Below are positions 1-64,000 of a stretch of DNA of 64,000 nucleotides, piece after piece; positions within the stretch are counted from its first letter, which is position 1, and the number at the start of each line of letters is the position of its first letter. The position numbers and the translations under genes are program-made. The DNA lies in contig JAHDVF020001325.1 of assembly GCA_022606425.2 (NCBI GenBank), positions 1,054,001 to 1,118,000 on the forward strand, in the 5' to 3' direction. Source of the DNA: Lepidostoma basale. Lineage: Eukaryota; Arthropoda; Insecta; Trichoptera; Lepidostomatidae. Under the pieces are notes generated by a model. That model saw only the letters and a list, made by a program, of their open reading frames with translations, was not told where the DNA came from and did no database searches.

Positions 1-265
1 CTAGCAAACACTCGATACAATATGAAGGAGGGGTAAAAATACATCCTCACTGGAGTATTTAGTAACCTATTTTGGAGTTGTAATGAGGAAAAATCGAGGG
101 TGAATGTGACTTGTTCGCGGAATCAATTTAAATAAACGTTTCGAGAGCGATATAAACTAACCAAAAATATTTTTAACAAAATGCAAATTCAAATTAGACA
201 GAGTACCAGGGACAGAACATTAACAAGAGCTTAATAGGTAATATTTAATGTCACCTTTTATTTTT
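1..265. other. Unassigned AT-rich DNA
   Basis: No coding, RNA or repeat structure recognised. It leads into a decayed Penelope/hammerhead repeat. Confidence 0.4.
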
Positions 266-425
266 AATATCTGTCAAAACTGACCACATTCGTGAAAAAA
301 TGTAATAATCATATTTTAAATATTTTTTATATTTATATAATATCACTGATGAAGAAAACCAAAAAATGTTTGGTTTTTAATTAATATTTTTTTAATAAAG
401 TGTGTGTTGTATACAAAGTAGGTAT
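266..425 (+). mobile_element. Family A (Penelope-type terminal repeat), decayed hammerhead
   Basis: Shares with the copies at 24.7 kb and 56.0 kb (reverse strand) a CTGTCAAAACTGACCA block, an AT-rich spacer, the core CTGATGA at 346-352 and a tail ending in AATAAAGTGTGTGTTGTATA. Stem II and the GAAA box are lost here (the core is followed by AGAAAACC), so the ribozyme should be dead. Confidence 0.6.
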
Positions 426-1535
426 ATAAACAAATAAACAATCATATTTTATTTTTTGAGAGGGATTTTTCAATGATTTTTTTATGGGCTGATTTATTAC
501 ATTAAAGCTATTGATTTTAACAAATGCACTGTAGCTGAAATTTTTTATTCAAAAAAATTTACGCAAGCCAGGTTTCTGGGCTTCTATGGGAGTACCGCCA
601 CTGATTGGAATTGAATGTTTGTTTATTTCCATGTTTAAATATAAAATATTAACGTTTTTTTTTTGCTTGTCGTCATGAATGTGTATATGCATCATGAATG
701 TATGTATTTGAATTTATATTTTTTACCTTATTCCGGTAACCGGAAAACATCAGTTGATAATAAAAATAATAAATAAATAAGTACATCCTTTACATTAACC
801 ATTAATTCAATGCTTTTAGATGGTCAAACCGAGATATCGATATGTAGATTAATCAGTATACAAATCCATACACTTTATTAGAGTGACAGCGGGAAGCGAT
901 CTTATCTGTGATAGCGGATATACAAAATACAACAAGCGTGTTTAATTTACGATGTAACACGCAAAAAATATATCAGTTGCTTGCAGGAGTTGGCTTTATT
1001 CAATAATTTTCAAATGCGACTGCCTTCAACAATTCAATTCATAGAACGTAGGAATCCGCTACCATTCCATGCATCCACCACAATTTCAAGCTTTCTACTA
1101 TCTTGGAAAATTCCAGGTGTTTATAAATATGTGCCTTCGCTCAATATTCAAAATCTATTGGCCCCAAACAGTGTCAAATACCGTTCTCTGGACCATGGCA
1201 GGCGAAATACCAATTAGAGAACAAGTCGCTAGACGTAAATGACTGAGAAAATCATAAACCGACAGTTGGAAACAGTCGAACGCACATCTAGTACAACCAG
1301 AGACATCTAGCAAGAAGTTTGGCAACTAGTAACGCGGATCATAGATAAAATTTTAGTATTATTGCTAGAAGCAAGACATATTTTATTATTTTGTTGTTTT
1401 TATGGTGAAAGATTATTTTTGATCATATATGAGCCAGTATGCTGTAAGGGGTTAAGTTCTTCCTAGAATTCCACAGCACACCAAAAGCTAAAATTCGGTC
1501 TGGACGTGGGCGTCAATCAGCTCAGGAGACGTGGT
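426..1535. other. Unassigned AT-rich DNA
   Basis: Mostly AT-rich and unrecognised. The stretch around 1195-1330 may be an old non-LTR C-terminus (a short REQVARRK-like stretch), but it is too decayed to call. Confidence 0.35.
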
Positions 1536-1790
1536 GACTTTTTTTTTTAGGTCATCAGCGTCTTCCGGCTAGAAGAAATAGAATCTTCCGAAAGATCGAA
1601 GTCCGATTTTTACGAATTCTACTGTCCGGAAGTAGCTGATGAGCCAAAAAAAAATATGGTCGCCAGCAACTTCCGGCCAGTAGAAATTGGCGGCGACCTT
1701 TCTTTTAGCTCATTCGGGAAAATCGAATGTCCGATTTTTCACAAATGACCTAAAAAAAGTTGCCCAACGAAGTATCCCGTCAGATTTTCA
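1536..1790. repeat. Cluster of imperfect inverted repeats around TTCCGG and GGTCGCC motifs
   Basis: One hairpin pairs GGTCATCAGC at about 1550 with GCTGATGAGCC at about 1636, with CTTCCGG and CCGGAAG on opposite arms. A second pairs GGTCGCC at about 1659 with GGCGGCGACC near 1700. Runs of A or T separate the units and GTCCGATTTTT recurs. A related piece with CCGATTTTCACAAATGA lies near 54235. Likely a foldback repeat; class unknown. Confidence 0.5.
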
Positions 1791-1864
1791 CGAAAGAGTT
1801 TGTATGTATTTGGCATTGGCACACCGGTACACCGTTTGCGGACCACTGTCTTAGATAATGTTTA

Positions 1865-2039
1865 TCATGACATGTGATAGGTAGCTAATTTAATTTATTA
1901 TAATGTCACGACAATTACCGTCTACACGTCTACACCAGACTAAAGACAGCGTGACAATCACACTGCCATTGCCGAGAATCGAACACTGGACCTTCGGTTT
2001 GACAGTCATGACACTTGCCACTCGGACAAGAAGGTCGTC
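1865..2039 (-). mobile_element. SINE-T, tRNA-derived SINE
   Basis: The reverse strand has a tRNA-like head, a B-box-like region (GGTCCAGTGTTCGATTCTC), the constant GTGTGATTGTCACGCTGTC block and a tail matching TAGCTACCTATCACATGTCA. It matches the better copies at 44.4 and 29.0 kb but has mutated promoter boxes. Such SINEs are made by RNA polymerase III and mobilised by a LINE. Confidence 0.7.
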
Positions 2040-2639
2040 AAAAATATGACAGACTGTTTAAACATACAACAGCGTGAAAACCTTGTCATGAAATAATTGT
2101 GTTGCAATTTAATTTGTATAATTCTAAACGTTTTAAATTCTTCGAGGGTTTTTAAATAATTAGTTTTTCACGTTGTTCGTGCTATATTTCTCACCATGTA
2201 GGTGTTTATATCAAAAAAATTAAAGAATTTTATTTTTAATATGAAACAATATCTCTGTGGTGAACGAGTCAATCGAAAAACTAATAAATCATTAATGATT
2301 CGTGCTAAAAACCATTTAAATTCTAATTATTAAATACCTATTTGCAATTAGCAACTCGCACATACAATTAATTAATATTTTGGTACCATAAACACGACAA
2401 GATAGTTATCTCAACTATAATTTATAACGGAAAATTCTGGAATGATTAAATGTCCCTGACACACGATCCTTTCAGAAAAATTTCTTAAAAACTAAGGAAC
2501 ACATCAAAATACATTCCATAATAGTAACTGATATTCTGGAAGGTTTTCATTAACAATGTTTTGTTTTTTTAATGTTCTTTTATTTAAATAAAACGTTCAA
2601 GATTTTTAACAAAACAGCAATGAACTTATTCATAGTTTC
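2040..2639. other. Unassigned AT-rich DNA
   Basis: Long A and T runs; no feature recognised. Confidence 0.35.
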
Positions 2640-2800
2640 TTTGACAATTATCTAAAACTCCATTTTAAATATAATAATGAATAAGAATGAAAACGTCTGT
2701 TTTCTAGAAGTTGTATTATAATTTATGGGAATGACATGTTATGGGAATGAAATAAGAAAACAGACTTTTTCATTCGCATTAATCCCAAATACATTTTTAA
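2640..2800. mobile_element. MITE-B, internally deleted palindrome
   Basis: Left arm GAATGAAAACGTCTGTTTTC, then TAGAAG and ATGGGAATGACATGTTATGG, followed by an inverted right arm (AAAACAGACTTTTTCATTCG). The GAAA and stem II centre found in other copies is missing. Confidence 0.7.
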
Positions 2801-2892
2801 TCAAACTAACAACTACTTCAGACGATTTATAAATAAGCAACGAGCCGATGTCTAGATGAAATTTCTAGTTCCCTAATTTAAGGACCAAGTAA

Positions 2893-3448
2893 TCAAAATG
2901 ATCAAGTTAATTTGGTCATTCCATGCTTTCTTTCTTTGGTCTTCCGCGGCTTCTCTTTCCACTCACACTGTTTGTATTCAACATTCTAACCATTCTATTC
3001 TGATTCTTATTATAACTATTATTATTTTGTTGAATCGCTCTTTACATCATGACAGCATGAGCCAAATCGATGTAAAGGGTATTATAGCTATCATTATGAT
3101 TCTCGTGGCATGTGATAGGTAGCTAATCTATCGCCATTTTATTGTTACGTGAATTCTACTCTAGACCAAAGACAGTGTGACAATCACACTGCCCTTGCCG
3201 GGAATCGACCCCGGAATCTTCGGGGTTGCATATCAATGCACTTACCACTCAGCCACGAAGGCCCATATCCGTTATCCAACCGTATCCGAGATTCTTTTTT
3301 AATTTTACTTATGATGCAATCGTATACCTTGCATTTCTTCCTTATTTCGTCGTTCGATTTCTATCATAAATCGTTTTCCCGCACATTCTTTTCAGTGATC
3401 TTACTTTCATTTTTCTTCTGCCAGCTCAAGTTTCACTTCTACACATAA
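2893..3448 (-). mobile_element. LINE G-like non-LTR fragment split by a SINE
   Basis: On the reverse strand 2893-3000 reads like the basic tail of a non-LTR RT protein (RSRGRPKKE), and 3270-3448 like more upstream sequence with stop codons. The piece between holds a SINE-T. The same LINE/SINE order is seen at 28970-29310. Not a functional gene. Confidence 0.55.
3090..3268 (-). mobile_element. SINE-T
   Basis: Reverse strand has a GGCTGAGTGGTAAGTGC A box, a CGATTCCCGGC B-box part, GTGTGATTGTCACACTGTC and the TAGCTACCTATCACATGC tail. It interrupts LINE sequence on both sides. Confidence 0.75.
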
Positions 3449-3837
3449 ATGTTGACTCAGAAATAATGAACCACATTTCAGTTATAATACATATTGTTGC
3501 GAAGTTAGGCCTAATTCTGCCGTACGAGTACATCGCTACAGAGAACTAGGTAAGCCCATATTGAAGTCGGCAAAAGCACACACGCTGCTGAAGTTAATGT
3601 GGAATTTGCACTAGTTAGGAATCGGCTCATCTCGTGAGCGAATTAGGCATGTTTAACTCGGTTAATTTCCGGAGTTATGATTGGAATACTTCTGGCAGGG
3701 CTCATTCCATCTTAGAAGCAACCGTTATGTCTATGCCGTCCTGACCTACAGTCACGCCGAGACCTCTATATTAAAAAAAAGTTTATTATTAACGTGTTGA
3801 CACATCGTACATAAATATTTTCGTAGCTAGTGGAGAA
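3449..3837. other. Unassigned; contains a short dispersed repeat and a TACGAGTA site
   Basis: TCACGCCGAGACCTCTATAT near 3752-3771 recurs inverted near 38395-38415, so this end is a repeat. TACGAGTA lies at 3523-3530. The rest is unrecognised. Confidence 0.35.
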
Positions 3838-4120
3838 CTAACCTAACTAACTAACTAACTAACCATCACGCCGTCTCCCCGAAGACATAGATAGAAAAAA
3901 CGGATCACCACACTGTTATTTCTTGACATATGTTACTTATCTCGCTTCCTCAACATTCATACACCGTGTCATGTACGCAAGTCAATTTCTCCGACTCCTC
4001 GCGTGGCTGACATTCAATATTTATCAATTAGATCGTGCCACGAATTCCTCAGTCTTTCTCCATTTCTAGTTCCGTTTACATCTTTAACTTTCTTCATTCA
4101 TTATTTCCATGTGTCTAAAC
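3838..4120 (-). mobile_element. LINE G 3' end with (GTTA)n tail
   Basis: Forward strand shows CTAACTAACTAACTAACC, then CATCACGCCGTCTCCCCGAA and the C-terminal coding region (reverse strand: RGRP.KTWHDQIN, RNR, TRCMNVEE-like). Same 3' end as about 20 other copies here. Coding frame broken. Confidence 0.85.
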
Positions 4121-4132
4121 TAGGTATCTGAA

Positions 4133-4375
4133 TGATTTCTAATAGTAAACACGATTGCTTAGTAGTTTTACTTGGATTTAATTTATATAAATTGTGACAA
4201 ATTTGTTTCGCCTTGCGAGGGCATTGTTGTTACGTTTGTTATCAGGTGCGTTTGAGAATTTCCTCACAAGGCGAAATTTGTCACAATTTATTTTATTTAT
4301 ATAATTAAACCCAAGTAAAACGACTAAACAATCGTGTTTACTATTATAAATTAATATTGGAGTTTGACAAAACTA
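4133..4375. mobile_element. Family C foldback element with hammerhead-like centre
   Basis: Two inverted arms (AAACACGATTGCTTAGTAGT at left; its complement AAACGACTAAACAATCGTGTTT at right, here in part) meet at TTTCGCCTTGCGAGGGCA and CAAGGCGAAATTTGTC. The right arm has TTGAGAA (4252-4258), a short stem II, GAAA (4273-4276) and TTTGTC. The left arm reads GAAACAAATTTGTC. Core positions 3 and 8 read U and A rather than C and G. Confidence 0.65.
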
Positions 4376-4914
4376 ATACCTCAACCATTAATATCTTAAT
4401 GATCCTTTCATTATTTTGTTAGTGGAGAACTAGTGTTTAATGTGGCGTTTTTTCTTATATAATTCTAATATTGTAGCGACCGAAAGTAGTGAGACGAAAG
4501 TAGTAATTGTATCGAAGAAAATCTAATACTGAAGTAAAATAATAAAATCTATACTTTTTTACCGTGTTTAACTACGAAAACGTTTTCGATAAAAATATGT
4601 AACGCTTATAATCTGTTGATCAATATCATACATAATTATTGTCGTAGGAACAATAGAAATGTGAATTCAAAGTACTTAAATTGGATTGGAGTACTTAAAT
4701 ATTCGATTGAATGAATTGTTGGTTATTATTGCAGGAACAATGCTTTTTATATAACGAAACATTGCTTTCAAATCAATTCAATACAAGGGCGCACAATAAG
4801 GTAAAAATAATGAGGTACTTTCACCATTTAAAAAAGCTTTGATTGACAATTGAAAGTAATACATATTTTATATTATCATACAAAGTTAACAGAGTAAATG
4901 TACCAATGAATGAC
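4376..4914. other. Unassigned AT-rich DNA
   Basis: No feature recognised beyond AT-rich sequence. Confidence 0.35.
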
Positions 4915-5220
4915 CACTCTCAACAATGATGTGAAACATAAAATTATTAATACTAATAGAGACGTACATTTTCTAGAAGATAAGCATTACCAAATGTAAT
5001 TAGTAATGTGAAACAAGTCATTCCCATAAAATATAATAAAACTTATAGAAAACAGACGTTTTCATTTGTATTAATTACCACAAAAAGTATTTATTGTTTC
5101 TTGAACAATGATTTAAAACTCTAAGTAAAATAACTAATGTAAATGAGAACGTCTATTTTCTAGAAGTTTTATTATTCGCTGTGTGACATTTGATAATGCC
5201 TTAGTAAGGAGAAATATATC
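4915..5220. mobile_element. MITE-B, two partial units
   Basis: Contains ACAGACGTTTTCATTTGTAT, TATTGTTTCTTGAACAATGA and GACATTTGATAATGCCTTAG, all MITE-B landmarks, in a rearranged order suggesting two overlapping copies. A TTGATAA core is at 5190-5196. The right half is interrupted by a family E element. Confidence 0.7.
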
Positions 5221-5221
5221 A

Positions 5222-5390
5222 TTACTGTTAAAAATTTAAAAAAATTAATAGTTTATTGTAACACCTGATGATGCCAACATCGGTTGGCGAAACAGCTGTC
5301 GCGAGACTCTCAGTGAATTAAAAGAAATTATTATATTAGAACAGTGTTATAAATTTTAACAGTAATAATGTTGAAGTATCATAGTGTTTC
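5222..5390 (+). mobile_element. Family E element with hammerhead ribozyme
   Basis: Bounded by ATTACTGTTAAAA and its approximate inverse TTTTAACAGTAATAATG. Related to 19.8 kb and 50.7 kb. It is single-armed here, with a well-kept ribozyme centre. Confidence 0.7.
5258..5306 (+). ncRNA. Hammerhead ribozyme, family E
   Basis: Consensus core CTGATGA at 5265-5271; stem II GCCAAC/GTTGGC closed by a short loop; GAAA at 5289-5292; stem III is the palindrome ACAGCTGT; cleavage would follow C5300. A near self-complementary stem III is typical of hammerheads in animal retroelements, which may work as dimers. Stem I is weak (A.C mismatch at its second pair), which lowers confidence in single-copy activity. 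Confidence 0.7.
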
Positions 5391-5582
5391 GGCCAAAACA
5401 ATGGACTAGAAATATATCATTCTAATAAATATCTTAAAACTTCTAGAAAACAAACTTTTTTTATAATATGTTAACCACAACATGATTTTACTCAAAATAA
5501 AACTTTTCTGATGAATACTCTTAATTTCGTGACTTTAGGATTTACTTTTAAAAACGGCACTAAAGCACTACATTGATGGATT

Positions 5583-5822
5583 GATTGTATCTCAATAGAG
5601 ACAAAGATGTAAATTGTTTTTTTGGAAACAGAATATGGTGGTCGAGGCGTTTACAGGACTTACGACCCACTGATTGGGTTAAGCGATCGCTTTATGTTAA
5701 CAACATTCCCCATTCCGCCCTTCTTACGACCACCACGTCTGACAAATTTTTGGAAGTTGTATATGTGCTACTATGTTGCACCACACTTCACAGTTTTTGT
5801 TTGTTCAATCTACACTAGCGGC
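5583..5822 (+). mobile_element. T-family repeat
   Basis: Starts TTGTATCTCAATAGAGACAA and runs through GGTGGTCGAGGCGTTTACAG to CTACACTAGCGGCAG. Copies lie at 26137-26335, 49243-49560 and 60110-60400. The two open frames here are not coding; copies do not share a frame. Confidence 0.75.
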
Positions 5823-7679
5823 AGCCTTTCACTACTACATTGATGTTAATATATTAAATGTGTATGAATATTAAATGCAAGGTTCTTGATATCTTACAAG
5901 TTTCTCTAAATTTTATTTTAAAACAATAAAACGTAGAACACTACTGGTTAATGATTGGGGACAACCTAGTCACACACTGATGATTTAATTTGACTTTTTT
6001 TGCGGTTATAAATGGATGTTTTCGTTGTAAAAACGAGTTTTTGATAATTAAGTTTTACGTTCCGTGGTTTTATGTATACGGGTATTATTATTTAATCTTA
6101 AAAATGGATTGTTTATTTATTTCGTAATTAAATCTTGGGCGGTCAATCATTGGTGCCTTCACCCTACCTGCCGTATTTGGATTTATGACCTGTTTTCCTA
6201 CATAACATGTGAAGAGCAAATATTTTAACCTAAATATGTCAACTTTTTAAATGTCAGAAAGTGTCAAAGGGTGTGATGTATAATACGATATTATGCGGAG
6301 GAAAAAAAGTCACCTAATATACGAATATAACCTTCTGTGATCGAAAGTTCTACCCGTGTTTGTACGGCGCACCTCGAATGTTGGGAGTAAGGTGAGACTA
6401 TAATAGCCTGGTGAATACTCTGCGAACTAGAAATAGTACAGTGCAACTTATACCTGTAGTTCAGATTGTTTCAGCAATGCAATTACAACGAATGTACAAG
6501 GTTATACCAAACACAAGAAGATTTAAAATCAGAAAAACGCGGAACCCAAAATAAATCAATAAAAATTTCGCGTGGTGGTCTAGGGTCTAGGGGGACAGAA
6601 TGCTTGACTCCTAATCCAGAACACTTGGGTTTAGGCCTGGACATGATCAGATTAATTCTTCATAATAATGAGCTATTTTCTGCTCATCTCGAATATTGTA
6701 CAATAACTTCTACCATTGATTATAATCCTTGGCGTTAGTTTTTTTTCTAATTTTGTATAAAAAATAGTACATATTACAACGCTTATTTATTTTTTGCATA
6801 ATTATATTTTTCAAAATATTATCAAAAATGACCTAAGTTTTTACCTATACTTATTGGATTCTTGTATAAAAAATCTTTACTAAATATTGATTATTAAAAA
6901 TCTTTCAATTTCTGGAGGTATTTATCATAACATATCGACAATTATAATATTCATAAAAACTTCAAATTCTAAGTGTTATTTTATTTTAATTGTGTTACGT
7001 GTGTCGTCTTGTAAGGATTCATTAAATCCTTTTTATTATTTAATAATATGTATTTTAATAATGAGACGTAGGGCATTAATAATCATTCGATAACGCTTTT
7101 AACAAGGCGTAATGTGTCACTTTTGAAAATATTATAATAAATTTCAGGAAATCATAAGTTTTCAACCATTTCTGTTTATTAACTTCAGATTATTTTATTC
7201 AAAACACTGCCCCTTATTTTAATCAACGAATAAAACATTTTTTTCCGTAGAAGTTATTGATAAAAACTTTATGGGGTTACAATAATCACCTGAATGCATT
7301 TTGGTTGTGTAAAACACTTGGTAAACTCCTGCTTTCATATGTTATTAACGAGTTTTGATAAATCAGAGAGTGATTTTATTTCACTTCAATGCGTAAATAT
7401 TTGAATTTCTGAATCACGTACGTTTTAAGAAATATATATAATTATGGTAAGATTAGATTTTTTTTTCACATACTATATAAGGAAAAAACTCTTTAATTCA
7501 ATTTAGGGTCCGTAATATAAACATTTTATTCGCACGTATTTTGACTACTGACCCAAAGTTTTATTATTGTATAAAATTGTTTTTTTTTTATTTAAGTACA
7601 TTTCTATAAAACAAGTGTTCTCGTGATTATTATAGAATTGTAAATATAAAAAAGTTTTTTCTATTCAATCATTTTTTAT
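5823..7679. other. Unassigned AT-rich DNA
   Basis: 1.85 kb without a recognised element. Short reading frames at 6466-6738 and 6887-7093 have AT-driven composition and no known motif. Confidence 0.35.
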
Positions 7680-8095
7680 CAATTTCACGAAGCTTTCAAA
7701 CGAGAATTCATTTTATTAATCTATAGCTTATGACAAACATAACAAAATCAGTTACTTTTAATTATTCGTAGCGTTTTATTATTAATAAAAAAATGTATTT
7801 ATGTTTTCGTACGAAATTGCATTAAGTCGTATCGGTATTAATAAAGAATAAAACTTGTTATTAAAAATCTCTAACGTATCAATTTCGAATGTAAGAAGCA
7901 CGAAGCTTTCTATTGCGAATCAATCTTATCTTTTACTTATAACATACCTAACTATATCAGTTTATTTTAATTAATAGAAGCATTTTATTACGTATTAAAT
8001 ATGCTTTTAATACGAAATTGTATAAACTCGTATTAAATTAGTGTGATTCCTTATAAAAAAAATCTCTAATACATCCATTTTTAATCTAATTCTTA
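7680..8095. repeat. Degenerate tandem duplication, period about 212 bp
   Basis: CACGAAGCTTTC occurs near 7687 and 7899, and each is followed by matching stretches (CATTTTATT, ACGAAATTG...A..TCGTAT, TTAAAAATCTCTAA). A related third piece is at 11025-11160. An old AT-rich tandem or nested duplication. Confidence 0.5.
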
Positions 8096-8873
8096 GTAAT
8101 ATATTTCTGTAAATGAACTTGCAGTTAATGAAGCATTATGATATTCTAATGAAACCCTTATTTTTTTAGCTAACATCAATATTCACAGTTATCGTATCAT
8201 TCTATACATAACACTTTATTTTTCAACGTATACCAACTGCTTCATACATCGATTTCTTCTCATAGTATGCATCACGATACGTTTAGTAATCGTAAAACAC
8301 TGGACACATGCACTGATTTTGATCATTTCGACACAACGTTAATTCACTTAAGAGCATTTTATTTCATAGAAATTTTGATAATTCAATACTTTATAAGCGA
8401 TTGCAATTATTATAAATATTTTAGTAAGGAAAATAACGCGTTATTTATTATAATACTTTAGATATAATTATTTATGATTCGTTTAAAGCCTTCAGCATTG
8501 CACAATTAAACATATATTTATTTTATTAAAGAAGTTAGCCAAAAATTATTTAAAAGGCACTAGATTAAAAGAATAAAAGAAAACACACTATTTTATTATT
8601 ATTATTATTACGACAAATTACAGTCAATTCTAACATCGAAATTGCTACAAAAAATAACCTTTGTTTTTCACCCCATTTTGGCTTTTAAAAGCAATATTTC
8701 GAAATAAATTTAAAACTATTATATTAATTCATCGTATGTTAAATTTTTATGCAACATTGTAAACTCGTGTTTTCAACTGTTTTATTTCGAACTGATTTTA
8801 AAATAATCGAATGGTGTTCTAATTTGGAACATAGTCGTCTCGCGCTCGGTTTTACCGCCGCTTTGTTGTTAGT
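8096..8873. other. Unassigned AT-rich DNA
   Basis: No recognised feature; a short TTA run near 8591-8610. Confidence 0.35.
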
Positions 8874-9038
8874 ATGGCCGTTAAGGACGTCGGCGCCGCG
8901 ACGGCCCATCGCCGACTGGTAATAATTTATATGGGCTACGGGCCGCAGCTTGAGGTACGCCGCCTATGGACGGAAGAGGAGGGCGGGTCGGGGCCATTGC
9001 AAGAGCCGTGCGCGATGCATTCCCTAGAAAGATTCTAA
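8874..9038 (+). other. CpG-rich island with a 54-codon open frame
   Basis: From about 8830 to 9020 the composition changes to GC-rich and CpG-rich (GTCGGCGCCGCGACGG), unlike the AT-rich surroundings. An ATG at 8874 opens 54 codons to TAA at 9036-9038. GAG|GTACGC and CTG|GTAATA could act as splice donors. No protein family recognised. It could be a first exon, promoter or conserved non-coding element. Confidence 0.35.
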
Positions 9039-9185
9039 ACGACTAATAATTCAGATTTAGTTCGAAAGGGCTCACAATTTCTCGTCCAAACTAAACATCT
9101 TCTACAGAGTTACGTTACGTGAAAACCAGTCATTTCTTACGGTATTTAACCCACTTATAACATCGATATATCGTTTTTTAAATTA

Positions 9186-9783
9186 TTTTGAAAGAAAGAT
9201 ATTAGTTATCAAAAACCTATCCAAAAAAGCTAGAATGGCAGTGCACAATGGTGTTCTTCTACCGACCCTTATGTATGGAAGCGAAGCATGGAACTGGCAA
9301 AAGAAGGATGGAAGTAGAATAAATGCTGTAGAAATGAAATCTCTGAGACAAATGTGTCGATACTCTGTGTATGATAGAGTGTCGAATGAAAATATAATAA
9401 GTGAATGCGGTGCGAATGATGGTTTTATGAACAAAATAATGAAAAGATCATTAATGATGATCAAAATAATACGGATCATCTTAAGATGGTTTGGACATAT
9501 GGAAAGAATGAATGAAGAAAGAATGGTAAAAAAATTTATATGTTAATGATGTAAATGAAACCAGAAATAGAGGAAGACCGAGGAAAACGTGGCACGATCA
9601 AATAAATCAAATATTGAATGTCGGCCATGTGAGGAGTCAGAGAAATCGACGCGCGTGCATGACACGATGTATGAATGTTGAGGAAGCGAGAGAAATATGT
9701 CAGGAAAGAAAAGTGTGGCAGTCCATTTTTTCTGCCTACCCCTTCGGGGAAACGGCGTGATGGTTAGTTAGTTAGTTAGCTAG
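9186..9783 (+). pseudogene. LINE G reverse-transcriptase C-terminus and (GTTA)n tail
   Basis: Open frame 9235-9546 encodes the region after the RT active site of a non-LTR polyprotein: LMYGSEAWNWQKKDGSRINA, then a WFGHMERMNEERMVKK segment. A frameshift follows; RNRGRPRKTWHDQINQ, VGHVRSQRNRRAC and TRCMNVEE continue in another frame to CGGCGTGATGGTTAGTTAGT. Severely 5'-truncated, as usual for LINE insertions. One of the cleanest LINE G ends here. Confidence 0.85.
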
Positions 9784-9834
9784 AAAGATATTAACCGATA
9801 TAATATTGTAAATTGAAATTTCTTGGTAGAAGAT

Positions 9835-10340
9835 CTTCTTCGTCTTCTTCTTTTTTTAATAGATCTGACGATCTGTGACACAGAGATCATGTCTCGTCGG
9901 ATGATGAGATCCAGCAGTCCCTCCACCTCTTGGGCGGTCTTCCAGGTGGGTGGTATTCGGAGGGGATTTCATAAGCGGCTGTATATGCAAGTCTTTCACC
10001 ATCCATTCGGGCTACAAGGTACCTCCAGTATCTTCTTCTGGATCTACTCCACTGAACGATATCCTCTATTTCGCAAGTTTATCTTGTGTCTACGTTGCGG
10101 ACACAATCTCGGAGAGTTTTTCCAGTAATTGATCTTAGGACCTTCATCTCCGATGTTCTTAGTAGTCCCTTGGTTCGCACAGTGTCAGCCCGCGTCTCTA
10201 CAGCGTAAGTCATGATAGGTCGCACGCATGTTTTATAAATTCTGATCTTGCTGTCGATACGCATGTGCTTGTTCTTTTAGACCAGATTCTTCAGGCATCC
10301 TGACACGGCAGAGGCTTTACTGACTTGTAAAGCCTCTGCC
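9835..10340 (-). pseudogene. LINE H-type non-LTR fragment, (GAA)n tail
   Basis: The reverse strand encodes a region like KIRIYKTCVRPIMTYAVETR, TKGLLRTSEMKVLRSITGKT. The forward strand starts with CTTCGTCTTCTTCTT, the complement of a GAA-rich tail. Related to the longer copy at 52998-53782 but a different subfamily. Frames broken. Confidence 0.75.
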
Positions 10341-10789
10341 GGTGGAAGATCATCGTAAATTATGTTTTTTATTTATTCTTCCGCTTCCTCTTCTCTCTGG
10401 TTCTACAGTCCTGGGTGGACCTCGGCCCCCTCCAATAAGTTTCTTCAGTCTACTCTATCTTGAGCTCTTGACTTCAGGTCTGACTCCCAACAATGTCAGG
10501 TCCTTCAGAACACCCTCAAACCAACAAAGTCGCTTAATATATGAAAAATTATAAATGTTTTTTTTTAATAAAACAATAATTTATACTCGTAGTATTTCAT
10601 ATATTACCATAAGTTTAATTCAACTTGACTTTATGGCTTCTAACAGAAGATGGCAACGCGCTAACGAAACCGTTCGAAGCCATAAAATCAAGTGAAATGA
10701 AACTAAATATTATATATATTATAAATAATATTTTTATTAAATTTTCATATCAAGCACTCACTTAGTGGTTAGACATTTAAAAAAAATAG
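10341..10789. other. Unassigned; possible LINE remnant then AT-rich DNA
   Basis: 10342-10550 is more GC-rich than its surroundings and follows directly on LINE H, so it may be upstream LINE sequence, but no RT motif is readable. TACTCGTA lies at 10584-10591. Confidence 0.35.
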
Positions 10790-10985
10790 AAAACAAATAA
10801 AACACTCTGTATTTAACAACGGTATGGTTATTACATTTTATGCCAACTAGTTTCGCTTGGAACCAAGCTATACTGTTATACTGCCCTGATGAAGCTTGGG
10901 TCCAAGCGAACTAGTTGGCATCAAATATAATAACCATACCATGGTTAAATACAAAGTGTTTTATTTATTTTCTATTTTTTTATAT
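10790..10985. mobile_element. Foldback element, inverted hammerhead arms (CTAG type)
   Basis: Outer arms TATTTAACAACGGTATGGTT and its complement AACCATACCATGGTTAAATA flank two inverted copies of TGCCAACTAGTTTCGCTTGG. The right arm keeps a nearly complete ribozyme. The left keeps GAAA but has lost the CTGATGA box. Confidence 0.75.
10882..10920 (+). ncRNA. Hammerhead ribozyme, one base off consensus
   Basis: CTGATGA at 10886-10892; perfect 6-bp stem II GCTTGG (10894-10899)/CCAAGC (10902-10907); then GAA followed by CTAGTT instead of GAAACTAGTT; stem I TGCC (10882-10885)/GGCA (10917-10920). The missing A of GAAA is present in the inverted sister arm, so the ancestor was a full type I hammerhead. 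This copy is probably inactive. Confidence 0.7.
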
Positions 10986-11024
10986 TTTCCTTTTTACAAT
11001 ATATCAACATTACTTATTCTGGTT

Positions 11025-11160
11025 GATATTTTGGCATCTAACTACATTTTATTAAAATTGCATAAATTCGATATTAAGTAGTGCGATACCGAATATTTTT
11101 AAAAGTATGATTAAATTTAATTAATTTAAATGATCTCTAATGCATCTAATGTTTCCATTT
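11025..11160. repeat. Diverged third copy of the 212-bp AT-rich repeat
   Basis: AAAATTGCATAAATTCG...AT..GTAGTGCGAT...GATCTCTAATGCATC parallels 8010-8090. It suggests the unit was once longer or was split by the 8.1-11.0 kb material. Confidence 0.4.
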
Positions 11161-11654
11161 TTTTATTTTTATTTAAGTATCCTCTGTAATATTTTGTGTT
11201 ACGTGTGCAATTCATTACCTTCGGTTATCAGTTGACAATATATGTTTAGAGATTAATTGTTAAATAAATTAATAACCAAGTGATAAATATTGCATTAATT
11301 TGATCATATCCAGGATGAATCGTGTTCCGTCCTAATTGTTAGATGGGCACGCAAAAATAATTTCCATTGCTTTTTCACATTATTTTTGTGATTCAATTGA
11401 TTGGATATTCATTTCATGTGCAGTGCGTAATAAATGTTGTATTATTACTGATATTTTCTTTTGTATTTTTTCTAGATATTCATTTCGGTCTTTCAAACTG
11501 AATTGAATCGTTTTTTAATACATTTTATTTTAATATATAAATTCCCCATAATTCTGGCATTTTGAACGATACAAAAATTTTAAGCTTACAAAGGCCAATA
11601 TTCTATAAAGTCCCATGAAATATACTTTTTAAATATACTGGGAAAGCATTTTTT
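11161..11654. other. Unassigned AT-rich DNA
   Basis: No recognised element. Confidence 0.35.
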
Positions 11655-12056
11655 TAAACTGTTATCCCGAGGTATTTTCAATCCAGGAATACTGAGAGAG
11701 CTAAATCTGTACGTTCCCCATAGTTATAGCAGAGCAAGGGGGCATATATTATTTTATGCCCCAAATTGCCGCACAGAGGCCCTTCGAAGTTCTCCTGTAT
11801 TGAAAGCGATTCGTCTCTTAAATGAGGTTGCAGAAGAGATAGACCTCTTTGGATGCAATTATGGCGAATTCGTAAATACCCTTATGATAAAGGCAGCAAG
11901 CAAATAACTGGCTTTTCCTATTCATAAGGTTCTATGTATATTTCCTTTGATATTCTTTTTTTTCACCCTTTACATCGATTTGGCTTGCGATGTAATGATG
12001 TAAGGAGTTTTTTCAACAAAATAATAATAATAATAATAATAATACTTTTATTGTTT
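11655..12056 (+). pseudogene. Jockey/CR1-like LINE C-terminus with (TAA)n tail
   Basis: Reads YVPHSYSRARG, APNCRTEALRSSPVLKAIRL, LNEVAEEIDLFGCNYGEF and then a stop. This is the typical C-terminal end of Jockey/CR1-group polyproteins (x.P..RT......P......N). The 3' untranslated part holds TTTACATCGATTTGGCTTGC and ends in (TAA)n at about 12030-12053. 5'-truncated. Confidence 0.7.
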
Positions 12057-12061
12057 ATCTT

Positions 12062-12190
12062 GTGCCTTGTCAGGTTACTAGATGTTGGCCATCACTTCTG
12101 CAAATGCTTCTCTGTCTTGCGTCGCCTGGAATAACTCCTCTTCACTCCTTATTCCAGTCTAGTCTTAAATATTGCGCAGCCAAGACGTTT
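12062..12190 (-). pseudogene. RTE-like LINE C-terminal fragment
   Basis: Reverse strand reads LDWNKE, then ARQREAFAEVMANI before a stop, like the last residues of RTE-type polyproteins. Only about 40 codons remain. Confidence 0.5.
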
Positions 12191-12814
12191 ACCTCCGGTC
12201 AGTTATTTCAAAATATTTGTTTAATAATATTTTTTTTATTGTTTGCTTACGAATTTTTAACCCACTGTAACAAACACAGGTGTGATACCAATTATTTTAT
12301 TATTTTCAAGGAATTCTGTATAGAATTGATCATTATCAACGCATTATAATTAAATAATATATGTAATTATAAACCTGAAAACCACATGAAAACGTTAAAA
12401 CGTTACAATGGACTTTAGTCATTAGAAGCATGAATCAAATTTTTGGATATAGTATTTCTAACGAAGGAAATGACACATCAATTGCATAAATTAACTTTTA
12501 ACATCAGAAATAATATATTACACGAAACATTTAACAAACAGATTTCATTTATTTTAGTATTTTAACGGTTTAATATGTTTGAATTTAGATTATCCATTGT
12601 TTTTGTGGTAACACTCTGATACTTAGGTTTTTTCATACTTTCTATCTAAGGGATTGGTTTGCATCCTAATATTTTAACTGGTTCCTGGGATGCCACTTGG
12701 ACATTTAATGTGGTAGTTTCGCGTTGCTTTCCACATTTGTATACTTTAACATTATTACCTGTGAAACACTGTTATTATATCACTATTTACTTATTTAGTT
12801 CAGCTGGTTGCAAC
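12191..12814. other. Unassigned AT-rich DNA
   Basis: No recognised element until the LINE J end. Confidence 0.35.
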
Positions 12815-13140
12815 AACGGTTTACAGCGTCATCACAGACTGTTTTATCTTTCAGCATCCAGAACCAATCTGCCTCTGGTGATGCCGGTGGGGAGAGCAAT
12901 CAAACTGCTGAACATGATCGCTTCGGAGATCGACGTCTTTCATATTCGTGAAAGAACGTTCAGAAGATAAATATATAAATACTCTTGCCTTTGGAGAGTA
13001 TCTTGTATTCCTAATGTCGAACCATCTCTCATGCGTTCCTGGGGTTATATATATTTTTTTATATTTTACCTGTTCTCAATAGAGATGCCATAATTGTTGT
13101 ATGAAATATCTTTTGAGAAAATAAACTGATTTGATTTGAA
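12815..13140 (+). pseudogene. LINE J (Jockey-like) C-terminus with TTTGA tail
   Basis: The open frame ends with RLFYLSASRTNLPLVMPVGR, AIKLLNMIASEIDVF and a stop at about 12968. The 3' UTR ends AAATAAACTGATTTGATTTGA. Sister copies at 24976-25515, 27385-27690, 40290-40440, 41740-42110 (all reverse) and 46596-47147. Confidence 0.8.
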
Positions 13141-13914
13141 ACGCAACAGCTGTATGTAAATTATGATAATAATAACAGCGTTTTATATGAAACGGTGAAT
13201 AAGTTTGTCATTTTTAAAGAAGTTCTTGGTATTAATTACTTAATAATTTGAATGTATTAAAAGAATATTTTAGTCTGATCTGATGCTTAGGCAAAGTACT
13301 TAGGTATAAACAATGGCCAAAGTAATGATATGTCATTGTAATGTTGAAGTGTTAAGGGATACTTGTTGTAGTATTTAATGTAAGAATACTGATTGAATGT
13401 ATTTAATATTTTTTTTATTTGTTATAGACGGAACAAAATACTTTTTTCATACAGACAGATTACTAGATCTAAAAATATTTTAATAGTAACGGTAAAAATT
13501 AAGGCTAAAACGAGTAAAGACTGTGATCACTATAAGAGTACAGGTGTGTACTATATGTAGATTATTAGAGAAGATGGACACTTTTATAGTCGTAAATAAG
13601 AATACAGGTATATAGAGTATTACAGAAAGAAGGAAATAATAAAATTAAGAATACAGGTACCTATATGAATTGTAATCCCTTTCGTGCTCAAATATATTTT
13701 TTCTTATGGGATATTATTTGCAATTTAATAAATGCATATTACTTTTCTTCTACATTCGCCATAACTTTGTGTTGTAGATGTTTAATTTTTTATATATACT
13801 TAGTATACCACACTCACCTTATTAAAATAAAAAATAAATAAAAAGTAAATACCAAATATGTTCGAACACACAAGTAATATTATAAAAATAAAAATATTAA
13901 AAATATTTAATTAA
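13141..13914. other. Unassigned AT-rich DNA
   Basis: No recognised element. Confidence 0.35.
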
Positions 13915-14372
13915 TACGAATGAAATCGTCAGTTTTCTAGAAGTTTTATTATATTTTATGGAAATGAAATGTTTCGCCCTTCTAAGGCATTATCAAATGT
14001 GACAATGACATTTGATAATGCCTTAGAAGGGTGAAACATGTCTTCTCCTTCTTCTTCCCTTTTTGTAGACTCAGGAGTCTGTTATTTCAGGCGGGTCCTC
14101 TTGAGATGCTGAACTCCAGCTTTCTCTCCACCGTTTCGGGGGTCTTCCTGGTCGGCGTTGTCCGTTTGGCGTTCCATGGAGAGCTATGTGTGGTATTCTA
14201 TATGAGCTCATCCTTTCTACGTGTTCATGCCAATCGCCGTCTTTGACGTCCCCATCTGACCACATCTTCGACCTCGCAGATTGCTCGGATTGCTGAGGGT
14301 GAAACATGTCATTCCCATGAAATATAATAAAACTTATAGAAAACTGACGTTTTCATTCGTATTAATGATTTA
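13915..14372. mobile_element. MITE-B palindrome split by a LINE H insertion
   Basis: Left arm AATACGAATGAAATCGTCAG to GGCATTATCAAATGT, centre GACAATG, right arm ACATTTGATAATGCCTTAGA onward, then after the insertion ATTCCCATGAAATATAATAA to CATTCGTATTAAT. Both arms carry a hammerhead-like set: TTGATAA (reverse strand 13990-13996; forward 14012-14018), a 5-bp stem II and GAAA. Confidence 0.85.
14043..14295 (-). mobile_element. LINE H insertion with 15-bp target-site duplication
   Basis: Flanked by AGGGTGAAACATGTC at 14028-14042 and again at 14296-14310. The GAA-type tail is at the left (forward TTCTCCTTCTTCTTCC), so the element lies on the reverse strand. It encodes WRESWSSASQEDPPE, GRPPKRW and HIALHGTPNGQRRPG, the C-terminus of the copy at 52998-53782. 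Target-primed insertion into a MITE-B is plain. Confidence 0.9.
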
Positions 14373-14429
14373 ATATGGAGTTTTACATCATTGTTCAAAA
14401 AAAAATTTTTTTTAATATTATTTAAAAAA

Positions 14430-14900
14430 TTCACAAATTTGGTCAGTTTTGACAGATATTAAAATTATTTATTTCGGAACGTTTATGCATTTGTTATATT
14501 AAATATTATGAATAAATTTAAAATAATAATTTTAAGTTCATATTAGAATCCAGGTTTAGGTTCAGGTTTAGGTCCAGGTTTTTAGATTAACTTACAACAA
14601 AGGAATAAATAGAAAATTTGACATGACGTTAAATTTTTTTGATTGTTTCGAATATTTTCTTTATTTTTATTGCTTTATTAATTTCTAAAATTTTGAGATT
14701 GCTCAAGGTTATATTTCTATTATTAATATGCAAAATTTTAACGCCATTATCTTTGAACGAATGATTTTTTTCAATGAGATGGTTTGTGAATTCTGAAAAG
14801 TTGTCATTAGAAAGACATCTTATGTGCTAAATTATTTTTGATTTAAAATTACGCATATAAAGATGAGCAATTATTACATTTCATTTGTAAAAAAAAGCTT
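14430..14900 (-). pseudogene. Penelope-like element, GIY-YIG endonuclease C-terminus
   Basis: Reverse strand, ending at TAA 14631-14629, reads YMRNFKSK, a stop, HIRCLSNDNFSEFTNHLIEK, NHSFKDNGVKILHI and NLKILEINKAIK. The order R.FK...H followed by F..HL...NHSF, ILH and LE.NK is that of GIY-YIG domains of Penelope-like retroelements, whose endonuclease follows the RT. The part downstream of the stop matches 24410-24700 in inverse orientation, which there runs into a hammerhead. Internal stops show it is dead. Confidence 0.65.
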
Positions 14901-14924
14901 TATTTAATAATTAAACAACTAACT

Positions 14925-15700
14925 AACTAACCATCATGCCGTAGGCAGAAAGAATAGACTGCCACACTTTTCTTTCCTGACATATTTCTCTCGCTTCCTC
15001 AACATTCATACATCGTGTCATGCACGCGCGTCGATTTCTCTGACTCCTCACATGGCCGACATTCAATATTTGATTTATTTGATCGTGCCACGTTTTCCTC
15101 GGTCTTTCTCTATTTCTGGTTCCATTTACATCATTAACATATAATTTTTTAGCATTCTTTCTTCATTCATTCTTTCCATATGTCCAAACCAAATTAATGA
15201 TCCTTTCATTATTTTGTTCATGACACCATCATTCGCACCGCATTCATTTCTTATATATTCATTCGACAGTCTATCATACACAGAGTATCCACACATTCGT
15301 CTAAGAGATCTCATTTCTACTGCATTTATTCTACTTTCATCCTCCTACTTTCATTCCATGCTTCGCTTCCATACATAAGGATCGGTAGAAGAACACCATT
15401 GTGCACTGCCATTCTAGCTTTTTTGGATAGGTTTTTGTTTGCGATGACAACTTTAAGTGCACCATTCACTTTGTTGCCTGCCCCAACCCTTCTTTCAATA
15501 TCTCTCTCCACTCGCCTATCTCTTGTCAACATACTACTTAAATACACGAACTCAACTACTTGCTCCGAATTTTCACCATTCACGCTAATGTTGCAGACTG
15601 TCGTGGTTTCTTCCTTTTCAAAAATCATTACTTTGGACTTATTAACATTCATCATCAGATCATTTCGCATGCATACCTCATACATACAATTCACCAGGAC
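14925..15700 (-). pseudogene. LINE G, longest copy: RT thumb region to (GTTA)n tail
   Basis: Forward strand begins AACTAACTAACTAACCATCA. Reverse-strand open frame 15694-15326 starts after the RT catalytic box and reads NVNKSKVMIFEKEE, FVYLSSMLTRD, ERDIERRVGAGNKVNGALKV and KARMAVHNGVLLPILMYGSE. A second frame (15314-15126) continues RSLRRMCGYSVYDRLSNEYI and WFGHMERMNEERM. At least one frameshift separates them. No YADD box remains. Confidence 0.85.
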
Positions 15701-15704
15701 TTGT

Positions 15705-15838
15705 AGTTATTTATTTATATTTATACAATATCACTGATGAAGGGCTTGTGTTTCCGAAATATGTTTGGTATTTAATTTTTTTTATTTTAATGCAATGAGT
15801 GTTGTAGGTATACTAAGTATATAAAAAAAAAACAGCAA
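15705..15838 (+). mobile_element. Family A terminal repeat (Penelope type)
   Basis: TATATTTATACAATATCACTG, then the ribozyme, then TTTAATTTTTTTTATTTTAA and GAGTGTTGTA. Same order as 24.7 kb and 56.0 kb. The mariner inserted just downstream. Confidence 0.7.
15729..15770 (+). ncRNA. Hammerhead ribozyme, family A, weakened stem II
   Basis: CTGATGA 15734-15740; stem II GGG.../TTCC of about 3 bp; GAAA 15756-15759; stem III ATATGT; H17 is T15765; stem I TATCA/TGGTA pairs with one wobble. All core bases are consensus, but stem II has lost two pairs relative to the 56.0 kb copy. Confidence 0.55.
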
Positions 15839-15841
15839 ATA

Positions 15842-15872
15842 TTAGGTCCTTACATATGAAATTGGCGTTTTG
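15842..15872 (+). repeat. Mariner left terminal inverted repeat
   Basis: Starts TTAGGTCCTTAC and is identical to the reverse complement of 17097-17127. Confidence 0.9.
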
Positions 15873-16030
15873 CCGTACTGGCAACTTTGATCTCAAATAT
15901 CTTCTCTTTGGTTAGGAATTCCAAATTCAAATTTATACAGCTATTTACTCAAGTATTTGTGTTTCGAAAATTATAATTCATTTGTTTTTTCCACAATTGT
16001 TTTTTTTCTTTGCGTCACTCAGTTTACAAA

Positions 16031-17127
16031 ATGGAAAACTTGAAATATCGCGTTATTTACGAGTACGAGTTCCACCGCGGCACCAGTGCTGCAGAAACGG
16101 CTCGAAGGATTAATGATGTGTATGGCGACGGTGCCGCAAAAGAAAACACAGTGCGTTTTTGGTTCCAACGTTTTCGTTCTGGAAATTTCGACCTGCAGAA
16201 CAAGCCCTGTGGACGGCCGGAGACCAAAGTTGATAATGAAGAATTGAAGGCTATTGTGGAAGCGGATCCATCGCAAACCACGTCCGAGTTAGCTGCAAGC
16301 TGCGGTGTTAGTGATAAAACTGTTTTAATCCACTTGAAGCAAATTGGGAAGGTGAAAAAGCTTGAAAGGTGGGTACCTCACGAATTGAGTGAAGCAAATC
16401 AACAAACGCGCGTTGACTGCTGCGTTGCATTACTCAACCGGCACAATAATGAAGGGATTTTGAATCGAATCATTACCCGTGATGAAAAGTGGATCCTGTA
16501 TGATAATCGGAAGCGCTCATCGCAATGGCTGAACCCTGCCGAACCAGCCAAACCATGCCCCAAGCGAAAATTGACTCCAAAAAGTTACTTGTGAGCGTTT
16601 GGTGGACTAGTGCTGGTGTCGTTCACAACAGCTTTCTTAAATCTGGCCAGACGATTACGGCAGATGTCTATTGTCAGCAACTGCAAACCATGATGGAAAA
16701 GCTAGCTGCTAAACAACCGAGGCTGGTTTATCGCTCCAGGCCACTGCTGCTTCATGATAACGCTAGACCACACACTGCACAACAGACGGCTACCAAATTG
16801 GGAGAGCTTCAATTGGGATGTCTAAGACATTCACCGTACTCTCCGGACCTTGCCCCAACAGATTACTATTTTTTTCGAAATTTGGATAACTTCTTGCAAG
16901 AGAAAAAATTCAACTCCGATGGGGCAGTCCAAACCGACTTCAAAGATTTTATTGATTCCCGTCCGAATGGTTTTTTTAGTAAAGGGATTGATGAACTACC
17001 TATGAGATGGCAAAAGTGCATAGATAGCAATTGTACATACTTTGATTTAATAAATATATTCTATTTAAAAAAAATCAACTTTATGTTCCTCCCATACAAA
17101 ACGCCAATTTCATATGTAAGGACCTAA
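16031..17127 (+). pseudogene. Mariner transposase, single frameshift
   Basis: Start is ATG 16031 (MENLKYR). The first frame carries the paired helix-turn-helix DNA-binding region (FWFQRFRSGN, GRPETKVDNEEL, SQTTSELAASCGV), the WVPHELSE linker motif and the first catalytic aspartate (RDEKWILYDN). It ends at 16594. The second frame resumes in SKKLLVSVWWTSAGV and holds HDNARPHTA and YSPDLAPTDYYFF; 34 residues separate the last two aspartates (DD34D). The shift fits loss of one A in the run at 16579-16583. The stop expected near 17049 is also read through (TTTGATTTAATAAA), so the frame runs into the right terminal repeat. Otherwise well kept; could be a sequencing error or a young dead copy. Confidence 0.92.
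17097..17127 (-). repeat. Mariner right terminal inverted repeat
   Basis: Ends GTAAGGACCTAA; perfect inverse of the left end, followed by TA. Confidence 0.9.
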
Positions 17128-17129
17128 TA

Positions 17130-17814
17130 TTACTGACTAATGTCAGTTATATTTGATAAAGAATTGTGTATTTGTTTTAATCGATCGGAACTTAAATCAA
17201 TCGTCAAAATCCTTCTTTACTTGAAAGTTTTGTCAAAAATTAACGTATCAGACGCATGACACTCAAAAACGAAATAACACATGTTTTTTCAGATTCAACT
17301 GGCAGTTAAAATTTCAACCGATAAAGTTGGTAAATGTTTTATCGTAATACCCAATAATGGCGCTAAATGACTGAACCGAATAAACTTAGGACACGTAATT
17401 TCCATTGATCTTTTTAGATCAATGTTAAAAGTGGGAATACGTATTCCCACCAGCCTCGAAAGGGAGAAAGAGGGATTAATAAATAAAAGTACTAAATATT
17501 GATGAAAACCTATGTTATCTATTATATAAAAATATTTTATATTTAATGGGAGTGACATGTTTCGCTTGCTTAGTTTTCTGTGTTCGTACGTACCTATCCC
17601 TTAATATTTATTATAATAAGTCTCTTGAAAATAAAAATGATTTATTTAGATATTTCGCAATATATTGTCGATAACATATATTAATTAATTCCAAAATATG
17701 TTTCATTGATAGAAGTTTATCGTAGTATAAATAGGCAAAAACCCGAATGTCGTCAAGACCGAGTTCGAGAATATTTTGAATAGGCCAAATCGAATGTGAA
17801 GAGTGCAGAGTAAC
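17130..17814. other. Unassigned, with a small MITE-B remnant
   Basis: ATGGGAGTGACATGTTTCGC at about 17547-17566 is a MITE-B arm fragment. The rest is unrecognised. Confidence 0.4.
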
Positions 17815-17957
17815 TATTATTTTAATTGCCATTTTATTGTCAAGTGAATTCTGCACCCGACCGAAGATAGTGTGACAATCACACTGCCATCGCCGGGAAT
17901 CGAACCCTAGTCCTTCGGGGTGGAAGTCAAAGCACTCGGCCACGTAGGTCGCGTTAT
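17815..17957 (-). mobile_element. SINE-T
   Basis: Reverse strand has GGTTCGATTCCCGGCGATGG with an intact RNA polymerase III B box, then GTGTGATTGTCACACTATC. The head GACCTACGTGGCCGAGTG keeps a partial A box. 3' end truncated relative to 44.4 kb. Confidence 0.8.
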
Positions 17958-17959
17958 GG

Positions 17960-18070
17960 GGATAGGTCGCACACAGGTCTTATACATCCGTACCTTGCTC
18001 TCTTGTCTCATATGTTGAGGTCTTACTTTTCTGTTGAGGTCGTGATAGTTGAAGACTTCATTACCCATGA
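17960..18070 (-). mobile_element. LINE H fragment
   Basis: GGTCGCACACAGGTCTTATA and the following TCCGTACCTTGCT match the reverse strand of the RIYKTCVRP region at 53360-53400. Confidence 0.65.
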
Positions 18071-18925
18071 TTCATATGATCCACAAATATTTGTTGATAT
18101 ATCTTAATAAAATCTTAATAAACATTCTAGCGTACAGACATGAGAATAGGGGTCCTCGATGATAAATAAACTGATTAAGATGAAATACAAATTAGAGCAT
18201 TGGTTACGGAACAAACATAATTATAAATTAAGTTGAATCTTCGTGGTAAGTCAAAGCATTGTACTGAGCACCTCTGCCGTTTATTTATCAAACTAAAAAG
18301 CTTACTCTTAGCCAGGACGCAAACCTCAAAACACCCCATAATGTCGAAAATAGTTTACAGATGTCGCTAACGAACATGTAACCACGAAAGTTTACAGCAT
18401 TTATAAAGTCATTTAGAAAACTTTCGCACGCCAGGCATATCGATCGGGTTACATTTATAATAAATTCAATGTTTTTCTTCAATATTGACATATACAAACT
18501 AGACTGATACGTGAAAAGGAAACCTACAGCTCTATATAATTATTTTGCGTTATCGCTTATGATCGGGCATTTTTATTATTAATATCTATCAACCTATTGT
18601 GAATATTTACATAAAATGTAATGACTATTTCTCGTATCAATATATGTGTTCAAAATACATAGATTATTAATATAAAAAAAGTAAATACATGTTTGTACAT
18701 TTATCGTGGTAACATTTAAAGTAATTTAAAGCGGAATAATGTAAACAGAGGAAATACATGAATTGTATTTTATATTAGCTATTATATAATATTACTTAAC
18801 ATATTAATAATTGTGTAATGTCTAGCCATTTTTGCACCTATACACATGGCATTTTAATCCAATAAATTAATTTACATTGAACTTTAATTGTATTTGTTTA
18901 ATATATATTGGGTGTATTATACTCG
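18071..18925. other. Unassigned; may include Helitron body
   Basis: AT-rich. The Helitron 3' terminus just downstream implies that some of this is non-autonomous Helitron, but no 5' TC end could be fixed. Confidence 0.35.
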
Positions 18926-18961
18926 AATATAGCAATAGCGAAGCGTTGCCGGGTCAGCTAG
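18926..18961 (+). mobile_element. Helitron 3' terminus
   Basis: Hairpin GCAATAGCGAAGCGTTGC followed by CGGGTCAGCTAG and host T. Helitrons end in a short hairpin and CTRR, inserting between A and T; this end closely matches 29636-29670. Confidence 0.65.
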
Positions 18962-18974
18962 TAAATTAAATAAA

Positions 18975-19125
18975 CACAAAAGTCCGGATCGTCCAGCTGA
19001 CATCTGCACCATAAAAATTAATATTATTTATTATATTATTTTTATTTTATTTTATTTTATGTTATTGTAGTTTATATTTTTTGATTTATATTTATTTTGT
19101 GGATATTGGACGATCCAAATATGGG
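18975..19125 (+). repeat. Dispersed repeat with AT-rich tail
   Basis: AAAGTCCGGATCGTCCAGCT and GACATNTGCACCATAAAAA recur at 45705-45760. Followed by (TTTTA)n-like sequence. Class unknown. Confidence 0.55.
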
Positions 19126-19129
19126 TGGG

Positions 19130-19277
19130 AGATGCCTATTGGTGGCGATGAGGTTCGCAACCCATCACGCCGCGTCTTCCGCGGGGGCGAAAAGAGAAGG
19201 ATAGAGTGCCACATCGGTTAAAGTGTGGCAGTCCATTCTTTCTGCCCACCCCTTCGGAGAGACGGCGTGATGGTTAG
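19130..19277 (+). mobile_element. S2 short element sharing the LINE G 3' end
   Basis: Starts GATGCCTATTGGTGGCGATG, then GGTTCGCAACCCATCACGCC and CGCGGGGGCGAAAAGAGAAG. The last about 60 bp (GTGTGGCAGTCCATTC to GACGGCGTGATGGTTAGT) are the LINE G 3' end. Confidence 0.8.
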
Positions 19278-19299
19278 TAAAGTAAAGTAACGTAAACAA

Positions 19300-19625
19300 T
19301 TGAATCCAGAGTCAGAAACGATACGGTGAGAGAAAAAACAAAGGTCACTGACAGCATCCACAGGGTGGCGACTCTAAAATTGCAATGGGCAGGTCACGTA
19401 ACCAGAAGCTCAGATGAAAAATGGACAAGAAGACTGCTGACTTGGAGACCGTGGACGGCAAAGAGAAGTGCAGGGTAACCACAACTACGGTGGAAGGATG
19501 ATCTGAACAGACACGTCGGAATAACCTGGATACAGTCTGCACAAGACAGAGTGACATGGAGGCGAATGGAGGAGGCCTTTGTCCAGGAGTGGACGGGAAT
19601 AGGCTGAGGAAGAAGAAGAATCCCT
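19300..19625 (+). pseudogene. RTE-type LINE C-terminus with (GAA)n tail
   Basis: Reads LKLQWAGHVTRSSDEKWTRR, LLTWRPWTAKRSAG, a stop, PQLRWKDDLNRHVG, QSAQDRVTWRRMEEAFVQEW and another stop. This is the typical end of RTE-clade polyproteins. Tail GAGGAAGAAGAAGAA. Confidence 0.8.
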
Positions 19626-19789
19626 GCAAGTACCATGTAATGAGATCATAGAGATAAATTATTTGTTACATTGTGTAAAATTGCATATTCTAAAATTCCA
19701 AATTATTATGTATAGTCCACTATACTTCAACATTATGAACTGTTAAAATATAAAACGCTTTTTATACAATCATATTATTTTTTTTAATT

Positions 19790-19834
19790 TCGCGACAGCT
19801 GTTTCGTCAACCGATGATGACATCATCAGGTATT
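19790..19834 (-). ncRNA. Hammerhead ribozyme, family E, left arm
   Basis: Reverse strand: CTGATGA at 19829-19823; stem II GTCA.C/G.TGAC; GAAA at 19805-19802; stem III ACAGCTGT; GTC then cleavage between 19794 and 19793. Core fully consensus; stem I weak. Confidence 0.7.
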
Positions 19835-19845
19835 ACAGTCATTGT

Positions 19846-19892
19846 AACACCTGATAATGTCAACATAGGTTGACGAAACAGCTGTCGCGAAA
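19846..19892 (+). ncRNA. Hammerhead ribozyme, family E, right arm (G8A)
   Basis: CTGATAA at 19851-19857 (G8 changed to A), stem II GTCAAC/GTTGAC intact, GAAA 19875-19878, ACAGCTGTC with cleavage expected after 19886. The G8 change should strongly reduce activity. Confidence 0.6.
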
Positions 19893-19940
19893 AATAAATA
19901 ATATATTTAAAATTATACCATAAACAACGTTTTGTGTTGT

Positions 19941-20329
19941 ATTTTAACAGTTTAATTTTATTATTATTTATTTGTTTTGGTATCAAAACACATTATTATG
20001 ATCCTTGCCGATGATCATCCTCCCCTCCGGAGGAGACTCGGATTTGATATTCCAAATGTGGAAGCTCTATTTTAATGTTTGTCTGTAACGAAATTGCAAA
20101 GGACCTAGAAAAGCATAACCAAATTAAATATCAGTAAAGTCGGATGTCGAAAATTTCGTGGTGCATAAATGTGCAGAGCTTTTGTCAAGTGTAAAGGTTA
20201 GAAAGGTCTCATGTTCGCGTCATGTGCTAAGGGGAAAAATAAACCACGTCATTCAGTTGATAATCATGGGCAAAATAGAGGGAAGTTGGAGAGTTGGTAG
20301 AAGGCGGTTGTCTTAGATGTAAAATATAA
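19941..20329. other. Unassigned
   Basis: Includes TCCTCCCCTCCGGAGGAGAC, a short perfect palindrome core near 20020-20034 of unknown meaning. Confidence 0.35.
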
Positions 20330-20446
20330 GAGAGTGAACAGAAATGAATTGAAACCTGTTACAATTGGCGCAGGACAGAGATGCTTTAGCTGCACTGTTC
20401 GCCAAATTTGGAGGAACCTGATACGGCACCAGAAGAAGAAGAAGAT
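20330..20446 (+). pseudogene. LINE C-terminal fragment with (GAA)n tail
   Basis: Reads QLAQDRDALAALFAKFGGT then a stop and AGAAGAAGAAGAAG at 20431-20445. A short end of an RTE-like polyprotein. Confidence 0.6.
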
Positions 20447-20739
20447 GAATGTGATAAATTGCATATTGAGAAAGTGTGTGTGACGGTCAATTCTATCCGT
20501 CCTCCATAGTGGCATTTTCTGCATATTTTTTACACAATGAAGGATTGAAAAGATCTAGGATATTAATTTAAATACAAATGTATATTTTTATTTAAATATA
20601 AACACTCAAAGATTACATTATTTATCTTAAATTGTGTCCATGGTCATTAAAAAAACAGTAGGTACTTTGTGAAAAAAAATTGTTCATTTCAAATTCAGAC
20701 CCAAAAGTTGTTGCAAAAATTTGAAAAATAAATAATGTT

Positions 20740-20890
20740 GCTTCAGTATGTCAATGACAACTAGCCTAGCGAAACCGGTCACTGTGGAAGTAAAGACAAA
20801 AGTAAGAAGTGGACTGAAAAAACACATTATTTTATTAAATTATTATTTAAAATGAACGCCCATCAAGAAATTTCAGTAAAATCATTAGAT
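20740..20890 (+). mobile_element. Family D element, decayed hammerhead
   Basis: ATGACAA (20754-20760), CTAG.CTAG stem, GAAA 20771-20774, ACCGGTC then ACTGTGG. GTGGAAGTAAAGACAAAAGT matches the opposite-strand copy at 45785-45860. Core position 3 is A, so dead. Confidence 0.55.
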
Positions 20891-21582
20891 TATTACATTA
20901 TAATTTTAATATTTGTACAGATGAAATCAATGTTTTGGTATTAAATAAATTATTTTGAACAAATATAATATTATATAATATTTACTCGTGGTTTATGTAA
21001 GCAGAAGGTGGCTGGCAGGAGATATAAGGAAATAGGAATAAAATGTTATCAAACATCATCTGTAATATTTAAAAAAAAAATCTATGGGTTGATATTCGGA
21101 TTTTCAAATAAAATTTTCATTGTATTCAAAATTCTTACTTTTCGAGTATTTTCGAAATTTTGCTATTACGTGATGTTTAATGCTAAATTATTTAATTTTA
21201 TCCACAGATAGCTATCTGGTCTGGAGAATAAAATTATATCTCGCATCATGCATTGCAAATAAGTTCAATGAGTCCAAATGAGTTGGCTAAATATTTTTCG
21301 TTTGTTATGTCTCATTTGTGTATAATGGAAATAAATAAATTCAAATTTCAAAATATGATTTTTTCTTTCGATATTCAAGCACATTTTTTCCATTTTTGAG
21401 TTTACTAAGCTTGAAAATATTACAATTGCACTATCGGGGAAACAATATAAAAAAGCAGAAAAACAGTATTTTAATCCATTTGAAATACATAAGAACAGTC
21501 ATCATAGAATTCCAGAGTGAACGATTTATCCCTTAAATTTTATGTTTCTATTATATATTTTAATGTACAACAACAAAAACAA
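20891..21582. other. Unassigned AT-rich DNA
   Basis: No recognised element. Confidence 0.35.
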
Positions 21583-21700
21583 ACCATCACGCCGTTTCTC
21601 TGAAGGGGTAGGCAGAGAGAATGGACTGCCATACTACTCGATCCTGACACACGCCTCTAGCATTCATACAGCGAGTCATAACATGGGTGACCTTTAAAAT
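21583..21700 (-). mobile_element. LINE G 3' end fragment
   Basis: AACCATCACGCCGTTTCTCT and GGCAGAGAGAATGGACTGCC mark the LINE G 3' end in reverse orientation, losing the match after about 120 bp. Confidence 0.75.
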
Positions 21701-21769
21701 TTGATTAATACTCCGTATTCCATTCACCTACACTCCGTATTCCATTCACACCATTTACGTGTACTTTCT

Positions 21770-22073
21770 TAATCATTAAGATGGTTTCGACATATGGAAG
21801 GAATGAATGAAGAAAGAATGGTAAAAAAAATATATGTTAATGATGTAAATGGAACCAGAAATAGAGGAAGACCGAAGAAAACGTGGCACGATCAAATAAA
21901 TCAAAAATTGAATGTCGGCCATGTGAGGAGTCAGAGAAATCGACGCGCATGCCTGACACGATGTATGAATGTTGAGGAATCGAGAGAAATATGTCAGGAA
22001 AGAAAAGTGTTTCAGTCCATTCTTTCTGCCTACTCCTTCGGGGAGACGGCGTGATGGTTAGTTAGTTAGTTTT
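21770..22073 (+). pseudogene. LINE G C-terminus with (GTTA)n tail
   Basis: The open frame reads MEGMNEERMVKKIYVNDVNG, TRNRGRPKKTWHDQINQKLN, VGHVRSQRNRRACL and TRCMNVEESREIC, ending at the GGCGTGATGGTTAGTTAGTT tail. This C-terminal frame is uninterrupted. 22074-22150 holds an opposed LINE G scrap. Confidence 0.85.
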
Positions 22074-22150
22074 TTTTTCTTCATCATTCATCCTTCATCC
22101 ATGCATCACATATGTTCAAACCAACGCAGTAATCCTTTCATAATTTTGTT

Positions 22151-22914
22151 CATAATATTTTAAATATTTTAACATTCTGTTTATAAATGTTCTGATGGTT
22201 TGAAATATAACAGTTGACATGAAAATAAATTGAAAAATGCTATTAATTACCTGAAATAATTCGACACCATTATAGTTAGATTACATTGTAATCAAATGAG
22301 ATAAAATAATTAAATATTTAAAAAGTATTAACACCTAAACAATCGCGGACCGGCCGTCACTGGTCAAGTTGATTAATTATTGTATAAATTCCATAAAATT
22401 GGAAACCAGCAAATAATTTTAATAAGCATATTTCAGATTTTTCATCGCGTGTTAAATTCAATAAACTTTTCCACTGTATCAATTCTTGGCGTGCATTGCA
22501 AAGAAAACTTGCGAGGAATGTTCGAATCGTTCCGTGAAAACTGCAAACCAAATAATCAGGATTATTAAAACGTTTGTGGTTTGAGAAACACAAGATTTTA
22601 CGACTCTACGTACAGAAGGTAATTTAATCATAATCGAGAACGATATACAAGTCACCCAAAGGTTTCTCGTCATTGTCATCAATTTAATCATTCTCATCTT
22701 CATTATTATCGTCAAACATCCCATTGACATAGATTTCTGTCAACAATCTCATAGTTTTTTCGTCTTCAAAATACGCTTCATCGTTACTGTCACCATATTA
22801 GTCATCAGCCAAAATATATAATATCATAATCATCACCATGGTCGATGGTATAACAAAAATTATACTATACAAAATTCAAACAAATTATATGGTTATGTAT
22901 TCTGTAAACATGTT
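22151..22914. other. Unassigned AT-rich DNA
   Basis: Small opposed frames at 22357-22730 have no recognisable motif. Confidence 0.35.
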
Positions 22915-23530
22915 ATCGTCATCATCATCGTTTTCTTTGGCATTGTCGTCGCTAAAGTCCGTTTCGTCATTGCCGAGACCTTGGTCACCGTCGTTACTAC
23001 AGTCATCGTCGACATCGTCGTCATCACAACCTCCATCATCGTTACCGTTGTCATCGTTGTCATCACCATCGTCATCGCCATCCCCGTCGTCATCGTTGTC
23101 AACGTCGTCACAGTCGTCACCGTCGTCATCGTTGCCATCATCGTCGTTATCGCCATCACCGTCGTCATCGTTGTCAACGTCGTCGACATCACCATCACCG
23201 TCGCCATCGTTGTCAACGTCGTCACAGTCGTCACCATCGTCATTGTTGCCATCGTCGTGGTCATTGCCATCACAGTCGCCATCGCTGTCAACGTCGTCAC
23301 AGTCGTCACCGTCGTCATTGTTGCCATCATCGTCGTCATCGCCATCACCGTCGCCATCGTTGTCAACGTCGTCACAGTCGTCACCGTCGTCATTGTTGCC
23401 ATCACCGTCGTCATCGTTGTCAACGTCGCGTCGTCACAGTCGTCACCGTCGTCATTATTGCCATCATCGTCGTCATCGCCATCATTGTTGTCATCATCGT
23501 CACTATATTTACATTCGTCTTGGTCACCGT
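22915..23530. repeat. GTC/ATC/ACC minisatellite, higher-order unit about 75 bp
   Basis: About 600 bp of trinucleotide-based sequence with a longer period: TTGTCAACGTCGTCACAGTC followed by ACCGTCGTCATTGTTGCC recurs about every 75 bp, with shorter units. It stays open in three frames (Ser/Pro-rich, Val/Ile-rich, Met/Thr-rich on the reverse), a result of 3-bp periodicity and not evidence of a gene. Confidence 0.85.
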
Positions 23531-23639
23531 CGTCATCGTTGTTATATAGCCAATTTGGTTTTCATATCCATCGATACTTTTTTAACCGTCATAATATTTA
23601 TTGCCATATTCTTTGTTTAAAAATATATATACCCTAATA

Positions 23640-23885
23640 ATCTTGTTTATTCTTAGCCACCGGACAATGGCCGGCTTTATTTTCATTTGTTTAATACAAA
23701 CACATCGTACAACTTGTGTAAAATAAAGATTCCCTCGATCGTCCCGGAACAAACTCGGGCCGAGTACAGTGTGAAGTGGCCGCCGTAAGCGTATCGTGTC
23801 TCATTACATCGGCCCGGCGAGCTCAACAGGTCTCCGCTGCTCACTTCAGCAACAAGCCAAGAAATTGGCAACAAGTACTCGTAAA
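23640..23885. other. GC-richer block of unknown role
   Basis: Unlike its flanks, 23730-23870 is GC-rich (CATCGGCCCGGCGAGCTC). The reverse strand is open for 63 codons (23874-23683) and the forward strand from 23776. No family recognised, no clear splice sites. Could be an exon, a UTR or an old element. TACTCGTA at 23876-23883. Confidence 0.3.
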
Positions 23886-23964
23886 GTTCCTATTCAATTA
23901 TTGGCTACATCATTTGTTTATAAATTACAACAGCCAGCTTCTTTTTTCTCATAGAACAATATTC

Positions 23965-24140
23965 TTCTACAGCTTTCGAGGCAGTGGCAAAATACTGCTA
24001 CACCGAAAATCCCGGATTCGATTCCCGGCGATGACAGTGTGAAAAAAAAATGACTCTCTGTCTTCGGTTTGGTAGAATTCACGTGACAATAAAAATGGCG
24101 ATAGATTAGCTACCTATCACATGTCATAAGAACCAATAGC
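23965..24140 (+). mobile_element. SINE-T, forward copy
   Basis: B box GGATTCGATTCCC at 24014-24026, then GCGATGACAGTGTG, GAATTCACGTGACAATAAAA and ATTAGCTACCTATCACATGT. The A box is degenerate. A poly-A run interrupts the middle block. Confidence 0.8.
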
Positions 24141-24394
24141 TAAAAAGTTGTATAGAATAAAATTGGGATCATTTAATCTATTCTACCACTACCACATTTA
24201 AAAGGTCCAAGTAGAATCATAAGAACCAGCAAAGATCAAACCAATCTCTAGGAATGAAACATAAAAATATATAACCTACATTCTTCAAATTTTTTTCTAA
24301 TACTTATCTATTTATTAAATTATAAAAAATTACATATTTCTTACAACTAGTATATGACATTTTTAATACATAATAGTTAATTGTATAAAAAAAT

Positions 24395-24865
24395 TATCTT
24401 TCATTTAATAAAGATAATGGCGTTAAAATTTTCTGTGTTAATAATAGAAATATAACATTTAGCAATCTCGAAATTTAATAAATTAAAAAAGCAATTAAAA
24501 ACAAAGAAAATATTATAAAAATCAAATAAATTTAACGTCAAATCCAATCTTTCATTTATTTCCTTTGTTGTAAGTAATTACCTGAACCCCAATAAGAACT
24601 TAAAATTATTATTTTAAGTTGATTCATAATATTTGTTATAACAAAAGTATAAACGTTCCAAAATAAATCTTTATAACATCTGTCAAAACTGATCATATTT
24701 GTTTTTAAATATGTATATTTATAATATGTATCACTGAAGAAAGACCGGTTGTCCGAAACATGTCTGATATGTATTATATGATAATATATATTTTTTTAAA
24801 GTAAGTGTTGTACTCGTATATAATATATAATACACAGTATACGAGTATAATAAAAAAAGACAAAT
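24395..24865 (+). mobile_element. Penelope-like 3' end with hammerhead-bearing terminal repeat
   Basis: 24410-24540 reads FNKDNGVKIF, VNNRNITFSNLEI and KKAIKNKENI: the same GIY-YIG tail as 14430-14900 (reverse), with stops. Then about 160 bp shared with that copy, CTGTCAAAACTGATCA, the ribozyme and AAAGTAAGTGTTGTA. This copy links the coding fragment and the ribozyme in one element. Two TACTCGTA/TACGAGTA sites (24811, 24840) lie at its end. Confidence 0.65.
24728..24770 (+). ncRNA. Hammerhead ribozyme, family A
   Basis: CTGAAGA (N7 = A, allowed) at 24734-24740; stem II with GAC/GTC paired and an A.C mismatch at its base; GAAA 24755-24758; stem III ACATGT; H17 = C24764; stem I GTATCA (24728-24733)/TGATAT (24765-24770), 6 bp including one wobble. 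Type I layout. Confidence 0.75.
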
Positions 24866-24975
24866 AAAACATCTACAACACAAAGTATGGCGAACATAGA
24901 AGAAAAAAAGTGTACATCATTGTTTAAGAAACAATAAATACGAGTATTTCTCCAAACTGTATCTGCCCTCGTTTC

Positions 24976-25515
24976 AAATCAAATCAAATCAAATCAAATC
25001 AAATCAGTTTATTTACTCAAAAGACATTACAAACAGCATAAATGTTTAAGGTATCTATTGAGTACAGGTAAGATATTATACACATACAACATAATACCAG
25101 GAACGCATTAGTGATGGTTCGACATTAGGAAGACAAGATACTTTCCAAAGTCATGAGCATTTGTCCCCTGAACCTACTTTCACTAATATGAAAGACGTCG
25201 ATCTCCGAGGAGACCGGTTTCAGCAGACTAATTGCTCTTCCCACCGGTGTCACCAGAGGCAGATTGGTTCTGGCGGCCGGTAGGTAAAACAATCTGTGCT
25301 GTCGTTATCGGAGATATCTATCGGAAACAAAAAGACCAACATCCTCCAGTACGGCCGAGTTCTCGAAGTATCCCCTAATTAATCTGATGAAATGGGTTAT
25401 TAGATGTCCAACTCTTCGAAGCTGTAGAGAATTGGTTCCGAGCATTCCCAAAAGAAACGCCATGGGATAGAGCCATGGATAACTACCATACTCCCTCATG
25501 TAGAGATACCTGAGA
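24976..25515 (-). pseudogene. LINE J with (CAAAT)n tail
   Basis: Forward strand starts with six CAAAT units, then AGTTTATTTACTCAAAAGAC. The reverse strand encodes REYGSYPWLYPMAFLLGMLG and TNSLQLRRVGHLITHF, then in another frame RTNLPLVTPVGRAI and SEIDVFHISES. 5'-truncated, frameshifted. A MITE-B end scrap and TACGAGTA (24939-24946) lie just before it. Confidence 0.85.
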
Positions 25516-25699
25516 GTTTTAAGGCCATATGTCTGTTATTATTTACAATTTATCAAAAGTAAAAACACACATTATAATAGGCTAACCACCTCAAGGGTGC
25601 ATTAAGACATGTTTTAAATTTATAAATTTGATATTCGCGATCGGTTAGAAAGTACAATAGAACATACCCAATTCAACACATACATGTTTTGAATTGGGT

Positions 25700-25970
25700 A
25701 TGAAATATGAAAAATATGGGTTTACAGCTTAGATCTGAAATCTGTCGGATTATTTATGCATCTACGAGTAAAGTATGAAGGGAGATTGTTCCGAGCTGAT
25801 GGGCCGGCTACCGCAAAAGCTCGATCCCAGAAATTCGTACTAGGGCAACGCTTCTGCTCAACTAATCTTCCTATACCAGAGCAGTTTGCCGAGCGAAGTG
25901 TGGATTTCCTTAGATTTAGGCTGTCCGTTATACATAGTTCGGATACTCGTATATAACTTGGTGCCATTCC
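25700..25970 (-). pseudogene. LINE C-terminal fragment (PSA.NNLPSY type)
   Basis: Reverse frame 25967-25722 reads RQ-like VEQKRCPSTNFWDRAFAVAG, PSARNNLPSYFTRRCINNPT and DFRSKL. This pattern is the usual end of Jockey/CR1-group proteins. The pair TR in YFTRRCINN comes from TACTCGTA on this strand (25770-25763); without that 6-bp insert it reads YFRCINN. Confidence 0.65.
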
Positions 25971-26136
25971 ATATTGCGCTTTTAAGACTGTCCAGCAGAG
26001 TTTTTACTGGATTCTTACTGGACTTAGTGACGTTCTTTGAGATGTAGTGTTATGTTATATGGGACTTTTTTCTATAAATATTTAGTTTCGTTCCAGTTAT
26101 TCTTTTTTTAGCTCCGACCGGTTTCGATGAAGATGC

Positions 26137-26335
26137 AAATTGGAAACAGAATATGGTGGTCGAGGCGTTAACAGAACTTATGATCTGTCATTGGTTGGGT
26201 TAAGCGCACGTTTTATGTAATACAACATTCCCCATTCCGCCCTTCTTACGACCACCACGTCTGACAATTTTTTGGAAGGTGTATATATGCTACTATGGTG
26301 GACTACACTTCGCATTTTTTAGTTCAATCTAAAAA
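26137..26335 (+). mobile_element. T-family repeat, partial
   Basis: GGAAACAGAATATGGTGGTC to CTTACGACCACCACGTCTGA, matching 5630-5810. It abuts a hammerhead-family scrap (GACCGGTTTCGATG) at about 26117-26130. Confidence 0.7.
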
Positions 26336-26506
26336 CATTTTCTTTTAATGATATTCTACCAATGTATTTCGATAAAAAGCATTTTTTTTATAGAATAAAA
26401 TTTTATATAACTTTCGTATGAAGCACTTTATTTGTGGTGTGACATTATTCAATAAAATAATAATGCACTTTTAGTAATTTGTATTAACACCACTTTATTT
26501 GGTAAC

Positions 26507-26545
26507 ACCAGCCGGTTTCGCTCCCGCCAGAGCTTCGTCAGGGTG
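26507..26545 (-). ncRNA. Hammerhead ribozyme, family F, left arm
   Basis: Reverse strand CTGACGA (N7 = C; all invariant bases kept) at 26541-26535; stem II GCTCT/GGAGC region; GAAA 26519-26516; stem I CACC/GGTG. Stem III reads ACCGGC, so the A15.1-U16.1 pair is lost (U to C), which should impair cleavage. Confidence 0.65.
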
Positions 26546-26568
26546 AGAGAGTAAACAGTTTACTCTCT

Positions 26569-26608
26569 CGCCCTGACAAAGCTCCGACGGGAGCGAAACC
26601 GGTTGGTG
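26569..26608 (+). ncRNA. Hammerhead ribozyme, family F, right arm (G8A)
   Basis: CTGACAA 26573-26579; stem II GCTCC/GGAGC perfect; GAAA 26595-26598; stem III ACCGGT; H17 = T26604; stem I CGCC/GGTG. Between the two arms every consensus base survives at least once. Confidence 0.65.
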
Positions 26609-26655
26609 TTACCAAATAAAGTGGTGTACATACAAATTACTGAAAGTGTATTATT

Positions 26656-27384
26656 TTTTCATTTAATTATTATATACCTCGCAAGTTAATAATAAAGAAG
26701 CTCTCCTCCAGTTGAATTATCAAGGTCGAGGGTACCTACCCAATCAGTCGTAAATTCCATTTTTAAATAATATTGACGTTTATCTATATCTGTACAAGTA
26801 TGTATGTGGAGCAAACATTAAAACTATTACCTACCCTTTATTACCAAAGCCACCCGACATTTGACCGCGCTTTGTGACTTTCGATGGCGAATGTCGTCAT
26901 CTAAGTAAGAAATTGATCAATAAAACATAATACGGCATTAATCACGTTGCGACTTCCATCAAACAGCTAATGTTTCGGATTAAATGATTCCACGTAATGA
27001 AGGCCGCACGCACACACTAACACTAGTAGCACACATACACATATAACTGGGAACACGCAGCCAGTAAAGGCAGCTTTTACAAATAGCGGAATTATATTTT
27101 TGTGACATTTGGTTCAATATTTTTACAGAAATTATTGAACAAAATGAGTAATACCAGGAAGTGAAAGAGACAACTCGGCAAGTTAAGTAATTCATCGTGG
27201 CGAAGGGACGTAATACTCGTATATGCTACGTATAATGCCGTTCCTAGTCAATTGCATCGAAGAGGACCTGGTTCGAGCATCCAGAAGCACGGTCCGGCTG
27301 GCGGACTTCTGGGTCAACGATATAGAACATTACTACCACTGACTAAGGAAGAAATATCTTCGTTTTTCCTATCACCTTTTCTCA
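26656..27384. other. Unassigned, partly less AT-rich
   Basis: No element recognised. GCACGGTCCGGCTGGCGGAC near 27290-27310 stands out in composition. TACTCGTA at 27214-27221. Confidence 0.35.
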
Positions 27385-27690
27385 TTACAAATCAAATCAG
27401 TTTATTAACTCAAAAGACATTACAAACAGCAAAATGTTTAAGGCAGGCATAGAGTACAGGTAAAATATTTAAAAAATACAACATAATACCATGAACGCAT
27501 TAGAGATGGTTCGACATTAGGAAGTCAAGATATTTTCTAAAGTCAAGAGTATTTGTCTCCTGAACGTACCTTCACTAATATGAAAGACCTCGATCTCTGA
27601 GGAGACCGCGTTCAGCAGACGAATTTCTCTTCCCACCGGTGTCACCAGAGACAGATTGATTCTGGTGGCCGGTAGGTAAAACAATCATGT
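27385..27690 (-). mobile_element. LINE J 3' end
   Basis: ACAAATCAAATCAGTTTATT tail, then CATTACAAACAGCAAAATGT and, near the end, CACCGGTGTCACCAGA and CTGGTGGCCGGTAGGTAAAA, all parallel to 25000-25290. Confidence 0.8.
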
Positions 27691-27779
27691 CGATAAAAAT
27701 AAACTCAAAAGTGAAAAAAACAGTGTTTTAATTCATAAAAAATCATTATCATTAGGACATTTACAAAATAAAAACTAGA

Positions 27780-28400
27780 TAACCATCAGGACGTCTACCC
27801 GAAGGGGTAGACAGAAACCATTGACCGACACATTTTTATTTCCTGACATATTTTTTTCTCTTTTTCAACATTCATACATCGTGTTAAGCATGCATGTCTT
27901 CACGTGCCGACAATTAATATTTGTTTGATTTAAACGTTCCTCGTTTTCCTGGGTCTTGCTCTATTTATTTTTATTTTTATTATTTTGTTGAATCGCTCTT
28001 TACATCCTTACAGTGCGAGCCAAATCGATTTAAAACGCAAAGTGACATAGGCATAGGATATGTGATAGCTAATATTTCACTATTTAACTGTCACATGAAT
28101 TCTACACCAGACCAAAGACAGTGTGGCATCACATTGCCATCGCTGGGAGTCGGACCTTCGGTGAGGCAGTCGTAGCATTTGTCACTCAGCTACAAAGAGC
28201 ATCGTTGACTTCGTTAGACATATACATTCTTTATCATTATTTCTTCATTTATATTTCAATGTGTCCAAAATACGAGTATTTTAATGACCCTTTCATTATT
28301 TTTTTCATATCATTTGCATTCGCACTACTTTCACTTCTTATATTTGCATTTGACACAATATCACATATTCGTCTAAGAGATCACAATATAATGACATTTT
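27780..28400 (-). mobile_element. LINE G copy interrupted by SINE-T
   Basis: 27780-27960 is the LINE G 3' end (CATCAGGACGTCTACCCGAA; reverse-strand C-terminal region). 28205-28400 is the same LINE upstream, with reverse-strand MLRRICDIVSNANIRSE-like sequence. Between them is a SINE-T, which must have inserted later. TACGAGTA at 28271-28278. Confidence 0.7.
27965..28203 (-). mobile_element. SINE-T within LINE G
   Basis: TGTCACATGAATTCTACACC, AGACAGTGTGGCATCACATT and a degraded tRNA-like head; includes the longer 3' extension (TTGTTGAATCGCTCTTTACA) also seen at 3025-3050. Confidence 0.7.
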
Positions 28401-28969
28401 AAATCAACCACAAAATCATGAAACATACAAAAAAAACGCTTCACGACATTATGGTTATTCATAGGAGGGAAAAATCAATTTTCAACAATCGCAACCCATT
28501 TTAGTCATGTGTCTAATACCTAGCTATACTACTATACTACTCGTACCTACCTATCAGTATTTTATTGATTAATTCAATTATTTAATACTTGCAATGAAAT
28601 AGCGCTAGTAATTAGCTATGGAAATGTTATAGCATAATACTCGTACGAGTATATCGACCGAAATCTTGCATTGCACTAAACTGACTCATATAAATGACTC
28701 TGTTTGATTTTCAGAACTGTTTCTCTTTCGTTTGGTCGATGGTTTTCGGGCTAACTTTGTGAATCAACCGATTATCTAAAATCTAATCACATCTGACACG
28801 CATACTAATAACTGCAGAACTTCCTATATAGTCGATGATGTTTAGGAAAATACAAACGTTTTATTACACGGCCGCCTTTCAGTTTTGATTATTACTATTA
28901 TATTTTTTCCTTATATAAAACAGGTCGTTTGAACCCAATTCTTATATACAATTTATTTCAGCAATTATA
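28401..28969. other. Unassigned AT-rich DNA with TACTCGTACGAGTA
   Basis: Holds TACTCGTA at 28538-28545 and the overlapping double TACTCGTACGAGTA at 28638-28651. Otherwise unrecognised; the last 60 bp are SINE-T tail (GTTTGAACCCAATTCTTATA). Confidence 0.4.
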
Positions 28970-29140
28970 TTGATTCTTATGAAATGTGATAAGAAGCTAA
29001 GTTATCGCCATTTTATTGTCACGTGAATTCTAAGACAGACTAAATACAGTGTGACAAACACACTGCCATCGCCGAGAATCGAATCCGGGACCTTCGGTAT
29101 GAAAGTCAGAGCTCTTAACACTCTGCCACGAAGATCAATT
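28970..29140 (-). mobile_element. SINE-T, well kept
   Basis: Reverse strand: CTTCGTGGCAGAGTGTTAAG (A-box region), then AGCTCTGACTTTCATACC, GGTCCCGGATTCGATTCTCG with the B box, and GTGTGTTTGTCACACTG. TAGCTTCTTATCACATTTCA tail. Confidence 0.85.
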
Positions 29141-29310
29141 GGGTCATGCCATGCTTTCCTCGGTCTTCCACGGCTTCTCACACTGCCTGTATACAACATT
29201 TCAACCATTATTCTCTCGTCCATTCGTTCCATATGTCCAAACCATCCCAGGGATCCTTTTTAATTTTACTTATGATAAAATCATCTGCCTTACATTTTGA
29301 GTCCATTTTT
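29141..29310 (-). mobile_element. LINE G-like fragment
   Basis: Reverse strand reads WDGLDIWNEW-type sequence and in another frame MERMDERIMVE, SRGRPRKAWHDPID. Related to but distinct from LINE G; same SINE/LINE junction as 2.9-3.4 kb. Confidence 0.65.
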
Positions 29311-29635
29311 TAGAGTTCATATTCGCTTGGCATAACCAGATCACGTTTTAGCCGTTTCGTTTCGTCAAGTTGCAAAACTGTTTTTTTTTTTGACATTCCA
29401 ATTAGGGATGGGCAAAACGACCCATCTCAAGGATCTGATCTGAACGGATCGCTCATCGGAGTGAGTCAACTCTTTTTCTTAACTCATGACTTACTAAAAT
29501 CAGATACGTAACTCCAATGCCTTCTCGAAAAATGACGTTATAACAAGCCAACCTATGCAATTCAATATTTACTTAGTCGTATTTTTCATACAGATTTGTG
29601 ACTAATCGATGTTTTTTTTTTTCAATTTAACTAGA

Positions 29636-29670
29636 CTGACCCATAGCAACGCGTGGCCGGGTACAGCTAG
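29636..29670 (+). mobile_element. Helitron 3' terminus
   Basis: CCATAGCAACGCGTGGCCGG then GTACAGCTAG and T: hairpin arms GCAACGCGT.GC, CTAG end. Same design as 18926-18961. The start of the element was not found. Confidence 0.65.
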
Positions 29671-29795
29671 TAATTGCTAAATGACTGTTCACGTCTTTCA
29701 TCACTTGACGGTAAACATCAATCGTTTCAAAACACAAACAAAAGCAATCATAGGTATCGTAATTATCACCTGGGAACCAAAATGCCCCCTATTAT

Positions 29796-29981
29796 TTGCA
29801 TTGCAATCTCAGCTGTGTGTATAGCGGGCAGCCAGCGGCGGTGAACGAAGCCGCCCCGCGACTAGGGACCCAGAAGTGGGTCACGGGGGGATCGATACGG
29901 GAGACGGAAGAGACCCCGGGCCGGGAAAGGTTAAGTCCGAATGCAATCAGAGCAGAAACACGTTCCATGTTGATCTTTTAA
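29796..29981 (+). other. GC-rich block with a 61-codon open frame
   Basis: GC-rich from 29825 to 29945 in AT-rich DNA. The forward frame reads GQPAAVNEAAPRLGTQKWVT, GGSIRETEETPGRERLSPNA with mostly G or C third positions, ending at a stop. This could be the end of a retrotransposon ORF or a host exon; I recognise neither. Confidence 0.35.
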
Positions 29982-30067
29982 AAATACTTCAATCATAATT
30001 TGATATCATTTTACAATCCTGTTTATGATATAACGCGGAAAAAATTGACTGATGTAAAACTCGAACT

Positions 30068-30302
30068 AACTAACCATCACGCCGTCTCCCCGAAGGGGTA
30101 GGCAGAAAGAATGGACTGCCACACCTTTCTTTCCTAACATATTTCTCTCGCTTCCTCAACATTCATACATCGTGTCATGCACGCGCGTCGATTTCTCTGA
30201 CTCCTCACATGGCCGACATTCAATATTTGATTTATTTGATCGTGCCACGTTTTCCTCGGTCTTCCTCTATTTCTGGTACCATTTACATCATTAACATATA
30301 AT
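30068..30302 (-). mobile_element. LINE G 3' end, clean copy
   Basis: AACTAACTAACCATCACGCC, then GAAGGGGTAGGCAGAAAGAA. Reverse strand encodes the C-terminus RNRGRPRKTWHDQINQ.LNV and RRACMTRCMNVEEARE-like residues. Ends at ATTAACATATAATTT. Confidence 0.85.
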
Positions 30303-30360
30303 TTTTATTTATATATTAAAGATATATTTTTTTTTTATATCTTTAATATATAAATAAAAA
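30303..30360. repeat. Perfect 25-bp inverted repeat
   Basis: TTTTTATTTATATATTAAAG and ATATA, an 8-nt T-rich loop, then the exact complement. It starts where the LINE G match ends, so it may be a small palindromic insertion. Confidence 0.75.
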
Positions 30361-31069
30361 CATCCTAAATTTCCAAAACGATTCATTTTTATTTTCCTAC
30401 AAAAAAACGCCCTCCAAAAAAGATATGAAAATCGGCTTAAGTTACCAGATTACTACCTTAAATATTATGATTATTTTTTATATAGAATAATAAGGGTTTC
30501 TGTGTCCAAAACGTATTTGTGTTAATTTTATTTTAATTTTTAGTAAGTGTTGTTTACAAAGAAATAAACATTGTTCAATGAATCCGCATCACAAAGCTAT
30601 GGTGAATATATAAGAGACATAAATAATTGACTCCTATTTGCTTAAATACATAACGCGAGGATTCCTTGTTTGCATGTGTACTATTTACGGTTTAATCATA
30701 TAATTATATAATTTGTGTGTTCCACACTGTCACGTCACACAGCGGGCCCGCCTTGCCGGGGGTTAATTGGAACCAAGCAATTGACACCCCAAACTGACTG
30801 CTGATCAATATTGAAATAAGCGGGTACGTGGTTCGTCGCCTGTCCGCACTTGCTTACGGACTCCCTTCGCGGGGAGGCTATTAATTATATAACACATTAC
30901 ACGAGCAGGTACTCGGAAAGCGATAAATTTTAACCCTAATAAATATAAACATAGGTACCTAAATAGCGGTATCAGCCACACACTAGTGTTAAATACGGAC
31001 TTATTAGTAGGGGTCATTAGTTTATATAATTCTTCTTTTTCTTCCTTAATTATATCTCCACATTTTTTA
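30361..31069. other. Unassigned; 30720-30880 GC-rich
   Basis: CACAGCGGGCCCGCCTTGCC and a run to 30890 are less AT-rich and may be upstream sequence of the R-family repeat that follows. Not assigned. Confidence 0.35.
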
Positions 31070-31195
31070 GGGGTCTCTCTCCGCTTGCCCGAAGCTGTTA
31101 TAGACGCAACGGCGCCTTTCGGCGCCTTAGCCCGTCCCCCGTCCATGTTGGACTTACGTTAAAATATAATAATAAAAATAATAAAATTTATTTTT
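31070..31195 (+). repeat. R-family repeat ending in an AT microsatellite-like tail
   Basis: CCGCTTGCCCGAAGCTGTTA, GCGCCTTTCGGCGCC and CCCGTCCCCCGTCCATG, then GACTTACGTTAAAATATAAT. The copy at 37616-37790 has the same order and runs into long (TA)n. Probably a retroposon 3' end. Confidence 0.65.
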
Positions 31196-31199
31196 ACAG

Positions 31200-31668
31200 T
31201 CAATGGATTGTATGGAAGTGAAGCATGGAACTGGCAAAATAAGGATGAAAGCAGAATAAATGCAGTAGAAATGAGATCTCCAAGACGAATGTGTATTAAA
31301 TCTGTATATGATAGAGTGTCAAATGCAAGTATAAGAAGTGAATGCGGTACGAATGAGAGTGTTATGAACAAAATAATCAAAAGTCATTAAGATGGTTTGG
31401 ACACATGGAAAGAATGAGTGAAGACAGAATGGTGAAGAAGGTATTAGTAAACGATGTGAACGGAGCTAGAAATAGAGGAAAGCCGAGGAAAACGTGGCAC
31501 GATCAAATTAATCAAATATTAAATGTCGGTCACGTGAAGAGTCGGAGAAATCGACGTGCATGCATGACAAGATGTATGAATGTGAAAGAATCTAGAGAAC
31601 TATGTCAGGACAGAACAGTGTGGCGTTCCATTCTTTCTGTCTACCCCTCCGGGGAGACGGCGTGATTG
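31200..31668 (+). pseudogene. LINE G C-terminus and 3' end
   Basis: First frame: YGSEAWNWQNKDESRINAVE, MRSPRRMCIKSVYDRVS. A frameshift near 31390 leads to MERMSEDRMVKKVLVNDVNG, ARNRGKPRKTWHDQINQILN and VKSRRNRRACMTRCMNVKES, ending GGAGACGGCGTGATTG. This copy lacks the GTTA repeats. Confidence 0.85.
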
Positions 31669-31835
31669 TGAATCCACAACACCAAGTTAAGGCGAATATA
31701 GAAGAAATGATTTTATTTGTTTTCCATACGCAGCCTAGTTTAACTTTATTATTGTATTATTTCTAGAAATTAATGTTGTTTATCGGAATTTCTTGAGAGA
31801 AGTTCAATCTAAACAATGAAAATATTTATCATAGA

Positions 31836-32056
31836 CGTCTACGTCAAGCCGGAAACGGATGATAGGGCTAACTAGTAGTAGGGATAGTCATGTTTGATAT
31901 GAGAAAAATGTTTTAAAAAAAACAGAGTGTTGATTTTATCGATTTTTTTAAATGCCTATAATCTAAAAAATACAAACCTTTTTTTTTTTCATAACTTGCA
32001 TGACTTGCCTATCATCCGTTTCCGGCTTGACGTCGACTTCTGGGATACCCTGTATA
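31836..32056. mobile_element. Short element with perfect 26-bp internal inverted repeats
   Basis: 31841-31866 (ACGTCAAGCCGGAAACGGAT...) is the exact complement of 32008-32033. The right side continues GACTTCTGGGATACCCTGTA, reminiscent of the ends of many small DNA transposons (AGGGTATCCC). 167 bp lie between the arms start to start. Class uncertain. Confidence 0.7.
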
Positions 32057-32059
32057 TTC

Positions 32060-32135
32060 AGTTTTATTCCACTTGATTTATAACTTCAACTGGTTTCGGT
32101 TTCGAGCATATTGTCGTAGCGTGCAGCTCTATGCA
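32060..32135 (-). mobile_element. Decayed hammerhead-family scrap
   Basis: The reverse strand has GACAATATGCTCGAAACC, GAAACCAGTTGAAG, then AAGTGGAATAAAAC: a GAAA box, a short palindromic stem III and an AATAAA-like tail in the usual order. No CTGANGA box remains. Confidence 0.4.
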
Positions 32136-32571
32136 CCTATTTGTGAAAGGATAAAAAAGGACTCGTGACTTTACTATATGCCTAAAACAGAATAAAACAA
32201 AGGGTCGTGGAGCAACTGTAAGGGATGGGAGGGTAGAGTTATTTCCGGGACTCTGGGGAACACATCGGATCGGTTTAACATTATTTATAGGTGATAGCAC
32301 CTATCATTTTCCATCGGAAATACTTCCCTTCCTGAATATTAGATATTTTCTGACTTTTTCTTATCCTAGCCCAGTGGTCGGCAAACTCATTTGTTAAAAA
32401 AGCCAAATATCAGCAGAAAACAAAAAATTCTCGTTGAGCCATATTTCTTTACAACAACCCTGTACTTTAATTAAATTAAAACAAGATTATTTTTGGAAAA
32501 ATAATATTTTTCATAATTATTACATTTTTACTACAAAATTTTCAGGATTTTCATTATTAATTTGATCGGCG

Positions 32572-35551
32572 CACAATGGGGCAGGATTCAGATTTCTCAT
32601 ATAATAACCCAAAAAATAAAAATTATGATTCTTTAAGCGCTTTGTTATTATACGATGACTCAGATATATTTAGCATATGATCACGAGCAGATAGACAAGC
32701 TAGACTGTGACACGTTCGCTCTAGCACCCCTCAATCGGAGCCGATTACTCGTAGAGGTTACACGTCCGTTATTTCAAGTCAGCGCAACACCTAGTTTCTA
32801 ACATTTCTTTAGTTGTATTATTGATAAAAAAAAATTAAAGTTTTAGTATGGAACCTTACACATCAGGTATGTAACCTCTTTTTCGAGTTAAATTAATTGT
32901 AATTACGGCTTGTTTTAAATGTAAAAAAATTAAACCGATTTCGCATTAAAATGATACAGAGGTTTTTGTAATATTAAAAAAACATTTAGAGATTTAGTAT
33001 AGAATCCCGATGAATTCCGCAAGTATTTTAATTGATTTATAATAAGTAATTGTTGTACTTTATTGATATGATGTTATTTTTTGCCACTTTTTGCACTTTT
33101 TTATAATAACAGCACATTTCGAATAACCAAAAATGAAAAAAAAATACACCAATTTTGTATCTTATTCTGTTTTTCCTTTTCTCGCATACCTAGGTACCAG
33201 CTCCAGCACTTTGTTCATGACAAAGCATCAATTAATAACGCTTATGAAGAGTTTCGGAAAAGAAAAATTGGAGGATCAGATTGATTTCCTGCAAAAAGAA
33301 ATCATAAAACGGACAGGGTGTGTTGATGAGTTAGGAAAAAGTGTTACGTGTGTTAAAAATTTTATTCGGTTTAAATTTGATTATAAATCATGATGGGAAT
33401 CAGCTCACTGGATGAAAGAAAGATTTCTCGATGTTAATAAAACGTGGCTTGATACATCCGTTTCTTTCATTCGCGCTACAAAAACATGTGGCGGTCGCCC
33501 GATGATTCCTTTTGAGGAGAGTACAGAAAGGGTGAAGCGGCAAAAGACGGTTAATCTGAGGAATTCTGCATCTCTGCCAGACTTACTCTACGCAACACAA
33601 ATGGAACTTAGAGCTGCATGACAGGCAGATGCCTCAAAGTTGGTTCGAGGTATTTTATCTGTTCCAACAGGTTCAGGTAAATCTCATCAAACTTCCAGGG
33701 AGTCTTTTGGAAACGTGTTCATGTCAGCAGGAGATGCTTTAGCACTTTTAATAGAAGCGGACTTGCCTCCACATCAGTATAACACTATTAAGTTGAAATC
33801 TAAAAACTTATATCCTTCGTATAAAACTGTACAGGCCTAAAAAAGACGATGTTATCCAGAGCCAGAAAATATACATGTCACGGATACTTTGGTATACGAG
33901 TATGTTGATTTGCAGATCATGCTTAATCTCACGATTGAGCGTTTAATTATCACCCATCAAGATGTTTTGATTTTGCACTCAAACCCAAAGAATTAAATAA
34001 TATGATATTATATTCCAAATGGGGAGTTGATGGAAGTTCGGGGCACAGTTCACATAAACAGGCTTTTTTTGACGTAGATGCCGATGATGCAGCGGTTTTT
34101 ATCACATCATTTGCCCCCTTACGCCTAGTGTCTGGTGCCAAAATTATTTGGCAAAATCCAAGACCTGGTTCAACGAGGTATTGCAGACCTCTGAAAATAG
34201 AATTTATTAAGGAATGCACAGCAGTACCTTTGGAAGAGAAACGAAGGGTAGATGAAGAAATAAAAAATATTACCACAACCATAGTCAGACTAGATGGGCG
34301 CGTTATCGTAATCAAACATCATTTAATATTCGCAATGATTGATGGCAAAGTATGTAATGCTATCACACATACTTCTTCTACCCAAAAATGTTACATACGT
34401 GGTGCCACATCTAAACAATTGAATTATAATATATAGATGCATTGCTAACAAAATAAATAAAAACAGAAAATTTAGAATTCGGCATTTCGGTCTTGCACGG
34501 ATGGATACGCATTTTTTAGTGTCTTCTCCATTTGACGTACAAACTGCCTATAAAAGCTCGAGGGACAGACAAAGAAATCGTTGAAGAAACTAAGAAAAAA
34601 ATTCAAGCTCAGTTCAAAGAAAAACTACGTTTGATCGTGGACAAACCAAGCCGGGCTTTGGTAACACAAACGATGGAAATACCGCCAGGAAATTTTTTTT
34701 TTAAGTGCAGAGGTGTCTGCAGAAATAACCAATTTAGATGTAGAATTAATAAGAAAAATGCACACCATTTTAATAGTTATATCATGTGGTCATGAAATTA
34801 GTGTGGAAAAATACCGGGAGTATGCGTTACATACTCGTACAGCCAGATATTTTGAAGAAAAATATCCGTGGTGTAATATGCCACCCACACTTCACGAATA
34901 TTTAATACACGGACCTGAAATAATAAAAACGTCAATATTGCCGATAGGTCAATTAACGGAAGAAGCGCAGGAAGCACGTAACAAAGATTTTAAAAAGTTT
35001 AGGGAGTACTCGAGGAAATCCAGCAGAACGAATTCAAACACGGATATTTTAAATTTTCTTTTACTCTCATCAGATCCTTTAATAACTAGTAAGAGGAAAT
35101 TACCGAAAGAGGAACTAACTAGATTCCTCAAAGACGTTTTGAATCTGATAATACCTCCAACTACAGGGTCCTCCAGCCAAAGCGAAAATGATGAATCCGA
35201 TGACAATGATGGTGTCTCAGAAATATCTGATAACGAGTAAAAAAAATATTGGTGTGTATTTATGAAGGGTAAAATGGACGTTCTTTCAAGAAACGTATAT
35301 ATTATGTAAAACTAAGCTGCATTTTACGTTATTAAAAATAATAAAAAATGACTTTAACGAGCATATAAAAATAATACAGTATTTGACACATATTTCATTG
35401 TTATTGGAAAAATAAAGTGTTAATATTCATGACATTGTCTCTTATTTTCATTAACCTACCTAATTACATTAAATCCTTTGATTTATAGCTATATATGAGT
35501 ATATAGTTTCTATGAGTTAATGACACGTTTTCATATTTTGGCCCCACTGTG
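32572..35551 (+). mobile_element. Transib transposon, 2,980 bp, with RSS-like ends
   Basis: Ends are CACAATGGGGC (left) and, inverted, CACAGTGGGGC (right), flanked by the perfect 5-bp GC-rich target duplication CGGCG (32567-32571; 35552-35556). Transib elements are known for 5-bp GC-rich duplications and termini like the V(D)J recombination heptamer; the right end equals the consensus heptamer CACAGTG. It contains a broken Transib transposase gene. Confidence 0.93.
33133..35240 (+). pseudogene. Transib transposase (RAG1-like DDE), broken
   Basis: Residue order matches Transib/RAG1-core-like proteins: N-terminal MTKHQLITLMKSFGKEKLED and ERFLDVNKTWLD; middle GDALALLIEADLPPHQYN and LYPSYKTVQA; first catalytic Asp in YSKWGVDGSSGHSSHKQ (Asp codon 34029); QNPRPGSTRYCRPLKIEF; second Asp in AMIDGKVCNAITHTSSTQK (34341); Glu in LPIGQLTEEAQEARNKD (34959 or 34962); acidic C-terminus. 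In-frame stops at 33391 and 33619 and after 33840, and frame changes near 33900 and between 34436 and 34713, make it dead. The CXXC-type zinc-binding Cys (KCYIRGATSK) is part mutated. TACGAGTA (33895) and TACTCGTA (34832) each add two codons to conserved stretches. Confidence 0.9.
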
Positions 35552-35621
35552 CGGCGTACTTTTTTATTGGACATCTCATTAAAAAGTTTGGAAAAATTAG
35601 GTATGATAGCTGTAAAAAAAT

Positions 35622-35868
35622 ACGAATGAAAACGTCTGTTTTCTAGAAGTTTTAAAATATTTTATAAGAATGACATGTTTCACTTTTCTAAGGCATTATC
35701 AAATGTCAACTAATGCCAGATAATGCCTTAGAAGGGCGAAAGATATCATTATCATAAAATATAATAAAACTTTTAGAAAACTGACGTTTTCAATCGTATT
35801 AATTATTTAAAATGGAGTTTTACATCATTGTTCAAAAAACAATAAATATAAGAGCTGTTTTATTAGAA
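35622..35868. mobile_element. MITE-B inside the hAT element
   Basis: TACGAATGAAAACGTCTGTT at left, AACTGACGTTTTCAATCGTA at right, centre GGCATTATCAAATGTCAACT/AATGCC. Reverse-strand core TTGATAA at 35702-35696. Then ATTTAAAATGGAGTTTTACA to AACAATAAATATAA. Confidence 0.85.
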
Positions 35869-36124
35869 TCACGATTCCAGGTTCTCGTCAATAAGACTGA
35901 TTGATTTTAGTGCTCAAATATAATAAATTTTAAATTTAAACAAATTGTATTAACATGCCCTTTGTGGTAGAGCCGCACGCTAATAGCCAAAGAGCTACCT
36001 TTGGCTCAAGAGCCCCAGTTTGCCGACCTCTGTCCTAGGCCGTGCTTTTACATTCTATGGACACGAAACATTTGTTTGACCGAAGTCTGAATTCGGAGTT
36101 AAATTATTTATCGTATTGACTATA

Positions 36125-36640
36125 ACTGTCTTACCATCACGCTGTCTCGCCGAAAATATGCAGAAAGAATTTACCGTCACAGCGGTATTTCCTGATATAC
36201 TTAAAGCGCTTCATTTACATTCATACATCGAACACGCATGTCCGTTTTTCGACTCCTCACCTCATTCAATATTTGATTTATTTGATATGTCACGTTTTCT
36301 TCAGTCTGCTTCTATTTCTAGTTCCATTTACATCGTTAACATATACTTTTTTAACATAATTTATTCATAAATTCTTTCCATGTGTCCAAACCATCATAAT
36401 GATCCTTTCATTATTTTGTTCATAAAACTTTTATTCGCAACGCATTGACTTCTTATATTTTCATTCGAACCTCTATCATATACTGTTCTTCCACATAATC
36501 TCATTTCTACTGCATTTATTCTACTTTCATCTTTTTTTTGGCAGTTCCATTCTTCGCTTCCATATATAATTGTCGATTCAAAAACACTATTGTGCACTGC
36601 GATTTTATTGTCTATCGTTATTATGTTTATCATTATTTTG
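36125..36640 (-). pseudogene. LINE G, RT C-terminus to 3' end
   Basis: Forward strand begins TTACCATCACGCTGTCTCGC. Reverse frame 36633-36394 reads KIAVHNSVFESTIIYGSEEW, NCQKKDESRINAVEMRLCGR and ENIRSQCVANKSF, then a frameshift. Strongly diverged. Confidence 0.8.
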
Positions 36641-36657
36641 TCTTATTATTTAGAATA

Positions 36658-36800
36658 TTTATGAGGTTCGCAACCCATCACACCGCGTCTCTCGCGATGG
36701 CGAAAAGAGAAGGATGGAGTGCCGCATCGATTAAAGTGTGGCAGTCCATTCATTCTGCCTACCCTTTTGGGGAGACGGTGTGATGGTTAGTTAGTTAGTT
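36658..36800 (+). mobile_element. S2 element
   Basis: TATGAGGTTCGCAACCCATC, GATGGCGAAAAGAGAAGGAT, then the LINE G-like 3' end GTGTGGCAGTCCATTCATTC to GACGGTGTGATGGTTAGTTA. Lacks the first about 15 bp. Confidence 0.8.
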
Positions 36801-37615
36801 ACATTTAATTTAAATTAAATAAAAATATGGGCTCTGACGTTTTGAAAATAAATACATTTTTTCAGCTTTAATAGCGGTTAAAACACGACTAACGTTTTTC
36901 GTTTTATTAAATAAATATAATTTAAAAATTTAAAAAAACATAATTATCAATGTATTTCAGTTAAATTTTATGTCCTTGAGTCCTGGTAATCAAAAATGGT
37001 AGCATTTTATTAACGGAATATTTCCATCAAGCCACGAAAAGTGTAAGACCTCGAGTACATATTTTTCCATAAAATCAATATGCAATAACGAAAATAATAC
37101 AATTATATCTTATGTTTTAATTATTTATGTGTAAATCTATGGTGATAACAAGTTGCATCGAGAATCTATACAGTTTTGATAATAATAAAATATCATGAAA
37201 TCGTATATCACACACATGCGATGCGATAAGAATTCTATCATACAAATATTATATTAAAAGAACATTCACATAAACACAAAACAAATTATTTTTATTTGAA
37301 CCATAACATTAAACGTTATGCAGACAACATCAAACATGCAATAAATATTCGAACATGCAAAATTACAATTACGTAAATATATGTAATATGAAGTGATCGG
37401 TTGTGTAAGGAGTTAGACTAGATATTCTCTTAAATTTAAAATTAGATTTTTTTATTTAAAAAGTCGTTTACAAATGTTTCGGAACGGGCCAACGGTGGGC
37501 GTTGTAAAAATGTATGGTGTCGCTTTTGGACCATGGTAAATTAGGACTATATTAGGAAAAAGTAAATAAAATAACATAATTAAAAAGTTTAAAAAAATAA
37601 AAGGAAATACACTTT
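36801..37615. other. Unassigned AT-rich DNA
   Basis: No recognised element. Confidence 0.35.
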
Positions 37616-38034
<419 letters not shown>

Positions 38035-38159
38035 ATATTTGCAACCAAGGGGCACCCGGACCACATTTAAGCTACGCTTCTCTCCCTCGATGTCCCGCCG
38101 TACACACATAGCAATAAAAGGAAATGCGAAAGATCCATGTAGGAATATGGACCTTTCAT

Positions 38160-38485
38160 GTTAACCTAGGAAAACATGGCACGATCAAATAAATCAAATA
38201 TTGAATGTCGGCCACGTAAGCAAATCGGAGAAATTGTTGTGCGTGCATGACACGATGTATGAATGTTGAGGAACCGAGATATGTAATATATGTTAGGAAA
38301 TAACAGTTTGGTGATCCGTTTTTTCTATCTACCCCTTTGGGGAAACGGCGTGATGGTAAGTTAGTTAATACGTTAATAATTAACGATTTTTTTAATATAG
38401 AGGTATCGGCGTGACTGGTAAGAATAGTATAGCGGTACATTCTTCTGCCGACCCCTTCGGGGAGACAGCATGGTGGTTAGTTAGT
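38160..38485 (+). mobile_element. LINE G 3' end plus a second short 3' end
   Basis: 38162-38370: AGGAAAACATGGCACGATCA (TWHDQIN coding), ACGATGTATGAATGTTGAGG and CGGCGTGATGGTAAGTTAGT. Then 38395-38485 repeats the ending (CTTCGGGGAGACAGCATGGT then GGTTAGTTAGTTAA) after a segment shared, inverted, with 3752-3771. Confidence 0.75.
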
Positions 38486-38489
38486 TAAT

Positions 38490-38840
38490 TTAAGGATCAA
38501 TGATACGTGCAAATCTCTCAGTCTGAATTAGATATACGGAGATACGTAGAAGGTCAGAAGTAAAGGATGTTGCCAAAAGGGTGGCTAAGCTCATATGATT
38601 ATTTGCGAGACATATTGCCAGACTCGTTGACCAAAAATGGACCAGAAGGGTAATGGATTGGAGACCTTGTGAAGATATAATAGAAGAAACAGAGGGAGAC
38701 CCCCCACATGATGCGATGGTCTGATGACATAAGAAAAAAATATTGTGACTGGACGCAGAAGGCACAAGATAAGCCTATGTGGAGAAGCATGGAAGAGGCC
38801 ATTGTCTAGCAGTGGAAGACATCGGCTGTAAGGTAATTAA
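38490..38840 (+). pseudogene. RTE-type LINE C-terminus
   Basis: Scattered over frames: DIRKKYCDWTQKAQDK, PMWRSMEEAIV, stop, QWKTSAVR. Parallel to 19300-19625. Heavily decayed. Confidence 0.7.
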
Positions 38841-40289
38841 ATAAAAAAATCGAAATAAAAATGATATAATAATAAGTAAAACAGAATAAAATTTGAATAT
38901 ATAGCCACACCAAGTGGCACAAAAGACAGATGAAATATTTTTGTGTTCCTGAAGCCCGTATTCACAGGTATTAATATTATGATACTCCATAATTATGAGG
39001 CACCAAGTACCAACTGCAGTTCTGAATAGTACTCAAAAGGCGCGCTTATGTATATTACATAATAGTTTATTGTAGGGGCATCAAGTTGTATCACTGCTTG
39101 ATAAATTTAGCTCTGATGGAAAAAAGTTTTTTTAAGTATGGTTATATTATTGACAATCAGTTTGATTTGGTCAGTTTTTTTATATCTGAAAATGGAGTGA
39201 TTAATTTTTTTTTAATGGGAGCGGTAGGCCAAAAAAGGTTGGGAACGTAATTATTTTTTTACTATAACAGAAAAATTGCATGTCTTCATCGTTATTTTTT
39301 GGTGTGATAAATGTTATATCATCGCGAATGTCCAAACTGCCTGAGGAGTTGTTGTGTTGTACGTATTGGCAAAACAAAATAGTATCCGAAAAACAGAGAT
39401 CTAGGATACTCTAGCGAAAATAATAATAATAACATATATACATATCTTTCGACCAGCTGAGTTTTGTAATATTATAGAACGCTATTAATAATATACAGGA
39501 GTTTTCAAAAATCCAATAACTCATTTATTTATTGTTTGGTTTAACAACTTTTGAAAACAGAATTTATTCTTATTTCAAATTTAAGTTTTATTCGTTTGTA
39601 CATCTTCTTAACCTTGTCTATGACAATAACTATATTTGTTTATTAAATTATTGGGAATGTTTATGTGATGTTGTGTTTTATTTACAATACAAGACAGTCG
39701 AGATCAAAACTGCATTATTAATTGTTTAAATACGTGATGTATATACATAATGCAAGTATGGTATTTTATACATATAAAACCATAAGAAAATAATTTAAAG
39801 TTATAAATAAGTAAAAAGGATAAAAAAAAAGTTTCCGTATGATTTTTATTAGACATCCGGAATCAGGTATATTTTTGAATTCACCTGTACAAAATTTCTT
39901 AAAATTTCACGAAAAACTTTATGGATGATTTAAAAATACTTAAAAATTATTTTATACTTTACGACATTCCATTATTAGTTAGATGAGTATTTAAATGTGA
40001 AATAAAAAGGGGAAATAATTACAGTTTGTTTCATTCAAACACAATAAATATTCAAATCAATACATTTGTTAGAGAAAAAACATTAAATTATTTTTATCTC
40101 AGTGAATTTTTTAATAAAGCAATTGACGGTTATCAAATACTCGATTGAAATAAATGCTAGACGCCTCGAGTTTAAATGTTTTGTTGCCAATAATATATAT
40201 TATTATGCGAGCATGGTGAAAATAAAAGGTTTAATTCTCTGAAATAGTTGGAATTCTTACTCATGAACATTGTTCATTTATATGAAAAA
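38841..40289. other. Unassigned AT-rich DNA
   Basis: About 1.45 kb with no recognised element or convincing frame. Confidence 0.35.
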
Positions 40290-40440
40290 TATTAATCTCC
40301 GAAGCGATTATGTTCGGCATATTGATTCCTCTCCCTAATGACATCACCAAAAGCAGATTGGATCTGCATGTTGGGAGAAAAAACAGCATATTTCAACGTT
40401 ATTGATAATACTCATCCCCAGCGAAACGTTGGATTGTTTA
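40290..40440 (-). mobile_element. LINE J C-terminal scrap
   Basis: Reverse strand parallels the FYLP..RTNLPL.MPVGRAI region (forward CCTCTCCCTAATGACATCAC, AAAGCAGATTGGATCTGC). Confidence 0.55.
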
Positions 40441-40630
40441 ATATAATAAAATAGATAAATAAAAAAATGCACGATTTTTATCATTTAAAAATATCATCAT
40501 GATAAACATAACATTTAAAATGACTTAAAAATACAAAAAAACAGTCTCTAAAAATACCGCATGCTTTACTATTACATGCAACAAGAATGTATGCTTTTTT
40601 TGTAAATATTCATAAATATGTATATTAGAA

Positions 40631-41065
40631 CAGCGGTTCCCAAAGTGTGCTCTGCGGAGTCTTTAGAGTGTAACTCTTTTTGTGGGATTCATTGCATGAT
40701 TCTAATTAAATAATGAACCTAAACCTAGGTATTTATTGTTTCTTGAACAATGATGCAAAACTCCGTATTAAATACCTAATACGAATGAAAACGTCAGTTT
40801 TCTCGAAGTTTTATTATATTTTATGGGAATGACATGTTTTATCGATCTAAGGCATTATCGAATGTCTTGAAAATTCAATATCAAACATTTGACAATGCCT
40901 TAAGAGCGCGAAACATGTCATTCCCATAAAATATAATAAAACTTCTAGAAAACTGACGTTTTCATTCGTATTATTACTTTAACTAGGTTTTGCTTATTTT
41001 AGGACTCCGTAAAATATTAAATTTTTGAAAAGGGTTCCATCACCAAAAAAGTTTGAGAACCGCTG
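40631..41065. mobile_element. hAT-type element with a nested MITE-B
   Basis: CAGCGGTTCCCAAAGTGTGC at left; GTTTGAGAACCGCTG at right is its near inverse. Flanks TATTAGAA (40623-40630) and TATTAGAT (41066-41073) fit an 8-bp duplication with one change. About 180 bp without the insertion. Confidence 0.85.
40725..40978. mobile_element. MITE-B, near-complete palindrome
   Basis: TATTGTTTCTTGAACAATGA, AATACGAATGAAAACGTCAG, centre ATTATCGAATGTCTTGAAAA, right arm core TTGACAA (40889-40895), GAAA (40910-40913), CATGTCATTCCCATAAAATA, AACTGACGTTTTCATTCGTA. One of the best copies. Confidence 0.88.
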
Positions 41066-41226
41066 TATTAGATCAACATTGCAAAAAGAAAAATAGGTAC
41101 ATATATACAATTATGCGGACGTATTAACTGATTAAGAAACAAATTACAACAATCTAAACCACAATCGAAATACGAGAATATATAATATATATATAACTGA
41201 AATAAATTTATACATTAAATAAATAC

Positions 41227-41290
41227 AGTGGAACCTCTCATAACGAGCATCTCTCATAACGAGTAATTCGCATAACGAGCAACGAATGCA
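41227..41290 (+). mobile_element. pogo/Tigger-like terminal fragment
   Basis: CAGTGGAACCTCTCATAACG after TA, followed by two further CATAACGAG units. pogo-group elements have TA targets and ends of the CAGT..AACCTC type with such subrepeats. No opposite end found. Confidence 0.55.
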
Positions 41291-41654
41291 TCGTTCATTG
41301 AGAAGCATCACCCTAACAAGGAGATGGCTTTGCGTTCAACATTTTTTTTCAATGAACTTTCTGTCACATTTTGACAAAATTTTGAAGCGCATGTATAAAC
41401 AAGTACACAGTAAAAAATAATCTATTATTTGTCATAAATTCATAAATAATAAACTAGTAATTTAGATTTTTTAATGTTTTTGCAAATCGATTTCGCATTC
41501 CAGGTTGTTACGCCCCTTCACAGTTTATAAGTATGTAATTTTATTTGAATAACTTATTTTATAATAGAAAACACGGTTGTTTAGTGGTTTTACTTGAATT
41601 TAATTTTAAACTGTTATGAATAAACATTGTTTTTTTGTATCACAATTGTATTTT

Positions 41655-41725
41655 ATTTTACGCGACAGCTGTTTTATCAACCAATGTTGACATCATCAGG
41701 TGTTACAATAATATATAAAACTTTT
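41655..41725 (-). mobile_element. Family E scrap, hammerhead with mutated GAAA
   Basis: Reverse strand: GTAACAC, CTGATGA (41699-41693), stem II GTCAAC/GTTGAT, then AAAA instead of GAAA, ACAGCTGTC. The G12 change should abolish cleavage. Confidence 0.65.
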
Positions 41726-41739
41726 GATATATTATTGTA

Positions 41740-42110
41740 TATGATCATGTTCACCAATTTGATTGCTCTCCCCACCGGCATCATCAAAGGCAGGTTGGTT
41801 CTGAATGATGGGAGATAAAACAGTCTGTTTTGACGCTGTCGAAGATAACCATCCGGAACACAAAGATGACTAGCCTCCAAGAGAAGGAATTCTCAAAGAA
41901 TCCCCTGATAAGTCTGAAGAAAAGGGTAAGTGTGCACCCATCTCTTCTTATCTGCAAACCATTGGTCCCCAGCATGCCCAATAGGAATGCAGTAGGATAA
42001 AGCCACGGATAAACTCAACCAAACTCCCTCATGTAGAGATATCTCAGAATTTTTTTCTGAACCCTCTCTAACATGAGCGAGTATCTCGCCTCGTGGGGAC
42101 TCCATATCAC
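41740..42110 (-). pseudogene. LINE J C-terminus
   Basis: Reverse strand over three frames: YSYPWLYPTAFLLGMLG-type, TNGLQIRRDG, then RTNLPLMMPVGRAIKLVNMI. Frames broken; ends in family E sequence. Confidence 0.8.
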
Positions 42111-42550
42111 CGAACCGATTCTCAAATTCAGTTTGAATGCCCTCGCAAGGCGAAACATATTTGACACTATTTATATAACCTATTTAAATTAAATCCTACT
42201 AAAACCACTAAACAATCGTGTTTACTATAAATTAATAATAGAGTTTTACAAAACTAATACCTCAACCATCAATAATTTGAATCACTGGTGAAAATTTTAT
42301 GAAAAATGAGCAATTTTTTCGGCAAAGAACGCATTATCGTATTATACGAGTATTTTACAATAATTTATAGGGAAACAATGTATTCGTTGATCGAGTGTTT
42401 CACACAATGAATAAGATTCTGGAACGAATTATTCCCGTTGTGAGAGATTGCACTGTTTTTATAAATAATGTATTAGCTAATTAAAGTAATGATAATAGTA
42501 AACATAATAGATATTAATGAAAAGATTGATACTCACAGTCATCACACTAG

Positions 42551-42796
42551 AGCCCCCTGCGCGCCTCTCGCCTCGTGGCCTCCTCGCCCGCCGCCACCGT
42601 CCCGTGCATGCCCCAGGAAGAGCGCCCCTGCAGCCCCCTACCGCTGGACTCGTGCCACTTCATCACTCACTTCGGAAAACATTGCACAACCGAATATTAC
42701 TACTGGCCCACGCCTCTCTGGGCGCGCGGTGTCGCTTCTGATACATGCTTGCACATCGCGTCGTCGATTTCACGGCCGGCACATTGTCTTAGATAA
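42551..42796 (+). other. GC-rich block, candidate coding exon
   Basis: After CACACTAG a forward frame of 81 codons runs to TAA 42794. The first about 40 codons have almost only G or C at third positions while positions 1 and 2 are mixed, a sign of real coding; residues include MPQEERPCSPLPLDSCHFIT, HFGKHCTTEYYYWPTPLWAR. No domain recognised. On the reverse strand a strong donor GTGAGTATC (42536-42528) follows the block, so it might instead be a reverse-strand first exon. Confidence 0.4.
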
Positions 42797-42844
42797 AATA
42801 TTGTCCCTTTCTGTACAAAATTACATCAAACATTAGTTCAAACA

Positions 42845-43140
42845 CTGATTTATGGTTTCTTGAACAGCAATGTAAAACTTCATATTTAATAATTAATACG
42901 AATGAAAACATCTGTTTTATACAAGTTTTATTATAATTAATGTGAATAACATATCAAATGTTAATGCGTTAGAAAGGCAAAACATAATATTAACATATTT
43001 ATTGTTTCTTGAACAATGATGTAAAACTCCATATTAAATAATGAATACGAATGAAAACGTCAGTTTCCTAGAAGTTTTATTATATTTTATGGGAATGACA
43101 TGTGTCGCCCTTGCATTATCAAATGTATTACATTTGATAC
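42845..43140. mobile_element. MITE-B, two partial copies in tandem
   Basis: Two left arms (AATACGAATGAAAACATCTG near 42895; AATACGAATGAAAACGTCAG near 43044), each preceded by TTTCTTGAACA. Second centre TTATCAA at 43116-43122 followed by ATGTATTACATTTGATA. Confidence 0.8.
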
Positions 43141-43669
43141 TCAATTTAAATTTATTGTCTTTGCGGTGTATCTTATAGCATATCTATTATCTATATAGCA
43201 TATAGAACAATTTTTTTTACTTTACTTCAACCATTCTATTGTATGTTTGCAAAACTGTCGCCTATCATGAATTCAAGTTTTTGTTTTGAATGTTATACGT
43301 AAAGAGCTTTGGGTCCTCCTAGCAGCTGTAACTTCAGCCACCCCCACCCCCCGGTTATGTAAACAAACGAGTAGACACCATTTGTTTAACTTCTTGTTAC
43401 ACCTAGTGCCCGCAGAGTTTAATAAATTTACATACAAAGAGCCCACTCGGCCCGCGAATATACACATTAGTAAGTAGGCTCCTCTAGCTTCAGCCGCAAC
43501 CTTTAGAGAACATTTACCTGGCAACATTACCTACCGGGGGAGCTGTTTCATTGGATACTAACCTTTCCAGAATCTAGGTGGCGTTATATTCTAAAACAGA
43601 GATGGCGAATCCATGTCTAACCTACATGCATGTCAAACAAATATTTTTTAAGGCTATACTTATTTTGAC
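43141..43669. other. Unassigned, partly GC-rich
   Basis: 43315-43535 is less AT-rich (CCACCCCCACCCCCCGG) with opposed open frames of 63 and 84 codons. No family or splice signals convincing. Confidence 0.35.
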
Positions 43670-43975
43670 GAGCTGTGCCATATTTACAAAGCTCCCAGTC
43701 TCTTCACACAGGTCAGACTGAATAGACTGAGATGAGCCGGTCACGTGCAGAGGATGCCGTCATCGCGAACCCCAAAAAGATTTCTGGAGTGGCACCCAGG
43801 TGGTAAAAGACCAACTGGACGACCAAGGCTGCGATGGGAGGATGAAATGGGGAGAGATGGGGCGAAATTGTTTCGAGTGTCCGATTGGAGGGTCGAAGCG
43901 GAGGACAGGAGGAGTTGGAGGCGAAGAATACTGAAGGCTATGGCCCGATATGGGCTGTAGGGCCATCGAAGAAGA
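43670..43975 (+). pseudogene. Non-LTR LINE C-terminus, (GAA)n tail
   Basis: Reads VRLNRLR, stop, AGHVQRMPSSRTPKRFLEWH, PGGKRPTGRPRLRWEDEMGR, RRSWRRRILKAMARYGL, stop, then CATCGAAGAAGAAGGA. This R.RW.GHV.RMP...PK..L and GRPRLRW order is common in RTE and related LINE C-termini. Confidence 0.8.
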
Positions 43976-43994
43976 AGGATACTTATTTTGGAAA

Positions 43995-44110
43995 GTTTAA
44001 TATAAGCTAAAACAACTGGATGCAATCTGCATAAGACAGAGTGGCGTGGAAGCGAAAAGGAGGAAGCCTTTGTCCAGGAGTTAGCGGGAATAGGTTGAAG
44101 AAGAAAACAA
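43995..44110 (+). pseudogene. RTE-type LINE scrap
   Basis: TGGATGCAATCTGCATAAGA, CAGAGTGGCGTGGAAGCG and CTTTGTCCAGGAGTTAGCGG parallel 19530-19615; ends TTGAAGAAGAAAAC. Confidence 0.7.
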
Positions 44111-44270
44111 AATGAAGTTAACCATCAACGATAAAAAACGGTCGGACATTTCACGCGTGCCAACTCACAAATTGCGAAAATATGTCATAAAACAAAAAAA
44201 GAATGAAGCTAGTCGTAAAAAGTGTAAAATAGTACCAAATAATTCTTACATTTTAGTGGGGTAATTTCGA

Positions 44271-44280
44271 TATATATTTA

Positions 44281-44303
<23 letters not shown>
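44271..44303. repeat. Short (TA)n microsatellite
   Basis: TATATATTTATATATATATA and continuing; adjoins the 3' side of the next SINE-T. Confidence 0.8.
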
Positions 44304-44311
<8 letters not shown>

Positions 44312-44324
44312 TCTTGTATACAAC

Positions 44325-44545
44325 AGGTTGTTTGAACCCAATTACTATATACACATTATTCTTAGCTATTATATTGATGATTCACATGACATGTGATAGG
44401 TAGCCAATCTATCACCATTTTATTGTCACGTGAATTCTACACCAGACCAAAGACAGTGTGACAATCACACTGCCATCGCCGGGAATCGAGCCCGGGACCT
44501 TCGCTATGGAAGTCAGAGCTCTTACCACTCTGCCACGGTAATAGT
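44325..44545 (-). mobile_element. SINE-T, most complete copy
   Basis: Reverse strand: ACCGTGGCAGAGTGGTAAGA with the A box, GGTCCCGGGCTCGATTCCCG with the B box, GTGTGATTGTCACACTGTCT, TTGGTCTGGTGTAGAATTCA, tail ATCAATATAATAGCTAAGAA and CCTGTTGTATACAAG. About 220 bp. The head resembles a tRNA but the acceptor arm does not close, so it is not a functional tRNA. Confidence 0.9.
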
Positions 44546-44754
44546 GTTATTTAGTCACAAACATATTTTGATTTTCGCTTTAACTCGATTCATATATTTT
44601 TCAGGTGACACATTAAAAAAAACTTTTTTTGACACATTTGAAAAAAGGGTTGCAATCAATGTTCTAAGGCATAACCATACATAAACACATCTGTAACATT
44701 GAAAATATGTTATTTTTAAGATATTTTGTATGATTTTTGCTAACTAACAAATAA

Positions 44755-44900
44755 TTAATACGAATGAAAACGTCAGTTTTCTAGAAGTTTTATTATATTT
44801 TATGGGAATGACATGTTTCGCCCTTCTAAGGCATTATCAAATCTCATAAAATATAATAAAACTTCTAGAAAACTAACTTTCTCAATCGTATTGATTAACT
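44755..44900. mobile_element. MITE-B, compact palindrome
   Basis: TTAATACGAATGAAAACGTC to CCCTTCTAAGGCATTATCAA (reverse core TTGATAA 44840-44834), then directly ATAAAATATAATAAAACTTC and CAATCGTATTGATT. The right ribozyme half is deleted. Confidence 0.85.
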
Positions 44901-45235
44901 AACTAACCATTGCCGCCACACTATTCAATCCTGACATACTTCTCTAGATTCCTCTACATTCATATATCTTGCCGATTTTTCCGACCCCTCGCGTAAATTT
45001 AGCGTAGATGAAAAATGAACCAGAAAACGAGAAATAAATTTTATAACATTATACGCACGTGTTTCAGCAGCAACGGATACCTCTTCAACTATTCTTAACT
45101 AATTAGTTAACCATCACGATATTTCTTCGGAGGGATGGGCAGAAAGAAGAGCTCGCCATACTCTTCTATTCTATACCTCATGAGCTTCCTCTGTATTCAT
45201 ACATCGTGGACAAGTACAATTATGAAGGTGACCAC
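44893..45235 (-). mobile_element. Two LINE G 3' end scraps
   Basis: 44893-45000: AACTAACTAACCATTGCCGC and the C-terminal region, with the middle deleted. 45100-45235: AACTAATTAGTTAACCATCA, GGATGGGCAGAAAGAAG and CATTCATACATCGTGG. Both diverged. Confidence 0.65.
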
Positions 45236-45308
45236 CTTATAGAAATTGGTTATATTTTTACTGTGTTTGTTGTGTTTTTGGGTAACACCGTGTGATAACT
45301 CCTTCTCG

Positions 45309-45349
45309 ACCGACGTTTCGGAGATCGTTGCAGTCTCCATCTTCAGGGT
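45309..45349 (-). ncRNA. Hammerhead ribozyme, fully consensus core
   Basis: Reverse strand: stem I ACC (45349-45347)/GGT (45311-45309); CTGAAGA 45346-45340; stem II GGAGA (45338-45334)/TCTCC (45324-45320) with a 9-nt loop; GAAA 45319-45316; stem III ACGT; cleavage after GTC between 45312 and 45311. Every invariant base is kept. Stem III is only 2 bp, so dimeric action, as known for short-stem III hammerheads, is likely. Confidence 0.75.
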
Positions 45350-45704
45350 AATGAATGTGATATGTGTTGTGTCTGCTAAGGTACTTCACCGTTGTACCGT
45401 ATTTTTACTGTTTCCACACAACGTTTAAACCTTTCTACCTTCTTCATTTTATTATTTACATGCAATATTCAAAATAAATTAATTAAAACGTTAAAATTAA
45501 ATAAGTTTTTGGTTATGTGGAGAGATTTGACAGCTGTTAAAATTAATTTTCGTGATTTTTCGAACCTTTATGTGCATTTGTTCCAATTTCAATTTGAATG
45601 ATTTCTTTGATAACATTTTTAAGTTCTTGCTTGAGTTGAATTGTTTTAAGTGCCTAATTACAGTTGATTAAAAAACGGTGGATGAGTGGAATATAAATTT
45701 TAAA
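45350..45704. other. Unassigned
   Basis: Flanks of the 45.3 kb ribozyme. The repeat unit that carries it was not delimited. Confidence 0.35.
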
Positions 45705-45760
45705 AAAAAGTCCGGATCGTCCAGCTGACATGTGCACCATAAAAAAAATATTATTTGTTA
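45705..45760 (+). repeat. Dispersed repeat, second copy
   Basis: AAAGTCCGGATCGTCCAGCT then GACATGTGCACCATAAAAA; same as 18975-19020. Confidence 0.6.
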
Positions 45761-45784
45761 TGCTTTTTTTTTTTTTTGTTTTAA

Positions 45785-45905
45785 ATAATAATTAAATAAA
45801 ACGATGTTTTTTAACTACTTCCACTTTTGTCTTTATTTAGACAGCGACCGGTTTCTGCCATCGACAGACTGGTAACACTATTGTAAACTTAGTCCTTTAT
45901 ATACA
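45785..45905 (-). mobile_element. Family D element, decayed hammerhead
   Basis: Reverse strand CAGT, CTGTCGA (45867-45861; A6 changed to T), a shortened stem II, GAAA 45855-45852, ACCGGTC, then CTAAATAAAGACAAAAGTGG. The stem I strand CAGT matches ACTG in the 20.8 kb copy. Confidence 0.6.
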
Positions 45906-46254
45906 TACAGATCAGGGGTGGTAAACATGATTCTATACAAAAATAATCTTCAAATATTTATGTAAAATGTTCTGAATTTAACTATTGGTATTAAAGGTAT
46001 TCTTGGAGGTTCGTATTTATTATAATACAATGGGTTTTAATTTTTATTATCTCTTACATATTCGTTTATAATGTTTGAAAAATGGTTTGAAAAAACTTCC
46101 ATCGAGAGATTTCAGTAAAATCACTTGATTATTTGTTTTAGATTTATTTTGTGAACCCTGTGAACGAAAGGCGAAACCTATCATCCCCATAATTTTTAAT
46201 AAAACTTCGAGAAATTCTTCGCTTTGGAATTCAAATGCTTATATAAGGAAGAAA

Positions 46255-46540
46255 TGTAGAGCGGAAGAAAGTATAACGATGAAGGAAGAATGGTAAAGAA
46301 ACCATACGTTAACGGTGTGAATGGAGTACGGAGTCGTGGGAGACCGAGGAAATCTTGACATGACCAAATTAATCCAATTTTTAAGGTCGGCCATGTTAGA
46401 AGTCGGAAGAATCGACGTGGGTGTATGACACGCTGTATGAATGTGGAGGAACCTAGAGCAATGTGTTAGGATCGAGTAGTGAAGCAGTGCATTCTCTCTG
46501 CCTATCCCTTCATTGAAACGGCGTGATGGTTTGTTGGTGT
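46255..46540 (+). pseudogene. LINE G 3' end
   Basis: GGAAGAATGGTAAAGAAACC, GTGAATGGAGTACGGAGTCG, GGGAGACCGAGGAAATC, then ATGACACGCTGTATGAATGT and AACGGCGTGATGGTTTGTTG. Coding RMVKK...VNGVRSRGRPRKS with stops; the tail has become TTGTTGGTGTTG. A MITE-B scrap follows at 46549-46585. Confidence 0.8.
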
Positions 46541-46595
46541 TGTTGTTCTAGAAAACGGACGTTTTCGTTCGTATTAATAATGTAACGAAAACTCT

Positions 46596-47147
46596 TTGTT
46601 GATTCAAATAATTGCTCGCTACGCAACTTGTATCCTTGATACCTTTAGGAATGTCAAGATATTTTCGAACATTCAGGTACTTCGGGTATTGTATAATTCC
46701 TTGGTAAGAATTCGGCTGGTATATACTACCATTATTTGGTCACCACCTGAGATCCGATATTCTCTGATGGTGGAGCGAGCGCAGAAAAAAAATTTGCGCT
46801 TTCTTTACCTCAGGGAGCGCGGTCATTACCCGTGGCTCTTTCCGACTGAATTCTTGCTAGGTATGCTAAGCTACCAATCATTGGAGAGAAGGAGGAATAT
46901 CCACTTGGAAGTTACACATATACAAAACTCGGATGTCCTGAGTGATGAAGGTCTATTTGTCCCTGATAATACCTTCGTCAAATACAGCACAGATTGTTTT
47001 ATTTGCCGCGCTGCAGAATTAACCTGCCAATGGTTATGCCTGTGGGTAGGGCAATCTTATTGCTTAATCGGGCTCGATTCTCGCTCGGAGGTCGACATAT
47101 TTTGTGACAGTGTGAGTTGCCCCAGGGATGCAATATCAATGTTATGA
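46596..47147 (+). pseudogene. LINE J (Jockey-like) RT C-terminal region
   Basis: 183-codon open frame: LRVLYNSLVRIRLVYTTIIW, SPPEIRYSLMVERAQKKNLR, FLYLRERGHYPWLFPTEFLL and GMLSYQSLERRRNI. This is the segment after the RT domain in Jockey-clade proteins. From about 47005 the usual FYLP..RTNLP.VMPVGRAI sequence appears in another frame, so a frameshift is hidden inside this open frame. 5'-truncated. Confidence 0.85.
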
Positions 47148-47289
47148 TTCTTTTTAATTCTTAATCTTAATGTTTTTTTATGGTTCTCTTATAAATTCTT
47201 ATAATGTAATTGCAAACGATCTGGAATTGTATGTCTATAATGTTTGTGATTTTTAAACTTTGGAAAGAAGCTATTACTTGGTGGTTTGA

Positions 47290-47510
47290 CATATTTAAAA
47301 TTAGAATTGAACACTTTTAAAACGTTGTATAAAACCTCTTTATTTTAGTCCGCAGCGTCAACCGGTTTCACTCTGTAACGAGCTTTGTCAGGGCTTTACA
47401 CAAACTGTTTGTGTATATAATTATAGTGAAACCGGTTGGCGCTCCTGACTCAAAATTAGGTGGTTTTATACAACGTTTTAAAAGTGTTTAATTCTAATTT
47501 TGATTTTTAT
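47290..47510. mobile_element. Foldback element related to family F
   Basis: Arms AATTAGAATTGAACACTTTT and AAAAGTGTTTAATTCTAATT; each arm has GAAACCGGTTG. Reverse-strand left arm: CTGACAA (47391-47385), stem II GCTC/GAGT, GAAA 47369-47366. The right arm lost its core. Confidence 0.8.
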
Positions 47511-47942
47511 TCAAATAAATTAAATGAAAATCAAATAAATAAATGAAATACCTGATATTATGAGAAGTATGCTTTGTATACCATATACGAAATTTGCTCC
47601 GCGAATGACGGCCAAATATACAATAAATTATAGTTAAAAGTACTTTGGGAGCATATTCTCAGGGCGCTCGCCTAATGACCTTTTTCAATTTATCCTCAGA
47701 GAAAATAAAGAACAGCGTCCTCCGCCAGCAGAGGGTGGTATCGGATTTCTATTTGCATAAAAAATTCGTTCTATGAAAATTATACGCGCTCATTACTGCT
47801 TTTATTTTTTAGCGGAAACTGCCATTCAAGCGGGTTTTCATGAAAATTCTTTTACAATTTATTTAATTTACGTTTTTCAGTAATAAAAATGTACGTTAAA
47901 TTTTCTATCGGCACTTACCGTCATTAAGTTTAATGTTATATA
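47511..47942. other. Unassigned
   Basis: No recognised element; 47660-47760 is less AT-rich. Confidence 0.35.
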
Positions 47943-48290
47943 ACTAACTAACTAATCATCAAGCCGTCTCTCCAAAGGGGTAGACAGAAAGAATGAACCG
48001 CCGCACTGTTCTTTTCTGACATACTTCTTTTACTTTCTCAACAATTATACGAGTATATTGTGTCATGCACGCACGTTGATTTCTCCGACTCCTCGCGTAA
48101 TCGATAAATATTATTTGATTTTCATGTTGAATTTTCATTGGAATATTAGTTTACAAGTAATACAACATAAAAAAAATTCTTCTTTATGCTTCTCTTTCTT
48201 AACTAATTAGGTAACAATCACGCCGTCTCACTGAAGGGGTAGGCAAAAGTAATGGACCGCCATACTGTTATTTCTTGACAAAATTCTCTC
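47943..48290 (-). mobile_element. Two LINE G 3' ends in series
   Basis: 47943-48120: AACTAACTAACTAATCATCA to the coding region, with TACGAGTA at 48048-48055. 48205-48290: AACTAATTAGGTAACAATCA, GCCGTCTCACTGAAGGGG, AATGGACCGCCATACTG. Confidence 0.75.
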
Positions 48291-48291
48291 G

Positions 48292-48770
48292 ATTCTTCTT
48301 CTTTACTTTTGGTAGACTTGGGAGTCTGTTATTTCAGGCGGGTCCTCTTGAGACACTGAACTCCAGCTTTCTCTCCACCATTTCGGGGGTCTTCCTGGTC
48401 GGCGTTGTCCGTTTGGTGTTCCATGGAGAGCTATGTATGGTATCCTATCTGAGCTCATTCTTTCTACATAGTCTTTTACATACTCATCTGACCACATCTT
48501 CGACCTCGCAGATTTCTCGGATTGCTGTATTCCTAACTCGATCACGTAGGGTTTTTCCAGCGCGGAGTGTTTTCATCTCGGTTGTCCTGAGCATGCTCTT
48601 TGTCTTGACAGTGTATGCTCTCGATTCAATGCCATATGTGAGGATTGGTCGCGCACAGGTCTTATAAATGCGTACCTTGCTGTCAGTTCTCATGTCCTTG
48701 TTTCTCCATATGACATTTTTAGGCAGCCTGCAACCGCTGCAGCCTTATCTACCTGTGACCTTATTTCTCT
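48292..48770 (-). pseudogene. LINE H C-terminus
   Basis: Forward strand starts TTCTTCTTTACTTTTGGTAG (complement of the tail). Reverse: WRESWSSVSQEDPPEITDSQ, HGTPNGQRRPGRPPKWW, then in another frame DSKVRIYKTCARPILTYGIE, SRAYTVKTKSMLRTTEMKTL. A deletion of the QRRRYWHQHV region and a frameshift are evident. Confidence 0.85.
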
Positions 48771-49219
48771 GGGGAGGTCATTAGAGCTGGTTACTTATGA
48801 TATGTAACGAATTATATATAATTATATATCGAAAGTAGATTAAGCACCTAACTTTATCAAAACGATCACGTTTTATTTATTTCCAGTGCACCAGGAAAAG
48901 TAGTTTTGTTTTGTGTTTATTTGCTCGTTCTAATATTTCGATAATAGCATATTTAAAACGTCTCAAACCAGCGCCTGCCGGAAACACACATATAAAATAT
49001 CCTTGCCTAATGCGTGTATATACCCATCTTCTTTGACAACCTTAAGGGCGCTGTCTATTCAGCTATTTTTATGAAAAACTTTGAACGGTATCTGTTTAGA
49101 AATTTAAGCATAAACTTTTTCAATATAAATACGCTTAATGTTTTTGGATTGTTTTAGCGAGATATTTTTTTTTCTGTTTTTTGAATGTATACAAATACTA
49201 GTAGACAAATTCTGGATTT
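48771..49219. other. Unassigned
   Basis: No recognised element. Confidence 0.35.
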
Positions 49220-49242
49220 TACCCATTGCGGGTTAATCATTT

Positions 49243-49560
49243 TTAAGGATTAATTGTATCTCAATAGAGACGAAGATGTAAATTGTTTTTTTGGAAACAG
49301 ATTTTCTGCTTAATGCTTACAAATAATCTTAATAAATGGCGCTAGTGTAGATTGACCTAAAAATGTGAATTGTTCTTAACGTAGTAGCATATATACATCT
49401 TTCAAAAATTTGGCAGACGTGGTGGTCGTAAGAAGGGCGGAATGGGGAACGTTGTTAACATAAAGTGATCCTAAGCCCTGTAAACGCCTCGACTACCATA
49501 TTCTGTTTCCAAAAAAACAATTTACACCTTCGTCTCTATTTAGATACAATTAATCCTTAA
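49243..49560. mobile_element. T-family element with about 55-bp inverted arms and TTAA at both ends
   Basis: Left GGATTAATTGTATCTCAATA...GGAAACAGA and right TCTGTTTCC...TAGATACAATTAATCC are near-perfect inverses, flanked by TTAA (49243-49246; 49557-49560). TTAA is the piggyBac target, but the left 40 bp outside are also shared with 60.1 kb, so the true boundary is uncertain. Confidence 0.7.
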
Positions 49561-49809
49561 AAAAGATATAATTTTAGATATTAATTGAAAGTATTTTAAA
49601 AAAATCTACTTTAAACTGAATTAATCATTATGAAGTGTGAGCCGATTGTATCCAGAATCAAATCAAATATAAATATTCATATAAACTTAAAAAATAAACT
49701 CATTACATTTACTAACAAACGTATCAATAAAATTACTTTCCAATTTAAACGTTTGATTTTTTATAATTTTTTCCAATCTTTATAGAATTTGGATTTCCAC
49801 CTAAAGCTT

Positions 49810-49985
49810 TTGTTTTTAAATAATGACGTAAAACTGCATATTACATAATTAATATAATTGAGCACGTCTGTTTTTTAGAAGTTTTATTACAATATAATTT
49901 ACGGTAACGGCATGTTTCAACTTGCTAATGCATTATAAAATATAATTAAACTTACCAAAAACCGACGTTTTCATTCATATTAATT
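49810..49985. mobile_element. MITE-B, diverged
   Basis: GAGCACGTCTGTTTTTTAGA, CGGCATGTTTCAACTTGCTA, AATTAAACTTACCAAAAACC, GACGTTTTCATTCATATTAA. Centre deleted. Confidence 0.75.
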
Positions 49986-50294
49986 ATACATTACTGTAGT
50001 TATAATACTCATGGATATCGTTTGTACTTATAACTAAGAACGCCATTTCCTTAGAATAGAGAATTTTAGGTTACCTAGAAAGTATTGTGCCTAAGAAATA
50101 ATAATAAAAAATATATAGCAAAAATAAGATGACATTTAAAATAATTTACTTTATGTTAGTACGAATTTGAAAAATTCAAAATTCAAAAAAGCACAATTTA
50201 CGTATTTGAAATATACAGTATAAAACAAAAGAAATATGTTTTTATAAATATATCTCAATATATAATAGTATTAAAAATAAATTAAAATAAAACA
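49986..50294. other. Unassigned AT-rich DNA
   Basis: No recognised element. Confidence 0.35.
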
Positions 50295-50460
50295 GTATTC
50301 ATTGGACCGATCAAATCAATCAAATATTAAATGTCGACCACGTGAGGAGTCGGAGAAATGGACGTGTGTGCATTGCACTATGTATGAATTTTGAGGAAGT
50401 ATGTCAGTGAAGAAAAGCGTGGCGGTCGGTTTTTTCTGCCTAACCCTCCGGAGCGGAGCT
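50295..50460 (+). mobile_element. LINE G C-terminal fragment
   Basis: GACCGATCAAATCAATCAAA, GTCGACCACGTGAGGAGTCG, GAGAAATGGACGTGTGTGCA; tail lost after CTAACCCTCCGG. Confidence 0.7.
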
Positions 50461-50624
50461 GAAGATGGCTGCAGAGGATCGAACGGAGTGAATAACCAAT
50501 CCCCAGCATTCAATCCAGAGACCCCTTCATATTCCATGAAATATTAATAAATAAAAATATTTCCTCTGCTTTGTCTCTTATAGAACAATATAATCATCCA
50601 AATTATTGTCGATTCTTAATATAT

Positions 50625-50825
50625 TTATTACTGTTAAAATTGAAAACACTGTTATAATATCCCGATTTCTCTGAGAGTGTCGCGACAGCTGTTTCGATAA
50701 CCTATGTTGGCGAAATAGCTGTCGCGACACTCTCAGTGAATAAAAAGAAACTGTGATATTATAACAGTGTTTTAATTTAACAGTAATAATGTTAAAGTAT
50801 CATAGTGTTTCGGCCAAAGCAATGG
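50625..50825. mobile_element. Family E foldback, cores deleted
   Basis: ATTACTGTTAAAATTGAAAA and ATTTAACAGTAATAATGTTA at the ends; GAGAGTGTCGCGACAGCTGT and ATAGCTGTCGCGACACTCTC inside. GAAA is kept in both arms but CTGATGA is gone. Confidence 0.75.
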
Positions 50826-51329
50826 ACTATTTAATTAATATATTTACTTTATTAACTTTAAAAAAGTGTGCCAAGGTAACAAATTTTAAAAATTTCTCTC
50901 ATCTTCCTAGTTTAAAATTTTCAGATAACATTTTAATGAAATCAGGTTAGAAGGAAAATTACGAAAATCATATAATGTTTATTAATTTACATCGGATTGG
51001 ACAACTACTTATTTAAGTCAATCTTAAATATTATGGGGACAACCCTCTTGATGGCCAAGAGACCAGATATCAAAGCTTATTTATAGTCTTTGTTGGTGAC
51101 AGGCACGACCACGTGCGTGTTTAGGTATTGGAAAGGTAGGCACTTATATATAATACTATAGGGGTATATATATACATATTACAAAGTTCACTTATGTATA
51201 AACGACGATTATAAAAATAGTGTTATACTCGCACATAACATTTACTTCCTTACTGATGGCACATTTATTTTGAGACGTTTTATTAATTGACCTAATTTGA
51301 ACCATTCTTATTTTAAAATACTCATACCA
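50826..51329. other. Unassigned
   Basis: No recognised element. Confidence 0.35.
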
Positions 51330-51500
51330 GAAATGCCTATTGGTGGCGATGAGGTTCGCAACCCATCACACCGCGTCTCCCGCGGGGGCGAAAAGAAAAG
51401 AATGGAGTGCCGCATCGGTTAAAGTGTGGCAGTCCATTCTTTCTGCCTACCCCTTCGGAGAAACGGCGTGAGTGTTAGTTAGTAAGTTAGTTAGTTCTAT
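51330..51500 (+). mobile_element. S2 element
   Basis: AATGCCTATTGGTGGCGATG, GCGTCTCCCGCGGGGGCGAA, GTGTGGCAGTCCATTCTTTC and AAACGGCGTGAGTGTTAGTT. Full length with tail. Confidence 0.85.
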
Positions 51501-51559
51501 GTTTTCGACGTCATGACATTCGTAATATAATACAAAATTATAATATAACTAGCATTTAA

Positions 51560-51830
51560 TGGTACAGCGTGGTGTTTGCCTGAAGTCACCAGGTGGTAGC
51601 ACTACTACTCCACCAAATGGAACTGGATTATTTCGCAAGTCTTTCAATGTATAATATATGACCCAAATGTGAAATCTTCCGAACCTTGATAGTTGATAAC
51701 AGTTCCCTGTCAACTCTAGCTCGCCTCAGAACTTTGGTATTGGTAACCATGTCTGTCCAGGGAATTCCGAGCATTCGGCGATAGAGCCATATTTCAAATG
51801 CTTCCAGTCTCTTCATTGAGTTGACTGAAG
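51560..51830 (-). pseudogene. Non-LTR LINE fragment (KRLEAFE.WLYRRML type)
   Basis: Reverse frame 51816-51628 reads MKRLEAFEIWLYRRMLGIPW, TDMVTNTKVLRRARVDRELL, STIKVRKISHLGHIL. This is a common region downstream of the RT domain in insect non-LTR proteins. Short and isolated. Confidence 0.75.
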
Positions 51831-51969
51831 AACTTTATTCCTGATAAAACAGGTTGGTTCGATAAAATAAAATAAAGTTGTACAACGTACACGTGTGTTT
51901 TAAATTATGTTACATTATAATTATAGATTTTTCTTTATTTATATATTTTTATACATACGTTAAATGTAT

Positions 51970-52380
51970 ATATATCCTTATGTATGAAAGCAAACATGGA
52001 ACTGGCAGAAGAAGGCTGAGAGCACGAAGAAAGAAATGTTAATGAAGTACACTAACCGATGTGAAAAGAGTACAGAATCGAGGAAAATATGGCATGGCCA
52101 AAATAATAAATTTTAAGCGTCTTCCATAATAAAAGTCGAAAGAATATACATGCGTATATAATTCGACATAATCGTATTCGACATTTACATAAGGGTATAT
52201 GTACATTTAACGTATGTAAAAAAAATATAAATAAAGAAAAATATATAATTATAATTTTAAACACATATACATAATTGTATATGTGAAGAAATCGATAGGT
52301 TTGTGTCAAGATAGATTAGTGTGGCGGTCAATTTTCACAGCCTACCCTTCCGGTGAAATGGCGTGACGGTTTGTTGTTGG
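51970..52380 (+). pseudogene. LINE G, strongly decayed
   Basis: CTTATGTATGAAAGCAAACA and GGAACTGGCAGAAGAAGG (YGSEAWNWQKK), then RTESRKIWHGQN-like sequence and, after AT-rich expansion, GTGTGGCGGTCAATTTTCAC and ATGGCGTGACGGTTTGTTGT. Confidence 0.65.
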
Positions 52381-52996
52381 TGTTATCGTACATTTAATTT
52401 GTATAATAAACGCAGTTATAAAGTCGCATGATTAAATTATATATTCGTAATCACATTATTTCATACAGAATCATAACTCCACATCACATAATAATTATAT
52501 AATTTAATTAAAGATTTCTATTTTCGTTTTTACTGCTGTTATGTGTTGACTTTACGTGCATTAATTAAATAGGATTTTAAGTGTTTCTTAGTTTGGCGAT
52601 ATCATAAAAACCTAAAATAAAACTAATCTACGAATATAAATTTGTATTTTCCACAAATTATGTATACAAAACCCCGAAGAATATTTTTTTTTATATATTT
52701 ACTACGCATTGCAAGGTCATTGATTGCTTAGAAAGTATTGAATAAAAGTTATTATAAATATCCATCAACGTGGCATACATAATTACAACGATTCATAATT
52801 AGTTTTCATAAAAGTGCTTTAGGCGTAATTATTTTATAGAAGTTATTGGTGTAATCAAAATAAGTAAATGTTTTTAAATTGAGCCATTGTTTTATTTTAT
52901 TATTTAACAATTCTTTAAACAAATTTAATAAAACTACAATTGTATTTCTTTTTTTATACATATCATAATTATCATTTTATTGTCATCTCTCAATTT
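52381..52996. other. Unassigned AT-rich DNA
   Basis: No recognised element. Confidence 0.35.
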
Positions 52997-52997
52997 A

Positions 52998-53782
52998 GGG
53001 TACACTCTGGGTAAAGAAGTAATTGGAATGCTTTGCTATGCAGACGACTCCACAATCGTGGCTGAAAATGAAAGCGACTTACAAACAATGCTCTCATGAA
53101 TTGATGAATCCTGCTCAAAATACAACATGATCATATCCATCCCAAAAACGAAGTGTATGACATTCGCAAGAAATCAACTGAGATGCGAAGTCTCCGTACG
53201 CCAGGAGGAATTTGAACAGATGGACCTATTCACATATCTCGGAAGCAAAGTAACCAGCTCTAATTACCTCCCCAGAGAAGTAAGGTCACAGGTGGATAGG
53301 GCTGCAGCGGTTGCAGGCTGCCTGAAAGATGTCATATGGAGAAACAGGGACATGAGGACTGACAGCAAGGTACGAATCTATAAGACCTGTGTGCGACCAG
53401 TCCTCACATGTGGCATTGAATCGAGAGCAGACACTGTTAAGACAAAGAGCATGCTCAGGGCAACCGAGATGAAAACACTCCGCGCTATAGCTGGCAAGAC
53501 CCTACGCGATCGAGTTAGGAATACAGCAATCCGAGAAATCTGCGAGGTCGAAGATGTGGTCAGATGGGGACGTCAAAGACGGCGATACTGGCATCAACAC
53601 GTAGAAAAGATGAGCTCAAATAGGATACCACACATAGCTCTTCATGGAGCGCCAAACGGACAACGCCGACCAGGAAGACCCCCGAAACGGTGGAGAGAAA
53701 GCTGGAGTTCAGTGTCTCAAGAGGACCCGCCTGAAATAACAGACTCATGAGTCTACCAGAAGTGAAGAAGAGAAGAAGAAGA
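52998..53782 (+). pseudogene. LINE H reverse transcriptase, from the YADD box to the (GAA)n tail
   Basis: Starts GYTLGKEVIGML with the RT catalytic box CYADDS (YADD codons 53037-53048). A stop TGA at 53097 breaks the frame. Then MIISIPKTKCMTFARNQ, FTYLGSKVTSSNYLPREVRS, KVRIYKTCVRPVLTCGIESR, TKSMLRATEMKTLRAIAGKT and GRPPKRWRESWSSVSQEDPP to stop TGA 53748, tail GAAGAAGAGAAGAAGAAG. Fingers, palm N-terminus and endonuclease are missing by 5' truncation. The reference copy for the fragments at 9.8, 14.0, 18.0 and 48.3 kb. Confidence 0.93.
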
Positions 53783-53879
53783 TAATTATCATTTAATAAC
53801 AAACGGTAAAAATATGTTTGGATATTATTTGTACAATGATCTCACTAAGATAAATGTAAAAAAAAACATATACAATAAA

Positions 53880-53990
53880 AATACACTTTAAGTAATTTGT
53901 ATTTTGTACACCATTTTATTTGGTAAAACCAACCGGTTTCGCTCCCGCTTTGTCAGGGTGAGAGAGTGTACAGTAGAGAGTATACAATAG
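53880..53990 (-). mobile_element. Family F single arm, decayed hammerhead
   Basis: Reverse strand CTGACAA (53956-53950), AGCGGGAGC (stem II shortened by a deletion), GAAA 53940-53937, CCGGTTGG, ACCAAATAAAATGGTGTAC. Otherwise close to 26460-26655. Confidence 0.75.
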
Positions 53991-54053
53991 ATTACTTAAT
54001 GATGATATAAGAAAGGAATGTAAAGTGGAAAAGGTCTCTAAGATGGTTTTGAC

Positions 54054-54469
54054 CAGTGGTTTCCAAACTTGTTTGTCCCGTGGACCCACTGCTGATTTAT
54101 TTTATTTTGTGCAGACCCCCTATTTCGTATTTTTTTTACAAATTCACCTTTAACTATAAAATGAGTTTTTGAAACTGACATAGAGCAAAATTAAGCCAAT
54201 GGAAAAATTAATCTGGAATTCATCATTCGTGATCCGATTTTCACAAATGAGCAATAAAAAAAGGCCAACGCCGATTTCCGCCGGTCGATTAACACGAATG
54301 AACTAAAAAAAACTAACTAACTAACCATCACGCCGTCTCCCCGAAAGGGTAGGCAGAAAGAATGGACTGTCACACTTTAACCGATGCGGCACTCCATCCT
54401 TCTCTTTTCGACCCCCTGAATGACCCAGGGACCCCTGGGGGTCCGCACGGACCACTTTGGGAACCACTG
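54054..54469. mobile_element. hAT-type element with a nested S2
   Basis: CAGTGGTTTCCAAACTTGTT at left and CACTTTGGGAACCACTG at right. Flanks GTTTTGAC (54046-54053) and CTTTAGAC (54470-54477) fit a mutated 8-bp duplication. Inner pair GTCCCGTGGACCC and GGGGGTCCGCACGGACC. It sits in a LINE G-like fragment (AAGATGGTTTTGAC before, coding scrap after). Confidence 0.75.
54309..54411 (-). mobile_element. S2 element, 5'-truncated, inside hAT
   Basis: AACTAACTAACCATCACGCC, GAAAGGGTAGGCAGAAAGAA, then ACCGATGCGGCACTCCATCC and TTCTCTTTTCG. Polarity reversed. Confidence 0.85.
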
Positions 54470-54604
54470 CTTTAGACAAAAAATATTAAAAGTTCCGTGC
54501 AAACAGTGTGAAATAGAAAATGAAGTCGAAGCAAGCCGACAAAAACATGGTATGCCCAATTTGGCTTAAATGATGATTTACCAAAAGGCACATTCGATGT
54601 CGGG

Positions 54605-54762
54605 AGATGCCTATTGGTGGCGACGAGGTTCGCGACCCATCACACCGCGTCTCCAGCGGGGGCGAAAAGAGAAGGACGGAGTGCCGCATCGGTTAAAGTG
54701 TGGCAGTCCATTCTTTCTGCCAACCCCTTCAGAGAGACGGCTTGATGGTTAGTTAGTTAGTC
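54605..54762 (+). mobile_element. S2 element
   Basis: GATGCCTATTGGTGGCGACG, GAGGTTCGCGACCCATCACA, GCGGGGGCGAAAAGAGAAGG, GTGTGGCAGTCCATTCTTTC, GATGGTTAGTTAGTTAG. CACATTCGATGTCG occurs just before (about 54586) and after (about 54764), a probable 14-bp target duplication. Confidence 0.88.
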
Positions 54763-54777
54763 ACATTCGATGTCGAA

Positions 54778-55594
54778 GATAGTCAAATATTAGTATATAT
54801 TATACAAAAGCTTTATATGGATTATTTATTATTTTAAATGAGACAAAAATTGGATAAATAAATGATACGAGTATATTAAACGTTTGCAAATCTGAAATGT
54901 TTTTAACTACATGGTACTTTACAGTTTGACTCGGTGTTTTATTAAAGTAAACTTCTTTAATAAATCAGACCCTTGCATGTTGCACAGAGTGTGATTTCCA
55001 TTGCAACAAGTTGTTCTCATTGAATAATTTTACTCATTACGGAAACAAGAAACAATTAGGGGGAGTTTTTTCGCGTTAACAAGAAACATTTTACATTTAC
55101 AATTACCATTTACTTTCTTTAAAATACTATTACACGTTTAAAATATTAAACATGCAATTCTTAAACGTCAGAAAACCAAGAAAGTTTTGAATGAATTTTA
55201 ATTTTATTCTGAAAACGCGGGATTCAAAATGATTTGTATTTTTTGAGGTTATCTTGAAATTATCCATCGCACAATTGCACCAAACAGTATGCAATCATTG
55301 CTATGATAATTGCCTATCTACAGGAATCAAATCTTATTGAATTTATAATTGTTTTGATATAAAGTTGCCTAAGGCTAAAATCATACCGAAATGTTTCGTT
55401 TAGTGTTAAGCTAGGTGATAAGATTTTGACCTATAGAATCACGTAGCGTGGCGTGAAGAGTGCAGTGTGGCAATCGCGATAATATGCTGTACGTTGGTTC
55501 ACTAAGTTAAGGGTCCTACCGTGTTGTCAGAGCCTAAGAAAATACTAAAGCAAATGTTTGTAAAATTTAAGTTTATAAACAATACGATTACTTT
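54778..55594. other. Unassigned AT-rich DNA
   Basis: TACGAGTA at 54866-54873. No recognised element. Confidence 0.35.
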
Positions 55595-55812
55595 ATTTTT
55601 TGTATACAACAGATCTTTTGAATCCAATTACTGTTCATAATTTATTTTTAGCTAATATATTGATTCTCATGACATATAATAGGTTAATCTATCGGAATTG
55701 TATTTTCACCAGACCAAAATTAGTGGGACAATCACACTGCCATAGCCGGGAATCGAACCCAAAACCTTCGGTGTGGCAGTTGTAGCTCTTTCCACTCTGC
55801 CACGAAGGTCGT
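55595..55812 (-). mobile_element. SINE-T, long copy
   Basis: Reverse strand: GACCTTCGTGGCAGAGTGGA, GGTTTTGGGTTCGATTCCCG with an intact B box, GTGTGATTGTCCCAC, then ATCAATATATTAGCTAAAAA and CTGTTGTATACAA. Confidence 0.87.
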
Positions 55813-55889
55813 CTTCATGAGAAATGGCATGTCAGTGTTTTCAAATGATGGTTTACTTCAATTTCCACAAATCGCATTAACACTTTTTC

Positions 55890-56065
55890 TTTTTCTTTTT
55901 TAAATACTTTCTATACAACACTTACTTTTTAAACAAATTAAAATTAAACATCAAACATGTTTCGGACTACCCAGTCCTTCCTCAGTGATATTATATAGGT
56001 ATTTGAAATATTATAAAATTGTTTATAAATATGGTCAGTTTTGACAGTTTTATGGCGAACATAGA
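55890..56065 (-). mobile_element. Family A terminal repeat (Penelope type)
   Basis: Forward CAACACTTACTTTTTAAACA to GGTCAGTTTTGACAG, the inverse of the 24.6-24.8 kb order. Best preserved family A ribozyme. Confidence 0.75.
55948..55991 (-). ncRNA. Hammerhead ribozyme, family A, best copy
   Basis: Reverse strand: stem I ATATCA (55991-55986)/TGATGT (55953-55948), 6 bp with one wobble; CTGAGGA 55985-55979 (N7 = G, allowed); stem II GGACT/AGTCC, 5 perfect pairs, loop GGGT; GAAA 55963-55960; stem III ACATGT; H17 = U. Cleavage between 55954 and 55953. All invariant bases kept. Confidence 0.82.
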
Positions 56066-58034
56066 AGACATATTAATACTGTTTAAAAACTTAACGATTC
56101 ATCGGATGGTGCATGAGACAAGACGCTTGTCCGCTAATCTAGGGGACATGTGTTCGAAATTTGAAACCCAACGCGTCGTTTTTTAAATAATGGTTTCAGC
56201 TAATATTAATGAACGTATTGTAGTATGGTTTTAAAACTACTGACCTTACAATGAAAATGTGCTAATTTTAAATATATTTCAATGATTTTTTTATGAAGAG
56301 GATTTATACAAGCATTTTTAAAAGTTAATTGTGAAATTCAAAATAGTTTGTATGCATAAATACATTAAAATTAATAATTATACGATTGACGTAGAGTGGA
56401 AGTCATGCAACATAACATACATAAAGTATATATGCTAACGCTATTGGAGCAATCGTTATTTGCATGAGAATATTCCATAAAAATTTTCAATAAGCAATAA
56501 ACCTGCTTACACCTGATTAATTGACAATGAAACATTTTATCAATACTCTAGAAATTAGTAAGTAAGTACTTGACTAATACCCTTTACAAGTACTCACAAT
56601 ACTTAAATTAATTATTAATAAAATTACGATTAAAGAACTGAGAAAAAAAATTAACGGAATATGTAATTTCATTATTGGTGTAATCAAATTAAATTGTGTT
56701 TTAAAATATGATAAAAACAATTTAAAACACGTTCTTTATACCGCTTTATATCCGCGAAACCGGTTGGTTCGGTAAAAAAATAGTCTAAAAACAAAATGCA
56801 CTAATGTTATAAATTATAGCGGCATTAGCCACTCCACAAATTAAATTCTTCATACGAAAGAAAATATCCTATTTGCAATACAAGCAATAAAATTCTGTCA
56901 ACAATATTGGTATGAAATAATCGAACTAAAGACAGAATGAAAGATTCCATGTAATGAAATATTTTTAACATATTATTTTTACTCTTTTGTGTTGAAACAT
57001 AATATTTATTTGAAGATTTTACATGCTATTTTGGATTTTTTTATTTATTTGCTTCGCGATCTAAGTTGTATTTCACAATAATTTAATAATATTTTTTTTA
57101 AATGTGAAATATTCATAGATGTTTTAAATATTAACACAATTATGTGAAAATATGTCAGTATAAGAATGTAATATTTTTAATTAATTCATAAATATTTCGT
57201 CATGTCAAAAAGATAGGGGTAGCAAGCAATTGCCATTATACCCGATATTGTTTTGGATTTTATAACACAAATTCGTACCTTTTTTGTTATAAAGAAAAAA
57301 CCATATAATTTCTCAGTTTACTGACAATTGTGCATCAAATCAAATAAATTCTTCTTTTGAATAAAAAATTCAAAACAGTTTCTATCAGAAATGGAAAGAG
57401 ATTTCAGTGTAAAGACCTAAATTATAATTATAATATTATATCAATCGTCAAATATTTTACTATAATTATTTTAATAATGAAAATTACATTTCATCTATAA
57501 AAAATAAAATTAGCAATTGAATACGACAAAAAATAAAAACATTTTATTTTAACTCGAATACGAGAGAATATTTGGACCAGAACGAATTAAGAGACGACTT
57601 TATGGCTGTCACAACTGTTAAAAATAAATACCTTTAGTACAAGTCAAGATTGCTCTTAATTCAGAGTATCCAAACGTCAAAAACCGTGTTGCTAAGTCTA
57701 GTGAGATGAAAGATGAGCCAAATACTCTGGGAGTGGAGGAAATCGGATGACATCTTGTCTTGGGGTGACATCAGCAAATTAAACGGTACGTTGGGGCACT
57801 ATTTTATCTAAAACATAATGTGCACCTGGACCTGTCAAGGAAAAGGGGTTTGGTCCATAGAGCTACGGGCAGTTCGCGGGTCACGGGAGTGTTTATTTGA
57901 CAACCAGATAAACAGAATCGCACCACAAAACCAGATATGAACACAAATCGATTCACTAAACGTATTTTCGTTCACAAATCCGTCAAACAACGCGTACCGA
58001 ATATCACCGTCCGAGAAAACCTAAAGTAACGCAC
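56066..58034. other. Unassigned AT-rich DNA with a hammerhead scrap
   Basis: CGCGAAACCGGTTGGTTCGG at 56753-56772 is the 3' half of a family F-like ribozyme. Otherwise nothing recognised over about 2 kb. Confidence 0.4.
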
Positions 58035-58250
58035 TGACATTCGTTTATTCGTTACAATGGAGAAGGGATGGCCGACTTGGCGGGTTTGTGTGTATGCCCG
58101 TCCTTTTCGGGGTGGTCATATTTTCTTCGGAAAAGTATCGCTGGGGCTGCGAGCGACAGAGACAGCCGATGGGACACAACTGAAAGAGAAAATTTTGCGC
58201 GCGCAACTTTTCGTCCTGATTATATTTGAGGTTATTCCGGGAAACTAAAA
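58035..58250. other. GC-rich block, possible promoter or first exon
   Basis: CpG-containing (TTTTGCGCGCGCAACTTTTC) and GC-richer than the kilobases around it. Opposed open frames: forward 63 codons from 58057, reverse 84 codons from 58299. No domain. The reverse strand GGCTGTCTCTGTCGCTCGCA with AGTTGTGTCCC resembles a pyrimidine-rich insect promoter or leader; this is inference. Confidence 0.3.
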
Positions 58251-60109
58251 CAGACGATATCAAGAATAATTTTATAACCTTTTGATCAATGAATAACAAA
58301 AATATAATATTGTTTGAACCAAGACCATTTCATAACATTTTAGAATCGTTTAAAATAATATTTTCCTGTCAAAATAATATTAAATTGCCAATAAAACTAA
58401 CTTAAAAATAAAAGTGAGTTATATCTGAGTGTATACGAGATGTGCAATAGTCCTACAATTAGGTAAGGTCAGAACGAATTTGAACTACCATTATGTTGGG
58501 ATATGTTTACGTACACATGCATATGTACATATACAGAGCAGTGAATGGGTGGATAGATACACACTCGTGACATATAGTGTACATATATACACAAATACTG
58601 CTGTTTCTCTGTGAAATTTATATCTTTATAATATACATTAGGTCTTCTTATTATGCAGCATATATCTAACCCATTGAAAGAGTCCAAAAAATGTTTATTT
58701 AACACTTCAATTTCAAAATGTGCAGTTCATTTTCGGATTACAAGTTTCCCCCTCCTTGAACTCTTTTAAAAATATATGAACACTTAATGTTATGATGTTG
58801 CTTCACAAAAGTATACACATTAAAATAAATAACTCCGATTTTTTTTTTGCAAATTGACACTCCATACCCCTATGTCTCACACAAGAGTCAAGTTTTCGAC
58901 CTTCCTACTTATCGCACTAACTACGCTCAGAGCACGGCAATGTACCGGATTTGCGACAACTATGAGATTTTGGTGATTTCGAGGTTTTCCACTTGAACAA
59001 GTATAATTTCAAAAAAATATAACGGGCAACCAAATGTTATTTTTTTTATTGCACTATTATTATTATTTTTAACGCTTTTAAATATTTGGTTGGATTAGTT
59101 TCAATACAAACAAAATATTTAAAAAAAATCTTTTCTTCAATTTCATTTCATACTGTCGTCTGTTTATTATTCTTACTTGATTGTTTTTTTTTTTTAATAT
59201 TTATTAAAATCGTATGTTTTTTTTTCTCCTGCGCTAAAACCCTTGGTGGGTCTCAGCCTCCCCCAAGAAACGAAAAGCACATAGGCAAAAAATATATATA
59301 AGTATCATTCTTTTCTCTTAGGGTTAGTAAATAGCTGGTATTTTTTGTAATTTTTATTAAATAATAATACGTGTCCAAAAGGGGGTGAAAATTTAACAAA
59401 AATTATTAAGTTCTTAAATTTTCGCAAAAACTATTTTATTATTTTGATTCAAATTTAAAACAAATATTTACAAGTAAAATAACTAAAACAATGCCCAGAA
59501 CTCAACAATAAAAATAAGTTTTTATGACATTAAATTTAATTTTTTAAGGTTCATTAATTTACTGATAGCGAACGCTTTGAGTGATATGGAAAATGGATTC
59601 GATAGTATTATATTTGCGATTTGCAATAGCTATTGCTTTTGCTCCTCATCTTGTGTTACAATATTGCTGTATTCTTACATAAGCTTCACACCTCTTTCTG
59701 CGGTGTCATTGATAACTATAATGTTTCTGACCACTGTAATGCCATGTTGTTAATCATGAAGAAAATTCCATTTCGCAGGATCACGATCAATGAAATCGGA
59801 CGATATTTTAAGCTTCATAAAAAAATTCAATGTGATTTTTGATACAAAGTTATGTAGTTATTTAGTTGTTTATTCGGTTATTTCTTTTGAATCAAAATGG
59901 GGACACTTGGAGCCACAATTAGTAAATTATTTTTCTTTAAATTTTCAGGTCATCTTTACTTTTTGTTCAAAGAGAATTGTATCATCAAAAAATGCTAAAG
60001 CCACAATTTCTTTAGTAGATACCGCACTTTATGTCCTTACTGATAATGTTTACAACAAATTGTTTATAGAATTTGTTTTTTTTTTTATTCAAATACTGGA
60101 TTTTTACCC
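58251..60109. other. Unassigned AT-rich DNA
   Basis: Several short frames with T-rich composition; none with recognisable domains. 59790-60161 is open for 123 codons but shows no motif. Confidence 0.35.
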
Positions 60110-60400
60110 TTTGCGGGTTATTCATTTTTTAAGGATTAATTGTCTTAATAGATGGCGCTAGTGTAGATGTTCCTACCAACAGTGAAGTTTTTAAAAAATA
60201 TTAACATATATACAAGTTTAAAAAATTTGTCAGACGTGGTGTCGTAAGAAGGGCGCAATGGTGAATGTTTTTAAACATAAAGTGATCGCTTAACCCAACC
60301 AATGACAGGTCATAAGTCCTGTAAACGCCTCGACTACCATATTCTATTTTAAAATAATTTACATCTTCGTCTCTATTGAGATACAATTAATCCTTAAAAA
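60110..60400. mobile_element. T-family element
   Basis: AAGGATTAATTGT at 60131 and ACAATTAATCCTT at 60384 as inverted ends; inside GATGGCGCTAGTGTAGATG and, inverted, GTCATAAGTCCTGTAAACGC. TTAA flanks at 60129 and 60394. Left arm partly deleted. Confidence 0.7.
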
Positions 60401-61414
60401 AACAAATTGTTTATTAATATCTCTATTTCTAGTGTAGACCTCTTCAAACATTTTATATTTTCCTCTATCCTGTGCGAATCTTGTTCATCTTCATCCCTCG
60501 ACTGGAATTAGTTTGTCAGCTCATCCATTTTGGGGTCGACCGATGCTCTTTTTTCCCTCCCATAGTCTTCACGTCAATACTCTGGGTGCCCATCTATCTG
60601 TCTCAGACTTAGGTATGTTAAGCATTTGTCTGTCCATTCCCATTATATACATTTCAACTTGTGCATGGTATTGGCTAATCCAACGGTATGTTTAGATATA
60701 TTTGTATTGGCCCAAGCTTGTAGAAAACATTTAAATAATCCTGGTTCGTTCCAGATGAAAAACAATGCATGATTCAAAATCAGACTTTAAAACCAATTTT
60801 TATATATGATGTCTGCAAGGTAGGCAAAACGTATTCTTTCTGTATTTGACGCACTGGTGTTACATCCACATATTTTAGTCGTTTCTCTTTCAATCAGATG
60901 TACCTATATGATGGCAAAGATTACCTATTTGCGCCATTTTTAACAAACTACGTGCTACTGCTTCATTTGGAAGACATCGCGGTACTGGCTATGTTTAAGA
61001 GCCGTGGTCCGTTTTCCCGATTACCAGAGCTGCGACGCCGAATGGAATAAGTTTTCTTTCGTGATTCCTATGTGCTGTTGAACTATTTACTATTGTGTTT
61101 GTGTATATATTTGATATTATTATGTTTATTAACGTGCATAAAATTTTATTTTGTTTATTCAGATAAATTTGTGAAAAAAAAAAGTATTTTTAGTATAACT
61201 AATGACCTTCATACCCATTGGGGCACCACTTAGAATTATTGAAATGATCTATTTTTTCTGGCATTAGTTTAAGACAAGTTGGAAAAAAAAACTGAGGGGG
61301 TGAGACATAAAAAAATCAAAGATAAAAAATTAGGGCCACCCTAATAGGACACATTTTCCGCAATTGTTTTTTTTCTTAGGACTACATTTTAACTAAAAAT
61401 ATATATTAATAACC
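60401..61414. other. Unassigned
   Basis: No recognised element; 60530-60700 is slightly less AT-rich. Confidence 0.35.
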
Positions 61415-61615
61415 ACAATCATTTTATTGTTTCTTGAACAATGGTGTGAACTCTGTATTTAAAAAAAAATATTAATGTGAACGAGCTCTCTAGAAGAAAT
61501 ATTTTATTTTATTGGGATAATGTGTTTCGCCTTACATTTGATATTTCCTTAACAAGGCAACACATGTCATTTCAATAAAATATAATGAAACTTCTAGAAA
61601 ATAATTTAAAATTAT
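61415..61615. mobile_element. MITE-B, diverged
   Basis: TTTTATTGTTTCTTGAACAA, CTCTCTAGAAGAAATATTTT, centre TTACATTTGATATTTCCTTA, AACACATGTCATTTCAATAA, ATGAAACTTCTAGAAAAT. Confidence 0.75.
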
Positions 61616-63057
61616 TACGATAAGTTCATTATTCTTTAAATCTTGGACATGCTTGTCTCCTGTGGATTATTTTATTATTTTACTTAATTATAACAGTAAA
61701 ATACATAATATTTTTTATTTAATTCTATTTGGCTGAACATTATATTATATATTGAATCTTTCCGTTTTGGGAATCGATGTTGAGTAATGTAATTGAGTCC
61801 CAAATTGTGTGGACTCTTTAAAATTTACGAAAGATTAAAACATTATTAATATTATTATTATTTTCATATTAATTATTTTTTGTTCAGATTCTTAGTTCTT
61901 ACAGGGTATTTTTATTACTATCCTCTGTTACATGTTTAATATTCCGGGGTCAATTTCTCTAATGAGTCAAATGAAAAAAATCTCAACAGAAGTTAAACGC
62001 AGAATTTACGCTAAAGCATAAAAAATGGACAACTAAACTTGACGACATCTAGGCTAAAAACGTAAAAAATCAATCCTTCGTGGTGAGATTGGATATAGAC
62101 TTAACATTTTTTTTAAATCATAATTTTTACTAACTATTAATTTCTTCGTTATTTTGTGATCATATTTATATATATATTTTTTATTCATAAAAATAGAACA
62201 TTGCAATCTTATTGAGTAGCACTCCGGGTTAAATAAGTCTAGCCCCCATATACCAAAACAACAAATTATATTTCCAATAATGTTTCCTACAGACGTAAAA
62301 AGAAAAATCATTCCAGCTGAACTCTCTATGTGCCAGAAGATCCATGTCTGTTAATTGTAACCTATTTACTTTGAACGTAAATGGAGATATCTTCAAAAAA
62401 TTAAATAATATACCATGGTTTTTAATAATCATTTACAATATATAATATAATATTTCTTAAATTTTAGCTTAACTTCACATTAAATAAAAATAACTAGTTC
62501 TAAAAGTTAATCATAACATAATACACACATTATATGAGCAACGTTATTTATGTTTTTTAATTCGATAAAACTTTAATTTAAAATAACGATTTATGAGATA
62601 TCCGTTTAGTTTACACCGATTTAAGTTTAGTTGCAATCAATATCAAGTCCAATGAGTTTTATGTTTTCCACTAACCCCTATTATCTTTTCGCATTTGTTT
62701 ACCCTGTGATTGTTATCTTGTCGATGGTGCAAAATCTCGCGCTAAATCATTGTCTATGCTTTTGAAAGCGTAAATAGAAATGGCGTTCGTGGCTCGTATT
62801 GTATTTTGTGTAATATAAGTTATTCAATTAATGCCTTTGAAAATTACATTGTTTATGTTTTATTTTTCTCAGGTAATTGTTAATATTTTATTTCTAAAGA
62901 TTTTTTTTATTTGCGTTTTAAACAGTTATGCATAAACAATCGTTAAATTGTCCAATATGTAGTGTCACTTGATTTTATCTTGTTTTCGTTGTTTTGTGAG
63001 ATCATTCATTCTAAAAGAATCATAACAAGTGTGTTTCGTGTATTTCTTCTCAAATAG
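61616..63057. other. Unassigned AT-rich DNA; intron candidate
   Basis: No element recognised. Pyrimidine tract TTTCGTGTATTTCTTCTCAA then ATAG at 63054-63057 could be the splice acceptor of the exon that follows. Confidence 0.35.
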
Positions 63058-63239
63058 GTATGTTTCGGCACCACCCCCGCAATGTACATCCCTACCAGAC
63101 GACAATCGTCCCACGGACAGACGCACAATTTCAACATTCAACTCAACAAAGGATAAAGAATCCTTGGTTAGAGAACCCGCCTTTTCAACTTCCACCCGAA
63201 TGCCAAAGCACCAACAGCTCCAACTCTGAGAACTATCAG
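63058..63239 (+). CDS. Putative internal exon of an unknown host gene
   Basis: 182 bp between a good acceptor (TATTTCTTCTCAAATAG|GT) and a near-ideal donor (TATCAG|GTAAGA). One forward frame is open through it: 60 codons from ATG 63060 to CAG 63237-63239, phase 0 at the donor. Residues run MFRHHPRNVHPYQTTIVPRT, DAQFQHSTQQRIKNPWLENP, PFQLPPECQSTNSSNSENYQ: proline-, glutamine- and serine-rich, like a low-complexity part of a regulatory protein. No family recognised. It could also be a start exon, with ATG 63060 as initiator. Codon and base composition differ from the AT-rich flanks. A RTE-like LINE lies in the following intron. Confidence 0.5.
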
Positions 63240-63289
63240 GTAAGACTAAGTCCTATCATGTTACAAACATTCCGTGTATTAATTCCTAA

Positions 63290-63990
63290 CATTACTCATA
63301 CATCATCATCACCATCAGCCCATATCCGTCCACTCCTAGACGTAGGCCTACTACATCTGCTTCCATGTCTGTCGATCCCAGGCAACACGCATACACGTTG
63401 TACCAACAGTTTCTTTAATGTCGTCCCTCCATCGAAGTTGAGGACGTCCTTTGTTTCGAGTTGCAGTTCTAGGACACCAGCAAAGGAGGCGTTTTTTCCA
63501 TCTATCGTCAGCTGCGAGCAACATGGCCTGCCCAGCGCCATTTAAGCACTGCCGCTCTTCCGATGGTGTCAGACACTTCTGTTCTGGTTCTAATAGTGGT
63601 GTTTCTCACCCTGTCGGCTATACTGATTCCCAACATCGCTCTTTTCATAGCTCTTTGGATCATTCATAATTTATATGCACTTCTCTGAGACAATGTTTTG
63701 GTTTCAAACCCATAAGATAACACCGGTAGGACGCAGCAGTCGAACACCTTTTTTTTAAGGTTGTTTCAAGTTGAGGGGGGTTCGTGGATTTTTCCATCCC
63801 AAACCAATGCTTCGGTCGATTTCTGTGGTTTGATTTTCTCTACTCCGTACTATTTTGTGGCCCAAACGAATATGAATACATGAATCGACCATTTCGATTA
63901 CGGTGTTGTCTATTGTGATCTGTACAGGAGCAGGTGCCATGATTTTCATTTTCCCAAGATTCATGCATAGTCTTATTTACTTTGATGTTT
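63290..63990 (-). pseudogene. RTE-type LINE, C-terminal half
   Basis: Reverse strand from about 63990: NLGKMKIMAPAPVQITIDNT, MVDSCIHIRLGHKIVRSREN, TTEIDRSIGLGWK, then a gap, RRCSTAASYRCYLMG-like sequence, AADDRWKKRLLCWCPRTATR, NKGRPQLRWRDDIKETVGTT, RVAWDRQTWKQM and stops. Tail complement CATCATCATCACCATCA (GAT-rich) at 63300. This order matches RTE-clade polyproteins after the RT box. Several frameshifts; dead. Confidence 0.8.
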
Positions 63991-64000
63991 TATTTAGTTC

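What the first reader, a model, noticed from the sequence alone, without database searches (positions are those of the whole stretch)
5222..56065. A superfamily of short dispersed elements built around type I hammerhead ribozymes
At least seven short repeat families share one order: CTGANGA (or a near variant), a closed stem II, GAAA, a palindromic stem III of 4-10 nt (ACAGCTGT, ACATGT, ACCGGT, ACGT, AACTAGTT, ACAAATTTGT), a U-H cleavage site, then an AT-rich tail often containing AATAAA. Good copies: 5258, 15729, 19790 (-), 24728, 45309 (-), 55948 (-); near copies at 10882, 26507 (-), 26569. Stem II sequences differ completely between families (GGACT/AGTCC, GCCAAC/GTTGGC, GCTTGG/CCAAGC, GCTCC/GGAGC, GGAGA/TCTCC) yet stay paired, which chance would not do. 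Hammerheads with minimal stem III are known from Penelope-like elements and retrozymes; the number of distinct families in 64 kb is the surprise.
Basis: partly seen in the sequence, partly recalled or inferred. Interest (0 to 1): 0.88.

Follow-up and report, generated by a model that had tools for sequence, protein, structure and literature searches.

The report
Short Penelope-derived elements with hammerhead motifs
A stretch of probably moth or butterfly DNA is littered with very short, non-coding jumping elements that look like stubs of Penelope retrotransposons and carry a hammerhead-type self-cutting RNA motif, often damaged; both the elements and such motifs are known kinds, but here five different families lie side by side.

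Summary
CTGANGA, one extra base, paired stem II, GAA occurs six times with a perfect core against 0.05 per dinucleotide shuffle; canonical spacing occurs 0 times. On 17 copies stem II is paired in 90% of cells with two-sided changes (0 of 500 shuffles); stem I covaries in families A and C. So this is an RNA-type motif. I count five families (A-E), 22 motif copies in 18 elements. Corrections: one extra nucleotide after CUGANGA; Rfam hammerhead models stay far below threshold; only 10 of 22 copies keep CTGANGA; family B lacks stem I; family E reads U3/A8. The elements are non-coding, about 130-370 bp, often two head-to-head arms with a tail on one. Three have exact end repeats of 9, 12 and 14 bp, one with an empty site. 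This is the published insertion anatomy of Penelope-like elements (PLEs), whose pLTRs carry minimal type I hammerheads; short nonautonomous Penelope elements are already reported from butterflies. No PLE protein was found in the window and the own genome could not be searched. Best reading: nonautonomous PLE derivatives moved in trans. New member of a known kind.

The parts
55949..55990 (-). Family A motif, most complete copy: stem I 5 bp or more, CTGAGGA, extra A, stem II GGACT/AGTCC, ACATGT, U17; element about 55885-56047
15729..15770 (+). Family A motif, weak stem II; element about 15708-15839
24580..24941 (+). Family A longest copy; motif 24729-24769 (first stem II pair lost); ends in the tail shared with family E (24913-24941)
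271..420 (+). Family A copy, stem II lost, motif 341-375
5210..5421 (+). Family B element 5224-5407 (184 bp), motif 5260-5305, between 14-bp direct repeats 5210-5223 and 5408-5421, inserted in a family E copy
19729..19959 (.). Family B head-to-head pair, arms 19729-19837 and 19843-19959, motifs 19789-19834 (-) and 19846-19891 (+, G8 changed)
41651..41733 (-). Family B copy, G12 changed, motif 41661-41704
50625..50829 (+). Family B head-to-head pair with tail; the 5' half of the motif is missing
10780..10981 (.). Family C-like head-to-head pair, arms 10780-10869 and 10893-10981, motif 10881-10922 (+), one core A missing
26444..26670 (.). Family C head-to-head pair, motifs 26505-26546 (-) and 26568-26609 (+, G8 changed)
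47247..47509 (-). Family C-like element 47256-47500 (245 bp), motif 47355-47396 (G8 changed), 9-bp direct repeats 47247-47255 and 47501-47509
53870..53974 (-). Family C copy, stem II shortened, G8 changed, motif 53926-53961
45253..45411 (-). Family D element 45265-45399 (135 bp) with 12-bp direct repeats 45253-45264 and 45400-45411; motif 45307-45351 complete; ATG formed by A9, extra U and G10.1
40730..40983 (.). Family E head-to-head pair with 47-nt tail on the left arm; motif 40884-40924 (+), core TTGACAA
35616..35848 (.). Family E head-to-head pair with tail on the right arm; motifs 35667-35707 (-) and 35712-35752 (+)
13912..14047 (.). Family E head-to-head pair, motifs 13961-14001 (-) and 14007-14047 (+), core TTGATAA
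44756..44892 (-). Family E copy not used to build the model, motif 44805-44845 (36 bits)
42996..43134 (-). Family E copy with tail, motif 43092-43127 damaged
5087..5223 (+). Family E copy, motif 5185-5225, interrupted by the family B element

Best explanation
Short nonautonomous derivatives of endonuclease-bearing Penelope-like retrotransposons (PLEs): pseudo-LTR-sized units made of a minimal type I hammerhead (with one extra base after CUGANGA) followed by the region in which a PLE enzyme would start reverse transcription. Shown: motif with covarying stems, head-to-head arms, one-sided tails, end repeats of different length, no PLE protein found in the window. Inferred: a PLE protein made elsewhere in the genome binds the RNA, cuts AT-rich DNA, starts copying internally at one of two sites (ends without and with tail), and self-priming or strand switching at the other end makes head-to-head palindromes. 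Arms of two elements start 8 and 14 nt upstream of C3, so those templates had not been cut by this hammerhead. With a palindromic stem III that has no loop, an intact copy would cleave mainly as a dimer or with protein help (inferred from published newt and PLE cases); palindromic copies would hide the motif in a long hairpin.
For: Motif against shuffles; stem II covariation over five families and stem I in A and C; head-to-head arms in 5 of 10 loci and in family E; tails; end repeats of 14, 12 and 9 bp and empty site, 75 of 99 columns. Published PLE anatomy: inverted pLTRs, palindromic head-to-head junctions, 31-bp tail on one, 8-10 bp target duplications, pLTRs sufficient in trans (PMC3846280 passages); two internal RT starts that explain the tail, hammerhead at the ORF start, cut 26 nt downstream of the start codon (PMC11167929 parts 1-2 of 4): family D has the ATG at the same place and the predicted cut 26 nt after the codon (sequence). 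Short nonautonomous Penelope elements in heliconiine butterflies (PMC6685494 passages).
Against: No PLE coding sequence in the window (9 PLE proteins, best E 0.38). Start-codon pieces of three families matched no protein (11 candidates, none at E 10 or better). No direct sequence homology to a named PLE could be shown; no eukaryotic genome was searchable. Rfam hammerhead models do not reach threshold. End repeats found for 3 of 13 copies tested; repeats of 9 nt or more occur at 58 of 400 random places, of 12 or more at 7 of 400.
Confidence: 0.6

Rival explanations
1. Dead-end, 5'-truncated stubs and solo pLTRs of ordinary coding PLEs, not families that multiply on their own; the hammerhead is inherited from the coding element.
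For: Only 10 of 22 cores intact; arms start at different places; PLEs are 5'-truncated on insertion and form inverted pLTRs (PMC8969392 passages).
Against: 18 motif-bearing elements and no PLE coding match in 64 kb; family E repeats one head-to-head layout in several copies; published description of short nonautonomous Penelope elements as abundant in some butterflies.
Confidence: 0.22
2. Foldback or inverted-repeat DNA transposons (MITEs) moved by a transposase; the hammerhead resemblance is a by-product of terminal hairpins.
For: Long inverted arms of 72-117 nt in 5 of 10 loci; Rfam gives no significant hammerhead.
Against: Unequal arms with a tail on one side; end repeats of 9, 12 and 14 bp instead of one length; families A and D are not palindromic; covarying stem II with invariant GAA and CTGA context.
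Confidence: 0.1
3. Metazoan retrozymes: tandem 150-390 bp units with type I hammerheads that spread as circular RNAs.
For: Small, non-coding, AT-rich units with type I hammerheads; palindromic stem III as in dimer-acting ribozymes (PMC7229834, PMC7761336 passages).
Against: No same-family direct tandem pair within 1.5 kb among 22 copies; arms are inverted instead; short tails and end repeats of PLE type.
Confidence: 0.03
4. Chance matches in AT-rich repeats.
For: With one core mismatch the number of hits is near chance; short motifs fold no better than shuffles; a model without family A scores family A at E 0.044, 0.15 and 2.5.
Against: Perfect-core count 6 against 0.05, only at spacing 1; covariation 0 of 500 shuffles.
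Confidence: 0.02

Closest known systems
Short nonautonomous Penelope elements of heliconiine butterflies (Genome Biol Evol 2019, PMC6685494; passages seen)
   Same: Short, nonautonomous, several kinds, in Lepidoptera
   Different: The passages give no anatomy; the word ribozyme does not occur in that text, so the hammerhead link is not made there
Minimal type I hammerheads in PLE pLTRs and dispersed in animal genomes (Cervera and de la Pena 2014, Lunse 2017; not held, seen through PMC7761336, PMC6155905, PMC7229834 passages)
   Same: Minimal type I motif, weak or missing helix III, dispersed, linked to PLE pLTRs, may act as dimers
   Different: Here every perfect-core copy has one extra base before stem II (whether the published PLE motifs do is not known to me), and family E reads U3/A8
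Poseidon PLE of Anolis, PAc (PMC11167929; parts 1-2 of 4 read)
   Same: Start codon at stem II and cut 26 nt after it (family D); two possible 3' ends that differ by a tail
   Different: PAc is a coding element; families A and C have no ATG at that place
Penelope elements of Adineta vaga (PMC3846280; passages seen)
   Same: Head-to-head inverted pLTRs, palindromic junction, tail on one pLTR, target duplications of 8-10 bp, pLTRs sufficient in trans
   Different: Those are mainly coding elements of few copies; the window's units are far shorter and denser

Membership tests
Penelope-like element (endonuclease-bearing) | ORF with telomerase-like RT and GIY-YIG endonuclease | tested here: not met
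   tblastn of 9 PLE proteins against the window, best E 0.38; hence filed only as a nonautonomous derivative, not as a PLE
Penelope-like element (endonuclease-bearing) | pLTRs in direct or head-to-head inverted arrangement with palindromic junction | tested here: met
   5 of 10 loci with arms of 72-117 nt; family E
Penelope-like element (endonuclease-bearing) | Optional 30-40 bp tail on one end | tested here: met
   47 nt in E (40730-40776), about 40 nt in B; about 30 nt in C, read by eye
Penelope-like element (endonuclease-bearing) | Short target duplications of variable length | tested here: inconclusive
   14, 12 and 9 bp in 3 of 13 copies tested; the 14-bp case has an empty site; a 12-nt repeat at 340 was rejected
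Penelope-like element (endonuclease-bearing) | Sequence homology to a coding PLE of the same genome | not testable with these tools
   The genome search did not complete (13 requests); N-terminal pieces matched no protein
Hammerhead ribozyme, type I | Core CUGANGA and GAAA, 3 helices | tested here: inconclusive
   Stem II and core significant, stem I in A and C; B lacks stem I, E lacks C3/G8, 12 of 22 cores changed; stem III palindromes have no loop
Hammerhead ribozyme, type I | Score at Rfam gathering threshold | tested here: not met
   best 11.0 bits against 34
Hammerhead ribozyme, type I | Self-cleavage | not testable with these tools
   No experiment
Metazoan retrozyme | Direct tandem units with a hammerhead in each | tested here: not met
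   No same-family direct pair within 1.5 kb among 22 copies
Metazoan retrozyme | Circular RNA intermediate | not testable with these tools
   No RNA data
Inverted-repeat DNA transposon (MITE) | Symmetric ends and one target-duplication length | tested here: not met
   Tails on one side; 9, 12 and 14 bp; only three elements, so weak

The most novel reading that the evidence does not exclude
A SINE-like class of PLE parasites whose ribozyme is under selection: several families that share a PLE start signal (A and E share their last 27-29 nt at 93-96% identity) but diverge elsewhere, including a natural hammerhead line (family E) in which the core pair C3-G8 has been replaced by U3-A8, and head-to-head copies that turn a self-cutting RNA into a long hairpin.
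Probability: 0.15. Interest if true: 0.6.

Novelty: new member of a known kind. Interest (0 to 1): 0.36.

Why it matters
If right, short nonautonomous Penelope elements of Lepidoptera carry minimal hammerheads in several families at once. They would be a natural series for asking whether the hammerhead matters for PLE copying at all: in the Anolis element it was dispensable in vitro (PMC11167929), and here the arms of two elements start upstream of the motif. Family E would test whether U3-A8 can stand in for C3-G8 in nature.

Tried and rejected
Retrozyme, MITE and pure-chance readings were tested and set aside (see rivals). AGTGTT as a shared downstream signal: an exact copy within 110 nt in 6 of 22 motifs against about 0.05 expected per motif, but these are only three families (A 3, B 1, C 2), so I did not build on it. 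The 12-nt repeat around 340 was rejected as a target duplication because family A homology runs beyond it. Near-repeats at the ends of 35616-35848, 40730-40983 and 26444-26670 were seen by eye and not counted. So the extra base is unusual but not unique. Searches for PLE DNA in genome contigs and viral contigs confirmed no relative. The family D piece matched no solved structure. Alignments A3 and A5 were misaligned and not used for counts; the automatic parse put stem III of 15735 and 10886 wrongly.
Full report
Check of the observation. A scan for CTGANGA, 0-2 extra bases, a stem II of 4 bp or more and GAA found 6 perfect-core hits, all with exactly one extra base (5265+, 10886+, 19782-, 26496-, 45296-, 55940-), against 0.05 per dinucleotide shuffle (40 shuffles); spacing 0 gave 0 hits (0.2 expected), spacing 2 gave 0 (0.125 expected). 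With one core mismatch the count at spacing 1 (4) is near chance (2.8), so weaker copies are accepted by homology. On a 17-copy alignment of families A-E stem II is paired in 90.2% of cells (shuffled 57.1, sd 4.5), 4 of 5 pairs change on both sides (shuffled mean 3.9, so this measure says nothing), 28 cells change on both sides (shuffled 9.2) and the covariation score is 0.862 against 0.262; 0 of 500 shuffles reach the cells paired, the cells changed on both sides or the score; slid versions score 0.06-0.33. On 7 copies of A and C stems I and II together are paired in 84.3% of cells, stem I in 82.9%, with 3 of its 5 pairs changed on both sides. Over all 17 copies the first four stem I positions pair 2.6 on average against 1.3 in 222 cross-family combinations, but B (2, 2, 2, 3) and E (2, 2, 3, 2) are weak (in which two copies were parsed wrongly).

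Results against it. Rfam release 15 shows no hammerhead in the window at gathering thresholds or up to E 10; of 4 small stretches one gives Hammerhead_1 at 11.0 bits (cut-off 34; 5259-5306), one HH9 at 10.4 bits (cut-off 52; 26581-26607), and 55930-56005 and 45280-45370 give none. My model R1, built from the 17 copies, lists 35 matches up to E 10, of which 22 have E 0.11 or less: its 17 training rows and 5 others (44805, 5185, 43092, 35712, 341). A model without family A (R2) finds A copies only weakly: 55949 E 0.044, 15729 E 0.15, 24729 E 2.5, 341 not listed. On 35 of the 338 viral loci R1's best score is 19.9 bits; 18 of the 22 window copies score higher. Five single motifs folded alone are not significantly more stable than shuffles, although the best fold of 55949-55990 is the hammerhead stem I plus stem II.

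Families. By homology I see five. A: about 55885-56047, 15708-15839, 24580-24941, 271-420 and a remnant at 13743-13874. B: 5224-5407, 19729-19959, 41651-41733, 50625-50829. C: 26444-26670 and 53870-53974 by BLAST; 10780-10981 and 47256-47500 by motif and tail only. D: 45265-45399. E: 40730-40983, 35616-35848, 13912-14047, 44756-44892, 42996-43134, 5087-5223 and weaker copies. The 22 copies sit in 18 elements. The extra base is A in 9 copies (A, C) and U in 13 (B, D, E), where it forms AUG with A9 and the next G; CTGANGA is intact in 10 of 22; in family E 7 of 8 copies read U3 and 8 of 8 A8. In the Anolis hammerhead single changes at C3 or G8 kill activity and the double change to G3/C8 partly restores it (PMC11167929), so U3-A8 may still pair; its activity is unknown.

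Anatomy. Five of ten loci examined are head-to-head inverted pairs with arms of 72-117 nt, and so are family E elements. One arm carries extra sequence: 47 nt in E (40730-40776), about 40 nt in B (50790-50829). The E tail ends in a hairpin ATTGTTYAAGAAACAAT and AATAAATA, and the longest family A copy ends with the same 27-29 nt at 93-96% identity. Exact direct repeats lie at the ends of 5224-5407 (14 bp), 45265-45399 (12 bp) and 47256-47500 (9 bp, next to the arm end). Thirteen copies were tested; at 400 random places 58 show a repeat of 9 or more and 7 of 12 or more, so the 9-bp case is weak by itself. The joined flanks of 5224-5407 align to family E copy 40885 with 75 of 99 columns identical: B inserted into E.

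What it is. Published PLE anatomy fits: inverted pLTRs, palindromic head-to-head junctions, a 31-bp tail on one pLTR, 8-10 bp target duplications, pLTRs sufficient in trans (PMC3846280, passages); two internal RT start sites that explain the tail, AT-rich targets, the ORF starting at stem II and the cut 26 nt downstream of the start codon, uncut RNA as the main template (PMC11167929, parts 1-2 of 4). Family D has its ATG at the same place, the predicted cut 26 nt after the codon and an AC-rich end (read from the sequence). Minimal type I hammerheads dispersed by the thousand in animal genomes, some in PLE pLTRs, are in print (PMC7761336, passages). [quoted passage not shown] The host is probably lepidopteran: the mariner ORF at 15977 is 81-89% identical to Bombyx, Plutella and Dendrolimus proteins; a mobile gene is weak evidence for this.

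What was not found. No PLE protein in the window (9 PLE proteins, best E 0.38). N-terminal pieces matched no protein. The own genome could not be searched. Descent from PLEs is therefore inferred from anatomy.

How it probably works. Transcript; binding by a PLE protein supplied in trans; cut of AT-rich DNA; internal start of copying at the inner or outer site; copying towards the hammerhead end; self-priming or template switch giving a head-to-head palindrome; integration with a short target duplication. Only products are seen here. Arms of 19729-19959 and 26444-26670 start 8 and 14 nt upstream of C3, so those templates had not been cut by this hammerhead; other arms (10780-10981, 47256-47500, 50625-50829) start inside the motif. 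The palindromic copy 26444-26670 folds into one long hairpin (-155.7 kcal/mol, z -28), which should compete with the ribozyme. By sequence (read by eye) only 55949-55990 and 45307-45351 keep the core, stem II, a stem I of 3 bp or more and the closing pair of stem III; 15729 and 24729 come close.

Novelty. Both halves are in print. I saw no paper that joins them in searches, but the key hammerhead-PLE papers are not held, so this is weak. The extra base is compatible with known hammerheads: insertions of one or two nucleotides next to CUGANGA are allowed for in PMC10085705 (passage), and an extra core nucleotide in a viroid hammerhead is the title of De la Pena and Flores 2001 (seen in reference lists only).

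Noticed in passing
15977-17127 (+): Mariner transposase broken into two overlapping ORFs (HTH_48 and Transposase_1), inserted beside the family A copy at 15729; 81-89% identical to Bombyx, Plutella and Dendrolimus proteins.
   Followed up: partly
34665-35240 (+): ORF with a weak RAG1-like match (PF12940, E 1.7e-4, below Pfam's cut-off), perhaps a Transib-type transposase remnant.
   Followed up: no
26519-26597, 47340-47458, 50666-50741: Sub-threshold Rfam microRNA-precursor hits (mir-874, mir-4524, mir-2032) fall on the head-to-head palindromes, a likely source of false microRNA annotation.
   Followed up: partly
family E copies: Family E has U3 in 7 of 8 and A8 in 8 of 8 copies, a possible replacement of the C3-G8 pair by U3-A8.
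   Followed up: partly
L119 12749-12789, L213 2071-2116: Two phage hammerheads with the same one-base insertion after CTGANGA and a clear stem III hairpin.
   Followed up: no
9479-9764, 21773-22058, 31384-31669, 46245-46530: LINE-like repeat family with a shared end CTGCCTACCCCTTCGGGGA..GGCGTGATGGTTAGTTAG in both orientations.
   Followed up: no
22948-23446: Array of 9-bp units, open in several frames on both strands, probably a simple repeat and not a gene.
   Followed up: no
3190-3262 (-): tRNA-like sequence (RF00005, 32.5 bits); a similar repeat family (D12) suggests a tRNA-derived SINE.
   Followed up: no
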